Shown here: one piece after another, positions 1 to 56,592 of the stretch
Numbering within the stretch: the first letter of the stretch is position 1
Layout of the letters: the number at the start of each line of letters is the position of its first letter
From: Fimbriiglobus sp.
GTDB taxonomy: Bacteria; Planctomycetota; Planctomycetia; Gemmatales; Gemmataceae
DNA length: 56,592 nt
Assembly: GCA_025362195.1 (NCBI GenBank)
Contig: JANYHV010000354.1
Location: forward strand, 1-56,592
Reading direction: 5' to 3'
Translations under genes and position numbers: made by a program
The notes under the pieces: generated by a model
What the model was told of the DNA's origin: nothing
Database searches by the model: none
Seen by the model: the letters and a program-made list of their open reading frames with translations, nothing else

Positions 1-1
1 G

Positions 2-838
2 CGCGGCCTGCGCGGCACCTTCGACGCCTTCGCGCAAGCCCCCGTCGTCGTCACGACGCTACCGCTGACCGCCGACCTCGTGGGCCGACTGCCGGCGCAC
101 CGCTGGGTCTACTACTGCGTCGATGACTTCAGCGTCTGGCCCGGTTACGACGGCGCGACGATGCTGGCGATGGAGCGCGACCTGGTGCCCAAGGTTGACG
201 CCGTCGTTGCCGTGAGTGACACCCTGGTGTCGCACGTCGCCAAGCTCGGCAAGGCGGCACACCTGCTGACGCACGGCGTCGATCTCGCCCACTGGCAAGC
301 GACCCCCGGCAAACTGCCAGCGTGCCTCGACGGCCTCGAACCGCCGTTCGTCGTCTTCTGGGGCGTCATCGACCGCCGGCTCGACCTGGCCTTCGTCCAG
401 CACCTCACGGCCAACCTGGCGCGCGGCACGGTGGTGCTCGTCGGCCCGCGCGAAGACCCCGACCCCGCGCTGGTCACCGGCCCCCGCCTCGCCCTCCGGC
501 CGGCGTTACCGTTCGCCGAGTTGCCCGCCCTCGCGGCCGCCGCGTCGGTGCTGGTCATGCCGTATGCCGACGCGCCGGTGACGCGGGCGATGCAGCCGTT
601 GAAGCTCAAGGAGTACCTGGCCACGGGCAAGCCGGCGGTGGTGCGCGACCTGCCCTCGACGCGGCCCTGGGCCGACGCCGCCGACCTCGCCGCGACGCCG
701 CAGGCGTTCACCGCCGCCGTGAATCTGCGCCTGACGATAGGTCTGCCCGCCGCGCAGCTCGTTGCACGCGAGCGCTTGCGCGACGAGGGTTGGGACGCCA
801 AGGCCGACCAGTTCGAGCGCTGGATCGACGGCGCGTGA
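2..838 (+). CDS. Glycosyltransferase, GT-B fold (GT4/GT1-like), 5'-truncated by the window edge
   Basis: The reading frame is open from base 2 to the TGA at 836-838, so the N-terminal part lies outside the window. The visible part has the C-terminal Rossmann half of a GT-B glycosyltransferase. A VVFWGVIDRRLD stretch and a VVLVGPRED strand are followed by a basic/acidic nucleotide-sugar motif, MQPLKLKEYLATGKPAVV, of the type that holds the donor phosphates in GT4 enzymes. An upstream YYCVDDFSVWPGY segment resembles the N-terminal acceptor domain of exopolysaccharide or cell-surface glycosyltransferases. The likely role is transfer of a nucleotide-activated sugar to a surface glycan at the cytoplasmic face. 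Acceptor and donor cannot be told from sequence. The gene converges on the next one with a gap of only 3 nt. Confidence 0.8.
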   Translation, partial: RGLRGTFDAFAQAPVVVTTLPLTADLVGRLPAHRWVYYCVDDFSVWPGYDGATMLAMERDLVPKVDAVVAVSDTLVSHVAKLGKAAHLLTHGVDLAHWQATPGKLPACLDGLEPPFVVFWGVIDRRLDLAFVQHLTANLARGTVVLVGPREDPDPALVTGPRLALRPALPFAELPALAAAASVLVMPYADAPVTRAMQPLKLKEYLATGKPAVVRDLPSTRPWADAADLAATPQAFTAAVNLRLTIGLPAAQLVARERLRDEGWDAKADQFERWIDGA

Positions 839-841
839 CGC

Positions 842-1996
842 CTACTTCACCAGTTTGAGTCGAATCTCGGCCTCGATCCGGTCGCAAATGCAGCGGGCGC
901 TCTTGCTTTGGTTTGCGATCCCGCCCGCCGCTCGTTTCGCGTAACACTCCTCGTGATCGATCGACTCTTTCAGGTTACGCTTCAGCAGCACGCGGCGGGC
1001 CTCGGCGTCGCCCGCGAGCGCGAGTTCGGCTTCCAAGAGGTAGACTTGGGCCGTCCGGTATTGGTCGATATCGGCCTCGACAAAGATTCCCCCGGCTCGC
1101 CGCACGGCCATGAGTTCGACGACTTTGCGGATGGCGTCTCGCCGCTCCTCGCGGAGTTGGCGGACGCGGTCGGCGGGCGGCTTCTCGGCCGCGCTCACCT
1201 CCCGGAGTTCGGCGTCGAGCCGGAAGTACGTCACGTAGTGCAAGGTGCTCTCACTCGCGATGCGACTCGTGACCCGCAATGCGACGTACTTTTCCGCCTC
1301 TTTGAGGCACTCCACGGCCCTCCGGTTCGCCGCGTCCCGTTCGGCCGGGGCCGCCCCGCGGGTGGCGGCGAATGTCGCCTCGCTGCTGACCGACTCGGCC
1401 CTGACAAGCATATCCTCCGAGAGCGTCCCGCTTTGAGCGCGCACGGCGAGCATGTCGTCAAGACTCTTACCAACGGCGACTTGGCTCTCGCGGTGCCGAC
1501 GGATCACGGCCGGGTCGGCCTTGACCGCTACCAGCAGACTGGCTTGGACACCCAGCCGGTGGAATCGCACGTGCAGGTAGTCAGCGGCCCCTCCCGTACT
1601 TCCGGAAGATCGTGCTTGCAGGTAACTTTCCAGCTCGAAAAGTAACACGACGTGGCTCAGGATCGCTTCAACACGCTCCTCGTCCGACGTGGTCAGGCTC
1701 TTCTCGATCTCGGCAGAACGCTGGAAATCGGCGACGGCGGTGCGGTAGACTTCGCCTGGGGAAACCCCGCCTTGCCGCATGTTCGCCGCCATGTTGATGA
1801 CCTGCCGTGCGACGTGTTTTTGTTCCAGCCGCATTGCGCCGACCGTCGCGTCCACCCCGGCCGCCCGAAACGCGGGGGTCTTTGGGGTCGCCCCCCGCGC
1901 CGGGAGGTCCCTAGGTCTCGGGTCGGCGGGCTTATCGGGGAACGGTGTCTGGGCCGCGAGGAGGAACCCGGCGACCAGTGTGCAGAGCGGAGTCAT
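842..1996 (-). CDS. Hypothetical secreted protein, 384 aa
   Basis: I do not recognise a family. The protein begins with a plausible signal peptide (MTPLCTLVAGFLLAAQTPFP), followed by a proline-rich stretch and a mostly alpha-helical, charged body with repeated Arg/Glu/Ala-rich helices and a basic end. I chose the ATG at 1994-1996 because a hydrophobic N-terminus starts there and GAGGT lies about 8 nt upstream. The frame stays open much further upstream, but that part lies antisense to the endonuclease IV gene and is a shadow. It follows nfo on the same strand after 38 bp and could be cotranscribed with it, although no functional link is obvious. The helical composition recalls the secreted helical protein at 3277-4206, but I see no clear alignment. 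Confidence 0.65.
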   Translation of the reverse strand: MTPLCTLVAGFLLAAQTPFPDKPADPRPRDLPARGATPKTPAFRAAGVDATVGAMRLEQKHVARQVINMAANMRQGGVSPGEVYRTAVADFQRSAEIEKSLTTSDEERVEAILSHVVLLFELESYLQARSSGSTGGAADYLHVRFHRLGVQASLLVAVKADPAVIRRHRESQVAVGKSLDDMLAVRAQSGTLSEDMLVRAESVSSEATFAATRGAAPAERDAANRRAVECLKEAEKYVALRVTSRIASESTLHYVTYFRLDAELREVSAAEKPPADRVRQLREERRDAIRKVVELMAVRRAGGIFVEADIDQYRTAQVYLLEAELALAGDAEARRVLLKRNLKESIDHEECYAKRAAGGIANQSKSARCICDRIEAEIRLKLVK

Positions 1997-2034
1997 TTGA
2001 CGGACCTCGAAGGCAGTGTGATCCCCGCACAATC

Positions 2035-2907
2035 TTAACGACGCCGACACTGGGGCGTCAAGTACCCTCTCAACTTCGCCAGGTTGACGGGGTCCATCGG
2101 GTGGCCGTCGCCGTCCTCCTTCGGCGTTTCGAGGATCATCGGCACCCTGGCCAGCCGCGGGTCGGTCGCCAGGCAGCGGAAGGCCACTTCGCCGATGTGG
2201 CCGAGGCCGAGGCCGGCGTGGCGATCGACGCGGCTGCCCAGTGGCTTGACGCTGTCGTTGACGTGGACCACCTTCAAGCGCTTCAGGCCGACGACGGCGT
2301 CGAACTCGGCCGTCGTTGCGGCGTAGGTCTCGGGGGTGCGCAGGTCGTAGCCGGCGGCGAAGACGTGGCAGGTGTCGAGGCAGACGCCCAGCCGCTCCGG
2401 CTCGGCGACGCCGTTCAGGATCGTCGCCAGGTGCTCGAAGCGGTAGCCGAGGGTCGTGCCCTGGCCGGCCGTCGCCTCGACCAGCACGCGGACGGCGTAC
2501 CCGGGGCAGCGGGCGTGGGCGAGGTCGATGCCCTCGATCACCCGCGCCAGCCCGTACTCTTCGCCGGAGCCGACGTGCGCGCCGGGGTGCATGACGAGGT
2601 ACGCCAGGCCGAGCGCCTCGGCCCGCTCGATCTCGACGGCGAAGGCGTCCACCGACTTGGCGAAGAGGGTTTCGTCCTTGGCGGCCAGGTTGATGAGGTA
2701 CGAATCGTGGGCGGTGACGAACTTCGCCTTGGCCCGCTTGACGGCGGCGCGGAAGTCGCGCACGTCGTCCGGGGCGAGCGGTTTGGCGGCCCACTGGGCG
2801 GCGCTTTTCGTGAAGAGTTGGAAGGTCGAGCAGCCGAGGTCGAGGCACGTTTCGGCGGCCTTCGACAGGCCGCCGGCGATCGAGAAGTGGGCACCGAACA
2901 GGGGCAT
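2035..2907 (-). CDS. nfo: Endonuclease IV (AP endonuclease, Nfo)
   Basis: This 290-residue protein has the length and motifs of the Zn-dependent endonuclease IV family, which cuts 5' to abasic sites in base-excision repair. It starts MPLFGAHFSIAGG, the family's N-terminal signature. Metal-ligand motifs are visible in order: H67 (AHDSYLINLA), H107 (VMHPGAH), E144 (VEATAGQG), CLDTCHVFAAGYD, VVHVNDS, DRHAGLGLGHIG and ILETPKED. All nine expected trinuclear-zinc ligand positions appear present, so the enzyme should be active. The ATG at 2905-2907 is chosen because the TIM-barrel begins there; an upstream extension in frame lacks family similarity. It acts in the cytoplasm. Confidence 0.95.
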   Translation of the reverse strand: MPLFGAHFSIAGGLSKAAETCLDLGCSTFQLFTKSAAQWAAKPLAPDDVRDFRAAVKRAKAKFVTAHDSYLINLAAKDETLFAKSVDAFAVEIERAEALGLAYLVMHPGAHVGSGEEYGLARVIEGIDLAHARCPGYAVRVLVEATAGQGTTLGYRFEHLATILNGVAEPERLGVCLDTCHVFAAGYDLRTPETYAATTAEFDAVVGLKRLKVVHVNDSVKPLGSRVDRHAGLGLGHIGEVAFRCLATDPRLARVPMILETPKEDGDGHPMDPVNLAKLRGYLTPQCRRR

Positions 2908-2979
2908 CGGAAGTGACCTGCGGGAGGGACGGCACGCCGGAAGTGTAAGCCCCGGGCGGGCCGGCACAAGGGCGGTCGC

Positions 2980-3201
2980 CTACCGGCCGGCCGCGCCCCG
3001 GTCGCCCGGCCGGTCGCGGTCCCGCTTGGCCTCCTCGGCCTCCTCGACGCGCTCCTCGCCGGTCGGCTCGGTATCGAGGGGCGAACTGTCCGCGCCGCCG
3101 GCCGCCAGGTCGGTGCCGCGCGGCTGCGGGCCGTAGGGCGTGGCGGGAAGGTCTTTGCCCGCGTCGTCGTCTTTCGGGTCCTGGTCGATGGTGTACGGCA
3201 C
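2980..3201 (-). CDS. Small acidic, apparently disordered protein, 73 aa, under a sigma-54 promoter
   Basis: A short hydrophilic protein rich in Asp, Glu, Arg, Gly and Pro, starting V(M)PYTIDQDPKDDDAGKDLP and ending in an acidic/basic helix-like tail. It has no hydrophobic core, membrane segment or cysteine, so it is probably intrinsically disordered. I chose a GTG start at 3199-3201: a GAGGA box sits 7 nt before it, and a -24/-12 element places the transcript start near 3237. The longer in-frame ATG codons at 3252 and 3246 overlap or precede that promoter and cannot be used. The DP-KD-KDLP segment resembles the 58-residue protein at 54342-54518, which also lies behind a sigma-54 element. Function unknown; a stress-protective hydrophilic protein is an inference. 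Confidence 0.7.
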   Translation of the reverse strand: MPYTIDQDPKDDDAGKDLPATPYGPQPRGTDLAAGGADSSPLDTEPTGEERVEEAEEAKRDRDRPGDRGAAGR

Positions 3202-3246
3202 GGCACGGTCCTCGCGGAGACTATGGTACTGAGACGCGCGACTCAT

Positions 3247-3264
3247 TCGCAAACACCGTGCCGC
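3247..3264 (-). promoter_or_regulatory. Sigma-54 (-24/-12) promoter of the 73-aa acidic protein gene
   Basis: Read on the minus strand the site is GCGGCACGGTGTTTGCGA. GGCACG and TTGC match the RpoN consensus and the GG and GC dinucleotides are separated by exactly 10 nt (GC at 3249-3250, GG at 3261-3262). The only consensus departure in the -24 block is C for T before GG. Transcription would start near 3237, giving a leader of about 36 nt to the GTG at 3201. Confidence 0.75.
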
Positions 3265-3276
3265 CGGTTCGCACAG

Positions 3277-4206
3277 TCACTTCTTGGGCTGCCGCAGGAA
3301 CTCGGCCAGCGTCGGGGCACCGTCCGGCGCGTTCTTGACCAGCGTGAAGAGCAGCCCGTAATCGCGGACGTAAATCTGGTACTTGCCCTGGGCCGGCCCT
3401 TTAGGTTGTCCCGTCGGGGCGTTGTAGTCGTCGAGCATCATCAACAACCAGACGCCGATGGCGTTCTCCCCTTCGACCGGCTGCACCGTATACGCACTCC
3501 TCACGCCGGGGTCCGTGTCGTGCGGGTAGCGAACAATCACCTTCGCACTCGCAAAGTCCCACTCTTTTATCAACCGCTCCAGCACGCCGATGACGGTTTG
3601 GTCCGCGTCAGTGGCCTTCACGGCGAATTTGACTTTACGCTGCAACAGATCGCGGAGCGAGTGGGATTGAGCCGGCGGTGTCGTGTATGTAGCGTCTAAC
3701 CACCTCGACGAGGTTATCGCGTCAAGAGTGTACAATGACGGTACGCCTTTCGGGGCTTGCGTCGCCTCCTTCTCGGCTTGCTTGAACAGTTCCGCGAAGG
3801 CGAGTTGGCGCTTGACAGTCTGCAACTCGGCGACGACTCGGGCGTACTCCTCCACACTGATGCTGCCCGACTTGTGGGCGGCTTCCATCCGCTCGAACTC
3901 TTTCGTCTTGGTCGCCACGTCGGTCTTCGCCTGGTCGTACTTCGCCTGATTCATCCTCGACTCGATGGCGACCTTGAGCTTGGCCTGGTCGAGGGCCGCC
4001 TGAGCCTCCATCAGCCGCGCCTCGGCGATGCGGATGTCGGGGTGCGTCACCGCCAATTTTTCGAGGTAAGAGTAAACTTCGCTAAGGACAACACCCTCCG
4101 TCGGCACTTTCACTTCGGGGGCCGGTTGCGGCTTTGCCGGCGGGACCGGTGGGGCCGGGGGTTGCAACAGCACCGCCACCAACATCGTTAACACAGTGTG
4201 CGTCAT
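3277..4206 (-). CDS. Hypothetical secreted protein with a coiled-coil N-terminal half, 309 aa
   Basis: The start at 4204-4206 is preceded by AGGAGA about 7 nt upstream and opens a signal peptide (MTHTVLTMLVAVLLQPPAPP) followed by a Pro/Lys spacer. Residues of roughly 45-125 form long charged helices (IRIAEARLMEAQAALDQAK and following), similar in character to the helical hairpins of TolC or HlyD-type proteins but with no clear family match. The C-terminal half has alternating strand and helix segments that could be a small globular domain. It lies 20 bp downstream of the 167-residue membrane protein and the ECF sigma gene on the same strand, so it is likely part of that operon and may be an envelope component controlled by it. 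Function not recognised. Confidence 0.65.
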   Translation of the reverse strand: MTHTVLTMLVAVLLQPPAPPVPPAKPQPAPEVKVPTEGVVLSEVYSYLEKLAVTHPDIRIAEARLMEAQAALDQAKLKVAIESRMNQAKYDQAKTDVATKTKEFERMEAAHKSGSISVEEYARVVAELQTVKRQLAFAELFKQAEKEATQAPKGVPSLYTLDAITSSRWLDATYTTPPAQSHSLRDLLQRKVKFAVKATDADQTVIGVLERLIKEWDFASAKVIVRYPHDTDPGVRSAYTVQPVEGENAIGVWLLMMLDDYNAPTGQPKGPAQGKYQIYVRDYGLLFTLVKNAPDGAPTLAEFLRQPKK

Positions 4207-4226
4207 CGTCGTCTCCTGAAAAAGGG

Positions 4227-4730
4227 TCAGTTCTTCAGCGCCATGAGCAGCCAACTGTCGCTCGCGGCGATGGCCCGGCCGTCGGGGCCGGCGGCGGCGA
4301 GGTGCAGGCGGTAGCAGCGGGCCGCCTGCTTCACGTCGGTGCGGGATTTCAAGAAGGCGTCCCCGGCGCGGCGGTAGTACGCCGCGACTTCGGCCGACTC
4401 GGTCGCCAACTCGGCCTTCAACTCGTATTGCTCGGCCGTCCACTCGACGGGCGGCGTCACTTCACTCGGCACCGGCCGCGGCTCCGGGGCCGATTCGACG
4501 TGTACCGGCGGCGACGCGGTCGCCACCGCCTCCGGGATCACGACCGAACCCCGGCCGGCGAAGAAACTCGCCGCCACTAGCGCGATCAGCCCGGTCGCGG
4601 TCGTCGCCCGGCGGAGCCAGACGCGGCGGCGGATCGGCCGGCGGCTGGCCGCGAGAATCGTCGTGCGCAACGCCGCGTCGTGGTACGGCCGGGGGGTTAA
4701 CAGGGGGAGCAGGTCGTCATCGGTCGGCAT
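4227..4730 (-). CDS. Single-pass membrane protein overlapping an ECF sigma gene, candidate anti-sigma factor
   Basis: This 167-residue protein has a short cytosolic N-terminus (MPTDDDLLPLLTPRPYHDAA), a basic stretch, one membrane helix at about residues 45-62 (TGLIALVAASFFAGRGSVV), a proline-rich linker and a C-terminal helical domain. Its start codon lies inside the ECF sigma gene with a 14-nt overlap and a GGAG box 5 nt before the ATG, so the two are translationally coupled. Genes in this position next to an ECF sigma factor commonly encode the membrane-anchored anti-sigma factor. No zinc-binding HxxxCxxC motif is visible in the N-terminal region, so a classical ZAS anti-sigma domain is not supported. 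The role is inferred from context only. Confidence 0.6.
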   Translation of the reverse strand: MPTDDDLLPLLTPRPYHDAALRTTILAASRRPIRRRVWLRRATTATGLIALVAASFFAGRGSVVIPEAVATASPPVHVESAPEPRPVPSEVTPPVEWTAEQYELKAELATESAEVAAYYRRAGDAFLKSRTDVKQAARCYRLHLAAAGPDGRAIAASDSWLLMALKN

Positions 4731-5265
4731 GGTCGCTCCGTTCGTAAGCCGCGCGGAAGGCGTCGCGCGCCCGGGTCAGCAGCGATTCGACGGCCTTCTC
4801 GGTCTCGCCCCAGTCGGCGGCGATCTCCCGCACCGTCCGCCCGTCGAGGTACTTGGCCCGCAAGACGGCCTCGTGCCGTTCCGGCAGCGCCGCCAGTGCC
4901 TCGGCCACCGCCGTGCCGTCGTGCCGGTGCGGGCAGGCGGCGTGCTCGGGCAACGGCCGGTGCCGGGCACCGTGCCGGCGGCGCGCCCGCAGTTGGTTGC
5001 GGACGACGTTGCGGGCGACGCCGCACACCCAGCCGGCGAACTCTCCCCGGGCCGGGTCGAACTGGCGGACCGTGCGGGCGGCCGTCAGCCAGGTTTCTTG
5101 CAGGCAATCGTCCGCCAGGTCCTTGACCCCGCCGCACCGCCAGCGGACGAACGCCTCGACCGGGGCGTACGTCCGGCCGACCCAGTCGGCCCAGGCGTCG
5201 GCGTCCCCGGCTAGGGCGGCCCGGCGGTCGTTCGCATCGCGCCGGGCCGTCGATTCGTCGGGCAT
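4717..5265 (-). CDS. ECF-type RNA polymerase sigma factor (sigma-70 family), 182 aa
   Basis: The protein has only the two domains of extracytoplasmic-function sigma factors. Region 2 is at about residues 35-97, with the conserved ADDCLQETWLTAAR helix and FAGWVCGVARNVVRNQLR. Region 4 is at about residues 122-175, with ALAALPERHEAVLRAKYLDG and a helix-turn-helix TVREIAADWGETEKAVESLL that would read the -35 element. Length is typical for the class. It is expected to direct RNA polymerase to a small set of promoters in response to an envelope or stress signal. The downstream overlapping membrane protein is the obvious candidate regulator. The 127-bp region upstream, shared divergently with the phosphatase gene, holds no promoter I can assign with confidence. 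Confidence 0.88.
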   Translation of the reverse strand: MPDESTARRDANDRRAALAGDADAWADWVGRTYAPVEAFVRWRCGGVKDLADDCLQETWLTAARTVRQFDPARGEFAGWVCGVARNVVRNQLRARRRHGARHRPLPEHAACPHRHDGTAVAEALAALPERHEAVLRAKYLDGRTVREIAADWGETEKAVESLLTRARDAFRAAYERSDHADR

Positions 5266-5392
5266 GACGGGGATTGTCCGGGCCGGTTGGGAATCCTTCG
5301 CGGGAAATCCGCGCCGGGTCGGCGGGCAGAACAGGCTTGTATGCCGGGAGCGGCTTCCCTACGTTAGAGGTATCGAACTCTGCGGGGCCGCC

Positions 5393-5890
5393 ATGCCACC
5401 CGACGATTCCGCCCGGCGGCCGACGCGCTCGGTGCTGTTCATCTGCACCGGGAACACCTGCCGGAGTCCGCTCGCCGAAGGGCTGGCGAAGCGGTTGCTC
5501 GCCGAGCGGTTGGGTTGCGAGCCGGGCGAATTGCCGGTTCGGGGCTGGCTGGTGGGGTCGGCCGGAATCGCGGCCACACTGGGCGACGCCCCGTCCCCGC
5601 AAGCCGTCGCCGTCGCGGCCGAGTTCGGCTTCGACGCGAGCGGCCACCGCAGCCGGCCCGTGAACCCGGAACTGCTCGCCGGGGCGACCGACGTGATCGC
5701 CGTGACCCGCGGGCACGCCGCGATGCTGGCGGTGTACTACGGCGGGATCGGCCCGGTGCCGGTGCTGTTGGGCGGACCGGACGGCGACTTGCCCGACCCG
5801 ATCGGCGGGGACGAGGCCGAGTACCGGCGGTGCGCGGCGGCGATTGAGGTTCACCTGACCCGGTATCTCGCGGAGTGGTTGGGACCATGA
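5393..5890 (+). CDS. Low-molecular-weight protein tyrosine phosphatase family protein, 165 aa
   Basis: The P-loop signature VLFICTGNTCRSP gives the catalytic C-x5-R, with nucleophile C18 and R24, and a DLPDP segment near residue 135 provides the expected general-acid aspartate. Fold and length (about 155-165 residues) fit the LMW-PTP/Wzb family, which removes phosphate from phosphotyrosine or phosphoarginine, although some members act on arsenate. The stop codon overlaps the rpiB start (ATGA at 5887-5890), so the two are translationally coupled. LMW-PTP and RpiB genes also occur together in other bacteria, often with a Sua5/YrdC-type gene, which is not seen here. Substrate not assignable. The ATG at 5393 has a weak ribosome-binding site but lies at the right distance from the P-loop. 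Confidence 0.88.
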   Translation: MPPDDSARRPTRSVLFICTGNTCRSPLAEGLAKRLLAERLGCEPGELPVRGWLVGSAGIAATLGDAPSPQAVAVAAEFGFDASGHRSRPVNPELLAGATDVIAVTRGHAAMLAVYYGGIGPVPVLLGGPDGDLPDPIGGDEAEYRRCAAAIEVHLTRYLAEWLGP

Positions 5891-6336
5891 AAGTTGCGCT
5901 GGGGAATGACCACCGGGGCGTCGCGGCCAAGTTGCGGCTGGCGAACATGCTCGTCGGCCTCGGCTACCAAGTCGAAGACTTCGGCGCGCCGACCTCCGCG
6001 AGTGTCGATTACCCCGACTACGCGATCCCGGTCGCCGAGGCCGTCGCGTGCCACGCCGCCGACTGCGGGATTCTCATCTGCGCGACCGGCCACGGCATGT
6101 GCATCGCCGCGAACAAGATCCACGGCGTCCGCGCGGCGAACATCCGCGACATCGTGGACGCCGAGATGAGCCGCCAGCACAACGACGCCAACGTCATGTG
6201 CATGTCCGCCGACCTTTTGGGCGAAGAAGCGATGGAGCGCATGGTGCGCACCTGGCTGGAAACCAAGTTCGACGGCGGCCGGCACGCCCGCCGGCTCGAA
6301 AAGATCGCGCAGTACGAGGCCGAACACGAGAAGTAA
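5887..6336 (+). CDS. rpiB: Ribose-5-phosphate isomerase B (RpiB/LacAB family)
   Basis: A 149-residue protein with the complete RpiB pattern: MKVALGNDHRG at the N-terminus (phosphate and ring-opening residues D8 and H9) and GILICATGHGMCIAANK, where C65 takes the position of the catalytic base. NIRDIVDAEMSRQHNDANVM and the C-terminal helix follow as in the family. It should interconvert ribose 5-phosphate and ribulose 5-phosphate in the cytosolic pentose phosphate pathway; some relatives use allose 6-phosphate. The ATG at 5887 overlaps the stop of the phosphatase gene by 4 nt. No rpiA is visible in the window. Replacement of the usual GTG-G by ATGHG in the active-site loop is a small deviation from the common sequence. 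Confidence 0.92.
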   Translation: MKVALGNDHRGVAAKLRLANMLVGLGYQVEDFGAPTSASVDYPDYAIPVAEAVACHAADCGILICATGHGMCIAANKIHGVRAANIRDIVDAEMSRQHNDANVMCMSADLLGEEAMERMVRTWLETKFDGGRHARRLEKIAQYEAEHEK

Positions 6337-6625
6337 ACCGCCCATGCCCGAAACCCCACGCCCCGCCCCTGACCTCCTCACGTTCACCGCGTCTCCCCGC
6401 TGCGGCGCGGATTTCCCGGCCTCGATTTCGGCCGGCTCTCCCCCGAACGATACTTTTGGCACAGTGGTTGCAATAATGTTTCGCAACGGTCCTGTGGATG
6501 TCTCGAAAGAGATTGCCCCTCGATAGGTATCATGGATGACCGATTGCCCGGGCCTCGGGCGGTCGATTCGCCCATCAATCCGGGCGGGACTCGGTTTCAA
6601 CCCCCCTCACCTGGAAGTACCCGCC
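6337..6625. other. Intergenic region between rpiB and the ArsR-like gene
   Basis: The 289-bp region carries a near-consensus sigma-54 promoter at 6456-6473. An imperfect inverted repeat (CCGGCC, 8 nt, GGCCGG) lies upstream of the promoter around 6413-6435 and could be an activator site, but that is a guess. The short open frame at 6344-6526 crosses the promoter and is not called as a gene. Confidence 0.6.
6456..6473 (+). promoter_or_regulatory. Sigma-54 (-24/-12) promoter of the ArsR-like gene
   Basis: The site reads TTGGCACAGTGGTTGCAA. TTGGCAC and TTGCA match the RpoN consensus, with GG at 6458-6459 and GC at 6470-6471 separated by exactly 10 nt. Transcription is predicted to start near 6483, leaving a leader of about 143 nt before the ATG at 6626. 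The matching activator (bacterial enhancer-binding protein) is not encoded in the window. Confidence 0.85.
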
Positions 6626-7054
6626 ATGACTGCGTCACTCGATACGGAAAGCGATCGGTTCATGATTTCGCTCGACGACTCCCGCGCCATTGCCGCCACT
6701 TTGGCCGGCCTGGCCGACCCGATTCGGCTGCAAATCCTGCAGTTGCTCCTGCCCGGCCCGCTGTGCGTCGGCGACCTGGCCCGGCACCTGAAACTGCCGA
6801 TGGTGAACACCTCGCACCACCTGAAGGTGATGCGCCGGGCGGCCATCCTGGACCACGTCAAGCAGGGCCGCATGGTCATGTACTCCGTCAGCCCGAAGGT
6901 TTACACGTCCGGCACCCCGGAGTTCCCGAACGGCCTCTTGAAGGTCGGCTTCTGGGAACTCCGCCTGGGCAGCCCGGCCGCCGCGACCAACGGCAAGGCC
7001 GGCCACGCCGCCAACGCCCCCCGCCCCGGCAAAGCCGCGTCCGCGGCGTCTTAA
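6626..7054 (+). CDS. ArsR/SmtB-type winged-helix regulator, 142 aa
   Basis: Residues of about 15-92 form an ArsR-type winged helix: ATLAGLADPIRLQILQLLL, then LCVGDLARHLKLPMVNTSHH as the recognition helix region, then the wing around QGRMVMYSVS. The metal-sensing CxC motif of ArsR/SmtB sensors (ELCVCDL) is replaced by PLCVGDL, so arsenic or heavy-metal sensing by that site is unlikely. A low-complexity Ala/Gly/Lys tail follows from about residue 118. The ATG at 6626 has GGAAG 8 nt upstream. Control by a sigma-54 element is unusual for this family and suggests the regulator is switched on under a specific stress or nutrient signal. It converges with the next gene, the two stop codons overlapping by 3 nt. 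Confidence 0.88.
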   Translation: MTASLDTESDRFMISLDDSRAIAATLAGLADPIRLQILQLLLPGPLCVGDLARHLKLPMVNTSHHLKVMRRAAILDHVKQGRMVMYSVSPKVYTSGTPEFPNGLLKVGFWELRLGSPAAATNGKAGHAANAPRPGKAASAAS

Positions 7055-7704
7055 ACCCTCGGGTAGCCGATCTCCCGGCGATCCGGTGCCAATGTCCGCA
7101 GTGTCACTGCGGGGTTGAGCCGGGCGACGAGATCACTCGTCAGCCGGGCGTGCGAGAAGGCGTGCCGAACGGCGTCGAGATCAACTTCGACCTCGAAGTA
7201 TTCGGTCGCCCACGCCCGGTAGGTTTCAGGGCGGCCGTCGAGCGCCGACAGTAAACTGCTCGATCCGTCGGGGTCGGGGTGACCGTCGGGGAAAATGACC
7301 GGGCCGACCTGCCAAGTCGGGTCGCCGTACCGCCTCCAGATGCAAAAGGTCGTGGACGCGATATCGAACGCCGCGTCCGAGAGACACCCCGAGAAGTCGG
7401 TCGGAACCGTGCCGTAGATTCCCGGCCACGTCATTGGGGGTTGCTGGCGGTAAGGACTCATAACCGACTCGTGCGTGAATCCCTTGACCCAGCACCCTGC
7501 CGGCCCGAAGTGGACGAACAGATCGTCACCGCACCCGTCGCGCATCGACCCCATCGCTTCATTTGTGGCCCAACGGCTGTTGAACGACCAGTAACGGCAT
7601 TGCCACTCCGGGCAAAGAATCGCGTCCAACATCGCCATCGACTGCATCGCTCGCCGGAGGGTGTCGATGTCCGGAAACTGTGACAAGTCGCGCGTCGAGA
7701 GCAT
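7051..7704 (-). CDS. Conserved-looking hypothetical protein, 217 aa
   Basis: The protein is soluble, without a signal peptide, and rich in Trp, Tyr and Phe. It starts MLSTRDLSQFPDIDTLRRAM, preceded by AGGGA about 8 nt upstream. Motif-like blocks include ILCPEWQCRYWSFNSRW, GDDLFVHFGPAGCWVKGF, TTFCIWRRYGDPTWQVGP and DGSSSLLSALDG. I recall similar proteins of unknown function in diverse bacteria, but I cannot name a Pfam family. The aromatic and acidic composition suggests a compact domain rather than an enzyme I can identify. Transcription converges with the ArsR-like gene, the stop codons sharing three bases, so neither gene has an intrinsic terminator in between. It is divergent from the MATE gene across 59 bp. 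Confidence 0.7.
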   Translation of the reverse strand: MLSTRDLSQFPDIDTLRRAMQSMAMLDAILCPEWQCRYWSFNSRWATNEAMGSMRDGCGDDLFVHFGPAGCWVKGFTHESVMSPYRQQPPMTWPGIYGTVPTDFSGCLSDAAFDIASTTFCIWRRYGDPTWQVGPVIFPDGHPDPDGSSSLLSALDGRPETYRAWATEYFEVEVDLDAVRHAFSHARLTSDLVARLNPAVTLRTLAPDRREIGYPRV

Positions 7705-7763
7705 CGATTTTGTCCCTGGTAAGTGACCGTGCGTCGGACCGCCGGGCGGGCTATTATGAGCGC

Positions 7764-9143
7764 ATGACGCCTTCCGAAAGTCCCGCCGGGTCGGTCGCCT
7801 TTTCGAGCGTCCGTCGCCAAATTCTCTTTCTCGCGGCCCCGGCCCTGCTCCAACAGGGCCTCTTGCTCACGATCCAATTGTACGACCAGTACCTGGCCGG
7901 ACAGTTCTCACAGCACCACCAGGCCGCGCTGACGACCGCCAACTACCTGTACTGGTTCACGACGAGTTATGCCGTCGTCGTGAACGCCGGGGCGACGGCG
8001 CTCGTCGGCCGCTTCGTCGGTGCCCGCGACTGGCACCTCGCCAACCGCACGACGGCCCAGGCCCTCGTGCTCGCCCTCGTCTTCGGCCTGCTCGGCACGG
8101 GTCTGGCCTTCGCCGGCCTGCCGGGGCTGATCCGCCTCCTCGCCCTCGAAGGGGACAGCGCCGACATCGCGCTGCACTACCTGTACCCGCTCGCCGGGCT
8201 GTTGCCGTTTTACATGGTCGAAGTCGGCGGCATCGCGTGCCTGGTCGGGGCGGGGGACACGCGGACCGGGTTGAAAGCCCTCGCCACGGTCACGCTCATC
8301 AACATCCCGCTCGCCTGGGGCCTGTCGCGCGGGGCGTGGGGCCTGCCGGACCTGGGCTTCCTGGGAATCGCCTGGGGCACCGGTCTGGCGCACATCGTCG
8401 GCTGCGGGCTGGTCCTGGCGACCTTACTCCGCGGCCGGTACGGGCTGCGCCTCCGCGTGGCCGACCTGGCCCCGGACCGCCTGCTCGTCGCCCGCCTGCT
8501 CCGCGTCAGCGTGCCGGCGGCCATCGACTCGCTGTCGGTCGGCGTGTTCCAGTTCATCTTCCTCGGGTTCGTCAATCGCATTGGCGAGACGGCGGCGTCG
8601 GCCCACGGCATCGCCCTGCGGCTCGAAGGCCTCGGCTACCTGTCCGGGGCGGCCTTCGCCACGGCCACGGCCGGGATCGTCGGCCGCGCCCTCGGCGAGC
8701 GCCGCCCCGACCTCGCGGCCAGGGCCGGGTGGACGGCGTTCGGCATGGGCGGGCTGCTCATGACCGGCATGGGCGTGCTCTTCTTCGTCTTCGCCCGGCC
8801 GATGTTCGAGTTGTTCAACCAGCGCGCCGACCAGCAGTCGGTGATCGAAATCGGCGTGCCCGTTTTACGGCTGATCGCGTTCGCCATGCCGGGGCTGGCC
8901 GGGTCGATCATCCTGACGCAGGCCCTGCGCGGGGCCGGGGACACGCGCGTCCCGGTGCTGTTCACCTGGATCGGCTTCCTCGGCGTCCGGCTGCCGCTGG
9001 CGTTCCTGCTGACCGACCCGCGGGGCGGGTTCGAGTGGGGGCTGATCGGCGCGTGGACGGCGATGTTCGTGGACATCTACGTCCGCGGCCTGTTCTTCCT
9101 CGCCCGGTTCGCCGGCGGGAAGTGGAAGCGCGTGAAGGTGTAA
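7764..9143 (+). CDS. MATE family multidrug/cation efflux transporter, 459 aa
   Basis: A polytopic inner-membrane protein with about 12 hydrophobic segments arranged as two homologous six-helix halves, typical of the NorM/DinF MATE superfamily. Family features include LAAPALLQQGLLLTIQLYDQ in helix 1, the GAGDTRTG and GAGDTRVP loops at equivalent places in the two halves, and NRIGETAASAHGIALRLEGL in the second half. It should export organic cations or other small toxic molecules in exchange for Na+ or H+. The ATG at 7764 is selected because an upstream frame extension adds only charged residues before the first helix. No neighbour points to a specific substrate. It ends 11 bp from the convergent flavoprotein gene. 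Confidence 0.9.
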   Translation: MTPSESPAGSVAFSSVRRQILFLAAPALLQQGLLLTIQLYDQYLAGQFSQHHQAALTTANYLYWFTTSYAVVVNAGATALVGRFVGARDWHLANRTTAQALVLALVFGLLGTGLAFAGLPGLIRLLALEGDSADIALHYLYPLAGLLPFYMVEVGGIACLVGAGDTRTGLKALATVTLINIPLAWGLSRGAWGLPDLGFLGIAWGTGLAHIVGCGLVLATLLRGRYGLRLRVADLAPDRLLVARLLRVSVPAAIDSLSVGVFQFIFLGFVNRIGETAASAHGIALRLEGLGYLSGAAFATATAGIVGRALGERRPDLAARAGWTAFGMGGLLMTGMGVLFFVFARPMFELFNQRADQQSVIEIGVPVLRLIAFAMPGLAGSIILTQALRGAGDTRVPVLFTWIGFLGVRLPLAFLLTDPRGGFEWGLIGAWTAMFVDIYVRGLFFLARFAGGKWKRVKV

Positions 9144-9154
9144 ACGCCGCCGGC

Positions 9155-10696
9155 TTACGACGCCGTGGCCGGCTCCGCGGCCTCGGTCTTGATGCGGGTC
9201 GGCACGCTCCGCAGGCCGGTCGCGCCGGCGTTCGCGGCCGTCGTTTCCGCGCCGGCGTTGCCCGACTCGTGGTACTCGGCGTCGCCGTTCACTTCCCACA
9301 GGTCGTACACGGCGCGGTTCGCCTTGATGTTCTCGACGCACAGCATCGCCGTCATCATGGCGTGGTCCTGGTTGTTGTACTTGTGCATCCCGTTCCGCCC
9401 GACCAGGTGCAGGTTCGGGAAGCGCGTCGCCAACTCGTCGCGGATCGTGTTCACGTGCGTGGCGTACTCGTCGTCGTATACCGGGTACGCCTTGGGCTGG
9501 CGGACGACGCACCCGTCGATCACGTCCTCGGCCTTGGCCAGCCCGATCTTTTCCAACTCGGTCTTGGCGAGCGTTACCAAGTCGGCGTCGCTGGACGCCC
9601 ACAGGCCGTCGCCCTCGAAGCAGAAGTACTCGAGGCCGTAGCAGTTCAGCGTCGGGTCGGGGATCATCTCCGGCGACCACGACTTGAAGTTCTGCACGCG
9701 GCCGACCTTGACCGACGGGTCGTGGATGTAAATCCAGTTGTCCGTGAACTGCTGGCGGTCCTTGAGGATCAACGCCACCGTGAGGAACTCGCGGTACCGC
9801 AGCTTGTTCGCCGCGGCCCGGGTCGCCTCGCTCGCCTGGGGCGACAGGCCGTTGACGAGTTGCTTCATCGGGGCGGTGCTAATGACGTGCTTGGCCACGA
9901 CCTGCTCGAAGCTGCCGTCCGGGCCGACGTGGTTGACGACCCAGCAGTCGTTGGCGTCGTCGCGGTGCAGGCCGACGACCTTGCGGCCCATCTGGAGGTG
10001 TCCGCCGAGGGCCTGCATCTTCTTGGCGCACGCCTCCCACAGCATCCCCGGCCCGAGCCGCGGGTAGCGGAAGGTGCTAATCAGCGTCTTGATCACCCCG
10101 GCCTTGCCCGCCTTCGGCTTGGGCTTCCACAGGGCGTTGAGGATCGCGGTCTTGAGCGACAGCCCCTTGATGCGTTGCGCGGCCCAGTCGGCGGAGATCT
10201 CCTTACAGCTCATCCCCCAGACTTTTTCCGTGTAGGTCTTGAAGAAGATGTTGAACAGCCGCTTGCCGAACTGGTTGCTCACCCAGTCCTGGAACGACTT
10301 CGGGTTCTTCGTCGGGAAGGCTTGCGCCCAGGCGTAGGACAGGACGCAGCGGGCCGACTCGAAGACGCCGAGCTTGGTCAACGCCTCGCCGGCCTTGAGC
10401 GGGTACTCGAAGAAGGCGTTGTTGTAAAAGATGCGCGACGACCGCGGCCGGTCGAGCATGTCGTCGGGCAGGATTTCCGTCCAGAAGTCTTCGACTTCCT
10501 TCGACTTGGAAAAGAACCGGTGCCCGCCGATGTCGAAGTTGAAGCCCTTATACTTGGCCGTCCGCGAGATGCCGCCGACGTACTCGGGGTCGGCTTCCAG
10601 GACGATCACCGGCACGTTGGCCTTCGACAGTTGGTACGCGGCGGTGAGGCCCGCGGGGCCGGCACCGATGACGAGGACGGTGGTCTGTTGCGGCAT
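9155..10696 (-). CDS. NAD(P)/FAD-dependent oxidoreductase, UDP-galactopyranose-mutase/amine-oxidase-like, 513 aa
   Basis: The N-terminus carries a dinucleotide-binding GAGPAG at residues 11-16 followed by an acidic residue at the end of the second strand (VIVLEADPE), then GGISRTAKYKGFNFDIGGHRF, the FAD contact region of the amine-oxidase/UGM superfamily. Further family blocks are FNIFFKTYTEKVWGMSCKEI and YPRLGPGMLWEACAKKM. The C-terminal part includes VGRNGMHKYNNQDHAMMTAM, closing the FAD site. These features fit flavoproteins of glycan biosynthesis that resemble UDP-galactopyranose mutase but whose substrate is unproven. The next gene downstream on the same strand is a membrane protein with glycosyltransferase-like topology, which suits a surface-glycan role. 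The ATG at 10696 is chosen at the Rossmann strand; its ribosome-binding site is weak. Confidence 0.82.
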   Translation of the reverse strand: MPQQTTVLVIGAGPAGLTAAYQLSKANVPVIVLEADPEYVGGISRTAKYKGFNFDIGGHRFFSKSKEVEDFWTEILPDDMLDRPRSSRIFYNNAFFEYPLKAGEALTKLGVFESARCVLSYAWAQAFPTKNPKSFQDWVSNQFGKRLFNIFFKTYTEKVWGMSCKEISADWAAQRIKGLSLKTAILNALWKPKPKAGKAGVIKTLISTFRYPRLGPGMLWEACAKKMQALGGHLQMGRKVVGLHRDDANDCWVVNHVGPDGSFEQVVAKHVISTAPMKQLVNGLSPQASEATRAAANKLRYREFLTVALILKDRQQFTDNWIYIHDPSVKVGRVQNFKSWSPEMIPDPTLNCYGLEYFCFEGDGLWASSDADLVTLAKTELEKIGLAKAEDVIDGCVVRQPKAYPVYDDEYATHVNTIRDELATRFPNLHLVGRNGMHKYNNQDHAMMTAMLCVENIKANRAVYDLWEVNGDAEYHESGNAGAETTAANAGATGLRSVPTRIKTEAAEPATAS

Positions 10697-10817
10697 GGCG
10701 AGGGTGATCGCGGGCGGACCGCGGGGGTGCGGCGAACTCGCGGTTGCTCCAACGGGTGGGGGGGCAGTTCCACCCGAACCGTAGGTCACGAACTCTTGCG
10801 CCGCCAGAAAAATGCCG

Positions 10818-12755
10818 TCACCGGCCGCGGCCCCGCGACGCCCGTAAATCGTAAATGAAGACGCGGCCGTTGGTCGCGGTGGACCCGGGGAACTCTTGCC
10901 GCAATACGAGCAGATCGACGCCCGGCTCGGCGGCGAGCGCCTCGAAGTCGGCGAGGGTCGGCTCGTGCGGCGGCGGGCCGTCGCCGCGGAACACGTCCCA
11001 GGCCACGTCGTCCGGGGCGAGCGCTAACTCGAACGGCAGGACCAGCCGGCCGCGGCGGAAGCACTCCGCGGCCCCGGCCTCGCTGAACGTGATCCCGCTG
11101 ATCTGAGTCCGCATCGAGTAGCTGTCGCAGTCGAGGTCGAACCAGACCCACTTCGGCCGCACCCCGGCCATGTAAACGCACGGCCGCGACGCCGACGGGA
11201 CCGACGGCCGGGGCGGGACTTTTCCGAGGTACACTTCCACAAATTGCAAGTCCGGCCGGTCGGCCTGGAACGTCTGCTTCGCCCACCGGCTTTGGCTCAC
11301 GTCCCAGAACCCCCACTGCACGCCCCAGCCCGCCGCGACCAAGGTGGCGACCGCGAGACCGGACCCCACGCGCGGCCGGCGGGCGAGCGCGGCCAACGCC
11401 AGGACGCTCGCCACGCGCGGCACCGCCCCGACTTGCTCCAGCGTCACTTTCGCGCGGATTTCCCATTCGAGCGACAGGTCCCAGAAGGCGGTGCGGTTGG
11501 CGTGAAGTACCTGGGCGAGGTGCAGCAAGTCCGGGACGACGAGCGCCGCGGCCGCGCCCAGCCCGACGGCCCGCCAGACCGGCCAACCGGCGAACCGAAA
11601 AGCGGCGTACCCCGCGGCCGAACCGACGATGACGGCGAACAGTGCGAGTCGCCCTTCAAGTACGGGGAAGCCCATCGCGACGACGCCGAGCGCGACGCAC
11701 CCGGCCCGCGTCAACGCCCCACCCCCCGGCCAGAGCCGCGCGACGACGGTGATCACCAACGGTCCGCGCAGCACTTCCAACGGCCAGACCCAACGGTACG
11801 GCTGGCCCTGAAACAGCAGCCGCGCCTCGCACTCCGCCGCGTACGCCGTGAGCAGGACGCCGACACCGGCGACCAGCACGGCCGCGCCGACCAGGGTCGT
11901 GCCCGGCTTGCCGCGGCCGAACCGGACGAACAACAACGCCGCCACCGCCGCCACGCCGAGCCGCAGCCAGTCGGTCGCGGCCCAGTTGATCGGGTGGTGG
12001 AACGGCATCGCCGCGATGACCTGCCCGCGCCAAATCTCGCTCATCGGCCCGAACACTTTGACCGGAAGCCCCGGTACCGCCAGCAGCCCGAGGCCGAACG
12101 CGGTGGCGACGCCGACGAAGCCCCAGCCGTACCGCCCGGCCCGCGCGACGGCGGTGATTCCTCCCATCAGGGCGACAGGCGCGCCGATCAGGGGGTGAAC
12201 GACCAGTGCCCCGGCCGTCAACGCGAAGAAGCCCGGCCACCGCCCGGCGAGCAGGCGCTCCAGCGCGAACAGGCCCAGCGCGGCGGCGACGGGCCGGGCC
12301 GTCAGGAACTGCTCGTTGACCAGGAACGTGCCGCCGTCCGCGCACAACACCGGGCAGCACGCGCACCACAGGACCCCAAGCGGCAGCGTCGGCACCGGCC
12401 CCAGCAGTCGGCGCAGGAAGACGATCAGGGCGGCGATCAGCACGGCCGTCGAGCCGACGGAGCCCAGGAAAAACGTCCAGTCGATGCCGAGTACGGCGTA
12501 GACGCCGGCGAGGAGTTGCGGGAAGAGCGTGTACTTCGACTGCGAGCCGTAGGCGAAAAAGAGGTCGTTGTGGAAGCGGCCGTCGTACGCGTTGATCGTC
12601 TGGGCCGCGTACAGGCAGGCGTCCTGTTTGATGCCGACGTAGGGCATCCAAAGGGCGTTGCCCAGGAACGCCAGCGCCCACAGCAGGACGGGCCGGGCGG
12701 CGAGGTGACTGAGCAGCCCCGTGACAGTGCGGGGTTCGGCGTACGGCGACGGCAT
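10818..12755 (-). CDS. Polytopic membrane protein, GT-C glycosyltransferase-like, 645 aa
   Basis: About 10-12 transmembrane helices span roughly residues 18-470, followed by a soluble C-terminal domain of about 170 residues. A first large loop after helix 1 contains an acidic site (YVGIKQDACLYAAQTINAYD). This topology, with a big first extracytoplasmic loop and a soluble tail, is that of GT-C glycosyltransferases of the ArnT/PMT type and related planctomycete membrane proteins, but the sequence shows no decisive catalytic motif. It ends in a basic tail. It lies directly upstream of the UGM-like flavoprotein on the same strand (121 bp apart), so both may act in a glycan pathway. A hairpin at 12802-12835 separates it from the gene before it. 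Confidence 0.7.
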   Translation of the reverse strand: MPSPYAEPRTVTGLLSHLAARPVLLWALAFLGNALWMPYVGIKQDACLYAAQTINAYDGRFHNDLFFAYGSQSKYTLFPQLLAGVYAVLGIDWTFFLGSVGSTAVLIAALIVFLRRLLGPVPTLPLGVLWCACCPVLCADGGTFLVNEQFLTARPVAAALGLFALERLLAGRWPGFFALTAGALVVHPLIGAPVALMGGITAVARAGRYGWGFVGVATAFGLGLLAVPGLPVKVFGPMSEIWRGQVIAAMPFHHPINWAATDWLRLGVAAVAALLFVRFGRGKPGTTLVGAAVLVAGVGVLLTAYAAECEARLLFQGQPYRWVWPLEVLRGPLVITVVARLWPGGGALTRAGCVALGVVAMGFPVLEGRLALFAVIVGSAAGYAAFRFAGWPVWRAVGLGAAAALVVPDLLHLAQVLHANRTAFWDLSLEWEIRAKVTLEQVGAVPRVASVLALAALARRPRVGSGLAVATLVAAGWGVQWGFWDVSQSRWAKQTFQADRPDLQFVEVYLGKVPPRPSVPSASRPCVYMAGVRPKWVWFDLDCDSYSMRTQISGITFSEAGAAECFRRGRLVLPFELALAPDDVAWDVFRGDGPPPHEPTLADFEALAAEPGVDLLVLRQEFPGSTATNGRVFIYDLRASRGRGR

Positions 12756-12801
12756 GGGCGATCTCGGGGCGGGGAGTACGCCCCAACCATAGCCCACGAA
12801 A

Positions 12802-12835
12802 CGACGCACCCGGGCGAGTCGGCCCGGGTGCGTCG
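12802..12835 (-). terminator. Long GC-rich hairpin after the MoxR/vWA operon, probable terminator
   Basis: A perfect 14-bp stem (CGACGCACCCGGGC at 12802-12815 with its complement at 12822-12835) closes a 6-nt loop. It begins 19 nt downstream of the stop of the coiled-coil membrane protein on the minus strand and is followed by only a short T-poor stretch, so termination may need Rho or be partial. Confidence 0.6.
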
Positions 12836-12853
12836 GTGGAACTGTCGCGGGGG

Positions 12854-14410
12854 TTACTTCTTCTGGGCCGGCTTGGACTCTGCGGCCTTCGCGTCGTCGG
12901 CCTTCTTGAAGGTGTCGTCGGCCGACGGGCGGATCATCTCGAAGTACCGCTTGACGGTCTGGCGGTGGCCCAGCGGAATCGGTTCACTTTCGAGGACCGC
13001 TTCGGACTCCTTCTTACCCTTGGCGAACTTCTCGCGGTACGCCCGGCCGGCCTGCTGGCGGGCTTCGGGGGTGGTCAGCGTCTCCACGTCCGAGTCGCCG
13101 GTTTCGCCCGGGGCACCGGTCAGTTGCAGTTCGTTCCGCTTGCTGTTCAACTTGGTCTTCTCGCCCTCCGTGTTGCCACTGATGCCGCGGCCCCAGTTGC
13201 TGCTCGGCGAGTTGGACTTCTGCGGCGACTTCTTCCGCTCGCCGCCGTTGTTCTGGCAGTCGCACTTGCCGTCCTTGAGGTCGTCCTCGTCGTTCTGGAG
13301 CAGGTTCGCGGCTTTCTTGCGGCGGATGGCGTTGTTGATGTTCTTGGCGACCTTCTTGCCGGCCTGGGCGACCTTGCCCTTGCCGTTGCCCCCGGTCAGC
13401 GCGTCCGCGAGTTCGCCGACGGCGTCCGACAGGCTGCCCTGGCCCGCGTCGGCCATTTTCTTCTGCTGTTCCTTGAGCTTCTGTTCGAGGTCCTTCGACT
13501 CCTTCGGGGTCAGCTTCAACTCGTCGAGCTTCTCGAACTCCTTGGCCGCCTTGTCCCAGTCGCCCTTCATCAACGCCTTGCCGGCCGCTTCAAAGGGCTG
13601 CGACGACGCCAAGGCCGTGCCGAGTGCGCCGAGTTGGCCGTCGAGGGCGGCGATGTTGAGCTGGTCGAGCATCTGCGTGTTCTGGGCCGACATTTCCGCC
13701 AGCTTCGCCAAGACTTCGCGCTCGTTGACGTTCGGCTGGGCGAGTTCTTCGAGCTTCTTGTCCTTCTTCTCGATCAAATCTTTGAGGGCCTTCTTGTCGT
13801 CCTCGGCCTTCTGGTCCTCCACGTCGTTGAGCGACTCGGCCAGGTCCTTGCGGCGCTCGGCCCACTTGGCCGCCTGCTCGTCGATCACGGTCGCAATGTG
13901 GTCGGGCGTCGGGGCCGGCCCGGCCTCGACTTCCTTGGGCGCGAGCGGCCAGACGACCAAGGCCACCGCCGCGGCCATGCCGGCGACGGCGACCGGCCAC
14001 GCCTTCGGGGCGGTCAGCGGCACGACCCGCTTTGGCTCGACGGCCCGCAGCTGGTCCATCGCCTCCGCGTACTGCAAGCCCTGCAATTCACTCGGGGTCG
14101 TCTCGTTGGCGAAGGCCAGGGCGGTGACGGTGCGGTCCTTGAAGGTGTAGTGCGTGTCGATCGCGGCGGCGGCCCCGTGCGCACTCTTACGCAGAGCCAG
14201 CCCGACGAGCAACCCCGCGAGCGGCCCCGCGGCCAGCACGCCGACGGCGAGCGCAGCGGGGAGTTCGGTCGCCAGCCCGAGCCGCACGATGCCGAGGGCC
14301 ACGCCGGCGACGCCCGACGCGGCGACGCCGATCAGCACGCACTTCAACAGGAATACCGACTGCTGCCGACGCCGCACCGGCGTCAGCACCACCGTCAAGG
14401 CTTCACGCAT
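12854..14410 (-). CDS. Membrane protein with long coiled-coil domain, last gene of the MoxR operon, 518 aa
   Basis: The N-terminal part has three membrane helices (about residues 19-42, 50-73 and 138-158) and between them a short conserved-looking segment, AAIDTHYTFKDRTVTALAFA. The remainder is a highly charged Lys/Glu/Asp-rich region of long helices (roughly residues 165-300), then a cysteine pair (DCQNNG region) and a disordered C-terminus ending in Ala/Lys. The layout resembles the DUF4175-like membrane proteins that accompany MoxR/BatA-type operons, but I base this on context and topology. GGAGGT 7 nt before the ATG is a good ribosome-binding site. It is the last gene of a co-directional run MoxR-DUF58-vWA-vWA, and probably anchors or scaffolds that machinery at the inner membrane. 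The exact function is unknown. Confidence 0.75.
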   Translation of the reverse strand: MREALTVVLTPVRRRQQSVFLLKCVLIGVAASGVAGVALGIVRLGLATELPAALAVGVLAAGPLAGLLVGLALRKSAHGAAAAIDTHYTFKDRTVTALAFANETTPSELQGLQYAEAMDQLRAVEPKRVVPLTAPKAWPVAVAGMAAAVALVVWPLAPKEVEAGPAPTPDHIATVIDEQAAKWAERRKDLAESLNDVEDQKAEDDKKALKDLIEKKDKKLEELAQPNVNEREVLAKLAEMSAQNTQMLDQLNIAALDGQLGALGTALASSQPFEAAGKALMKGDWDKAAKEFEKLDELKLTPKESKDLEQKLKEQQKKMADAGQGSLSDAVGELADALTGGNGKGKVAQAGKKVAKNINNAIRRKKAANLLQNDEDDLKDGKCDCQNNGGERKKSPQKSNSPSSNWGRGISGNTEGEKTKLNSKRNELQLTGAPGETGDSDVETLTTPEARQQAGRAYREKFAKGKKESEAVLESEPIPLGHRQTVKRYFEMIRPSADDTFKKADDAKAAESKPAQKK

Positions 14411-14513
14411 GTCCGACCTCCGAGGGGAAACCGCGAACTGTCCCAGTGTAAGTTCTCAACGCCGGCCGAACAAGTTCATTCCAAACAAACGCGCCGGCGT
14501 CAGCCGGTTCTTA

Positions 14514-14683
14514 GGCTCCGCCGCAGGCGACTCGGGTTAGCCCGACGCGCGAGCGAGGGACGCAAAGGTCGTCGAGAATGCTGTACTCGTAGTCCATCCC
14601 GTCAACGCCCATCAACCCTGCGAACGAACCTTTGCGTCCCTCGCTAGCGCGTCGGGCTAACCCGATTCGCCTGCGGCGGAGCC
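14514..14683. repeat. Inverted repeat, TTAGCCCGACGCG family, 55-bp arms
   Basis: Left arm 14514-14568 and right arm 14629-14683 are inverted copies differing at 2 of 55 positions, separated by 60 bp. Each arm includes the core GTTAGCCCGACGCGC and a GAGGGACGCAAAGG end. The right arm covers the stop codon and about the last 13 codons of the vWA gene, so the C-terminal tail of that protein is encoded by repeat sequence. The same core recurs as an inverted pair at 17284-17420. Confidence 0.85.
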
Positions 14684-17241
14684 TTGTTGGGCATCACCAT
14701 TTTCATCGGCGGCTTGGCCCGGCCGAGGACCAGGTCGAAGTCGATCCGGCGGAGCGCCACGTCGGCCAGGAAGAACACCATCGCCGCGATGAGCAGGTAC
14801 GGCCAGAGCGGCAGCGGTTGCGAGGCGGTGCGGTCGTCGGGGGCGAACACGTCCTCCGGGGCCGGCTTGAAGCCGCCGCCGGAGACGCGGGCCAACTCCT
14901 GCAAGAAGGCTTCGTTCGTCGGCCGCAGGCGCAACTCTTCGTCGTAGTTGACGACCAGCCCGCGGGACTGTTGGACGGCGTCCATTCCCTTCGCCGTTTG
15001 CACCATTTGCACCTGGTACGCGCCCGGCTTGTCGAGCGGGAAGTCGGCGGTGTACCGGCCGGGCGCGGTCTGCGTCATCGTCACCTCGCGCCGCCCGTCC
15101 TGCGGCTCCAACACGGTCACCTGGACCGTCGCCTGGTTGACGTACTTGCCGTCGAGTTGGACCGTGTCGAAGGTCAGGTAGCCGCGGCCGTCCTTCTGCT
15201 CGACGGTGGCGAACACCCCCTTGGCGTCCGACTTGCGCATGGCGTGCCGGACGACCTGCGCCCAGAACTTGCTGTACCCCGGCCAGGTGATCCACTCGGC
15301 GGCCCACCGGCTCTTGGCGTCCGACGTGAAGGCCACCGACATGCCCAGGCCGTACCGCCACCACGACAGCAGCGGGTCGCTTTTCTCGGTGATCAGGATC
15401 ACCTCGCTCGTCGGCTTCGGCCGGGTCGTCACGTAGCCCAACAGCGGCGGCGCGTCTTCGATGCGGATGCCGTCGAGGACTTGCGTCGAGCGCAGGATGG
15501 TCGGCGTGAACGGCTGCTCGTTGATGGCCGACTTGCTGGCGGTGACCGTCTCCTTGGCGAAGATTTGCGGGATGTTGGTGGGGTCGGTCGAGTGGTAGTA
15601 CCGGCCGTTGCCGATGCGGGCGATGTTTTCGAGCACCTTGAAGTCGCAATCGTCCCCCACGGCGACGGCGGTGCACGTCATCTTGGCCTGGGCCATGTTC
15701 TGCGCGATCCCCTCGAAGTCGGCCGGCTCGGAGACGCCGTCGGTCAGCAGGATGACGTGCTTGAGCTTCGCCGCGACCTGCTGCAGGGCCTCGTAGGCGG
15801 CCTCCATCGGCGGCCCCATCGTCGTGCCGCCGCCGGCCTCGATGGCGCTGATCTTGTCGATGATGCCGGCCTTGTTCGACGCCGGCTGGATCTCGGCGAT
15901 CCAGAAGAAGTCGCCCTCGAAGGCGATGACGCCGACCTTGTCGCGCGGCCCCAGCAACTCGACGGCGGCCTTCGCGGCGTCCTTCGCCATCTCCATCTTG
16001 GTGCCGCCCATCGACCCCGACTTGTCGATCACCAGCACCATCGCCAGGCTCGGCTTCTCCTTCTCTTTCTCGAAGTCCGACCGCACCGGCAGAATCTCCT
16101 CGATCGTGGTCCGGTAGTAGCCGCCGAGGCCGAACGACTGGTCGCCGCCGAGCATGATGAGGCCGCCGCCGAGGTCTTGCACGTAGGCCCGGATGACGTT
16201 CATCTGCCGGCTCGTCATCGAAGTCGCGGGCACGTTCGAGAGCGCGATCAGCTCGTAATTCTGCAAGTCGGTGAGGTTGTCCGGGATGCCACTCGGCGGG
16301 CGGATGTCGACCTTGATGCCCTCCTGTTCGAGGGCGTAAGCGAGTTCCTTGGCCTGCTTCGGGTCGCTGTCGGCGAGTAGGACGCGCGGCTTACCGTTCG
16401 TGAAAACAATGGCCTTGGCTACGTTGTTGTCGAGCAGTTTGTCCCGGAAGCCCTTCAGCCGGACTGTGTACTCGGCGGTCCGCTCGCCGGTGACCTGCTG
16501 GCGGAAGGTCTCCTTGTTCTCGCCCTTCTTGAGCTTGACCTTGCGGGTGGCGAGCTTGAACTGGCCGAGGTACAGTTCGACCTCGCCCTCGTTGTCGTCC
16601 ACGTTGGAATCGACCGTCACCTCGACGTAGAACGGCTCGCCGTCGCGGACCTGCGTCGGCACCCCGACGTTCGACACCTGCACTTCGGGTTCGGTGCGCG
16701 TCATCAGCGGCACGGTCGAGACCGGCACCCGGCCGCGCAGGGCGGTGCGGATCGCGTCGCCGGCGGTGGCGTTGCCGTCGCTGATGACGACGATTTTCGG
16801 CACCGAACTCGGCGGAATGGCGGCGGCCGCGACTTCCAGCGCCGCGGCGATGTTCGTCCCCTTGGGGTCGCCGGCGAACGGCGACGCGGCGTCCGGCGTG
16901 ACCGGCCCCGGGTCCGCGCCGAAGCGGACCACCGCGACCTTGTGGTTCCCTTTGGCCGCGAACGCCTTGGCCAGGAAGTCGGCGGCGACCGGCTTGGCCT
17001 CGTCGGCGACGCTCAGGCTGTCGTCCACGGCGAAGACGACGAACTGCTCCTTCGACGGCCGCAGGTAGGTCAGCCCGCACAGCGCCGCCACCAGCAGCGC
17101 GACGACGAGGCTGCGGACGGCGAGCGACGCGATGCGCTGCCAGCGGCTGAAGTCGGTCAGGCCGCGGACGAAGTACCAGACGAGTACCGGCAGCGCCAGC
17201 AACCCGAGCAGGTACCACGGCTGAGTCAGTTCCCAAGGCAT
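14644..17241 (-). CDS. Large membrane protein with two vWA-like domains and a GATase1-like domain, 865 aa
   Basis: Two membrane helices near the N-terminus (about residues 10-27 and 40-62) precede a first von Willebrand-like domain with an intact-looking MIDAS start DDSLS. A beta-rich region, a class-I-glutamine-amidotransferase-like segment (RVLLADSDPKQAKELAYALE, then GGGLIMLGGDQSFGLGGYY), and a second von Willebrand A domain follow, the last with DKSGSM at D406 and downstream GGGTTMGPP and LLTDGVSEP. A last membrane helix is near residue 820. This is the planctomycete cousin of BatA/BatB-type proteins, which bind metal and protein partners at the membrane. The protein lies in the MoxR operon and is a candidate MoxR client. 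Its last codons lie in an inverted repeat that may have been inserted into the gene end. Confidence 0.85.
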   Translation of the reverse strand: MPWELTQPWYLLGLLALPVLVWYFVRGLTDFSRWQRIASLAVRSLVVALLVAALCGLTYLRPSKEQFVVFAVDDSLSVADEAKPVAADFLAKAFAAKGNHKVAVVRFGADPGPVTPDAASPFAGDPKGTNIAAALEVAAAAIPPSSVPKIVVISDGNATAGDAIRTALRGRVPVSTVPLMTRTEPEVQVSNVGVPTQVRDGEPFYVEVTVDSNVDDNEGEVELYLGQFKLATRKVKLKKGENKETFRQQVTGERTAEYTVRLKGFRDKLLDNNVAKAIVFTNGKPRVLLADSDPKQAKELAYALEQEGIKVDIRPPSGIPDNLTDLQNYELIALSNVPATSMTSRQMNVIRAYVQDLGGGLIMLGGDQSFGLGGYYRTTIEEILPVRSDFEKEKEKPSLAMVLVIDKSGSMGGTKMEMAKDAAKAAVELLGPRDKVGVIAFEGDFFWIAEIQPASNKAGIIDKISAIEAGGGTTMGPPMEAAYEALQQVAAKLKHVILLTDGVSEPADFEGIAQNMAQAKMTCTAVAVGDDCDFKVLENIARIGNGRYYHSTDPTNIPQIFAKETVTASKSAINEQPFTPTILRSTQVLDGIRIEDAPPLLGYVTTRPKPTSEVILITEKSDPLLSWWRYGLGMSVAFTSDAKSRWAAEWITWPGYSKFWAQVVRHAMRKSDAKGVFATVEQKDGRGYLTFDTVQLDGKYVNQATVQVTVLEPQDGRREVTMTQTAPGRYTADFPLDKPGAYQVQMVQTAKGMDAVQQSRGLVVNYDEELRLRPTNEAFLQELARVSGGGFKPAPEDVFAPDDRTASQPLPLWPYLLIAAMVFFLADVALRRIDFDLVLGRAKPPMKMVMPNKAPPQANRVSPTR

Positions 17242-17283
17242 GAAGCGAACCCCTTCGACTGTCGTCGTAACACCGGCGAACCA

Positions 17284-17420
17284 TTCTTGTTAGCCCGACG
17301 CGTTATCGAGGGACACAAGGGTTCGTTCACACTGTTTGTGGGCATCGACCGAATTGTCATTGCCCGTCAACCTCGTCCACGACCTTTGCGTCCCTCGCTG
17401 GCGCGTCGGGCTAACAAGAA
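17284..17420. repeat. Inverted repeat, TTAGCCCGACGCG family, in the gap between the two vWA genes
   Basis: Left arm 17284-17320 and right arm 17383-17420 are inverted copies sharing TTCTTGTTAGCCCGACGCG and GAGGGAC with a few mismatches and a one-base gap, separated by about 62 bp. It occupies most of the 186-bp gap between the two vWA genes, and the right arm ends 7 bp before the stop codon of the shorter one. No promoter or gene is apparent in the rest of the gap. Confidence 0.8.
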
Positions 17421-17427
17421 CTTCGCC

Positions 17428-19332
17428 TCAACTGATCCACCGCCGTTGGTACAGGTACCATTCCAGGCCGGCGAGTGCGAACGCGGAGGCGACCAGGTAC
17501 CACCAGACCGGGCGGCCACCGTAGCCGCCGACCAGGCCGGCGTCGGCGGGGTTCGTCACCGCGGCGGGGAGGTCCGCGGGGCGGAGGTCACTCGCCGCCT
17601 TGCTCATCAGGTTTACGGCGAAGGTCTCGACGACGGTGCCGGCCGGGCCGGTCACGGTCCACAGGCCGACGCGGTCGAACGGCCCCAGGGTCGTCTTGCC
17701 GGTCGTCGCCGCGAGCTTGCGGACGCTGCCGTCCGGGCCGCGCAACTCGCACTCCCCCGGCGGCAGTGTCAGTGCGGTGACACTGCCGGTGGCCAGCGAC
17801 TCGCGGAGTTCGCCGGCCCCGCCGACGAACAGGCCGAGGGTGTTCGTCGCCAGGATCGGGAAGGCCGTGCGGAAGGGGAGTTCGCCCTTGTCGAGGTCGC
17901 CGGTCAGCACGACCACTTTGCCCTCCGGCCGGTCGAACAGCGTCAGCAGCGGTTCCCCGCCGACGCTCGTGAGCAGCACCTGCGGCTTGACCTCGCCGGG
18001 CAGGAACGTGAGCGTGCGGGCGTCGGGGAACACGACGTTGTCGAGCCGGACGTGGGCCAGGATCGACGACTCCTTGTCCTGCTTGACGACCATCGCCAGG
18101 GGGATCGTCGCGCCGAGGGTGTACAGGTTGCAGTCCTTGCCCGGCTCGACGATCAGCACGTTCCCCGGCGGGATCACGGCCGGGGTCTCGACGTGGTAGA
18201 CCTTGATCGTCGCGGCCGGCGTGTCCTTGGGCAGTTCGCGCGAAGTCGTGAGCGTGACGAGGGGGTTCGCGGCCAGCACCATTTGCAGGAACAGGTTGTT
18301 CTTCGGGGCGTGCAGGTGGACCGGAATCTTCTCGCGCTTCGGCAGGAAGGCGGTCGCCGCGTTGTCGGCGGCCAGGGCGTCGGCGTAGGGCGTCTCCTTG
18401 CCGTCCTTGATCGCGCTCAACTCGGCCGCGAGCGCCCCGCCGTCGGCCGTCGTACTCTCGATCACCTTGGCGAAGACCTCGCCCGGCTTCAGCGTCAGCG
18501 GGATCACGTCGAGCGTCTTGCCGTTGAGCGTGAGGACGAGGCGGATGTCGCCCGCCGGCTCGTCGGCGAAGTTTTGCACCTCCAAAAGCGTCTCGTAGCC
18601 GACGGGATCGACCGGGCTACGCCGCACCTGCAAGCGGGTGATGCCGACGTTCGCAGTCCGTTCGCCGACGCGAATCACGGTCAGGTTCAGCCGCTTCTCG
18701 ACCGGCTTCTTCTCCTCGTCGGCCAGGAGTTTGGGCAGTTGGTCGCCGCACCCGTCGGTGACGACGACGACGCGGGTTTCGGTGTCGCTACCGTCAGCCA
18801 GCCGGCGGGCCAGGGCGACGGCGTCGGTCAGGGTCGCCGGGCCGTCGGCGGGGACGATCGCGTCGAGGGCCTCGCGCAGGGTGCGGGCGTGGCCGGTCAG
18901 CCCGCAGGCGACGCGCGGCGGCACCCCGGCTTCGACGATCGCCATCTCGTCGCGGAACCGCAGCCCCTTGATGACCTCGTGGGACTTCTCCCGGGCGACG
19001 GCGAAGCGGTTCGGCGCGACATCGGCCGCCGCCATGCCGGCGGAGGTGTCGAGGACCAGTATCACCCGCCGGCGGTTCAGGCTCTCACCCGAGAAGAACG
19101 GCTCGGTCAACGCGCTAATCATGAACCCCAGCAGTACCAGTTGCACGAGCAGCGAGACGAGGTGCCGCAGGCGTTGCCACAGCGACCGCGGCTTCTTCTC
19201 GTCGAAGATTTGCCGCCAGAACAGCACGGTGCTCACCGGCACGCGGCGCAGGCGGAACTTCAGGACGTAAAAGACCACCAGCGGCACCGCCAGCAGCAGC
19301 CAGAGCAACGCGGCCGGGTTCGTCAGGTTCAT
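17428..19332 (-). CDS. BatA-like membrane protein with degenerate von Willebrand domain, 634 aa
   Basis: The N-terminus (PAALLWLLLAVPLVVFYVLKF, then PVSTVLFWRQI) is the aerotolerance-regulator N-terminal signature, with membrane helices at about residues 6-27 and 58-78. A von Willebrand A domain follows (RVILVLDTSAGMAAADV at about residue 88), in which the second MIDAS serine is a glycine (DTSAG), so the metal site is likely degenerate; TDGCGDQ completes the pattern. A beta-sandwich-rich central part leads to a C-terminal membrane helix (VWWYLVASAFALAGLEWYLY) and a short basic tail. The ATG at 19332 has GAGG close upstream. It sits between the DUF58 gene (16 bp) and the larger vWA protein, and likely forms a membrane complex with them under MoxR control. 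Confidence 0.85.
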   Translation of the reverse strand: MNLTNPAALLWLLLAVPLVVFYVLKFRLRRVPVSTVLFWRQIFDEKKPRSLWQRLRHLVSLLVQLVLLGFMISALTEPFFSGESLNRRRVILVLDTSAGMAAADVAPNRFAVAREKSHEVIKGLRFRDEMAIVEAGVPPRVACGLTGHARTLREALDAIVPADGPATLTDAVALARRLADGSDTETRVVVVTDGCGDQLPKLLADEEKKPVEKRLNLTVIRVGERTANVGITRLQVRRSPVDPVGYETLLEVQNFADEPAGDIRLVLTLNGKTLDVIPLTLKPGEVFAKVIESTTADGGALAAELSAIKDGKETPYADALAADNAATAFLPKREKIPVHLHAPKNNLFLQMVLAANPLVTLTTSRELPKDTPAATIKVYHVETPAVIPPGNVLIVEPGKDCNLYTLGATIPLAMVVKQDKESSILAHVRLDNVVFPDARTLTFLPGEVKPQVLLTSVGGEPLLTLFDRPEGKVVVLTGDLDKGELPFRTAFPILATNTLGLFVGGAGELRESLATGSVTALTLPPGECELRGPDGSVRKLAATTGKTTLGPFDRVGLWTVTGPAGTVVETFAVNLMSKAASDLRPADLPAAVTNPADAGLVGGYGGRPVWWYLVASAFALAGLEWYLYQRRWIS

Positions 19333-19348
19333 GGAGCCTCGGGGTACG

Positions 19349-20227
19349 TTACTTGACCGCGCCGGCGGCCCGCATCATGCGGAGGATCAGGTCGTCGAAG
19401 GTCACTTCCGTGCTGGTCCGCGTGCAGCCCAGGCCGTAGCGGTTGCAGTACGCCTGCACTTTTTCCTGGAACTCGTTGAACAGTTGCCGATAAGTCCGCA
19501 GGTTCTTTTCGGTGACCGTCACCTTGCGCGACGACCCCGACTCCACGTCCCACATCTCCACGTCGCCCAGCATCCCCTCGGGTTCTTTCTCGTACCGGTC
19601 GAACACCTGGATGACGTGCGGCTCGTACTTGCGGTGCCGCAGCAGGTCGAAGCCGCGCTCGAACCCCTTGGGGTCGTACAGGTCGCTCACGACGACCACC
19701 AGGCCCGGCCGCTGGGCGCGGTGCAAGAAGCCGCTGACGACCCGTTCGAGGTCGGTATCGACGCCGCGCGGCTCGACGCTTTCGAGGAACTTCAACAGGG
19801 CCAGGATGCGGCCCTTGCCGCGGGTCAGCGGGAAGTCGGCGACGATGTCGTCGGCGAACGCTGTGACGCCGATGCGGTCGAGGTCGGCGAGCGCGATGTA
19901 CGCCAGCGCCGCGGCCACCTGGCGGGCGAAGTCGAACTTCGGCGGCGCGCCGAATGCCATGCTCTGCGAGCAGTCGAGCAGGAAGTAGACGTGCAGGTCT
20001 TCCTCCTCCTGGAAGCGCTTCAGCAGCAGCTCGTTGTGCCGGGCGAAGAGGTTCCAGTCGATGGCGCGGAAGTCGTCGCCGGGGTAGTACGTGCGGTGGT
20101 CGGCGAACTCTATGCCGCTGCCCATCTGCATCGTCCGCCGCTGCGCCAGCAGCGAGCCGCGGAAGACGCGCTTCGAGATCAGCGAAAGGTATTCGAGCTT
20201 CTTCAAGAACTCGGAGTCGAAGAGCAT
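19349..20227 (-). CDS. DUF58 family protein (MoxR partner), 292 aa
   Basis: The family signature is clear: GSGIEFADHRTYYPGDDFRA followed by IDWNLFARHNELLLKRFQEE, then a von Willebrand-like domain starting with the MIDAS-type LLDCSQSM (DCSQS). DUF58 proteins are nearly always encoded next to a MoxR ATPase, as here. They are thought to be substrates or adaptors of MoxR-driven remodelling, acting at the cytoplasmic side of the membrane. At 292 residues it lacks the N-terminal membrane helices seen in longer DUF58 proteins, so it is a soluble short form. The C-terminus (EVTFDDLILRMMRAAG) is helical. The gap of 113 bp to the MoxR gene contains a palindromic repeat, but the two genes are probably cotranscribed. 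Confidence 0.9.
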   Translation of the reverse strand: MLFDSEFLKKLEYLSLISKRVFRGSLLAQRRTMQMGSGIEFADHRTYYPGDDFRAIDWNLFARHNELLLKRFQEEEDLHVYFLLDCSQSMAFGAPPKFDFARQVAAALAYIALADLDRIGVTAFADDIVADFPLTRGKGRILALLKFLESVEPRGVDTDLERVVSGFLHRAQRPGLVVVVSDLYDPKGFERGFDLLRHRKYEPHVIQVFDRYEKEPEGMLGDVEMWDVESGSSRKVTVTEKNLRTYRQLFNEFQEKVQAYCNRYGLGCTRTSTEVTFDDLILRMMRAAGAVK

Positions 20228-20250
20228 GGGGTCTCGTTTCGAGGGAACCT

Positions 20251-20333
20251 GGCGAGCCGGAAGCGTGAGCGCCCGGAGTTCTTTGACAGTCGCTGCCGCG
20301 TAGAACTCCGTGCACTCACGATTCCGGCTCGCC
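20251..20333. repeat. Inverted repeat, GGCGAGCC family, between MoxR and DUF58 genes
   Basis: Left arm 20251-20282 and right arm 20302-20333 are inverted copies matching at 29 of 32 positions around a 19-nt loop, beginning GGCGAGCCGGAAGCGTGAGC. The right arm ends 7 bp before the MoxR stop codon. In RNA this would fold as a strong hairpin and could act as an attenuator or as a block to RNA decay. Same family as 36094-36201 and 56128-56312. Confidence 0.85.
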
Positions 20334-20340
20334 TTCGGAC

Positions 20341-21351
<1,011 letters not shown>

Positions 21352-21422
21352 GCGGGGAGTCCTCGGCGTGGAGTTATCGGGTTGCGTCGGCTTTTCTGGT
21401 TGCGACGGTCTCGCGGTTGCAT

Positions 21423-21439
21423 TACCGTGTCTGACGGTA
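21423..21439. promoter_or_regulatory. Palindrome in the divergent MoxR/giant-protein promoter region
   Basis: TACCGTGTCTGACGGTA is an exact inverted repeat of 6-bp arms (TACCGT and ACGGTA) around a 5-nt spacer. It lies in the 246-bp region between the divergent MoxR and giant-protein genes, about 71 bp upstream of the MoxR start and 159 bp upstream of the other. A regulator-binding site is plausible but unproven; no promoter core is clear here. Confidence 0.4.
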
Positions 21440-21597
21440 CCGGCGGGCGGGACCGAAGTCAAACAGCACTTGAGAAACTTTGTCTGCGGCTCGCCAGCAC
21501 CGGCCCGCGTGAAATGCCGGCCGGCGGCCGACGTTACACGGAAGACGCCGGCCCCCCGAAGCCGTTGCAAAAATACGACGCACCCGGAGTGAGACAG

Positions 21598-24500
21598 ATG
21601 CGGCACGGACGACTTTGGCTCTTCGCCCCCTTGCTCGTGGTCGGCGCGTTCGCCCTCGTTTCCGCCGGCCAGCCGCCGAAGCCCGCGCCGCCGGCCGCGC
21701 CGCCCCCGGCCGCCGAAGAACCGGACGACACGGACGCCGAGGAGGCCAAGGACAAGGCGATCGCCGAGCGGTTCCGCAAGGTCCTCGAAGGCAACCCGCG
21801 CCGCGGCACCGCCCTCGACAAGCTGTACGGCTACCACGTCGAGCGGGGCACGCTGGACAAGCTCGTCGCCGAGTACGCGGCCCGCACCAAGGCCGACCCG
21901 AAGGACGGCACGGCGTGGATGATCGTCGGCCTGATCCAGGCCCAGCGGGGGCAGGACGGGGCGGCCGTCGCGGCACTCACCAAGGCCGAGGAGACGCTGA
22001 CCGCGAGTGCCCTGCCGTCGTTCTACCTGGGCCAGGTGCTCGTCCTCGTCGGCCGGCCGGAAGACGCCGCGGGCGCGTTCGAGCGGGCCATCCTGCGCAA
22101 GCCGAACCGGAACGACCTGCTCGACATTTACGGCTCCCTCGGCCGCGTCTACCAGCGGGCCCAGAAGACCGACAAGGCCCTCGACGTGTGGACCCGGCTC
22201 GAAGCCCAGTACCCCGACGACGCCCGCGTCCAGGAGCAAATCGCCACCGCCCTGGCCGACGAGGGGCAGTACGACCAGGCGCTGCCGCGGCTCGAAAAGC
22301 TCGCCAAGCTGACCGACGACAAGTACCGCCAGACGACCTTCCGCATGGACGCGGCGGACATCAAGGTGAAACTCAAGAAGTCCACCGAGGCCCTCGCCGA
22401 CTTCGAAAAACTGCTGGCCGAACTGAACCCCGAGAGCTGGCTGTACCGGGACATCCGCCGCCGCATCGAGGACGTGTTCCTCCGGAACGACGACCTCGCC
22501 GGGCTGGCCAAGTACTACGAGAAGTGGCTGGCCGCCAACCCGACGGACGTGGACGCGGCCGCCCGGCTGGCGAAGAACCTCGTCGCCCAGGGCCGCGGCC
22601 CGGACGCCCGCAAGTGGCTCGAAAAGGGCCTGGAGATCGCGCCGTCGAACAAGAGCCTGCGGCAGGCGCTCATCGACCAACTCGCCAGCGAAGGGGACTT
22701 CGCCGGCGCGGCCGCCCAGTACGAGGCGATGGCCAAGACCGACCCGGGCAACCCGGACGTGCTCCGCGAGTGGGGCAAGCTCCTCGCCCGGGACACGGCC
22801 AAGCCCGAGGCGGAGCGCAAAGCGGCCGCGGCGGCGGTCTGGCGGAAGATCCTCGACAAGAAGCCGACCGACCCCGTGGTCACGTCGCAGGTCGCCGACC
22901 TGCACCGCCTCGGCGGCCTGACGGACGAGGCCGTCGCCCTGTACAAGAAGGCGATCGAACTCGCCCCGAAGGACCCGCAGTACCGCGAGTACCTGGGCGA
23001 GTACTACCACAACTTGAAGAAGCCGGGCGACGCCCTGGCCACCTGGCGGCCCAGCGCCGAGGGCGAGAACCGCAGCGGCAAGAACCTCGCCCGGCTCGCC
23101 GAGGTGTTCGCCGGGTTCGGCTACCGCAAGGAGGCCATCGACGCGATGACCCAGGCGATCTCGCTCGAAAAGGACGACTTCAACCTGCTCACGACCTACG
23201 CCGACCTGCTCCACCAGGAGGGCCGCAACGAGGACGCCCTGGGCCAGATCGACCTGGCGGCCAAGTTCACCAGCAACCCCGACGAGGTCGAGCAAATCCT
23301 GTCGGCCCGGATCAAGATTTACCAGGCCCTCGACCAGCTCGCCGACCGCATCGACGAGTTGCAGAAGGACCTCGCGGCGGGCAAGAACGCGACCGGCGAG
23401 CGGTTCATCGTGCTGTCCCGGTTCTACGAGGCGAACAAGCAGCCGGACAAGGCCGTCGAGGCGGTCGTCAAGGCGACGCAGATCGCCCCGCGGTCGGTCC
23501 CGGCGCTGACCGCCGCGGCCCGCATCCACGAGGCCGGGGGCAACCTCGAAGCGGCCGTGGACGCGAACAAGAAGCTCGCCCTGATCGACCGCCGCTTCCG
23601 GACGGACTACCTGACGCAGGTCATGAAGCTCGAACAGCGGCTCGGCCGCCGGGACGCCGCGCTGGCCGCCGGCAAGGACCTGCTCGCGTCCGCCCCCGGC
23701 AACCCGGACGTGTACAAGACGTACTCGGACCTCTGCTTCCAACTCGGGGAAATGGAAGAGGGCCTGGAAGCCCTCCGCCGCTCGGTCCGGGCGAACCCCA
23801 GCGAACCGGGCGGCCTGAACACCCTGGCCAACGCGCTGTCCGAGCGCGGCCGGCAGGGCGAGGCGATCGAACTCCTGTGGCGGGCCTTCGAGAAGACCAA
23901 CGACCTCGAAGGCAAGCTCGGCGTCATCGACCGCCTGGCCAACCTGTACCTCGAAGCCAACCAGTTCGACAAGCTCCTCGAACGCCTCGAGCGCGAGCGG
24001 CGGGAGGCCGACAAGACCCGCGAGTACACCCTGTGCATCGCCCAGGCGTACCAGTCGGCCGGCGACCTCGGTACCGCCCGCCAGCAGCTCGAACGCCTGC
24101 TCACCGAGAACACCCGGGACGCCAACCTGCTCGGCCAACTGTCGCAGTTGAGCGAGCAAGAGGGCGACCTGCCGTCCGCTTTGAAGTACCAGCGGCAACT
24201 GGCCGCGTCCGCGACGCAGAACTTCGACGCGCAAGTGCGGCTGGCCCAACTGCTGTTGAAGTCCGGCGAGGGCGAAGAAGCCGCGACCGTCTGGGTCAAG
24301 TCGGTCGCCGAGAACAACGAGCCGCACCGCAACCTGCAGGCCATCGACCAGCTCGCCGCGACCGACCGCCTGGACACGGCCCTGGCCATCCTCGCGCGGA
24401 TGCTGGCGAACCGGCCCGGCCAGTGGGAACTCGTTTACCGCCAGGGCGCGCTGCTCATGGCCAAGGGCAAGCCGGACGAGGCCGCGGCGCGGTTCGCCGC

Positions 24501-27500
24501 CCTGCTCGCGCTCAAGCTCCCCGACGACGAACTCGGCGAAGTGTTGCTCAATCAGCTCAAGGGCAAGTCGGTCAAGAAGAAGGCCGACGGGGCCAAGGGT
24601 CCGCCGCCCCCGCCGCAACTGATGCGCGTCAACAAGGGGGTGTACGAACCGGGCGTCCCGCCGCTGCAGCGCCGCACGCAGAACCTGTACGCCATCCGCC
24701 AGGCCGTCGGCATGGAGAACCGCAACTACTACCGGGGCCAGCCGGCGAACTTTTACGCGCCGCAGGACTTCGGCGAGGCCCGCATGGCCGCGCTCGGCTG
24801 GCTGTACGAGATCGGCCGCGAGAAGAACGCGACCGACGCCTTCGTCAAGCCGTACAAGGCCGCGCTCGCCGCCCCCAAGCACGACCCCCGCATCCTGTGG
24901 GATTACTACTATTTGCAGACGATCCGCCAGGACAACCGCGACCTGCCCGAGGTCGCGGGGCGGCTCGCCGACGGGTCGGACGACCCGGCCGCGGTCCTCG
25001 CCTTCCTGACCCACGCCGCCGACCGCACCGGCGCGCCGGTCGAGGGGATGCGGTACCGCCGGCCCCGGACCGCGCCGACGGAGGCCGATCTGACCGACAA
25101 GACCCCGCCGCTGCCGCCGGAGCGCCTGGAGGGGATGATCGCCGCGTTCAAGAAATTGAAGAAACTCCGCGCCGACTGGGCCACGCCGGACCTCGCGTCG
25201 GCCGTCGGCACCGAGTTGAAGCGGGCCAAGCGGCTGCCCGAAGAGAAGGCGATGTACGACGAGTTGCTCGCCGCCGCGACGACGACGGACAAAGTGTCGC
25301 TGGCGCTGAACGCCGCGGCCGAGAAGGACGACCTGGAAACGGTCCTGCGGCTGTACCGCAAGCTCGAAACCCTCCAGGGACCGCCCAAAACGGCCGCCGC
25401 CGTCGCCGCCCTGCCGACGCGGAATAACTACTGGCCGCTGCTCCAGGTCATGGCCCGGCGGGCCGAGGCGAAGAAGCCGGACGACGTGCTGGCCGTCGCC
25501 GACGCGTTCCTGGAGATGGCCCGCCGGCAGAACATCGCCGCGCCCAAGTCGTTCTCGATGCCGACCCGCGGCCGCCAACAGCAAGCGGGGGTCAACATCA
25601 GCGTCTACTCCGGGTGGAGCGGGGGGTCGCCCAACTTCAACGCCCAGCAGGTGATCTTCCCGTCGCCCAACGACTACTACGACGAGTCGATGATCGCGCT
25701 GCTGTACAACGCCCACGCGATGTTCAAGGCCGCCGACCTGCAGACCGACTTGCACGCCCACGTCAAGAAGCAACTCGCCGCCGCCGCCGGGGCCGAGAAG
25801 ATTTACCTGCAACTCGCGCTCGCGTACCTGCTCTGGTGGGCCGAGGAAAAGGACGACGCCCTGGACCAGCTCCAGGCCGCGGCGCTGTCGGCCGCGGGGG
25901 ACACCAAGTTCACCCTCGAAGTCGCCGCCCTGCGGGAGCAGAACAACGAACACGCCGAGGCGCTCGCGCTACTCGACAGCGTCACCCCGACCGACCACCA
26001 GGTCATGCAGTCCCGCGAGCAAAGTGCCCTGCGGCTCGCCGAACGGACCGGCAACGTCGCCCGCGCCCGCCAGGCCGCCGAGCGCCTGTTCGGCCTCCGA
26101 CTCGACACCGAGACGCAACTCGACCTGGCGGCCAAGATGCACCGCCTGGGCATGCACGAACTCGCCGAGACCGTCCTCGCCCGCGCGCAACGGCAGGCCG
26201 GGAACAAGACCGGGACGCTGCTGCAGCTCATGAACCAGTACCAGACCCAGGGGCAGTCCGAGCAGGCCGTCACCATCGCCCGGCAACTGCTGCGCAAATC
26301 GCCGTCCGGGGGGGCGACCCGCGGCCAGGACGACGGGGACAACGTCCGCAACCAGGCCGTCGGCGTCCTCGCCCGGTCGGGGCAGTTGAAGGAGATCGTC
26401 GCCCGCGCCGAGGACCAACTCAAGGCGTCGCCGAAGTCCGTCCAGATCCACCAGACCCTGCTCAGCTACTACCAGGCGACCGCCGACAAGGACAATCAGA
26501 AGGCGACCATCCTGAAAATCCTCGAACTCAAGCCGGACGACGCGAAGCTCCGCTTCAGTTCGGCCCAGACGCTCAACAATCTGGGCGACAAGGAGGCCGC
26601 GATGGCGAACTACAAGCTCGCGCTCAAGAAGGACCCGTCGCTCTTCCAGAACAGCTACTACGAGCTGCAACGGCTCTTCAGCGAGGCGAACAAGTTCGAG
26701 GACTTGGTCGCCATCGTCGAGGACGCCGACATGAAGAAGTTGAGCACCCAGTCGTACTACATCATGTCCATGATCGAGCCGATGATGGAGAAGCCGAAGT
26801 CCCGGGACCTGGGCATGAAGCTGTTCAAGAAGGCGTGGGCCGCCTTCCCGGCCGAGCGGCCGTCGATGCTCTCCCAGTTGAACCGCGAGGAACTGTGGAA
26901 GCTGCCCGAGCTGTACGACTACGCCCGGGAGGCGATCCTGCCGACCTCGGACAGCGAGAACATCGACCCGTGGGGGGCGCTCGGCGGCCTGTCCCGGTTC
27001 CTCTCGACCGCCCGCAAGCAGCACCGCGTCCCGGAGTTCAAGGCGCAGGTCGAGGCCAAGTTGAAAGCCGACCCCAAGTGGCTGGCCGGCCGGGCGCTCC
27101 TGGCCGTCATCGACATCCAGACCGGCGAGAAGGAGCGGGGCAAGAAGGCGTGGGTCGAGCTGTTCTCGGACGACAAGCTCGACATCCCGTCCGCCGCCCG
27201 CTTCTCCCTGGCCCAGGAACTCGAGTACTACGCCGGCGTCGAAGAGGTCGTCATCCCCACCCTGGAAAAGGGCCTCGACGACGTGCTCGATGACGCCGAC
27301 GGGAACAGCGACTTCTCCTCGTCGCCGGCCCGCCGGCTGGTCTGGTGGTACGAGCAGGTCGGCCGGACGGACGACGCCCGCAAGCTCCTCGTCCGCATCA
27401 GCCGGGCGAAGCCGAACAACCCGGGGTACGACGAGGCGTACCTGAACTACCGGCGGGCCAACGACGCCATCGCCATGGCCACCGAAATGATTCGGTTGAA

Positions 27501-30500
27501 CGACCCCATCGAGGCGATTCGCGTCCTCCAGTCCGTGCCGACCGACCCGGATTCGATCAAGTCGATGAACCGCTACGGCGGCGACCGGATGGAGCAGCAA
27601 CTGAAGGACGCCACGCGGCTGGCGATGAAGGCGATGACGCCCGAGACGATGGCCCGGGGCACCGTGGCCATGCTCACCCCGCGGCCCGCCGTCGCCCCCA
27701 AGACGGCGGACGGCAAGCCGGCCGGGGCGACCGAGGACAAGCACCGCCCGGTCCTCGAACTCGGCGTCGCGCTCGAAAGCCGGGACGGCTCGACGCCCGT
27801 CATGCGGAGTGCCGTCGGCACGGCCTTGGCGAGCCTCAAGGGCACGCCGGCGGCGCTCAAACTGGCCACGGACCGCGCCGCCGAGTTGGTCGCCAAGCAC
27901 CCCAAGGACGTGTCCGTCCGGGTGGCCGCGCTGCTGGTCGCGCTGGCCGCCGACACGCCCGAGCCGGCCGCCGCGGCGGCCGCCGCGCTCGCCGAACTGC
28001 TCGACGAAAGCCCGCTGGAAGTGCTGCCGCCCGCGGTCAAGCCGAACAGCCGGCAGCGGGCCGTCGCGCTGCTGAACGTGCCGGTCTGGCTGGCCGCCCG
28101 GGAGTGCCTGCAGCGCGACGCGCTTGCGGCCGTCGGGGCGAAACTCGGGGCGCACGCGCTCGCCGCGGCCAAGCGGCAGTCGGACCCGAAGACGGCCGCC
28201 GCGGTCCTCCAGGAGTGGGGCCAAATCGCCGCCGCCCGCAAGGACCTGCCGACCGCCGAGGCGAAGTGGGCGGACCTCGTCGCCTGGGTGATGCCGAAGC
28301 CGGCCCGCAAGAAGGCGACGGCCGCCCCGACCGCCGCGACCCCCGCCCCGGCGACCCCCGCGACCCCGGCCGCGACCCCGAAGGACGAGCAGTCCCGCGG
28401 CGCAGACGACGGCGACGACTACCGGGGGCCGACGTTCTTCGTCCAAACCCCGGCCAAGCTCGCCGCCCCGGCCGTGCCCGTCCCGCCGGCGGCGGCGAAC
28501 GCCCCGGTCCTCTCGACCGAGCAGTTCGCACAAGTGTACGAGGTGGCCAACCTCGCCGTCGCCAACGACCTGCCGGCATTTTCGCTCAAGGTCGTCCGCG
28601 ACGCCGTCCGGCCCGGCCCGCCCGTCGCCCCGCCCAACGACGACAACCGCAACGGGGGCGGGAACAGCTACCGCCAGGTGACCGTCGGCGGTACGCAGTA
28701 CCTCGTCATGGACTCGTCCGACCGCGCCGGCCCGATCACCGTGGACGCCGCGCTGGCCGACCTGGCCCGCCGCTGGGCCGAGAAGAAGGTGCCGCCGGCG
28801 GACGTGTACGCCGTCGTCGCCGAGGCCGTTTTCCCCGCCTCGCGGCCGGCCGAAGTCGTCCTCACGTTCAGCTCCCGGCCGGCCGGGCAGGTGTACGTCA
28901 TGGCCAGCGGCGGCAACAACTGGACGCCGATCACGAACCCGCCGCCGGAGGTTTACAACCTCGGCGAGGGGGGCCAGGGCACGGCCGGGCTGCTCGTCTC
29001 GCTGGCCGTCGAGTCGGGCCGCGCCCCGGACTTGCGGGCGAAGCTCGAAAGCCGCCTCGGCCAGCCTCTGGGCGACGTGTCCGCGCGGTCGCTCCTGTTC
29101 CAACTCGCCGTCAAACAGGACGACTTCCCCGCCGCCGACGCCATGCTCAAGAGCTACGCCGCGAAAATCGACACCGACAATTCCGCGGCCACCGCCGGCA
29201 TGGTGACGACGGCCGCGACCGCCGCCCTGGGCAAGCCGGCCCTGGAGGCGTCCGCGCTCGCGCTCTTGAACAAGCAGTTCGCCGCCGCCGCGAAGGCCAA
29301 GAACACCACGGCGACCTCGATGTTGCTGAGCACCCTCGCCCGGCACCACGAGAAGGGCAAGCGGCCGGCCGAGGTCTTGAAACTCCTGAAGGTCGCGGAA
29401 GACCTGGCCAAGGCCGGCCCCGGCGAGGGCAACGCCCTGCTCGCCGGCCTCGGGTCGTTCTACCTCCGGGCCGGCGCGGTCGAGGACGCCCTGCGGAACT
29501 ACGGCCTGCACGCCGACGCCACGTCGGCCGCGAGCGCCGACCCGTCGAACCGCCCGTACCGCCACGAACCGGGCCTGGCCGAACTGCCGCTCCTAGCGCT
29601 CAAGCTCCGCGCCCTCCCGGCCGACAAGCGGTACGCGCTGCTCCGGGAGTGGACGCTGCCGACGAAGGGCCGGAAGTCGCTCCGGTACTACGTCGGCCAG
29701 TTGCCCGTGAACGTCCCCGGCGAGCCGTTCGTCGCCGGGCCGTCGTTCGCGCCGCGGCAGACCCTGCACACGATGACCCTGCTGATCGACGCGGCCAAGG
29801 AGGCGGGCAAGTTCGCCGAGTTGACCGCCGACGCCGACCGGGCGTTCAAGGACGGCGCGACCGAAGCCGACCTGTTCCGCGTCCTGGTGTACGCCGCACA
29901 GGGCAAGACCGGGGCGATTGCGGCGGACGCCAAGGCTTACGCCGAGGGCCTGCGCAAGCGCATGGTCCCGGACGCGAAGTCCGACGACGAGACGGTCCGG
30001 TCGCGGTACGACAACAGCCGGTACCGCGGCGAGACGACGTTCCTGGTGAGCGAGTACCTGGCCGCGCGGGCGCTGGCCGCCGACCCGGCGTTGAAGCCGG
30101 TCGTCGCGCCGCTCTTCGACCTCATGGCCGGCCGGGTCCGGGCCACCCAGAGTTGGCAGCAGGGACAGGACGTCGTCGAGGAAGTCGCGCGGCAGCGGCT
30201 GGACAAGTTCAAGGCCCCGCAGGCCCTCGCCGGCGCGGCCCCGGCGCGGTGGTCCGACCCGATCGGCCACGCCGCGTGGCTGTCCCAGGACGGCGTCGCC
30301 GGCCCGGCCTGGACGCCGGAGAGCGCGTACGCCCTGTTCGACACGCCGCTGGCCGGCACGTTCGAGTTCAGCGTGGACGTGTGGGCCGGGGGCTGGGGCG
30401 AAGGGTACGCCGGGTACGCCGGCCTCGTCCCCGAGCCGAACTCCCGGGTCCAGTCGAGCCGCGTCATCGTCGCCCGCGGGGAGAGCCGCGGCGGCGTGAA

Positions 30501-33273
30501 CCGGCCCAAGGTCGATAACGTGCGGGAAGAGAACTACAACCGCGTCACCCTGCAAGTCACGCCGACCAAGTTGACCTGCCTTATCAACGGCGAACTCTTC
30601 TACGAGGACGCCACCCGCTCGCAGGTCAGCCCGTGGCTCGTGCTGTACGGCGCGCAGGGCCGCCGGCCGGCGTTCCGCAACCCGACGATCACCGGCGCGC
30701 CCGAGGTGCTCCGCGAGGTCAAGCTGATCGACGGCCCGGCCCTCGAAGGCTGGTTCGCGGACTTCGCCGGGGCGTCGCTGCGCGACCGGATCGGCCGGCA
30801 AGACGCGGAGGCCAACGGCGGCAAGGTCCGCGACAACAACGGCGTCCTCGGCGAGGCGACGCTGCCGCCCGACACGGCGGTCTACGACTGGACGGTCAAG
30901 GACGGCGAACTCCTCGGCCGCAAACTCGACGCGACCTCGGTCACGCCCACGCCGAGCAAGCTGGGCTACCTCCGCACGCTCAAGCCCGGGGACACCGTCG
31001 AGTACGAGTTCTACTACGAGCCGGGCCGCGTCCACGCCCACCCGTCCGTCGGCCCGACCGTCTTCCTGCTCGACCCGGCCGGCGTCCGCTGGCACTACCT
31101 GTCGCGCAGCCCTGACGACTGGGCCGGGCTGGCCGCGGACAATACCAAACCCGTCCCCGGAGGGGTCGCCGTGCCGCTCAAGCCGGCGGCCTGGAACGCG
31201 GTCAAGCTGACCGCCGCGGGCGCGGCCGGCGAGACGGTCAAGATCGAAGTCAACGGCACGACCGTGTACGACGGCCCGACCTACGCCGGCACCGACCGGT
31301 GTTTCGGCGTCTTCCACTTCCGCGACCAGACCTCCGCGCGAATCCGCAACGCCGTGTTGCGCGGCAACTGGCCCAAGACCGCCGCCACCGCCGACCTGAC
31401 GTTCGCGCCGGCGACCCCGGCCACGCCGGTGGCGGCGCGGGCGCGGCGGGAACTGCTCGGCGACAAGTTCTTCGGCGGCAGTATCGCCGAGGTTCTCGCC
31501 GCCGCCAAGCCGTTGACCCCCGCCGACCGGTACGCCAAGTTGCTCGCCTGGGTCGTCCCCGCGGACGAGGCCGGCGACTTCCGGCTCGACGCGGTCAACG
31601 TCCCGCTCGACACGCTCGAACCCAGCGCGAAGGTTCCGCCGGCCACCGGCCGCCGGGCCTTCCCCGGCAACGCGACCGACGCCCCGTGCTTCCAACTCGT
31701 GGCCGCGGCCAAGGACGCCGGCAAGCTCGACGAGTTGATGACACGCGTCGCCGCCGCCCCGGCCAATGACCCCGCCGCGGCGCAAGCCAAGGTGGCGATG
31801 GCGGCCCTGGTCGCGCTGGCGAAGGGCGACGCGGCGGCCGCCGCGAAACACCTTCAGGCCCTGACCGCCGACACCAAGGCGATGCCCCCGGACGCGCCGG
31901 CGAACCGCCGCTGGCCGGCTTACGCCGCGACCGTCGCCGCCGTCGGCGTTCCCGACGTCCGCACGCCGGCGCTCGAACTCGCCGCGGCGATGAACCAGAA
32001 CTTCGAGGATTCGATCATCCAGAACAAGCCGTTCGACGGCCGGGACTCGTGGATGCGGCCGTACCGGGCGGTGCGGGCCGCACTCGTATTGAGCGCCGAG
32101 CCGGCGGCCGAACTCAAGCACTGGGCGTCGGTCCCGGACGCCAACTCGTGGACGCGGTCGCAGGGCATGGCCAAACCCGTTTGGGCGGCGCGGCCCGGGG
32201 ACAAGGGCGGGCGGATCGTTCACTACCCCGGCCACAACGAAGATTTCCTGCTCCTCAAGACGCCCATCGCCGGCGACTTCGAGGTGACGTGCGACCTCGT
32301 CGTCCAGGGCTGGAACGAGTCCCACATCCGGTACGGCGGGTACCAGTTCGACCTGAACGACAACCGTAAGGCGTACAAGATTCACGACACCGTCATGAAC
32401 GCCGGCCGCGAGGTGATCATCCGCCCGCCGCTCCCCGACCTGCCCAAGGGCCTCAAGTGGGACAACGGCAACCCGAACTGGTACGCCTTCAAAATGGCCG
32501 TCAAGGACGGGGTCATGACCTGTTCGGTGGACGGCCGCGAGCTGCACAAGGAGCGGATCGGCACGACCGTGGACCCGTGGCTCGCCGTTCACACGTCCGG
32601 CAGCAACACCGGCGTCGTCCGCAATTTGAAGATCGCCGGCACGCCGACGGTCCCCGCGAAGATCGACCTGCTCGCCCAGGAGTCGCTCCCCGGCTGGCGG
32701 GCGTACCTCGGCAACCCGTGGTTCAAGCGGGGCGAGGAGATGTACGGCTCCGGCGGGAAAGCGGTCCTCCCGGACGGCCAGAAAGAGCGGCGGTACTTCC
32801 CCGAGGCGGCCGTCTACTACCAGCGGCCGATGCTCGAAGACGGCACTGTCGAGTTCGAGTTCTACCACGAGGCCGGCAAGGCCGAGGTCTACCCGCTCCT
32901 CGACCGCCTCGTCTTCGTCCCCGGAGCGGACGGGATCAAGCTGCACCGCCTGACCGACGGCCCGCACGAAAAGAGCAAGGTCGCCTTCGACAACCTGACG
33001 GCCGAGCCGGACGCCCGCAAGGCCGACAAATTGACGCTCAAGGACCGCGCCTGGAACCGCGGCACTCTGACGGTCAAGGGGGACACGGTGTCGCTGACGA
33101 TCAACGGGGCCCTCGCCTACGAGCGGCCGATCGAGCCGACCAACCAGCGGACCTTCGGGTTCATGAACTACACCGACCGGGCCGAGGCGCGGGTGCGGAA
33201 CGTCGTCCACACCGGCCAGTGGGCGAAGCAACTGCCGACCAGCGAACAGCTCCTCGAAACCGTCACGAAGTAA
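21598..33273 (+). CDS. Giant secreted TPR protein with tandem C-terminal lectin-like (LamG/DUF1583-type) modules, 3,891 aa
   Basis: One uninterrupted 11.7-kb gene. It begins with a signal peptide (MRHGRLWLFAPLLVVGAFAL, cleavage near VSAGQ) and a Pro/Ala/Glu spacer. Residues of about 50-1000 and 1450-1950 are dense tetratricopeptide-type helical repeats (for example DEAVALYKKAIELAPKDPQY). A Thr/Pro/Ala linker lies at about 2240-2265, and more helical repeats follow. The C-terminus is an internal duplication: a helical block (about 2675-2860) plus a pair of beta-sandwich domains (2883-3262), then a second helical block (about 3308-3505) plus a second pair (3508-3882), with matching phrases such as VEYEFYYEPG and VEFEFYHEAG. 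I recall planctomycete DUF1583/1581 proteins with this design. A role as a secreted or cell-surface scaffold is inferred. The ATG at 21598 has GGAG 8 nt upstream. The next gene follows after 15 bp. Confidence 0.9.
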   Translation: MRHGRLWLFAPLLVVGAFALVSAGQPPKPAPPAAPPPAAEEPDDTDAEEAKDKAIAERFRKVLEGNPRRGTALDKLYGYHVERGTLDKLVAEYAARTKADPKDGTAWMIVGLIQAQRGQDGAAVAALTKAEETLTASALPSFYLGQVLVLVGRPEDAAGAFERAILRKPNRNDLLDIYGSLGRVYQRAQKTDKALDVWTRLEAQYPDDARVQEQIATALADEGQYDQALPRLEKLAKLTDDKYRQTTFRMDAADIKVKLKKSTEALADFEKLLAELNPESWLYRDIRRRIEDVFLRNDDLAGLAKYYEKWLAANPTDVDAAARLAKNLVAQGRGPDARKWLEKGLEIAPSNKSLRQALIDQLASEGDFAGAAAQYEAMAKTDPGNPDVLREWGKLLARDTAKPEAERKAAAAAVWRKILDKKPTDPVVTSQVADLHRLGGLTDEAVALYKKAIELAPKDPQYREYLGEYYHNLKKPGDALATWRPSAEGENRSGKNLARLAEVFAGFGYRKEAIDAMTQAISLEKDDFNLLTTYADLLHQEGRNEDALGQIDLAAKFTSNPDEVEQILSARIKIYQALDQLADRIDELQKDLAAGKNATGERFIVLSRFYEANKQPDKAVEAVVKATQIAPRSVPALTAAARIHEAGGNLEAAVDANKKLALIDRRFRTDYLTQVMKLEQRLGRRDAALAAGKDLLASAPGNPDVYKTYSDLCFQLGEMEEGLEALRRSVRANPSEPGGLNTLANALSERGRQGEAIELLWRAFEKTNDLEGKLGVIDRLANLYLEANQFDKLLERLERERREADKTREYTLCIAQAYQSAGDLGTARQQLERLLTENTRDANLLGQLSQLSEQEGDLPSALKYQRQLAASATQNFDAQVRLAQLLLKSGEGEEAATVWVKSVAENNEPHRNLQAIDQLAATDRLDTALAILARMLANRPGQWELVYRQGALLMAKGKPDEAAARFAALLALKLPDDELGEVLLNQLKGKSVKKKADGAKGPPPPPQLMRVNKGVYEPGVPPLQRRTQNLYAIRQAVGMENRNYYRGQPANFYAPQDFGEARMAALGWLYEIGREKNATDAFVKPYKAALAAPKHDPRILWDYYYLQTIRQDNRDLPEVAGRLADGSDDPAAVLAFLTHAADRTGAPVEGMRYRRPRTAPTEADLTDKTPPLPPERLEGMIAAFKKLKKLRADWATPDLASAVGTELKRAKRLPEEKAMYDELLAAATTTDKVSLALNAAAEKDDLETVLRLYRKLETLQGPPKTAAAVAALPTRNNYWPLLQVMARRAEAKKPDDVLAVADAFLEMARRQNIAAPKSFSMPTRGRQQQAGVNISVYSGWSGGSPNFNAQQVIFPSPNDYYDESMIALLYNAHAMFKAADLQTDLHAHVKKQLAAAAGAEKIYLQLALAYLLWWAEEKDDALDQLQAAALSAAGDTKFTLEVAALREQNNEHAEALALLDSVTPTDHQVMQSREQSALRLAERTGNVARARQAAERLFGLRLDTETQLDLAAKMHRLGMHELAETVLARAQRQAGNKTGTLLQLMNQYQTQGQSEQAVTIARQLLRKSPSGGATRGQDDGDNVRNQAVGVLARSGQLKEIVARAEDQLKASPKSVQIHQTLLSYYQATADKDNQKATILKILELKPDDAKLRFSSAQTLNNLGDKEAAMANYKLALKKDPSLFQNSYYELQRLFSEANKFEDLVAIVEDADMKKLSTQSYYIMSMIEPMMEKPKSRDLGMKLFKKAWAAFPAERPSMLSQLNREELWKLPELYDYAREAILPTSDSENIDPWGALGGLSRFLSTARKQHRVPEFKAQVEAKLKADPKWLAGRALLAVIDIQTGEKERGKKAWVELFSDDKLDIPSAARFSLAQELEYYAGVEEVVIPTLEKGLDDVLDDADGNSDFSSSPARRLVWWYEQVGRTDDARKLLVRISRAKPNNPGYDEAYLNYRRANDAIAMATEMIRLNDPIEAIRVLQSVPTDPDSIKSMNRYGGDRMEQQLKDATRLAMKAMTPETMARGTVAMLTPRPAVAPKTADGKPAGATEDKHRPVLELGVALESRDGSTPVMRSAVGTALASLKGTPAALKLATDRAAELVAKHPKDVSVRVAALLVALAADTPEPAAAAAAALAELLDESPLEVLPPAVKPNSRQRAVALLNVPVWLAARECLQRDALAAVGAKLGAHALAAAKRQSDPKTAAAVLQEWGQIAAARKDLPTAEAKWADLVAWVMPKPARKKATAAPTAATPAPATPATPAATPKDEQSRGADDGDDYRGPTFFVQTPAKLAAPAVPVPPAAANAPVLSTEQFAQVYEVANLAVANDLPAFSLKVVRDAVRPGPPVAPPNDDNRNGGGNSYRQVTVGGTQYLVMDSSDRAGPITVDAALADLARRWAEKKVPPADVYAVVAEAVFPASRPAEVVLTFSSRPAGQVYVMASGGNNWTPITNPPPEVYNLGEGGQGTAGLLVSLAVESGRAPDLRAKLESRLGQPLGDVSARSLLFQLAVKQDDFPAADAMLKSYAAKIDTDNSAATAGMVTTAATAALGKPALEASALALLNKQFAAAAKAKNTTATSMLLSTLARHHEKGKRPAEVLKLLKVAEDLAKAGPGEGNALLAGLGSFYLRAGAVEDALRNYGLHADATSAASADPSNRPYRHEPGLAELPLLALKLRALPADKRYALLREWTLPTKGRKSLRYYVGQLPVNVPGEPFVAGPSFAPRQTLHTMTLLIDAAKEAGKFAELTADADRAFKDGATEADLFRVLVYAAQGKTGAIAADAKAYAEGLRKRMVPDAKSDDETVRSRYDNSRYRGETTFLVSEYLAARALAADPALKPVVAPLFDLMAGRVRATQSWQQGQDVVEEVARQRLDKFKAPQALAGAAPARWSDPIGHAAWLSQDGVAGPAWTPESAYALFDTPLAGTFEFSVDVWAGGWGEGYAGYAGLVPEPNSRVQSSRVIVARGESRGGVNRPKVDNVREENYNRVTLQVTPTKLTCLINGELFYEDATRSQVSPWLVLYGAQGRRPAFRNPTITGAPEVLREVKLIDGPALEGWFADFAGASLRDRIGRQDAEANGGKVRDNNGVLGEATLPPDTAVYDWTVKDGELLGRKLDATSVTPTPSKLGYLRTLKPGDTVEYEFYYEPGRVHAHPSVGPTVFLLDPAGVRWHYLSRSPDDWAGLAADNTKPVPGGVAVPLKPAAWNAVKLTAAGAAGETVKIEVNGTTVYDGPTYAGTDRCFGVFHFRDQTSARIRNAVLRGNWPKTAATADLTFAPATPATPVAARARRELLGDKFFGGSIAEVLAAAKPLTPADRYAKLLAWVVPADEAGDFRLDAVNVPLDTLEPSAKVPPATGRRAFPGNATDAPCFQLVAAAKDAGKLDELMTRVAAAPANDPAAAQAKVAMAALVALAKGDAAAAAKHLQALTADTKAMPPDAPANRRWPAYAATVAAVGVPDVRTPALELAAAMNQNFEDSIIQNKPFDGRDSWMRPYRAVRAALVLSAEPAAELKHWASVPDANSWTRSQGMAKPVWAARPGDKGGRIVHYPGHNEDFLLLKTPIAGDFEVTCDLVVQGWNESHIRYGGYQFDLNDNRKAYKIHDTVMNAGREVIIRPPLPDLPKGLKWDNGNPNWYAFKMAVKDGVMTCSVDGRELHKERIGTTVDPWLAVHTSGSNTGVVRNLKIAGTPTVPAKIDLLAQESLPGWRAYLGNPWFKRGEEMYGSGGKAVLPDGQKERRYFPEAAVYYQRPMLEDGTVEFEFYHEAGKAEVYPLLDRLVFVPGADGIKLHRLTDGPHEKSKVAFDNLTAEPDARKADKLTLKDRAWNRGTLTVKGDTVSLTINGALAYERPIEPTNQRTFGFMNYTDRAEARVRNVVHTGQWAKQLPTSEQLLETVTK

Positions 33274-33288
33274 CGCCGAGGGGGCGCG

Positions 33289-36093
33289 ATGCGACACGCT
33301 TGGTTCACGCTCGGGTTGGTCCTGCTGACGGCCGCGGCGACCCCCGCCGCGCCGCCGGCCGAGGCGTTCCCCGAGGCGACGCAGTTCGACGAGAAGCCGG
33401 CCACGCTGACGCACAACGACGAGTTGTTGTGCGTCGCCTACTCGCCGGACGGGGCACTCGTGGCCGCCGGCGGCGCGGACAAGAGCGTGCGCCTCTGGGT
33501 GAGTACGAGCAGCAAGCCGGCCGGGGCGCTGGAGGGGCACACCGACGCCGTGTCCGCCGTCGCCTTCCGCCGCGACGGCGCGCGGATCGTCACCGGCTCC
33601 TACGACAAGACCGCCGTCGTCTGGGACGTGGCCACGAAGAAGCCGGTCGCCACCCTGAAGGGCCACGACAACGCCGTCCTGGGCGTCACGTTCCTGGCCG
33701 ACGGCCGGGTCGTGACCGTCGGCGCGGACAAGTCGTTGAAGCTCTGGGACGGCGACACCGGCAAGTTGCTCGGCACGCACGACGAGCACAAGGGGGCCGT
33801 CTGGTGCGTCGCCCTGTCGCCCGACGGCAAGACGCTGGCCACCGGCAGTTCGGACCGCCGCATCAACCTCTGGGACGTGGCCACGCTCGCCGTCAAGGCG
33901 TCGCTGAAGGGGCACACCGGCTTCGTCCGCTGCGTCGCCTTCTCGCCCGACGGCAAGCGGCTCGTGTCGGGCGCGGAGGACAACGGCACCCGCGTCTGGG
34001 ACCTCGCCGCCGGCAAGTCGGTCCTCACCCTCGGCGGGCACACCGACTCGGTCCTGAGCGTCGCCTTCTCGCCGCGCGGCCAGTTCGTCGCGTCGGTCAG
34101 CGCGGACAAATCGCTGCGGCTGTGGGACGGCGCGACCGGCGGCGAACTCGCCTACTCCGAGGAGGCCCACGGCGAAGCGGTCAACGCGGTCGCCGTCCAC
34201 CCGAGCGGCCGGCAAATGGCGAGCGCGTCCGGCGACCGCACCCTGGGCATTTGGACTTCCGCGTTGCCGCGCGTCTTCGCCAGCGCGTCGAGCGCGAGCG
34301 CCGGCAACCCCGGGAGTGCGAGTGCGTTCAACGTCGCCTCAAACCGCGTCGCCGTCGTCGGCGACAAGTACGCGATCCTCGTGCAGGACCGCGCGACCGG
34401 CACCGTCACGGCCACGCTGAAAGCGCACAAGGCGGTCGTCCAGCACCTCGCCTTCTCGCCCGACGGCAAGCTCCTGGTGAGCGTCGGCCGGGACCGCCTC
34501 GGCTACCTCTGGGACACCACGACCGACACCACGACCGGCACCCCGCTGGCCAAGCTCGACGGGCACCGCGGCTTCGTCAAGTCGTGCGCGTTTTCGCCCG
34601 ACGGCCGCCGCTTCGTCACCGCCGGGTCGGACAAGACGGTGCTCGTCTACGACACCCCGATGACGCCCGCCGTACCGAAGGGCTTCCGCGAAACGCTGGT
34701 GCTGGAGGGGCACACCGGGGGCGTCGGCGTGCTCGCTTTTTCGCCCGACGGCCGGTACCTCGCGTCCGGGGCCGACGCCGCCCGGAAGAACGGCCCGGCC
34801 GAGGTCAAGGTCTGGGACTTGACCACCGGCAAGCCGGTCGCGGAATGGGCCGACCACACCCAGGACGTGACCGCGCTCGCCTTCCACCCGACCCGGCCGG
34901 TCCTCGTCAGCGGCGGCGGCGACCCCGGCTTCCGCGTCCACGATTACGCCACCGGCAAGGCCGTCAAGTTCCACGGCACGCAGGCGACCGTCACCGCGCT
35001 CGCCTTCTCCCCGGACGGCAGTGAACTGTTCGCCGGGACCGCGGGCAAGTCGCTGATCGCGTTCGACGCCACGACCTGGACCGAGCAGGCCCGCCTCGTC
35101 GGCCACACGACCGCGCTCACGTCGGTCGCCGTCGGCCCCGGCAAAACCCTGCTGACGATGACCGCCGACCAGACGGTCCGCACCTACGCCCTGGGCCGCG
35201 CGGCGACCCCGACGGTCCGCTTCACCGGGCACGAAAGTTGGGTCGTCGGCCTGCACCTCACGCCCGACGGCAAGAAGCTCGTCAGCGCCGGCTGGGACGG
35301 CCTCGTCCGCGTCTGGGACCCCGAGACGGGTAAGGAACTCCTGGCGATGGAGGACTTGACGGGCAAGGTCCTGTCGCTGGCGATGAGCCGGGACGGCAAG
35401 CGACTCGTCACCGGCGGCGGGGCCGGCGAACTCGTGCTGTGGGACATCGAGGACGCTACCTCCGTCGCCAAGTTCGAGGAGTACGACGAGGAGGAAGACG
35501 TGACCGCGGTCGCCTTCACGCCCGACGGTAAGCGGATCGTCGCCGGGTGCAACGACGGGACGGTGCGTATTTTCGACGTGACCACCGCGAAGGAACTCGG
35601 CCGCATCAAGACGAAGGAGCCGATCGAAGGCCTCGCCGTCAGCCCGGACGGCAAGCACGTCGTGATTTGCGGGGGCGAGGCGTTCGCCTGCCGCGTCCAC
35701 GACCTCGACACCAAGAAGGAAGTCCTCCGCCTGCGCGGCAACGGCGCGACCGTCCACTGCCTGGCGTACTCGCCCGACGGCAAGACGATCCTGACCGGCT
35801 CCGGCGACCGCACCCTGCGCCTCTGGGACGCGGCCACCGGCAAGGAACTCCGCAAGGTCGAGGCCCACCTCGGGGCCGTCCGCGCGGCCGCCTTCACGCC
35901 CGACGGCAAGACGATCGCCAGCGTCGGCCAGGACCACGTCGATCGCCTCTGGGACGCCGCCACCCTCAAGCCACTGGCAATGTTCGAGGCCCACGAACGC
36001 CCGGCCGTGAGCGTCGCCGTCAGCGCCGACGGCAAGACCGTCTACTCCGGCGGCGCGGACAAACTCGTCGTCCGCTGGCAAGCGCCGAAGTAA
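33289..36093 (+). CDS. Secreted WD40-repeat protein, about 21 blades, 934 aa
   Basis: A signal peptide (MRHAWFTLGLVLLTAAATPA) is followed by an almost unbroken series of WD40 repeats, each with the pattern VxxVAFSPDGKxLxSGSxDxTxRLWD. By eye I count 21 units, one (around 34330-34400) degenerate, which would fit three seven-bladed propellers in a row. No kinase or enzyme domain is attached, so this is a pure propeller protein likely used as a protein-protein platform outside the cytoplasmic membrane. It begins 15 bp after the giant TPR protein with GAGGGGG upstream and is almost certainly cotranscribed with it; TPR and WD40 scaffolds together suggest a large extracytoplasmic assembly. The first blades are the most regular. 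The stop is at 36091-36093, abutting a repeat element. Confidence 0.9.
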   Translation: MRHAWFTLGLVLLTAAATPAAPPAEAFPEATQFDEKPATLTHNDELLCVAYSPDGALVAAGGADKSVRLWVSTSSKPAGALEGHTDAVSAVAFRRDGARIVTGSYDKTAVVWDVATKKPVATLKGHDNAVLGVTFLADGRVVTVGADKSLKLWDGDTGKLLGTHDEHKGAVWCVALSPDGKTLATGSSDRRINLWDVATLAVKASLKGHTGFVRCVAFSPDGKRLVSGAEDNGTRVWDLAAGKSVLTLGGHTDSVLSVAFSPRGQFVASVSADKSLRLWDGATGGELAYSEEAHGEAVNAVAVHPSGRQMASASGDRTLGIWTSALPRVFASASSASAGNPGSASAFNVASNRVAVVGDKYAILVQDRATGTVTATLKAHKAVVQHLAFSPDGKLLVSVGRDRLGYLWDTTTDTTTGTPLAKLDGHRGFVKSCAFSPDGRRFVTAGSDKTVLVYDTPMTPAVPKGFRETLVLEGHTGGVGVLAFSPDGRYLASGADAARKNGPAEVKVWDLTTGKPVAEWADHTQDVTALAFHPTRPVLVSGGGDPGFRVHDYATGKAVKFHGTQATVTALAFSPDGSELFAGTAGKSLIAFDATTWTEQARLVGHTTALTSVAVGPGKTLLTMTADQTVRTYALGRAATPTVRFTGHESWVVGLHLTPDGKKLVSAGWDGLVRVWDPETGKELLAMEDLTGKVLSLAMSRDGKRLVTGGGAGELVLWDIEDATSVAKFEEYDEEEDVTAVAFTPDGKRIVAGCNDGTVRIFDVTTAKELGRIKTKEPIEGLAVSPDGKHVVICGGEAFACRVHDLDTKKEVLRLRGNGATVHCLAYSPDGKTILTGSGDRTLRLWDAATGKELRKVEAHLGAVRAAAFTPDGKTIASVGQDHVDRLWDAATLKPLAMFEAHERPAVSVAVSADGKTVYSGGADKLVVRWQAPK

Positions 36094-36201
36094 GGCGAGC
36101 CAGGAGCGTGAGCGACTGGAGTTTTTGCGTCAGCGACTGGAGTTTTTGCGTGAGCGACTGGAGGTCGAGGCACCTCCAGTCGCTCACGCTCCTGGCTCGC
36201 C
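36094..36201. repeat. GGCGAGCC-family palindrome with internal 21-bp tandem repeats
   Basis: Left arm 36094-36121 and right arm 36174-36201 are perfect 28-bp inverted copies beginning GGCGAGCCAGGAGCGTGAGC. Between them the inner half of the left arm is repeated in tandem (AGCGACTGGAGTTTTTGCGT unit, 21 bp, nearly three copies). The element starts directly after the WD40 stop codon. The remaining 71 bp to the next start shows no clear promoter. Confidence 0.88.
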
Positions 36202-36272
36202 GGGGTTTTGCGTTGTAACACTCGGTCCGTTGGATTACCGTGTTCTGTGGCCGGTACTGCGGGGGATTGAGC

Positions 36273-37802
36273 ATGAGTCGCGTCGTCCTGATGGCAATTC
36301 TGGTCGCGGTCGGTGCGGCCCGGCTCGACGCCGGTCCGCCCGCTTTGACGGCGGTGATCGACCGGCACATCGACGCGAAGTTGCGCGAGGCCGGGGTGCC
36401 CGCCGCGCCGGCGGCCGACGACGCCGAGTTTTTTCGCCGCGTTCACCTGGCGCTCGCCGGCCGCATCCCCGCCGCGAGCGAAGTCCGGGCGTTCCTGGCC
36501 GACCCGTCGGCCGGCAAGCGGACGCAGGCCGTCGATCACCTTCTCAAGTCCGCGGCGGCGGCCACGCACCAGACGACGCTGTGGCGCGGCTGGCTGATCC
36601 CCGAGGCGAGCGCCGACCCGCAAGTCGCCGGCACCGCCCCCGGGTTTGAAGCCTGGCTGCGGCCGCGGATCGTCGCCAACGTCCCCTTCGACAAACTCGT
36701 CCGCGAACTCCTCACGACACCGCTCGACGGCCGGCAGCCGGCGGTGCGCATGAACGCCGAGGACACGACGACGCCGATCGCGTTTTACACGGCGAAAGAG
36801 GGCAAGCCGGAGAACCTGGCGGCGGCGACGAGCCGGCTGTTCCTGGGCGTGCAACTCGAGTGCGCCCAGTGCCACGACCACCCGTTTGCGAAGTGGAGCC
36901 GCGAGCAGTTCTGGGGCATGGCCGCGTTTTTCGGGGGCGTGTCGAACCAGGGCGGGGCGTTGCGCGAACTCGGCACCCGCCGGGAGATGACGATCCCGAA
37001 CACCGAGCGGACCGTGCCGGCGACCTTCCTCGACGACAAGCAGCCGGCGTGGCGGTTCAAGTCCAGCCCGCGGGTCACGCTCGCCGACTGGGTCGTGGCC
37101 AAGGACAACCCGTTCTTCGCCAGGGCGACCGTGAACCGCCTCTGGGGCGAACTCTTCGGCGTCGGCCTCGTCGATCCGGTGGACGACTTCAACGACCAGA
37201 ATTTGCCGAGCCACCCCGAACTCCTCGACGACCTCGCCGCCGCCTTCGTCGCCTCCGGGTTCGACCTGCGGGCCGTAACCCGCGCGATCGTGATGACCGA
37301 AGCCTTCCAGCGGTCGAGCCGCGTCAGCGAGCCGGGCCAGCGCGACCCGCGGTTGTTCGCCCGCTTCGCCGTGCAGGGGCTGACTCCCGAGCAGCTTTAC
37401 GACAGCCTGTCGGTCGCGCTGGGCGTGCCGCTCGAAGGCCCGGGGGCGGGGTACCTCGCGGGCAACGGGTCGCCGAAGTCGCAGTTCGTGGCCGTGTTCC
37501 GCCGCACCGGCAAGCCGACCGAGGCCCAGACGACTATCCTCCAGGCGCTCGAACTGATGAACGGCAGCCTGACCGGCACGGCCGCGAAAGTCGGCACCGG
37601 GAGCACCCTCACGGCGGTCCAGGAACTCCCCGGGCTGAGCGACGCGGAGCAGATCGAGGCGGTCTACCTGGCCGTGCTGAGCCGCCCGCCGACGCCGGAA
37701 GAACTGGCCCGCGTGTTGCAGATCGACACCGTGAAATCGAAGCGGCTGGCCGACGTTCTCTGGGTACTGCTCAACGGCATCGAGTTCCGCACGTTGCACT
37801 AA
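36273..37802 (+). CDS. DUF1549/DUF1553 planctomycete protein (PSCyt2/PSD1 type), 509 aa
   Basis: A signal peptide (MSRVVLMAILVAVGAARLDA) precedes a DUF1549 domain containing AAATSRLFLGVQLECAQCHD, where C197, C200 and H201 form the CxxCH characteristic of this family. A DUF1553 domain follows (VTLADWVVAKDNPFFARATV, NRLWGELFGVGLVDPVDDFN, and TRAIVMTEAFQRSSR). These proteins are hallmark planctomycete paralogues found immediately before a DUF1501 protein, as here. Their substrate is not established, and although the motif looks like a c-type heme site, I do not claim heme is bound. At 509 residues it is the short version, without the cytochrome PSCyt1 or LamG modules that longer relatives carry. 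It is 24 bp from the DUF1501 gene. GGGGGA precedes the ATG. Confidence 0.92.
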   Translation: MSRVVLMAILVAVGAARLDAGPPALTAVIDRHIDAKLREAGVPAAPAADDAEFFRRVHLALAGRIPAASEVRAFLADPSAGKRTQAVDHLLKSAAAATHQTTLWRGWLIPEASADPQVAGTAPGFEAWLRPRIVANVPFDKLVRELLTTPLDGRQPAVRMNAEDTTTPIAFYTAKEGKPENLAAATSRLFLGVQLECAQCHDHPFAKWSREQFWGMAAFFGGVSNQGGALRELGTRREMTIPNTERTVPATFLDDKQPAWRFKSSPRVTLADWVVAKDNPFFARATVNRLWGELFGVGLVDPVDDFNDQNLPSHPELLDDLAAAFVASGFDLRAVTRAIVMTEAFQRSSRVSEPGQRDPRLFARFAVQGLTPEQLYDSLSVALGVPLEGPGAGYLAGNGSPKSQFVAVFRRTGKPTEAQTTILQALELMNGSLTGTAAKVGTGSTLTAVQELPGLSDAEQIEAVYLAVLSRPPTPEELARVLQIDTVKSKRLADVLWVLLNGIEFRTLH

Positions 37803-37826
37803 CACCTGCTTTGAAGGGACTTCGCC

Positions 37827-39134
37827 ATGCCCGGATTCGACACGCTGTTCTCGCGCCGTTCCGCGCTGCAACTCGCCACGGCCGCGACCGCCTCCGGGTG
37901 GTTGGGCGCGCTGGCCCGGGCGGCCGCCCCGGACCCGGCCCGCAAGCGGGCGTGCATCCTGCTCTGGATGTCCGGCGGGCCGGCGACGATCGACCTGTGG
38001 GACTTGAAGCCCGGCCACGCCAACGGCGGCCCGTCGAAGGAACTCGCCACCGCCGCGCCCGGCTTGCACATCACCGAACACCTGCCCAAACTCGCCGCGC
38101 ACGGCAAGAGCCTCGCCGTGCTGCGCGGCATGTCCACGAAGGAGGGCGACCACGGCCGGGCGACCTACCTGATGCGCACCGGCACGCTGCCGCAGGGGGC
38201 CATCGAGTTCCCGACCCTCGGTGCCCTGGCCGCCAAGGAACTCGAGAACCCGGCGGTCGATCTGCCGCCGTTCGTGAGCGTCGCCCCGCAGCGGGTCTTC
38301 TCGCAGGCGGCGTTCAGTTCGGGCTTCCTCGGGCCGAAGTACGCCCCGCTGATCGTCGCCGACGGCCAGGCGGCGCGGGCCGGCGGGGACGTGGACGCGC
38401 TCTTGAAGGTGCAGAACCTCGACCGGCCGGCGGGCGTCACCGGCCCCCGCGCGGACACCCGACTCGCCCTGATGCGCGACCTCGAACGCGGCTTCGCCGA
38501 CAGCCGGCCGGGGGCGACCGTCGAGAGCCACAAGAGCGCCTACGAGGCGGCCGTGCGGCTGATGAACCCGAAGACGGCCAAGGCCTTCGACCTGACCGAG
38601 GAGAAGGCCGAACTCCGCGACCGGTACGGCCGCAACCTGTTCGGCCAGGGCTGTTTGTTGGCCCGCCGGCTGGTCGAGCGCGGCGTGCCGTTCGTCGAAG
38701 TCACCCTCGACGGGTGGGACACGCACGGCCAGAACTTCGACGCGGTCAAGGGCCTGTGCGGCGTGCTGGACCCGGCCTGGGCGACCCTGATGACCGACCT
38801 GACCGAGCGCGGCCTTCTCGAAACGACGACCGTGATCTGGATGGGCGAGTTCGGCCGCACGCCGAAGATCAACGCCCAGAAGGGCCGCGACCACTTCGCC
38901 GAGGCCTGGTCCACGGTCCTCGCCGGCGGCGGCATTAAGGGCGGCCAGGCCGTGGGCTCGACGAGCAAAGACGGCACCAAGGTCGAGGACCGGCCGACGA
39001 CCGTGCCCGACCTGCTCGCTACCCTGTGCAAGGCCCTCGGCATCGACCCGGCCAAGCAGAACCTGTCCAACGTCAACCGGCCGATCCGCATCGTGGACGC
39101 GACCGCCAAGCCGGTGACCGAGGTCCTGTCGTGA
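37827..39134 (+). CDS. DUF1501 family protein with Tat-type signal, 435 aa
   Basis: The N-terminus has a twin-arginine-like signal (FSRRSALQLATAATASGWLG) for export of a folded protein. The DUF1501 core is clear: ACILLWMSGGPATIDLWDLK near the start, later a typical TRGLLETTT-type block (ERGLLETTTVIWMGEFGRTP) and GRDHFAEAWSTVLAGGGIKG. The fold is related to sulfatase/alkaline-phosphatase-type hydrolases, and the GRDH and WMGEFGRTP motifs are shared with characterised relatives only in outline, so no reaction is assigned. Partnership with DUF1549/DUF1553 proteins is a near-constant gene-neighbour in planctomycetes. GAAGGGA lies 8 nt before the ATG. Its TGA overlaps the GTG start of the EF-hand gene (GTGA). 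Confidence 0.93.
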   Translation: MPGFDTLFSRRSALQLATAATASGWLGALARAAAPDPARKRACILLWMSGGPATIDLWDLKPGHANGGPSKELATAAPGLHITEHLPKLAAHGKSLAVLRGMSTKEGDHGRATYLMRTGTLPQGAIEFPTLGALAAKELENPAVDLPPFVSVAPQRVFSQAAFSSGFLGPKYAPLIVADGQAARAGGDVDALLKVQNLDRPAGVTGPRADTRLALMRDLERGFADSRPGATVESHKSAYEAAVRLMNPKTAKAFDLTEEKAELRDRYGRNLFGQGCLLARRLVERGVPFVEVTLDGWDTHGQNFDAVKGLCGVLDPAWATLMTDLTERGLLETTTVIWMGEFGRTPKINAQKGRDHFAEAWSTVLAGGGIKGGQAVGSTSKDGTKVEDRPTTVPDLLATLCKALGIDPAKQNLSNVNRPIRIVDATAKPVTEVLS

Positions 39135-40594
39135 GGCACGCCGTCGCCGCTCTCCTGCTGCTGACCCCGGCGGCACCCGCGGCCGACCTGCTGATCGACT
39201 TCGCGCCGGGCGGGCCGAGGGTCGTCCGCGTCGAAGCGACCCTCGACGGCAAGCCGGCCGATGCGCTCTGGGAGGCGGCGGTGGACGACCTGTTCAAGGT
39301 CTTCGACGCGAACGCCGACGGCAAGCTCGACAAGGCCGAGCGCGAGCGACTCGGATCACCGGTCGCGCCGCGCCGGGGCACCGTCGTCGCGGAGCGTCCG
39401 CACACCGAAATCGGCTTCTTCGGCAAACTCGGCTTCGACGCCAAGGCCGAATCGATCGACCGCGCCGGGTTCTCCGCCGCGCTCAAGACCGCCGGGTTCG
39501 GCCCGGTCACGATCACGACGCAGTCCGGCCGGCCGGAGAACTCCGCGCTGACGGCGGCCCTCTTCAAGCACCTCGACGGCGACGGCGACGGCAAGCTCTC
39601 CCCGGCGGAGTTGAAGACCGCCCGCACGGCCCTGGCCGTACACGATGTCAATGAGGACGAGTGGCTGACCGTCCCCGAACTCCTCGGCCGCGCAGTCAGT
39701 GGCGGGCAGCCGAATCAGGTTCAGGGCCGCCCGTCGAACAACACAGCCACGGTCGCACCGGACTGGCTCATACTTCAAGGCGACGAGGCGGCGGCCGTGA
39801 AAGCGCTGTTACTGCGAGGCGGCGCGAAGGCGACGACGCTGACCGCGAAAGACCTGGCAATGCCCGAAGCCGCGTTCAAGAAACTCGACGCCGACGGCGA
39901 CGGTAAACTCGACGCGACGGAGTTGGCCACGTGGCTGCGGCAGCCGCCAGCGTTGACGATCGCAATCGCTCTGAGCAGTCAGGCCGGCAAAAGTCGTGTG
40001 ACCCCGCACGACCGATCGCCCATGCCCGACGGCCGGCAGGTGACGTTCGAGGGCGAGAGCGGGGCGGTCGGCTTCCCGCAGCAACGTGACGCCTTGGTCC
40101 AAGCGTTTTTGACGCCGAGCGCTTCAAGAGATGTCGACCCGGCCACGGCCAACGGTGACGCCGGCAAGCTCGACAAGGAGCGGGGCGCGGCGTTCGCGGC
40201 GGGCTACCAGAAATTCGCGGCCTGCCGGGTGACCGTCGGGTTGACCGACCGCGGCCGGTCGCTGTTCGACTGGCTCGACACCGACGACAACGGCCGGCTC
40301 TCGCCCCGCGAGTTGAACGCGGCTGCCGATCTCGCGCAAGGCAAACCACTCACGCCGGACGGTGTCCCGCGACAGGTCCGCTACCGCATCCACTGCTCGA
40401 ACCAACCGCTTGCGGTGTCGTCCGGGGACGGAGTGACCAAACCCGGTGACGCCCCGGCGTGGTTCGGCCGCATGGACCGCAACGGCGACGGGGACGTGTC
40501 GCTCAAGGAGTTCCTCGGCCCGCTCGACCTCTTCCGCAAGCTCGACGCCGACGGCGACGGGTTGATCTCCGCCGCCGAAGCCCGGAAGCGTTGA
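39131..40594 (+). CDS. Secreted EF-hand calcium-binding protein, about six EF hands, 487 aa
   Basis: A GTG start at 39131 overlaps the DUF1501 stop by 4 nt and opens a signal peptide (VRHAVAALLLLTPAAPAA). Canonical EF-hand loops follow: DANADGKLDKAE, DGDGDGKLSPAE, DADGDGKLDATE, DTDDNGRLSPRE, DRNGDGDVSLKE and DADGDGLISAAE, spread over the whole protein. The linkers resemble planctomycete EF-hand proteins annotated alongside DUF1501 partners. Calcium binding is expected from the intact loops. Translational coupling to DUF1501 suggests a shared extracytoplasmic role, perhaps as a calcium-dependent partner. No other catalytic motif was recognised. The gene ends 2 bp before the convergent leucine-rich-repeat gene. 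Confidence 0.9.
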   Translation: MRHAVAALLLLTPAAPAADLLIDFAPGGPRVVRVEATLDGKPADALWEAAVDDLFKVFDANADGKLDKAERERLGSPVAPRRGTVVAERPHTEIGFFGKLGFDAKAESIDRAGFSAALKTAGFGPVTITTQSGRPENSALTAALFKHLDGDGDGKLSPAELKTARTALAVHDVNEDEWLTVPELLGRAVSGGQPNQVQGRPSNNTATVAPDWLILQGDEAAAVKALLLRGGAKATTLTAKDLAMPEAAFKKLDADGDGKLDATELATWLRQPPALTIAIALSSQAGKSRVTPHDRSPMPDGRQVTFEGESGAVGFPQQRDALVQAFLTPSASRDVDPATANGDAGKLDKERGAAFAAGYQKFAACRVTVGLTDRGRSLFDWLDTDDNGRLSPRELNAAADLAQGKPLTPDGVPRQVRYRIHCSNQPLAVSSGDGVTKPGDAPAWFGRMDRNGDGDVSLKEFLGPLDLFRKLDADGDGLISAAEARKR

Positions 40595-40596
40595 GC

Positions 40597-41322
40597 CTAC
40601 TGGAGCAGCTTGCGGCCGGGCACTTTCGCCTTCCACTCGCGGCCGACCTTCGCCGGCACCTTCGTCCCGCGCAGGTCGAGTTCCATCAGCGCCGCCATCG
40701 GCTCGATGTGTTCCTTGAACCCCGCCTCCGTGACCGCCGTGCGGGCCAACCCCAACTTGGCGAGCTTGTCCGAACCTTCGACGGCGTGCAGGCCCTCGTC
40801 GGTGACCTGCGTGTCGGACAGGTCGAGTTCGCGCAACTCGGTCATGCCATGCAGGGCCTCCACGTCGTCGTCGGTCACGTCCTTGTTGGCCCACTGAATG
40901 ACGGCCCACTTCTTCGACTTGCCCAGCTTGGCGTACTCCTCGCGCTTCGCCCCGGTCAGCGTGATGCGTTGCTCCGTGCCGCCGGCCGACGGGTCGGCGG
41001 GGTCGCCCGGCACCTGCACCCGTTGCTCGGCGGCCGTAACTTGCAGTTCGTTCAACTTCTTGGCGACCAGGACCGCGGGGACCATCATCAGGACGGCGGC
41101 GGCGATGGCCAGGAGCGTCGGTGCCCAGGCCTTTTTGAAGTGGACGATCAGGAAGGCGAAGTGCGCGAACCCGCAGCCGAGGAGCATGGCCACGCCCCAC
41201 AGGACGTGCTGGCGGAAGCCGACGACGAGGAACCAGATCGTCGAGACGACGGCCAGGACCGCGCCGATTCCGAACAGGACGAGCATGACGGGGTCGACGT
41301 CTTGGAACAGTTGCTGCTGCAT
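40597..41322 (-). CDS. Membrane protein with C-terminal leucine-rich repeats, 241 aa
   Basis: Three or so membrane helices occupy the first 85 residues (MLVLFGIGAVLAVVSTIWFL, then LWGVAMLLGCGFAHFAFLIV, then TLLAIAAAVLMMVPAVLVA). After a spacer, a short leucine-rich-repeat domain follows, with units such as LRELDLSDTQVTDEGLHAV and LMELDLRGTKVP. Planctomycete genomes encode many such proteins; the repeats probably bind a protein partner. I cannot name that partner. The ATG at 41322 opens the first helix. The gene is divergent from the PQQ-propeller gene across 107 bp and nearly abuts the convergent EF-hand gene. Confidence 0.75.
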   Translation of the reverse strand: MQQQLFQDVDPVMLVLFGIGAVLAVVSTIWFLVVGFRQHVLWGVAMLLGCGFAHFAFLIVHFKKAWAPTLLAIAAAVLMMVPAVLVAKKLNELQVTAAEQRVQVPGDPADPSAGGTEQRITLTGAKREEYAKLGKSKKWAVIQWANKDVTDDDVEALHGMTELRELDLSDTQVTDEGLHAVEGSDKLAKLGLARTAVTEAGFKEHIEPMAALMELDLRGTKVPAKVGREWKAKVPGRKLLQ

Positions 41323-41429
41323 CGGTCGGCTCCGGGGATTTTCGTCGGACGTTGGGCAGTATACCGGTCGGCGGGGCGGGCTGTGTTAAGATTGACGGGC
41401 GACCCCTCCCAGTGCCCGAGACCCCGACG

Positions 41430-43865
41430 ATGCCAACCCTCCGCCTCGCCGCCGCCCTACTGCTGCTCACGCCCGCCCTGACGCTGGCTGCGATCAAGAA
41501 GCCACTGCCGCTCAAGGACGTGATCGCCCAGGAGGAGGTGATCGTCCTGGCCACCGTCGAGACCGCCGACCCGGCCAAGCCGTCGCTGATCTTGAAGGTG
41601 ACGGAGCACTTGAAGGGCAAGCCGCCGGCCGACCGGGTCGCCGTCAACATGACCGGCGACAGCGAGGCGGTGAAGCTGAAGCAAGTGCCCGAGTTAATGG
41701 CCCGGTTGACGGCGGGCCGCACGGTCGTGCTGTTCGTGTCGAAGCAGGAGGCGACGTACACCGCCTTCGGGTTCTGCGAGGGGACGTGGTTCCAACTCCA
41801 GGGGACGCAGGACGGGGCGGCCGTCCGCTGGGCACTCTTACACGCCGAGCCGTACCTGCGGCGGACCTTCGCGGGCACGACGGCCGGCCTCGTCGAAGTC
41901 GTCGCCGGCAAGACGGCCGCCCCGGCGTGGAACGAGAAGGAGCCGCCCGGGTACGGCCCAAAACCCGACCCCGTGGAGCCGAAGAAGTGCGCGGCGGACG
42001 CCACCGGCCCGGCACTGTTCGCGGTCATCCCGTCGTTCGTGCTGCTCGGCCCGCTGGCGTTGCTGGCGGCGATCTTCCCCGGCGTCGCCGTGCGGCTGGC
42101 GGTCGTCATGACCCGCTGGCGGGCTCTGCTCGCCACGGCCAGTTCGACGAGCACGATCGCGCTCGCCGACTACTGGCTGCGGGACGCCGGCCGGCTCACC
42201 GGGTCGCGCTTCACGACGCCGGCGGCGGTGGCCGTGTTGCTGGTCGCGGTCACGCTGGCAGGGGCTGTCTGGTCGGCCCGCCGCTACCGCCGCTTGGCGG
42301 CCGACGAGCCGGGCGCGACCGCGCCGCCGTCGGGCCGGGCGCTGCGAGTGCTTGCCGGGGTCGCCTCCGTTGCCGGGCTGGCACTCGTCGCCTTCGGGGC
42401 CTACGCCGGGTGGGGCGAACTCGTCGTGTCGCCGTGGCGTGAGTTCACGGCGGTCGGCGTCGGGTTGGCCGCGGCGACGTTGTACGCCGGCTACCGCACC
42501 CTCACGCAGGTCGGCACGCCGGGGGTCCAATTGAGCGCGTCGCCCGAGACCGTGGCCCTCGGGGCGATGGCGATTTTCGGCGGCGCGCTCGTGCTCCAGT
42601 CGTCGGTACCGGCCCCCGCCGCCCTGGGCGAAGCGGTCGTCGGCGAGCGGGGCGCGGCGGCCAAGGTCGCCTTCGGCGGCGCGAAAATCTTGTGGGAGAC
42701 GGCCGAGGCGCACGAGGTGCTTTCGGGCGTCACCGTGGTCGGCGACCGGCTCTACTTCGGCACCGCCAAGGCGACCGGCTTCCGCCAGTCCGGGGCCGTG
42801 TACGCCATCGAAGCGACCACCGGCCGGGAGGTCTGGAAGTTCACCGACGGCGGGCAGTTGAAGCCGGTCTTCGCCCGGCCGACGGTCCACGCCGGCGTCC
42901 TCTTCAGCGGCGAAGGCCTGCACAGCGACAACTTCCGCCGGCTGTTCGCCCTGGACGCAACGACGGGGAAACCGGCCTGGCCGAAGCCGTTCGAGACGAC
43001 GAGCCACACCGAAGGCGGAGCGGTCGTGGCCGGCGGCGCGGTCATCTTCCCCGCCGGCGACGACGGGGTGTACGCCGTCGATGCGACGACCGGGGCCGAG
43101 CGCTGGCACCTCGAAGGCGGCATGGCGACGAAACTGCACGTCGATACCGACCCGGCCCTGAGCGGCGACCGCCTCTTCGTCGGCAGCGGTTACCGCACGC
43201 GGTGCCTGCTCGCCGTCAACGCCCTGACCGGGAAAGAACTCTGGCGGACGCCCGCGCCGCACCGGTCGTTCGGGGCACCCCTGGTGTGCGGCGGGCTGGT
43301 CGTGTTCGGCCTCGGCACCGGCAACCTGACGGACGATTTGACCAACGAACCCGACGAGGGATTGCCGCCGGAGGAAACCCCGGGCGGCGCGATCGTCGCC
43401 TGTGACGCGGCCACGGGCAAACTCGCCTGGCAGTTCGACGCGCCGAAGTCCGTCCACACGCCGTTAACGGCCGACCGCCGCACGGTGTACGCGACGAGCC
43501 GGGACGGGACCCTGTACGCGCTGGACCGGGCCACGGGCAAGCTCCGCTGGCAGCGCCGGTGCGGGGCGAGTTTCACGGCCGGGCCGGTCGTCGCGGCTTA
43601 CGCCGGCGGGGCGTTGCCGCTGGCCGTGTACGCGGTCACGACCGCCGGCGTGGCCGTCGCCCTAGACCCGGCCGACGGCGGCCTGTACTGGACGCGCGAC
43701 CTGGGCCTCGACACCGGCCGCGAGGTCCAGGTCTTCTCGACGCCGACTCTCACGCTCTCGGGCGAAACCCGCCGACTCGTCTTCGGCGCGATGCTGACGC
43801 ACCCGACGACACGCGCCAAGAGTGCGGCCGTGATCGCCCTCGACGACGTACTGGCTGATCCCTGA
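41430..43865 (+). CDS. Membrane protein with a C-terminal PQQ-type beta-propeller, 811 aa
   Basis: A signal peptide (MPTLRLAAALLLLTPALTLA) and a small N-terminal domain precede about five membrane helices (residues about 190-395). Residues of about 420-805 are PQQ-like propeller repeats: GAVYAIEATTGREVWKF, RRLFALDATTGKPAWPK, DDGVYAVDATTGAERWHL, LLAVNALTGKELWRT, IVACDAATGKLAWQF and LYALDRATGKLRWQ. The propeller could bind PQQ or serve as a BamB-like protein platform; no dehydrogenase active site was recognised. Fusion of a propeller to several membrane helices is the unusual point. The stop codon lies at the start of a truncated GGCGAGCC-family repeat. Start chosen at the ATG giving the signal peptide; its ribosome-binding site is weak. 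Confidence 0.8.
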   Translation: MPTLRLAAALLLLTPALTLAAIKKPLPLKDVIAQEEVIVLATVETADPAKPSLILKVTEHLKGKPPADRVAVNMTGDSEAVKLKQVPELMARLTAGRTVVLFVSKQEATYTAFGFCEGTWFQLQGTQDGAAVRWALLHAEPYLRRTFAGTTAGLVEVVAGKTAAPAWNEKEPPGYGPKPDPVEPKKCAADATGPALFAVIPSFVLLGPLALLAAIFPGVAVRLAVVMTRWRALLATASSTSTIALADYWLRDAGRLTGSRFTTPAAVAVLLVAVTLAGAVWSARRYRRLAADEPGATAPPSGRALRVLAGVASVAGLALVAFGAYAGWGELVVSPWREFTAVGVGLAAATLYAGYRTLTQVGTPGVQLSASPETVALGAMAIFGGALVLQSSVPAPAALGEAVVGERGAAAKVAFGGAKILWETAEAHEVLSGVTVVGDRLYFGTAKATGFRQSGAVYAIEATTGREVWKFTDGGQLKPVFARPTVHAGVLFSGEGLHSDNFRRLFALDATTGKPAWPKPFETTSHTEGGAVVAGGAVIFPAGDDGVYAVDATTGAERWHLEGGMATKLHVDTDPALSGDRLFVGSGYRTRCLLAVNALTGKELWRTPAPHRSFGAPLVCGGLVVFGLGTGNLTDDLTNEPDEGLPPEETPGGAIVACDAATGKLAWQFDAPKSVHTPLTADRRTVYATSRDGTLYALDRATGKLRWQRRCGASFTAGPVVAAYAGGALPLAVYAVTTAGVAVALDPADGGLYWTRDLGLDTGREVQVFSTPTLTLSGETRRLVFGAMLTHPTTRAKSAAVIALDDVLADP

Positions 43866-43880
43866 CGCTCTTGGCTCGCC
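43862..43880. repeat. Truncated half-copy of the GGCGAGCC repeat
   Basis: CTGACGCTCTTGGCTCGCC is the outer part of one arm of the GGCGAGCC family, with no inverted partner nearby. It overlaps the stop of the PQQ-propeller gene and contains a TTG codon in frame with the SPFH gene, which argues against that TTG as a start. Confidence 0.6.
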
Positions 43881-43918
43881 GGCGTACACTGACGACTCGT
43901 TCCTTGCGGAGTCCTTTC

Positions 43919-44857
43919 GTGCGCCGACTCGCCGTGTTCGCGCTGGTTCTTGTGCTCGCTTACCTGGCGACCGGCGTGGCGCAGGTCGGGCCGGAGGAGC
44001 GGGCCGTGGTGCGGCGGTTCGGGCGGGTCGTGGCGCGGCCGGGGCCGGGGCTGTGGGTCGGCCTGCCGTGGGGCGTCGACCGCGTCGAACGGGTGCCCGT
44101 CCGCACCGCCCGGCAACTCGAAGTCGGCTTCGCCCTGGACGCCGTCGAGGACGCCGGGGCCACCCCGCCGGGGCAATTCTTGAGCGGCGACGAGAACCTC
44201 GTCAACGTCCGCCTCGTGGTCGAGTACGCCATCGACGACCGCGACGGCGAACTCGAACACTACCTGGCGCACCGGGACCGCACCGACGCCGTGTTGACCC
44301 GCGTCGCCGAAACCCTGGCCGGCGAGTGGGTCGCTTCCCGTACCGTCGATGAAGCCCTGTTGACGGGCCGGGCCGCGCTCCCCGCCTGGCTGACGCCCCG
44401 ACTCACGGACCGCCTGGCCGGGCAGCGGTTGGGCGTGTTGGTGCAGCGCGTCAGCGTCGATTCGTTGACCGCACCCAACGAGGTCCGCGCCGCGTTCGAG
44501 GCGGTGAACCAGGCGCAGACGGCGATCTCGGTCCGCGAGAACGAGGCGCGGCTCGAAGGCGACCGGCGGGCGCGGGACGCCGAGGCGGTTCGCTTCAAGC
44601 TGCTGCAACAGGCGGCGGCGTACCGCACCGAGAAGGTCGCGCTGGCGTCGGCCGAGGCCGGGGCGTTCACGACCCGGCTCGACCAGTACCGGCGGCTGAA
44701 GGTGGCCAACCCGGACCTACTCGCCGCGATCTGGTGGGACGAGATGGGCCGCGTGCTGGTCGGCATGAAGGGCCGCGGGCGGGTCGATCTGCTCGACCAG
44801 TACCTCGGGGCCGGCGGGCTGGACGTGACGCAGTTTCTGCCGCCCAAGAAGAAGTGA
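43919..44857 (+). CDS. SPFH/band-7 protein, HflK-like, 312 aa
   Basis: A single N-terminal membrane anchor (LAVFALVLVLAYLATGVAQV) is followed by an SPFH domain starting GPEERAVVRRFGRVVARPGP and continuing with a stomatin-type segment (NLVNVRLVVEYAIDDRDGEL). A long Arg/Ala/Glu helical region follows. This matches the HflK half of the HflKC family, which forms rings around the FtsH protease and controls membrane-protein turnover, though no ftsH or hflC is in the window. GTG at 43919 is preferred because a GGAG box lies 8 nt before it; the frame extends upstream to a TTG within a repeat. The gene is 13 bp before the FHA-GAF kinase. Confidence 0.82.
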   Translation: MRRLAVFALVLVLAYLATGVAQVGPEERAVVRRFGRVVARPGPGLWVGLPWGVDRVERVPVRTARQLEVGFALDAVEDAGATPPGQFLSGDENLVNVRLVVEYAIDDRDGELEHYLAHRDRTDAVLTRVAETLAGEWVASRTVDEALLTGRAALPAWLTPRLTDRLAGQRLGVLVQRVSVDSLTAPNEVRAAFEAVNQAQTAISVRENEARLEGDRRARDAEAVRFKLLQQAAAYRTEKVALASAEAGAFTTRLDQYRRLKVANPDLLAAIWWDEMGRVLVGMKGRGRVDLLDQYLGAGGLDVTQFLPPKKK

Positions 44858-44870
44858 CCGGGGGCGAACC

Positions 44871-46523
44871 GTGGCGAAGTTGATCGTCCTCGCCGGGCCG
44901 GACGCCGGGGCGCAATTCCCGCTCGCCGACCCGCGCGTCACGGTCGGCCGGCACTCGTCGAACACGCTCCCGCTCCAGGACCACCGCGTCTCCCGCAAGC
45001 ACCTCGAACTGCGGACGACGGCGGCCGGCGGGCACCAACTCTTCGACTTGCAGAGCGGCAACGGGACCACCGTCAACGGCCGGCACGTCCAGGTCATCGA
45101 CCTCCGGCCCGGCGACCAGATCGCGCTCGGCGACACGGTCCTTCTGTACGCCATCGACGGCGGCGACGCGGCGTCGTCCGTGTCCCTCGGCCCGCCGCCC
45201 CCGGACGCGACCCGGCTGGTCCTGCAAAGCACCTCGGAGTACCCGTCGGCGATCGTCCGCCGGGTGACCGCCGACGCGGGCTGCCTGGCGTTCCGCCGGC
45301 CCGCCGCGGTGCCGAGCGAGTGGCACCGCGGCCGCCTGGCGAGCCTGGCCGTGATGTACGAAGCGTCCGCCGCCGTGAGCCGCATCGCCGACGTGGACGA
45401 ACTCCTCGCCCGCCTGCTCGACCTGATCTTGAAGACGACCGAAGCCGACCACGGGTGCGCGCTTTTGCTCGACCCGGAAAGTGGCGTCCTCGAGCCGCGG
45501 GCGATGACGAGCCGGGCCGGCGCGGCGGGCGGCGAGTTCGTCGTCAGCCGGACCATCGCCGACCACGTGTTGAAGTCCGGTGAAGGCGTCCTCGTCGGGG
45601 ACGCGGCGGGGGACGCCCGGTTCTCCGGCGGCGCGAGCGTCACCCGGCACCGCCTGCGCGAGGTGATTTGCGTGCCCCTGGCCGGCCGGCACGGCACCGT
45701 CGGCGTCATCTTCCTCGACACGACCGCCGACACGTTCGCCGCCGAGACCACCTTCACCGAGGACCACCTGACCCTCGCCGTGGCCGTAGCGCACCAGGCC
45801 GCGATCGCCGTCGAGGACGCCCGGCACTCCGCGCAACTGGTCCAAGCCGAGCGGCTCGCGGCCGTCGGCCAGACGATCGCGGCCATGTCCCACCACATCA
45901 AAAACATCATGCAGGGCGTCCGCTTCGGGTCCGACATGGTCCGCATGGGCCTGAACGACGACCGGGATTTGCTGGTCAAGGGCTGGCGGCTGGTCGAGAA
46001 GAACCAGGGCAAGATCGACGACCTCATCCTCGACATGCTCAGCTACTCGAAGGAGCGCGAGCCGGCCCTCGAACGGGTCGACCTGCTCGCGCTAGCGGCC
46101 GAGGTCATCGACATCGTCCGCGGCCGCGCCGAGCGGTCCGGCATCGCCGTCGAGTGGCAGCCGACGACGCTGCCCCTCATCACCTGCGACCCGGACGGCA
46201 TCCACCGCGCGCTACTCAACATCCTGTCGAACGCCGTGGACGCGCTGGGCGAAACCGACGACCCGCGGGTGGTCGTGACGACGGCGCTGGCCGACGGCTT
46301 CGCCGAACTCGTCGTCGCGGACAACGGCCCCGGCGTCCCGGCCGCGCGCGTCGCCGACCTGTTCAAGCCGTTCGTCAGCACCAAGGGGTCGCGCGGCACC
46401 GGCTTGGGCCTGCCGGTCAGCCGCAAGATTTTGCAGGAGCACGGCGGCGACGTGACCGTCGAGAGCGAACCGGGCCGCGGGGCGACCTTCCGCCTCCGCA
46501 TCCCCCATCTTTCCCAGGAGTAA
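44871..46523 (+). CDS. Soluble histidine kinase with FHA and GAF domains, 550 aa
   Basis: Residues 1-95 are an FHA domain with the phosphothreonine-binding G26-R27, S41-R42-x-H44 and NG pairs. A GAF domain spans about 165-325 (LLARLLDLILKTTEADHGCA onward). The kinase core follows: the H-box MSHHIKNIMQG, where H341 is in the phosphoacceptor place and the usual acidic neighbour is H342, then HRALLNILSNAVDALG (N box), VADNGPGVP (G1) and GTGLGLPVSRKILQEHGG (G2). There is no membrane helix, so it senses a cytosolic signal and may bind a phosphorylated partner through FHA. No response regulator is next door. A GTG start with GGGGGCG upstream is used. It begins 13 bp after the SPFH gene and is 4 bp from the PfpI-like gene. 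Confidence 0.9.
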   Translation: MAKLIVLAGPDAGAQFPLADPRVTVGRHSSNTLPLQDHRVSRKHLELRTTAAGGHQLFDLQSGNGTTVNGRHVQVIDLRPGDQIALGDTVLLYAIDGGDAASSVSLGPPPPDATRLVLQSTSEYPSAIVRRVTADAGCLAFRRPAAVPSEWHRGRLASLAVMYEASAAVSRIADVDELLARLLDLILKTTEADHGCALLLDPESGVLEPRAMTSRAGAAGGEFVVSRTIADHVLKSGEGVLVGDAAGDARFSGGASVTRHRLREVICVPLAGRHGTVGVIFLDTTADTFAAETTFTEDHLTLAVAVAHQAAIAVEDARHSAQLVQAERLAAVGQTIAAMSHHIKNIMQGVRFGSDMVRMGLNDDRDLLVKGWRLVEKNQGKIDDLILDMLSYSKEREPALERVDLLALAAEVIDIVRGRAERSGIAVEWQPTTLPLITCDPDGIHRALLNILSNAVDALGETDDPRVVVTTALADGFAELVVADNGPGVPAARVADLFKPFVSTKGSRGTGLGLPVSRKILQEHGGDVTVESEPGRGATFRLRIPHLSQE

Positions 46524-46527
46524 CGGC

Positions 46528-47055
46528 ATGAGCGTCACCGGCAAACGGGTCGCGGTTCTGGTCGAGCAGCAGTACCAGGAGATGGAAGTCTGGTACCCCG
46601 TCTACCGCTTGCGCGAGGCCGGGTGCGTCGTCCGCCTCGTCGGCCCGGCGGCGGGCAAGACGTACGCCAGCAAGCTCGGCTACCCGGTCACGAGCGACAC
46701 CGCCGCGGGGGACGTGACGGCGGCCGACTTCGACGCGCTCGTGATCCCCGGCGGGTTCGCCCCGGACTACATCCGCCGCAGCGGGGCGATGTTGAAGCTC
46801 GTCCGCGACATCACTGCCGCCGGCAAGCCGACCGCCGCGATCTGTCACGGCCCGTGGGTGCTCTGTTCGACGCCGGCGCTGAAGGGCCGCAAGGTGACGT
46901 GCTACCACTCGATCAAGGACGACGTGACCAACGCCGGGGGCGAGTACGTCGACGCCGAAGTCGTCGCCGACGGGCACCTCATCACGAGCCGCACGCCCGA
47001 AGACTTGCCGGCGTTTATGAAGGCGATTCTGGCGGCGCTGGAGGCGCAAAAATGA
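46528..47055 (+). CDS. PfpI/DJ-1 family type-1 glutamine-amidotransferase-like protein, 175 aa
   Basis: The fold is that of the DJ-1/PfpI superfamily: VAVLVEQQYQEMEVWYPVYR at the N-terminus, a central DFDALVIPGGFAPDYIR, and the nucleophile elbow AAICHGPW with C106 and H107. These proteins act as cytosolic deglycase/glyoxalase-type stress enzymes or as intracellular proteases of the PfpI type; the activity here is not proven. AGGAG lies 8 nt before the ATG within the end of the kinase gene. Its TGA overlaps the ATG of the epimerase (ATGA), so kinase, PfpI-like protein and epimerase probably form an operon. Confidence 0.9.
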   Translation: MSVTGKRVAVLVEQQYQEMEVWYPVYRLREAGCVVRLVGPAAGKTYASKLGYPVTSDTAAGDVTAADFDALVIPGGFAPDYIRRSGAMLKLVRDITAAGKPTAAICHGPWVLCSTPALKGRKVTCYHSIKDDVTNAGGEYVDAEVVADGHLITSRTPEDLPAFMKAILAALEAQK

Positions 47056-47831
47056 CGACCGCCCCCGTTCTCGTCACCGGGTCCGCCGGGCGACTCGGCC
47101 GCGCCGCCGTGGCCGCGCTCCTCGAAGCCGGCGTCGCCGTCCGCGGCTTCGACCGGCTGCCGACGCCGGGGCTGGCGGACGCCGTCGTCGGCGAGTTGAC
47201 GGACGCGACGGCGGTGCGCCGGGCGGCCCGGGGCGTCCGCTGCGTGGTCCACCTCGCCGCCGCGCCGGACGACTTGCGCTACCCGCGGGGTGACTCCCCG
47301 CACGACGGCGACAACTTCCTGAGTCACCTCGTCCCGGCCAACGTCGTCGGGCTGTACCACGTCCTCGAAGCGTGCCGCCAGGAGGGCGTGAAGCGGGTCG
47401 TGTTGGCGTCGAGCGGGCAGGTCGTGGACGGGTACTTCGACGAGAACAGCCTGCCGGCGACGGTGACCGCGCTGCCGAAGCCACGCTACCTTTACGCCTG
47501 CACCAAGGTGCTGATGGAGGCGATGGGCGGGGTCTACGCCCGCGCCCACGGCCTCGACGTGCTGGCCGTGCGGCTCGGCTGGTGCCCGCGCGACGCCGGG
47601 CAGGTCGCGGAGATCGCCGCCGACCCGGACAACCAGGACGTGTTCCTCAGCCCGACCGACGCCGGCAGCTTTTTCGAGCGGGCCGTTAACGCGCCGTGGG
47701 CCGGGCACCACGTCGTGTACGCGACCAGCCGGCACCTGCACCGGCTCTGCTACGACCTCGGCCCGACGACCCGCCTCCTCGGCTGGTCGCCCCGGGAGAG
47801 TTGGCCGACCGGGGCCGACCCCGGCGAGTAG
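47052..47831 (+). CDS. NAD(P)-dependent epimerase/dehydratase (extended SDR), 259 aa
   Basis: The Rossmann start VLVTGSAGRLGRAAVAALLE gives the TGxxGxxG cofactor motif, VVHLAAAPDD follows at the end of strand 4, and LYACTKVLMEAM provides catalytic Y148 and K152 of the YxxxK type. Length is short for sugar epimerases, which points to one of the smaller SDR enzymes acting on nucleotide sugars or similar small molecules; substrate not assignable. The ATG overlaps the PfpI-like stop by 4 nt with GGAGG 7 nt upstream. It ends 3 bp before the convergent AsmA-like gene. Confidence 0.88.
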   Translation: MTTAPVLVTGSAGRLGRAAVAALLEAGVAVRGFDRLPTPGLADAVVGELTDATAVRRAARGVRCVVHLAAAPDDLRYPRGDSPHDGDNFLSHLVPANVVGLYHVLEACRQEGVKRVVLASSGQVVDGYFDENSLPATVTALPKPRYLYACTKVLMEAMGGVYARAHGLDVLAVRLGWCPRDAGQVAEIAADPDNQDVFLSPTDAGSFFERAVNAPWAGHHVVYATSRHLHRLCYDLGPTTRLLGWSPRESWPTGADPGE

Positions 47832-47834
47832 TCG

Positions 47835-50800
47835 TCACGGGGTGTTCACCGGGACGGGGACGTATTGGCCGACGAAGAAGCGGACGGCGTTCTCGCTGAG
47901 CAGGCCGGCCGCGTTCAACTGCACGGCCGGCCGCGACGTGCTGCCGCCGATGGTCAGCCGGACGACGCGGTTCGACAGGGCTTCGGTCACGCGGACGATC
48001 AGGCCGACGGGGATCGGGCCGATGGCCGGGATGTTGCGGGCGATCAGGCGGAAGACCGGCGACACGGGGCCGATCTGGTTCGTGTTGTACACGACGGCCA
48101 GGTCGAGCCGGCCGTCCAGGCCGACGGTGCCGTCGGCGAACAGCTTGGCCCCGGTGCCGGCCAGCGCGAGCCGTTCGATGCGGAGTTGGCCCGCACCGAG
48201 GCGGGCGAGTACGTCCCCGGACTCGAACCGGGTCAGGGCCTGGACCGGCGACAGGAACGGGCTGACGGTGCCGAGGACGGGGAGTTCGCGGACCGTCGTC
48301 TGGCCGAACCGGGCGGTCAGCGTGCCGGCCAAGTCGGACCGGGACTTCACGTCGGTGCCGGAGAAGTCGAACCGGCCGGTCGTCTTGCCGACGCCGTAGG
48401 CCGACGTGCCGAACCCGGCGGCCAGCGCGCCGACGTTCACGTCCACGAACTCGACCCGGCCCTCGACCCGGGCCGTGCGGTTGACCTGCACTTCGGCCCG
48501 CGTGGTGACCCGACCGCCGGCGACGGTTCCGGCCCCGTCGCGGACGATGAATTCGACGCCGACGCCGGGGGCGTAGGACCAGCGGTACGGCAGCCGTACC
48601 TCGCTCACTTCGACCCCGGACACCTTCGCGCGGGTGGCGGTGACGGTGCCGCCGCCGCGGAGCTGCCGGCCGATTGTCGAGCGGAAGGTCGCCGACACGC
48701 GGCCGGTGACGGCGTCGAAGCCGAGCGGCCCGGCCAGCCTTTCGGCGTCGGCGTTCTCCAGCGTGACCGCGGCGAAGCTCTTGCGGGGCTCGTCGAAATC
48801 GTACCGGACCCGGCCGCGGACCGTGCCCCCGGCGAACTGCCCGGACAGCCCCGGGGCTTCGACCCCTTGCGGCGTCAGGCGGATGTCGGAGGTCAGTTTC
48901 GACGCGGTGAAGTCGTCGTCGCCCCAGCCGAGGTCGCGCACCTCGATGCGGCCCGCCCCGGCCGGGCCGTCGGGGCTGAACCCGTACTTCAAAGTCAGCG
49001 TCACCTCGCCGCGGAGCGGTTCGAGGGCCGCCACCCGGAGCGCGCGGCCGAGGGTGTTCAGCCGCACGCGGTCGAGCCGCACCGTGCCCCCCGCGGGGTC
49101 GGCGTCCGGGGCCGGGTCGCCGAACAGGGGGTACGCGCCGTCCACGGCGACTTTGCCGCCGAGGGCGTCGGCCTTGAGGTCGTAGGTGATCGCCCCCGGC
49201 CGGTAGCCGACCTTGCCGGCGAGCTTGGTCGTCGGGACGCCCTGGACGACGAGTTGCGGGGCGTTCAAGTCGAGGTCGCCGGTCAACTTGGTCGCGTCGA
49301 AGTTGCGGACCGGCGGGATTGTCCCGGCGAACTTGCCGGCGACCTTGCCCTGGACGCTGACCGGCGATTTCGGGATGGCGGCGGTCAGCGTGCCGGCGTT
49401 CACGCCCCTGAAGCCGACGGCGAACGACCCGGGCTTGTCTCCGACGACCGGCACGGCCGCCTCGCCGGTGATGGTGCCGTCGTAAATGTCCACGTCGGCC
49501 TTCGTGAGCCGCGCGACGCCGTCCTTGAGGGCCAGGTCGATCTTGACGCGGTCGGCCTTCTGCCCGAACAGCGTGACGCCCGCCGAGGTCAACGTGCCGT
49601 TGGCGACGACGGCCTGGAGGGAGCCGAGTTGGTCGCCGGGGAGCTTGAAGTCGAACCGGCCCGAGACCCGACCGTCGGCCTTGTCGGCGTACCCGGGCAC
49701 GGCGGCGGCGACCTGGTTCAACGGAATGTCGGTCAGGGTCAAGTCGGCGGTCAACTCGGTCCGCGGCTCGATGCCGAACCGTGCCGTGCCGACGAAGCCG
49801 CCGGGCTTGCCGGTCGCGTCCGGCGGGAAGGTCGCCGAGAAGCGCGACAGGGTCAGCACGCCGTCCTTCAACTGCACGTCGGCGGTCACGTCGGTCAGGG
49901 TCAAGCCCTCGACTTGCAGGCTCGGCGTGCGGGCCTTGCCGGTGGCCCGGTAGGCGGCCAGCGACCCCGGGGCGTTGGTCGGGATTTCGGCCGCGACTTC
50001 GAGCGACAGCTTGCCGCCGAGCTTGACCGCCGACTGTACCTTGGCCCGCGTCAACAGGTCGGGGATGTCCACGTCGGTGAGCTTGAGGTTCGCGCGCACG
50101 TACTGCGTGGCCGGGGCCGGCGGGGCTTGCAGCAGCGTGACCAGGCTGACGATGTCCGGCCGCCGGAGCGGCAGGGCCGAGGTCGGCGGGTCGTCGAAGC
50201 GGAGCCGCTGGCCGTCGCCGCGGAGCAGGACTTCGACCTCGACTTTGCCGCCGAGCAGGGTGCCGACAATGACGGCGCGGCCCTTGCCCTGGGGCCGGAC
50301 CCGGTCGCCGTCAATCAGCAACGTGATGTCGCCCGCGCCGTCGAGCTTGCCGGTATCGACGCGCGCGGACAGGCCCCAGAGCGCCGGCGTCCGCTTCACG
50401 TCGAGGCCGGCGGCGCGGACGGCAAACGTCAGCCGCGCCGGCGTCGGCCCGAAGTCCATCGTCGCGTCGGCGGTGACCGTCCCGCCGGCCGTCGTCCCGC
50501 GCAGATTTTTGACCGTCAGCGTCGCGCCGTCCACGGTCACGAGGCCGCTGCAATCGGTCAGGTCCAAGTCGGCCGGGGCGACCTTCAAGTGCGTGCCGAC
50601 GGCGTCGAGTTCGACGTGCCACGACCACTCGCCGTTCGCCCCCAGCCCGACGCGGGCGGCGACGAGTGCCTGGCCGTCCACTTCGACCGTGGTCCAGGTC
50701 GTCGCCGGGATCATTGGGATCGCCTTGAGCTTCGCGGGGGTCAGGCCGATTCGCCCCACGGTGTCGGCGCGGACCGTGCCCGTCGCCCCATTGGCCGCCC

Positions 50801-51365
50801 AGTCGCCGGTAAGTTTCCAGTCGCCGTAGGCGTCATCGAGAACCGCGCCGGTGATGGCGAGCCTGCCGTCAGCTTCGGTCAGGGTCGCGGTGACGCCGGC
50901 GAGGTGGAAGTCGGGCCGGCCGTCTTGAAGGACGTGGACTTCCGCGCCCGTGACGCGAATCTCGGGCAGCGTGCCGCCCTTGCCGGCCGGCGGTTTCGGC
51001 AACGGGTCGAGGATTCTGCCGTCGCGGTCGAGGTGCAGGGTGACGCTCGCATCTTCCAGCGTGACGACTTCCGGTGTGCGCCCGGTGGCCAGGCGGTAGA
51101 CGGAAGCGTTGAGCCGCAGCAGCCCGGAGACTAAAGGGGTCGCCGGGTCGTGGCCCGGTACGGCGAATCTCACGGAGGTCGAGCCGTTGTCGGAATTCAA
51201 CGCCTCGACGCGCACGTCGGAGCCGAGCCGGGTTTTAAACTGCGCCGCCGCCAGGTCGCGGGCCGAGGCGCTGTGGAGGTAACCTTGCACGCCGACCAAG
51301 GCGACGCCGAGGAGGCCCAACAGCCCGATGAGAATCACGGCCAGAATGCGGACGACTTTTCGCAC
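47835..51365 (-). CDS. AsmA/TamB-like envelope protein, 1,176 aa
   Basis: One N-terminal membrane helix (ILAVILIGLLGLLGVALVGV) is followed by more than 1,100 residues of beta-strand-rich sequence with repeated short segments such as GTVTADATMDFGP and LTLSRFSATFPPD, the pattern of AsmA/TamB-family bridges thought to carry lipid between membranes. The C-terminus has the AsmA-type LAVVYNTNQIGPVSPVFR-like end. The start is probably the GTG at 51363-51365: GAGGTGG lies 5 nt upstream and the upstream alternative GTG (51401) falls within the transcription-terminator hairpin of the previous gene. The protein faces the periplasm. No outer-membrane partner is in the window. Confidence 0.82.
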   Translation of the reverse strand: MRKVVRILAVILIGLLGLLGVALVGVQGYLHSASARDLAAAQFKTRLGSDVRVEALNSDNGSTSVRFAVPGHDPATPLVSGLLRLNASVYRLATGRTPEVVTLEDASVTLHLDRDGRILDPLPKPPAGKGGTLPEIRVTGAEVHVLQDGRPDFHLAGVTATLTEADGRLAITGAVLDDAYGDWKLTGDWAANGATGTVRADTVGRIGLTPAKLKAIPMIPATTWTTVEVDGQALVAARVGLGANGEWSWHVELDAVGTHLKVAPADLDLTDCSGLVTVDGATLTVKNLRGTTAGGTVTADATMDFGPTPARLTFAVRAAGLDVKRTPALWGLSARVDTGKLDGAGDITLLIDGDRVRPQGKGRAVIVGTLLGGKVEVEVLLRGDGQRLRFDDPPTSALPLRRPDIVSLVTLLQAPPAPATQYVRANLKLTDVDIPDLLTRAKVQSAVKLGGKLSLEVAAEIPTNAPGSLAAYRATGKARTPSLQVEGLTLTDVTADVQLKDGVLTLSRFSATFPPDATGKPGGFVGTARFGIEPRTELTADLTLTDIPLNQVAAAVPGYADKADGRVSGRFDFKLPGDQLGSLQAVVANGTLTSAGVTLFGQKADRVKIDLALKDGVARLTKADVDIYDGTITGEAAVPVVGDKPGSFAVGFRGVNAGTLTAAIPKSPVSVQGKVAGKFAGTIPPVRNFDATKLTGDLDLNAPQLVVQGVPTTKLAGKVGYRPGAITYDLKADALGGKVAVDGAYPLFGDPAPDADPAGGTVRLDRVRLNTLGRALRVAALEPLRGEVTLTLKYGFSPDGPAGAGRIEVRDLGWGDDDFTASKLTSDIRLTPQGVEAPGLSGQFAGGTVRGRVRYDFDEPRKSFAAVTLENADAERLAGPLGFDAVTGRVSATFRSTIGRQLRGGGTVTATRAKVSGVEVSEVRLPYRWSYAPGVGVEFIVRDGAGTVAGGRVTTRAEVQVNRTARVEGRVEFVDVNVGALAAGFGTSAYGVGKTTGRFDFSGTDVKSRSDLAGTLTARFGQTTVRELPVLGTVSPFLSPVQALTRFESGDVLARLGAGQLRIERLALAGTGAKLFADGTVGLDGRLDLAVVYNTNQIGPVSPVFRLIARNIPAIGPIPVGLIVRVTEALSNRVVRLTIGGSTSRPAVQLNAAGLLSENAVRFFVGQYVPVPVNTP

Positions 51366-51389
51366 GACCACCTCGGGGGTGTTGAAACG

Positions 51390-51418
51390 ACAAACGGCCA
51401 CCGCGGGTGACCGTTTGT
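51390..51418 (-). terminator. Hairpin after the 152-aa gene, probable terminator
   Basis: Arms ACAAACGGCCACC (51390-51402) and its near-complement (51406-51418) pair at 12 of 13 positions around a 3-nt loop. It starts 32 nt after the stop of the 152-aa gene and 24 nt before the GTG of the AsmA-like gene. The T-tract on the minus strand is short, so efficiency is uncertain. Confidence 0.65.
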
Positions 51419-51450
51419 CTCGACTCGAACCGGGCCGCGACTTGAGCGAC

Positions 51451-51909
51451 TTACTTGCCGGTGGCCAGGAGGACAGCTTCGACGGCGGCGACGTTGTCGA
51501 GCTTGGTGTCGTCGGGTTCGACGGCGATGCCGCCCTCGCCCTCCATGCGGAGCAGGGCGTGCCGGTCTTCGATTTGGTGAACGGTGGGCAACTCCTGGAA
51601 GTCCCCCCTTAGGGCGCGCAAGGCAATCTTTTCTCGTTCGAGGTCGAGCGGATCGGTCGGGCCGGTGGACTTCGCCGCGAACCGTGCCCCGAACAGCTTG
51701 GTGAGAATCTTTTCGCCGCCGGCGATGATCGCCGAACTCATGGACGGCTGGACCGCGTCGGCCGTCGCCGCTTCGATTTCCCGCAGGCGTTCGTCGATGG
51801 CGCACGGGCCGCCGTCGAGGATCTTGACCAGCCGCGCCGGCAAGTCTTCCGCCGAAGTCGTCGGGGCGAGCGGGACGGGGAGGGCGGCTTGCGTGTTCTC
51901 GGTGACCAT
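51451..51909 (-). CDS. Hypothetical cytosolic protein, 152 aa, under a sigma-54 promoter
   Basis: The protein has no signal peptide or membrane segment. A Pro/Ala-rich start is followed by helical segments such as RLVKILDGGPCAIDERLREI and GGEKILTKLFGARFAAK and a charged C-terminus. I recognise no family. GGAGG lies 9 nt before the ATG at 51907-51909, and a -24/-12 element ends 34 nt further upstream of the ATG (predicted start 51943). A hairpin terminator follows its stop, so it forms a one-gene unit inside the stress-like cluster. Confidence 0.65.
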   Translation of the reverse strand: MVTENTQAALPVPLAPTTSAEDLPARLVKILDGGPCAIDERLREIEAATADAVQPSMSSAIIAGGEKILTKLFGARFAAKSTGPTDPLDLEREKIALRALRGDFQELPTVHQIEDRHALLRMEGEGGIAVEPDDTKLDNVAAVEAVLLATGK

Positions 51910-51952
51910 CGGATCAATCCTCCGGGTGTCGTCGTTTGACCGAGAAATGTTG

Positions 51953-51970
51953 ATGCATCTCTCGTGCCGT
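51953..51970 (-). promoter_or_regulatory. Sigma-54 (-24/-12) promoter of the 152-aa protein gene
   Basis: Minus-strand sequence ACGGCACGAGAGATGCAT: GGCACG matches the -24 block and ATGC the -12 block (one mismatch from TTGC), with GC at 51955-51956 and GG at 51967-51968 separated by exactly 10 nt. Predicted transcription start 51943 leaves a 34-nt leader to the ATG at 51909. Confidence 0.7.
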
Positions 51971-51998
51971 CTGAGGATACCGGAACGCCGGTCCGTGC

Positions 51999-53513
51999 TT
52001 ACTCGGCCTCCGCCAGGTTGCTCACCGCCGGCCCGTGCAGGCAGGTGCCCTTGGCGTCGAACCGCGACCCGTGGCACGGGCAATCCCAACTCGCCTCGCC
52101 GGGGTTCCAGCGGACGAGGCAGCCCATGTGCGGGCAGACCGCCGACAGGGTCGTGACCTCGCCGGCCGCGCTCTTCGACACGGCCAATTTGGTCAGCCCG
52201 CGGCGGACGATCGCGCCCTGCCCCGGGGGGATGTCGTCGGCACTCTTCACGTCCCCGCGGGTCAGCCAGTCGGTGTACTGCGCCGCCAGGTTGGCGTTCT
52301 CGGCGAGCAGGGTCTTGAGCGCCCCCGGCATGACCCGCGACGGCGAGTAGAGGGCGGCCGCCGCGCTCGGCCGGCCGGCGATCAGGTCGGGCAGGAGTTG
52401 CCCGGCGATGGTGCCGTGGGTCATGCCCATGCCCGAGTCGCCGGTGACGACGTACACGTTCGGGCCGTTCCACGGGGCCGGGCCGATGAGCGCGAGGCCG
52501 TCGGCCGTCTCGAACACCTGGCCCGACCAGTGGTGCCGCACCGCCCCGGCGTCGGGGTAGCGCTGGCGCGTCCACGCTTCGAGGTCGCGCCACCGGTCCG
52601 CCTGGTCGGCGGCCTGGCCGGTTTTGTGGTCCGCCCCGCCGACGACGGCCACGTCGAACGGGTCGCCCGGCCCGCCCGGCTGGAAGCGGACGTATTGGTA
52701 CGGGTCTTCGGTGTCCCAGACGATGGCGTCCTCGTAACTGCCCTTCGGGACTTCGAGCGTCACGACGTAGGTGGTGTACGCCCCGACCTTGGTGTGCAGG
52801 GTCGTGCCGCCCTCGAACGGGTTGTTCGCCGCGACCACGACCGCCTTGGCCGTGACCGTCAGGCCGTGCGTGGTGGTGACCGTGCACGCGTCGCCGCCGC
52901 GGACCTTTTCGACGACCGTCTCGACGTGCACCACGCCGCCGAGTTTGCGGACCGCGGCCGCCAGCCCGCGCAGGTACTTGATGGGGTGGAACCGGGCGTG
53001 GCCGTCGAACCGCAGGGCGTCCAGCGGTGGCGTGCCGGGGTACGCCATCGTCGTGCGGGTGTACGGAATGCCGAGCCGCTTCAACGCCCCGTCTTCGTCG
53101 TCGAGCACCTTCGGCCCGTCCGCCCCCGGCACGAGGTACGCCGGCACCCGGTGGAAGTCGCAGTCGATCCCCTCGGCGTCGGCGATTCGCTCGATGGCGT
53201 CCACCGCCGCCCGGTGGTCGGTGGCGGCCTGGCGGGCGTTGTCGTCCCCGCGGATCGAGGCGAGGTCGCCGAAGGTGTCGTCGGCGTGCCAGGTGAGTTG
53301 GGCCGTCGTCCGCTCGGTTTCGCCGGTAACGGCATGCGGCTTGGCGTCGAGGACGACGACCCGCTTGCCCTCCTTGGCCAACAGGTACGCGGTCGTCAGC
53401 CCGGCCATGCCGCTGCCGACGACGCACACGTCGCAGGTCGTGTCGGCCGGCAACCGCCCGTCGTCAGGGGCGGGGTCGGCGGGGCACCAGAGGGAGCGGG
53501 TGTCGGCGTTCAT
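51999..53513 (-). CDS. FAD-dependent oxidoreductase with C-terminal Rieske [2Fe-2S] domain (YhfW-like), 504 aa
   Basis: The N-terminal Rossmann motif GSGMAG at residues 33-38 follows VCVV and leads into a D-amino-acid-oxidase-type FAD domain (LTTAYLLAKEGKRVVVLDA and later PAPWNGPNVYVVTGDSGMGM). A Rieske domain closes the protein with CPHMGC (C460 and H462) and CPCH (C478 and H481) as the four cluster ligands. B. subtilis YhfW has the same layout. The reaction is unknown; electron transfer from an amine or similar substrate to an acceptor is inferred. The ATG at 53513 gives the Rossmann start at the right place, but its upstream ribosome-binding site is weak and no -24/-12 element is seen between it and the terminator at 53554-53585. 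Confidence 0.88.
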   Translation of the reverse strand: MNADTRSLWCPADPAPDDGRLPADTTCDVCVVGSGMAGLTTAYLLAKEGKRVVVLDAKPHAVTGETERTTAQLTWHADDTFGDLASIRGDDNARQAATDHRAAVDAIERIADAEGIDCDFHRVPAYLVPGADGPKVLDDEDGALKRLGIPYTRTTMAYPGTPPLDALRFDGHARFHPIKYLRGLAAAVRKLGGVVHVETVVEKVRGGDACTVTTTHGLTVTAKAVVVAANNPFEGGTTLHTKVGAYTTYVVTLEVPKGSYEDAIVWDTEDPYQYVRFQPGGPGDPFDVAVVGGADHKTGQAADQADRWRDLEAWTRQRYPDAGAVRHHWSGQVFETADGLALIGPAPWNGPNVYVVTGDSGMGMTHGTIAGQLLPDLIAGRPSAAAALYSPSRVMPGALKTLLAENANLAAQYTDWLTRGDVKSADDIPPGQGAIVRRGLTKLAVSKSAAGEVTTLSAVCPHMGCLVRWNPGEASWDCPCHGSRFDAKGTCLHGPAVSNLAEAE

Positions 53514-53553
53514 GGCGACTTCTTCGAGGAGAATGGGGTGCGACGGGGACGCG

Positions 53554-53585
53554 AAAAAAGCCGCCCGAACTGGTTTCGGGCGGCT
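53554..53585 (-). terminator. Rho-independent terminator of the TIGR03067-like gene
   Basis: On the minus strand a perfect 11-bp stem (AGCCGCCCGAA and its complement, 53559-53569 with 53575-53585) closes a 5-nt loop and is followed by six T residues (A run 53554-53559, the last of which pairs in the stem). It lies 20 nt after the stop of the 200-residue protein gene at 53606. Confidence 0.9.
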
Positions 53586-53605
53586 CGTGAAGCACACGCT
53601 TCGGG

Positions 53606-54208
53606 TTACTTGGCCGGGGCAGCGCCTTCGCGCTTGAGGACGATGCTGCAGTACGACTTGGCCGTCGGGTTGCCGCCGGTCGCGGCCGCCTCGCGGTCCG
53701 CGCCGGGCCGGCCGCCGTCAACGGCCGGCGTCGCGTCGGCCCCGCGGCCGCCGGCACCCCGGGCGTCGTCGTGGATGCACACGGCGAGGAAGTCGCTGGT
53801 CATCACGTACACGCCCGACTTCGCGCCGCCCGCCGCCGGGTCGCGGCCGGCGGTGTCGGCCGGTTTGCCGGCTTCAGCGGGCTGGGTACCGGTCGCGTTC
53901 TGCTCCATGACTTTGATCGTCCCGTTCTGGCCGAACACGACTTTCAGGGTCATGGCCGGCTTGCCGTCCTTGGCCGTACACGTGATCGTGTTGCCTTCGC
54001 ACTTCACGGTCATGTTCTTGGCTTCCGGCATCGGCTGGCCGTTCTTTTCCAGGCAGACGATGGTCCACTGGCCGTCGAGCGCCTTGTCCGCCGGAGCGGC
54101 GCGGTCTTGCGGCTGGCGGTCCGCCGGCGGCGCGGCGGGGGTCGCCGGGGCGGCGGGCGGTTGCAGGGCGACGAGGGCGAGCACGCTGGTCATCACGAGG
54201 GTGTTCAT
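53606..54208 (-). CDS. Secreted protein with TIGR03067-like domain, 200 aa, under a sigma-54 promoter
   Basis: The ATG at 54206-54208 (GGAG 7 nt upstream) opens a signal peptide, MNTLVMTSVLALVALQPPAA. The next part, with LDGQWTIVCLEKNGQPMPEA, matches the TIGR03067-type domain common in planctomycetes, with strands ITCTAKDGKPAMTLKVVFGQ. A Gly/Ala/Asp-rich low-complexity tail contains a short cysteine motif (VCIHDD) and ends in a charged segment. Its own -24/-12 promoter (54301-54318) and intrinsic terminator make it a one-gene unit. Function unknown; envelope or stress association is inferred from export and neighbours. Confidence 0.78.
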   Translation of the reverse strand: MNTLVMTSVLALVALQPPAAPATPAAPPADRQPQDRAAPADKALDGQWTIVCLEKNGQPMPEAKNMTVKCEGNTITCTAKDGKPAMTLKVVFGQNGTIKVMEQNATGTQPAEAGKPADTAGRDPAAGGAKSGVYVMTSDFLAVCIHDDARGAGGRGADATPAVDGGRPGADREAAATGGNPTAKSYCSIVLKREGAAPAK

Positions 54209-54240
54209 CTTGGACTCCGAAGTCTGAACGGGTGAAGCGA

Positions 54241-54290
54241 TCCGGCCTGAGACCCTCGGCCGGAAGGAGGAGTCGCCGGCTGGCGGCGAC
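54241..54290 (-). promoter_or_regulatory. Two hairpins in the 5' leader of the TIGR03067-like gene
   Basis: The leader after the predicted start (54291) contains two inverted repeats on the minus strand: GTCGCCGCCAGCCGGCGAC at 54272-54290, and 7-bp arms TCCGGCC/GGCCGGA at 54241-54264. A hairpin right at the 5' end could shield the transcript from decay. The effect is not shown. Confidence 0.4.
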
Positions 54291-54300
54291 GGCAAACCCG

Positions 54301-54318
54301 TTGCAACGATTGTGCCAA
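54301..54318 (-). promoter_or_regulatory. Sigma-54 (-24/-12) promoter of the TIGR03067-like gene
   Basis: Minus-strand sequence TTGGCACAATCGTTGCAA has TTGGCAC and TTGCAA, the best consensus agreement together with the 6456 site, with GC at 54303-54304 and GG at 54315-54316 separated by exactly 10 nt. Predicted start about 54291, leaving a leader of about 82 nt to the ATG at 54208. Confidence 0.85.
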
Positions 54319-54341
54319 GGGTACGGGTCGCCCGGGCCGAA

Positions 54342-54518
54342 TTATTGTTTCGTCGGCGGCCGCCGAACGGGAGCCTTCCGAGCTTTCGGCTTCTGGTCGA
54401 GACCGACCTCCTCCGATGCATCGGCCTCGTCTTCCGGCCCGCCTTCGGTCGGCTCCTTGACGGTCGCCCGCGGCAAGTCTTTGTCGGGGTCGGCGGACTT
54501 CTTCTCGGGTTTCTTCAT
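54342..54518 (-). CDS. Small, highly charged disordered protein, 58 aa
   Basis: A short protein that starts MKKPEKKSADPDKDLPRATV, rich in Lys, Glu, Asp and Pro with a basic end and no hydrophobic core. AGGA lies 5 nt before the ATG at 54516-54518, and the gene starts 15 bp after the DUF2892-SRPBCC gene on the same strand, so it is cotranscribed behind that gene's sigma-54 element. It is similar in character and in the DP-KDLP segment to the 73-residue protein at 2980-3201. Function unknown; a hydrophilin-like protective role is only a suggestion. Confidence 0.6.
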   Translation of the reverse strand: MKKPEKKSADPDKDLPRATVKEPTEGGPEDEADASEEVGLDQKPKARKAPVRRPPTKQ

Positions 54519-54533
54519 GGCGGTCCTATCGGG

Positions 54534-55298
54534 TTAGGCGTGGACGATTTTGGTCGGGATGCCGTTGGTCTCGATCAGCTTCTTGAAGCGGAGCAGGTCT
54601 TCGCTCACCTGCCGCTGCGGGTTCTCGCCGAAGAGTTTGGCCACGGCCGTGCCGAGTTGGCCGCCCGGCGGGTCGTACTTCAGGTTGACGCGGACCTCGG
54701 TCCCGCCCGGGACGGCGCGGAAGTGGACCGACCCGGCCGAATCCACGTCGGCCCCGGGCAGGGACTTCCAGGCGATGACCCGGCCCGGTTCGTCCCGGGT
54801 GATCTTGGCGTCCCACTCGACCCGCAGGCCGAGCGGCCCCTTGGCCACCCAGTGGGACTCGCCGTCGGTCGTCGTGTCCACGTCGAGGAGGTGCGTCATG
54901 AACCGCGGCAGCCGCTCGAAGTCGCGCCAGAAGTCGTACGTCTCGCGGGCCGACTTCATGACCGTGATCGACGCCTCGACGTGGGTCCCGTGCCCGGCGG
55001 CGATGACGGTGTTCGCGGCGGTCGAGTCCGAGGTGCTGTAGTTCAGCGCCTGGTAGGCCGGGCAGTTGCCACTCAGTCCGCGGTACATCAGGTACCCGCC
55101 GAGGGCCGTCGTCAGGAGCGACGGCTGCTTCTCGGTCAGGCCGTACAGGGCGACCGCGCCGCCGGCGATCAGGGACGCCCACCGCTCCGGGCTGCTGAGG
55201 TTCGTCGGCAGGTCGGGGAGGGCATCGACGGCGCGGGTGAGGGTCGAACCGGGTCCGCCGACGGACTTCGCGGCGGTGGCCAAAAGTGTCGTCGCCAT
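54534..55298 (-). CDS. DUF2892-type membrane domain fused to an SRPBCC/cyclase-dehydrase-like domain, 254 aa
   Basis: The N-terminal part has two membrane-type helices around LIAGGAVALYGLTEKQPSLL and LGGYLMYRGLSGNCPAYQAL; the last carries the small-residue G-x-C-P-x-Y motif of DUF2892/YgaP-type membrane domains. Residues of about 110-245 are an SRPBCC/START-like ligand-binding domain (VEASITVMKSARETYDFWRD, WVAKGPLGLRVEWDAKITRD, and GGTEVRVNLKYDPPGG). Such proteins bind hydrophobic molecules and occur with general-stress genes. The ATG at 55298 has GGAG 5 nt upstream, and a -24/-12 element lies upstream with a 34-nt leader. It is followed after 15 bp by the 58-residue gene. Confidence 0.82.
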   Translation of the reverse strand: MATTLLATAAKSVGGPGSTLTRAVDALPDLPTNLSSPERWASLIAGGAVALYGLTEKQPSLLTTALGGYLMYRGLSGNCPAYQALNYSTSDSTAANTVIAAGHGTHVEASITVMKSARETYDFWRDFERLPRFMTHLLDVDTTTDGESHWVAKGPLGLRVEWDAKITRDEPGRVIAWKSLPGADVDSAGSVHFRAVPGGTEVRVNLKYDPPGGQLGTAVAKLFGENPQRQVSEDLLRFKKLIETNGIPTKIVHA

Positions 55299-55342
55299 GT
55301 CGTCTCCAGTGGGGGAAAATCTCGGGGGCACGGGGCTCCGTC

Positions 55343-55360
55343 GTGCAAGTGCGGTGCCGG
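55343..55360 (-). promoter_or_regulatory. Sigma-54 (-24/-12) promoter of the DUF2892-SRPBCC operon
   Basis: Minus-strand sequence CCGGCACCGCACTTGCAC contains GGCAC and TTGCA with GC at 55345-55346 and GG at 55357-55358 separated by exactly 10 nt. The base before GG is C rather than T. Predicted start near 55333, giving a leader of about 34 nt to the ATG at 55298. Confidence 0.75.
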
Positions 55361-55421
55361 GCGGCGGGCCGGCGGCGGGGAAAGTCGGGCGGGAAATTCT
55401 GGCAGGTTTGCCGGAGAGGCG

Positions 55422-55450
55422 TTGACGGGGGGTTTGGCGGAAGTTATGGA
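55422..55450 (+). promoter_or_regulatory. Tentative sigma-70-type promoter of infC
   Basis: TTGACG at 55422-55427 is followed 17 nt later by TATGGA (55445-55450), overlapping a nearby GGATAATAC. The -35 match is good, the -10 poor. It would place a leader of roughly 130 nt before the infC start. Confidence 0.3.
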
Positions 55451-55534
55451 TAATACGTTAAGGAAGGGTGCAGACCGTCCCGCTCGCGGTCCCGCGAACC
55501 TCCGGCCGGGTGGAGGGTGTCCTGGGATTGGAGC

Positions 55535-55551
55535 GGCCGGACCGTCCGGCC
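55535..55551 (+). promoter_or_regulatory. Hairpin in the infC leader
   Basis: GGCCGGACCGTCCGGCC forms a perfect 7-bp stem around a 3-nt loop, about 24 nt before the Shine-Dalgarno sequence of infC. It could take part in translational feedback, but that is not shown. Confidence 0.4.
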
Positions 55552-55585
55552 CGACCCGTTTCGTGCCTTTGAAAGGAGACCGTCT

Positions 55586-56125
55586 ATCCCCCCGTTCGAC
55601 CGCAATGGCCCGCCGCGTCCGCCGACCGGCCCCCGCATGAATGACCAAATCCGCATCAGCCCGATCCGCCTCATCGGTGCCGAGGGCGAGCAGCACGGCA
55701 TCGTCCCCACGATGCAGGCGATGGAGATGGCCCGCGAACTCGGCATGGACCTCGTCGAGGTGTCCGCGACCGAGCGGCCGCCGGTCTGCAAGATCATCGA
55801 CTACGGTAAGCACAAGTACGCCCAGTCGAAGAAGCAGGGGGCGAAGACCCACCAGCAGAAGCTCAAGGAACTCCGCGTCCGCCCGAAGACCGGCGTCCAC
55901 GACGTGGACACCAAGGTGAACCAGGCCCGCCGGTTCCTCGAAGAGGGCGACAAGGTCCTCATCAAGGTGCAGTTCCGCGGCCGCGAAATGCAGCACATCG
56001 AAGAAGGCCGCCGCATCATCGAGGACATGCTCACGAAGCTCCTCGACTGCTCGAAGATCGAGAAAGCGGCCCAGATGGAGGGCAAGCAGATGTCCGCGCT
56101 GCTCGCCCCGAAGGGCCACAAGTAA
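55586..56125 (+). CDS. infC: Translation initiation factor IF-3, ATC start
   Basis: The protein has both IF-3 domains: IRLIGAEGEQHGIVPTMQAM and VCKIIDYGKHKYAQSKKQ in the N-domain and linker, then TKVNQARRFLEEGDKVLIK and QFRGREMQHIEEG in the C-domain, ending in a basic tail. It binds the 30S subunit and checks the initiator tRNA and start codon. AAAGGAGA (55572-55579) sits 7 nt from an in-frame ATC at 55586, giving 179 residues, like E. coli IF-3 (180). The first in-frame ATG (55637) has no Shine-Dalgarno sequence, and the region between encodes a basic/Pro-rich tail of about 17 residues, as expected before domain 1. Non-AUG starts (AUU in E. coli) are the basis of IF-3 autoregulation. rpmI follows after about 370 bp. 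Confidence 0.9.
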   Translation: MPPFDRNGPPRPPTGPRMNDQIRISPIRLIGAEGEQHGIVPTMQAMEMARELGMDLVEVSATERPPVCKIIDYGKHKYAQSKKQGAKTHQQKLKELRVRPKTGVHDVDTKVNQARRFLEEGDKVLIKVQFRGREMQHIEEGRRIIEDMLTKLLDCSKIEKAAQMEGKQMSALLAPKGHK

Positions 56126-56495
56126 CCGGCGAGCCGGAAGCGTCAGCGCCCGGAGTTCCTGACGCAACGCACCCGCGGAACTGCGGGCGCTGACGCTTTC
56201 GCGGACCTCCGGGCGCTGACGCTTTCGCGGACCTCCGGGCGCTGACGCTTTCGCGGACCTCCGGGCGCTGACGCTTTCGCGGACCTCCGGGCGCTGACGC
56301 TTCCGGCTCGCCTTTGCTTTCGCTTTGCACTTCCCAACCCCGGCGATGCTCTTAGACTAATGACTTCGCGGGTCGCCGTGCGCGGCGGTTCGTTGATGCG
56401 GAGTCGGGGTCCGAAAGCGGGGCACTCTCACCGAGTCGCCTCCCCCTTGTACTCCCCCTTGTTTGCCGTGTCGGCAAGCGTGTGTGAGGTGCCTC
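56126..56495. other. Intergenic region between infC and rpmI
   Basis: The 370-bp region is mostly a palindromic repeat with tandem units (56128-56312). The last about 180 bp, leading to rpmI, holds no gene; a partial inverted repeat (TTGCCGTGTCGGCAA, around 56462-56476) lies just before the rpmI ribosome-binding site and may be regulatory. Confidence 0.5.
56128..56312. repeat. GGCGAGCC-family palindrome with a 26-bp tandem array
   Basis: Outer arms 56128-56155 and 56285-56312 are perfect 28-bp inverted copies (GGCGAGCCGGAAGCGTCAGC start). The inner half of the right arm has expanded into four full 26-bp direct copies (GGGCGCTGACGCTTTCGCGG start, 56185-56288) plus a partial one. Copies are back to back with no unique spacers, so this is not a CRISPR array. 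Confidence 0.9.
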
Positions 56496-56592
56496 ATGGC
56501 CAAGAAGAACAAGACGAGCAAGTCGGTCAAGAAGCGGATCAAAGCGACCGGGGCGGGCAAGCTCAAGCACGCCACCCCCGGCAAGCGGCACT
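56496..56592 (+). CDS. rpmI: 50S ribosomal protein bL35, 3'-truncated by the window edge
   Basis: The 32 visible codons read MAKKNKTSKSVKKRIKATGA then GKLKHATPGKRH, matching the basic N-terminal half of bL35 (compare the family's KRFKKTGSGKIKR-KAGKRH). GAGGTG lies 5 nt before the ATG. Its position after infC fits the conserved infC-rpmI-rplT operon; rplT would lie beyond the window. The 370-bp gap to infC is larger than usual because of the repeat array. Confidence 0.92.
   Translation, partial: MAKKNKTSKSVKKRIKATGAGKLKHATPGKRH

What the first reader, a model, noticed from the sequence alone, without database searches (positions are those of the whole stretch)
3247..55360. Five sigma-54 promoter elements form a local regulon of stress-type genes
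Five elements at 3247-3264, 6456-6473, 51953-51970, 54301-54318 and 55343-55360 all have GG-N10-GC spacing, a GGCAC core and TTGC (four) or ATGC (one). Each lies just upstream of a supported gene, in the correct orientation. Targets are two small hydrophilic proteins, an ArsR-type regulator, a secreted TIGR03067-like protein, a 152-residue protein and a DUF2892-SRPBCC protein. From base composition I estimate roughly one such match by chance on both strands of the window, so five correctly placed ones look real. I did not exhaustively scan coding sequence. No activator is in the window, so the signal is unknown.
Basis: partly seen in the sequence, partly recalled or inferred. Interest (0 to 1): 0.85.

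Follow-up and report, generated by a model that had tools for sequence, protein, structure and literature searches.

The report
Sigma-54 promoters of a stress regulon
The five promoter elements look real, and they belong to a genome-wide set of sigma-54 switches that also sit in front of heat-shock, iron-storage and other stress-type genes, suggesting that these bacteria run a broad stress response through a sigma factor better known for nitrogen and motility genes.

Summary
In detail: GGCAC-N5-WTGC occurs exactly five times in the window (about one expected), always intergenic and facing a gene. The sites are not a local regulon but five of 31 promoter-placed sites found genome-wide: 46 of 83 matches are intergenic (16% expected by length), and 28 of 83 are promoter-placed against 13 of 245 with wrong spacing. 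A matrix trained on other genomes ranks the same five first in the window. Targets elsewhere include GroES, DUF1328, DUF2383, DUF2171, DUF3309, YflT and Mn-catalase; a relative of another genus repeats this (GroES, GroEL, Dps, KaiC). The SRPBCC-gene site recurs in 16 of 19 relatives with a full-length orthologue. The best candidate activator, on contig C321, is an NtrC-type response regulator beside a CHASE3-PAS kinase and two sigma-54 stress genes; its orthologues lie within 7 kb of the window's 152-residue family in 9 of 21 loci. Support per site is uneven: strong for SRPBCC, fair for the 152-residue, TIGR03067-like and ArsR genes, weak for the small gene at 3.2 kb (0 of 11 relatives). No expression data were available, and no shared enhancer motif was found.

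The parts
55343..55360 (-). Sigma-54 -24/-12 promoter element (GGCACCGCACTTGC) of the SRPBCC gene
   Evidence: Pattern, matrix rank 3; intergenic site in 20 of 28 family loci, at -52 to -67 in 17 of the 20 loci with a full N-terminus
54534..55298 (-). SRPBCC protein with N-terminal YgaP-like (DUF2892) membrane part, 254 aa
   Evidence: Pfam PF03364, PF10604, PF11127 over cut-off
54342..54518 (-). 58-aa hydrophilic protein, 15 nt behind SRPBCC, probably the same transcript
   Evidence: Codon score; homologue next to SRPBCC in G007
54301..54318 (-). Sigma-54 -24/-12 element with the full consensus (TGGCACAATCGTTGC) of the TIGR03067-like gene
   Evidence: Pattern, matrix rank 4; other TIGR03067 genes behind such sites: L009 in the own genome, L311 in G011
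53606..54208 (-). Secreted-looking TIGR03067-like protein, 200 aa
   Evidence: TIGR03067 28.3 bits, below the curated cut-off of 40.15
51953..51970 (-). Sigma-54 -24/-12 element (GGCACGAGAGATGC) of the 152-residue gene
   Evidence: Pattern, matrix rank 2; kept in G007; intergenic site in 6 of 21 family loci
51451..51909 (-). 152-residue protein, no known domain
   Evidence: Codon score; homologues in 21 of 95 family genomes; 9 of 21 within 7 kb of the candidate activator gene
6456..6473 (+). Sigma-54 -24/-12 element with the full consensus (TGGCACAGTGGTTGC) of the ArsR-type gene
   Evidence: Highest matrix score of the window; kept in G007; absent from 28 more distant ArsR homologues
6626..7054 (+). 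ArsR-type regulator; start at ATG 6626 preferred over 6536 and 6662
   Evidence: PF01022 and NF033788 over cut-off; start kept in G007
3247..3264 (-). Sigma-54-like element (GGCACGGTGTTTGC), the least supported of the five
   Evidence: Pattern, matrix rank 5; absent from 11 of 11 relatives
2980..3201 (-). 73-aa hydrophilic protein, GTG start
   Evidence: Codon score; family found in 12 of 95 genomes; G007 homologue starts MPYTIDQDP

Best explanation
The five elements are sigma-54 (RpoN) -24/-12 promoters. They are members of a genome-wide regulon, conserved in part across the family, whose gene content resembles a bacterial general stress response. RNA polymerase with sigma-54 would wait at these promoters as a closed complex until an activated enhancer-binding protein opens it with ATP. 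The likeliest activator is the NtrC-type response regulator of contig C321 (receiver, sigma-54 AAA+ and Fis-type HTH domains), phosphorylated by the CHASE3-PAS histidine kinase encoded divergently beside it. Shown by computation: the sites, their intergenic placement genome-wide, their conservation, an RpoN gene with an RpoN box, the candidate activator and its gene neighbourhood. Inferred: transcription from these sites, the identity of the activator (about 0.45) and stress as the signal (about 0.6). The site at 3.2 kb is the least certain member.
For: Exactly five matches in the window against 0.99 expected, all intergenic and facing a gene. Genome-wide 46 of 83 matches intergenic and 28 of 83 promoter-placed, against 44 and 13 of 245 at other spacings (still 7e-8 for promoter placement without the window). 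A matrix from 102 sites of other genomes ranks the five as the top five of the window. RpoN with RpoN box ARRTVTKYRE. Stress-type targets in the own genome and in G011, where 72 of 98 examined matches are intergenic and 56 promoter-placed; 9 of 31 own targets have a homologue among the 56 G011 targets against 15 of 333 other genes. SRPBCC site in 16 of 19 relatives with a full-length orthologue. Candidate activator and kinase beside DUF1328 and DUF2383, both with sites, and within 7 kb of the 152-residue homologue in 9 of 21 loci.
Against: No expression or binding data. No shared enhancer motif upstream of the 31 own sites. The own genome has eight strong activator matches (seven nearly full-length, one cut by a contig end), so several regulators may share the promoters. 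Several targets have no evident stress role (DabA, MRJP-like, efflux proteins, pilin-like genes). Co-occurrence with the activator (26 of 26, 21 of 21, 23 of 25 genomes) may partly follow genome size. One genome with a conserved SRPBCC site, G091, showed no RpoN match; its assembly is in 1190 pieces. The small-gene site is not conserved.
Confidence: 0.72

Rival explanations
1. The sites are real sigma-54 promoters, but they answer to several activators with different signals; the stress flavour is a by-product of which gene families happen to have names.
For: Eight strong activator matches in the genome; mixed targets, among them a kinase-receiver-HD protein beside another activator on contig C104, efflux proteins and DabA; no common enhancer motif.
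Against: Overlap of targets between two genera (9 of 31 against 15 of 333) and many protective families in one set: GroES, GroEL, Dps, DUF2383, Mn-catalase, KaiC, YflT. Repeated neighbourhood of one activator with these genes.
Confidence: 0.21
2. The elements are conserved signals read by a protein other than RNA polymerase with sigma-54.
For: No transcript ends are known here; G091 has the SRPBCC site but no RpoN match.
Against: The sequence is the published sigma-54 consensus TGGCACN5-7TTGCT (PMC12316311, passage); RpoN is found in 87 of 95 family genomes; sites face genes at promoter distance.
Confidence: 0.05
3. The five matches are chance hits in a G+C-rich window.
For: 37 of 83 genome-wide matches do lie in coding sequence, about one match is expected in the window, and the 3.2-kb site has no counterpart in relatives. 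For a single site such as that one, chance stays possible.
Against: Intergenic and orientation bias at N5 that is not seen at other spacings; conservation across genera; matrix from other genomes.
Confidence: 0.02

Closest known systems
Predicted sigma-54 regulons of Planctomycetia (Carrera-Reyna et al. 2025, PMC12316311; passages read)
   Same: Sigma-54 promoters predicted before chaperones (GroEL, GroES, GrpE, DnaK cluster), ATP-dependent proteases, UspA proteins, MscS channels and NtrC/ZraR-type regulators in Planctomycetia.
   Different: The passages seen do not speak of a general stress response or of a master activator, and the words Gemmata, Dps, COG5487 and COG2261 were not found in the main text. 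Conservation of single promoters and linkage to one regulator are added here.
Sigma-54 and its activators in Pirellula strain 1 (Studholme and Dixon 2004; seen only as a reference, paper not held)
   Same: In silico sigma-54 promoters and activators in a planctomycete; PMC12316311 credits it with a csrA promoter.
   Different: Not read; I cannot say how far its gene set overlaps with this one.
EcfG/NepR/PhyR general stress response of Alphaproteobacteria (PMC8103513, passages read)
   Same: One regulated switch for protective genes; a histidine kinase feeding a response regulator.
   Different: There the regulator frees an ECF sigma factor by partner switching; here the promoters are of sigma-54 type and the regulator would be an ATPase that opens the promoter complex.
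RpoS and SigB general stress regulons (recalled)
   Same: Families such as Dps, DUF1328, YflT and catalases occur in them (recalled).
   Different: Sigma-70-family sigma factors with other promoter sequences.

Membership tests
Sigma-54-dependent promoter | -24/-12 sequence TGGCAC-N5-TTGC with fixed spacing | tested here: met
   Two of five have the full 15-base consensus, three have C for the first T, one of these ATGC for TTGC; bias at N5 and not at other spacings
Sigma-54-dependent promoter | RpoN in the genome | tested here: met
   PF04552, 2.4e-59; RpoN box ARRTVTKYRE
Sigma-54-dependent promoter | Position upstream of a gene in the right orientation | tested here: met
   46-191 nt by the gene caller, all five
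Sigma-54-dependent promoter | Upstream activator binding site (usual, not universal) | tested here: inconclusive
   No enriched spaced dyad upstream of 31 own sites
Sigma-54-dependent promoter | Transcription that depends on rpoN | not testable with these tools
   No expression data
NtrC-type enhancer-binding protein (C321 candidate) | Receiver, sigma-54 AAA+ and Fis-type HTH domains | tested here: met
   PF00072, PF00158, PF02954 over cut-off
NtrC-type enhancer-binding protein (C321 candidate) | GAFTGA sigma-54 contact motif | tested here: met
   GSFTGA variant in the own protein; 12 GSFTGA and 1 GAFTGA in the 13 of 30 orthologue loci where the search pattern matched
NtrC-type enhancer-binding protein (C321 candidate) | Acts on the window promoters | not testable with these tools
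   Only gene neighbourhood
General stress regulon | One regulated set of protective genes of many kinds | tested here: inconclusive
   Gene content fits; joint regulation not shown
EcfG/PhyR, SigB or RpoS system | The dedicated sigma-70-family sigma factor and its switch proteins | not tested
   Not searched in this genome; the restriction of these systems to other groups is recalled

The most novel reading that the evidence does not exclude
In this planctomycete family sigma-54 has taken the place of RpoS, SigB or EcfG as the general stress sigma factor: one CHASE3-PAS kinase and one NtrC-type regulator fire a regulon of chaperonin, Dps, ferritin-like, catalase, KaiC and small stress proteins, so that the general stress response here is enhancer-dependent and ATP-gated.
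Probability: 0.35. Interest if true: 0.8.

Novelty: new variant of a known kind. Interest (0 to 1): 0.62.

Why it matters
Which sigma factor runs a general stress response in planctomycetes seems open: none of the ten paper searches made here (some lists capped, most hits judged by title and start of abstract, subscription papers not held) pointed to one. A sigma-54 system would differ in kind from the known ones, because opening of the promoter needs an activated ATPase, which gives tight off-states and a single switch point. It would also suggest functions to test for families such as TIGR03067, DUF3309 and the 152-residue family. PMC12316311 proposes that high G+C content may hinder sigma-54 promoter recognition; this window is 70% G+C and the genome still shows a clear intergenic bias.

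Tried and rejected
Local-regulon reading: rejected as the main frame, since 26 of the 31 listed promoter-placed sites lie outside the window.

Chance in G+C-rich sequence: rejected for the set by spacing controls, conservation and a matrix from other genomes. Raw match numbers alone would not have shown it: N5 gives 83 matches (reversed pattern 49), but N6 gives 125 and reversed N6 217, so coding bias dominates raw counts.

Enhancer motif by spaced dyads: nothing convincing upstream of the own sites (best p 2.8e-4 before correction for tens of thousands of dyads). Lower p-values within orthologue groups were not pursued, since relatedness alone can give them.

The search for related loci with the C321 activator returned 80 loci, all distant homologues of at most 50% identity; not used.

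Counts that changed on checking. 152-residue family: 13 of 21 became 6 of 21, because in the others the match lies in the upstream gene by at least one codon model. SRPBCC: 17 of 28 became 20 of 28, mainly because chose other start codons. DUF2383: 15, from which L261 (match far from the start, an artefact) is dropped, leaving 14 of 26; 2 of 28 loci were not located. ArsR: 2 of 30 loci. Six intergenic, rightly oriented own-genome sites were left out of the 31 targets for distances under 15 or over 350 nt (L002, L005, L019, L023, L050, L065). Pfam was run on 20 of the 26 targets outside the window. Of the 15 control hits, two are neighbours of targets (GroEL behind GroES; the window's FAD-Rieske gene) and five hit one pilin-like gene. 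One search scanned ten first-guess frames, several of them wrong, and found nothing; one search replaces it. Gene calls come from a home-made codon-score caller, retrained for G011.
Full report
Check of the observation. The window is 70% G+C. GGCAC-N5-WTGC occurs five times on both strands, exactly at the five stated places, and in no called coding sequence of the window. Dinucleotide shuffles give 0.99 on average, and none of 100 reaches five; in 200 Markov sequences 1.5% do. TGGCACN5TTGC occurs twice, at 6457 and 54303. The consensus given in PMC12316311 is TGGCACN5-7TTGCT (passage).

Is the pattern a promoter in this genome? The own genome (G000; the window is contig C143; 5.66 Mb in 509 contigs, 87% complete) has RpoN with the box ARRTVTKYRE. 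PF00158 has 14 matches; eight are strong, seven of them nearly full-length and one cut by a contig end, and none is in the window. The pattern has 83 matches genome-wide. I fetched DNA around all 78 outside the window and called genes with a home-made codon-score caller. 46 of 83 are intergenic, although intergenic DNA is 16.0% of the surveyed 427 kb. Promoter-placed matches (intergenic, next gene on the same strand, 15-200 nt) are 28 of 83, against 13 of 245 for the same half-sites at spacings 0-4 and 6-30 in the same loci (Fisher 5e-10, and 7e-8 without the window). Raw counts would mislead: N6 gives 125 matches and reversed N6 217, because coding bias dominates them.

A test with other genomes. 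A matrix from 102 sites, none from the own genome or its closest relative G007, was run over the window. The five highest scores on both strands are the five elements (16.7 to 24.7); the sixth, 13.2, lies in coding sequence. Random Markov sequences of the same length hold 0.3 positions at or above the fifth score (40 sequences). All.

What the sites control. 31 sites of the own genome, five in the window, stand 15-350 nt before a gene on the same strand. Besides the window genes the targets include GroES, DUF1328, DUF2383, DUF2171, DUF3309, YflT, Mn-catalase, a sigma-70-family protein, HlyD and OEP efflux proteins, DabA, an AI-2E-type transporter, a kinase-receiver-HD protein and small hydrophilic proteins; L009 is a further TIGR03067 protein. 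Several of these families are known from general stress regulons elsewhere (recalled; for YflT the Pfam name says heat-induced). Others have no evident stress role.

The same in another genus. G011 is a near-complete relative of another genus (64% G+C in the fetched part). Of its 104 GGCACN5TTGC matches, the 98 listed on contig C1 were examined: 72 are intergenic and 56 promoter-placed (15-300 nt), against 45 and 17 of 110 at other spacings; intergenic DNA is 22.7% of these loci. Targets include GroES, GroEL, Dps and TIGR03067, KaiC and a branching-enzyme-like protein, PP2C, response-regulator-like proteins, and homologues of DUF2171 L025, of the SRPBCC protein and of the FAD-Rieske oxidoreductase at 51999-53513 of the window. 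Nine of the 31 own targets have a homologue among these 56, against 15 of 333 other genes of the fetched loci (Fisher 4e-5).

Conservation of each window site in 95 genomes of the family. SRPBCC: 20 of 28 loci have an intergenic GGCAY-N5-WTGC within 260 nt; of the 20 loci with the full N-terminus, 17 have it at -52 to -67, that is 16 of 19 relatives. Control spacings average 0.15 of 28 loci each. 152-residue family: 6 of 21, G007 included. ArsR: own and G007 only, 2 of 30. Small protein at 3.2 kb: the family is real, in 12 of 95 genomes, but 0 of 11 relatives have the site, and the sequence upstream of the gene differs even in G007. TIGR03067-like gene: no orthologue series was made; its support is the full consensus, the matrix score and two other TIGR03067 genes behind such sites. 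Outside the window, DUF2383 has a site in 14 of 26 located loci. RpoN is found in 87 of 95 genomes; G091 has the SRPBCC site but no RpoN match, in an assembly of 1190 pieces.

Candidate activator. On contig C321 stand DUF1328, DUF2383, a 104-residue protein weakly like YtxH (below the Pfam cut-off) and an NtrC-type response regulator, with a CHASE3-PAS histidine kinase divergent from it; DUF1328 and DUF2383 carry sites. Homologues of the regulator at E up to 1e-120 are in 43 of 95 genomes, among them 26 of 26 genomes with SRPBCC, 21 of 21 with the 152-residue family and 23 of 25 with DUF2383. Larger genomes have more of everything, so this is weaker than it looks. The regulator lies within 7 kb of the 152-residue homologue in 9 of 21 loci and about 16 kb away in 3 more. 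In G051 the regulator, DUF2383, DUF1328 and the 152-residue homologue stand in a row, the middle two with sites. In G007 the window genes IF-3, SRPBCC, the small hydrophilic gene and the 152-residue gene are contiguous. This ties a window gene to that regulator by neighbourhood, not by binding data. The regulator's own gene has no regular site. I found no shared enhancer motif, and other activators may serve part of the set.

Mechanism proposed. Stress is sensed by the CHASE3-PAS kinase; phosphate passes to the NtrC-type regulator; its AAA+ ring opens the RNA polymerase-sigma-54 complex waiting at GGCAY-N5-WTGC promoters; protective proteins are made. The steps beyond the sequence features are inferred from general knowledge of NtrC-type activators. 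In the window the SRPBCC promoter probably also serves the 58-residue gene 15 nt downstream.

Compared with what is known. PMC12316311 (passages read) reports chaperones, UspA, proteases and ZraR-type regulators behind predicted sigma-54 promoters in Planctomycetia, so sigma-54 control of heat-shock genes there is already proposed. The passages seen do not speak of a general stress response or a master activator. Studholme and Dixon 2004 on Pirellula is not held. Ten searches listed no paper whose title or start of abstract reports a sigma-54 general stress response in planctomycetes; two searches showed 20 of 136 and 12 of 27 hits. The family (probably Gemmataceae) is my inference from TIGR03067 and genome sizes; no tool named it.

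Verdict. Observation confirmed. Sigma-54 promoters are very likely for four of the five sites. The local regulon becomes a genome-wide, partly family-conserved, stress-type regulon. The activator is open, with one good candidate.

Noticed in passing
L379, L380, L381, L382, L384 (relatives) and L041 (own): A recurring island around the NtrC-type regulator: DUF1328, DUF2383, the 152-residue family, a Holin-X family protein, an AI-2E-type transporter, YtxH-like small proteins and an alpha-amylase-like enzyme, in varying order.
   Followed up: partly
window 51451-51909; L379:8706-9185, L380:8931-9410: Relatives of the 152-residue protein show two hydrophobic stretches, probably membrane helices, that the window protein lacks (by eye).
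   Followed up: no
window 2980-3201; L386-L396: The small hydrophilic protein belongs to an unnamed family with a core like SPYGP-P-G-DEAAGGADSSPYE, found in 12 of 95 family genomes.
   Followed up: partly
L041:3597-5006 and L263-L292: The candidate activator has GSFTGA in place of the usual GAFTGA sigma-54 contact motif; 12 of the 13 loci where the pattern matched (of 30) share it.
   Followed up: no
window 21637-33273: A 3878-aa protein with many TPR stretches and C-terminal DUF1581 and DUF1583 domains, followed by a 15-repeat WD40 protein at 33289-36093.
   Followed up: no
L187, L196 (relatives G045, G046): Three and four promoter-placed sites within about 3.3 kb beside the 152-residue gene.
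   Followed up: partly
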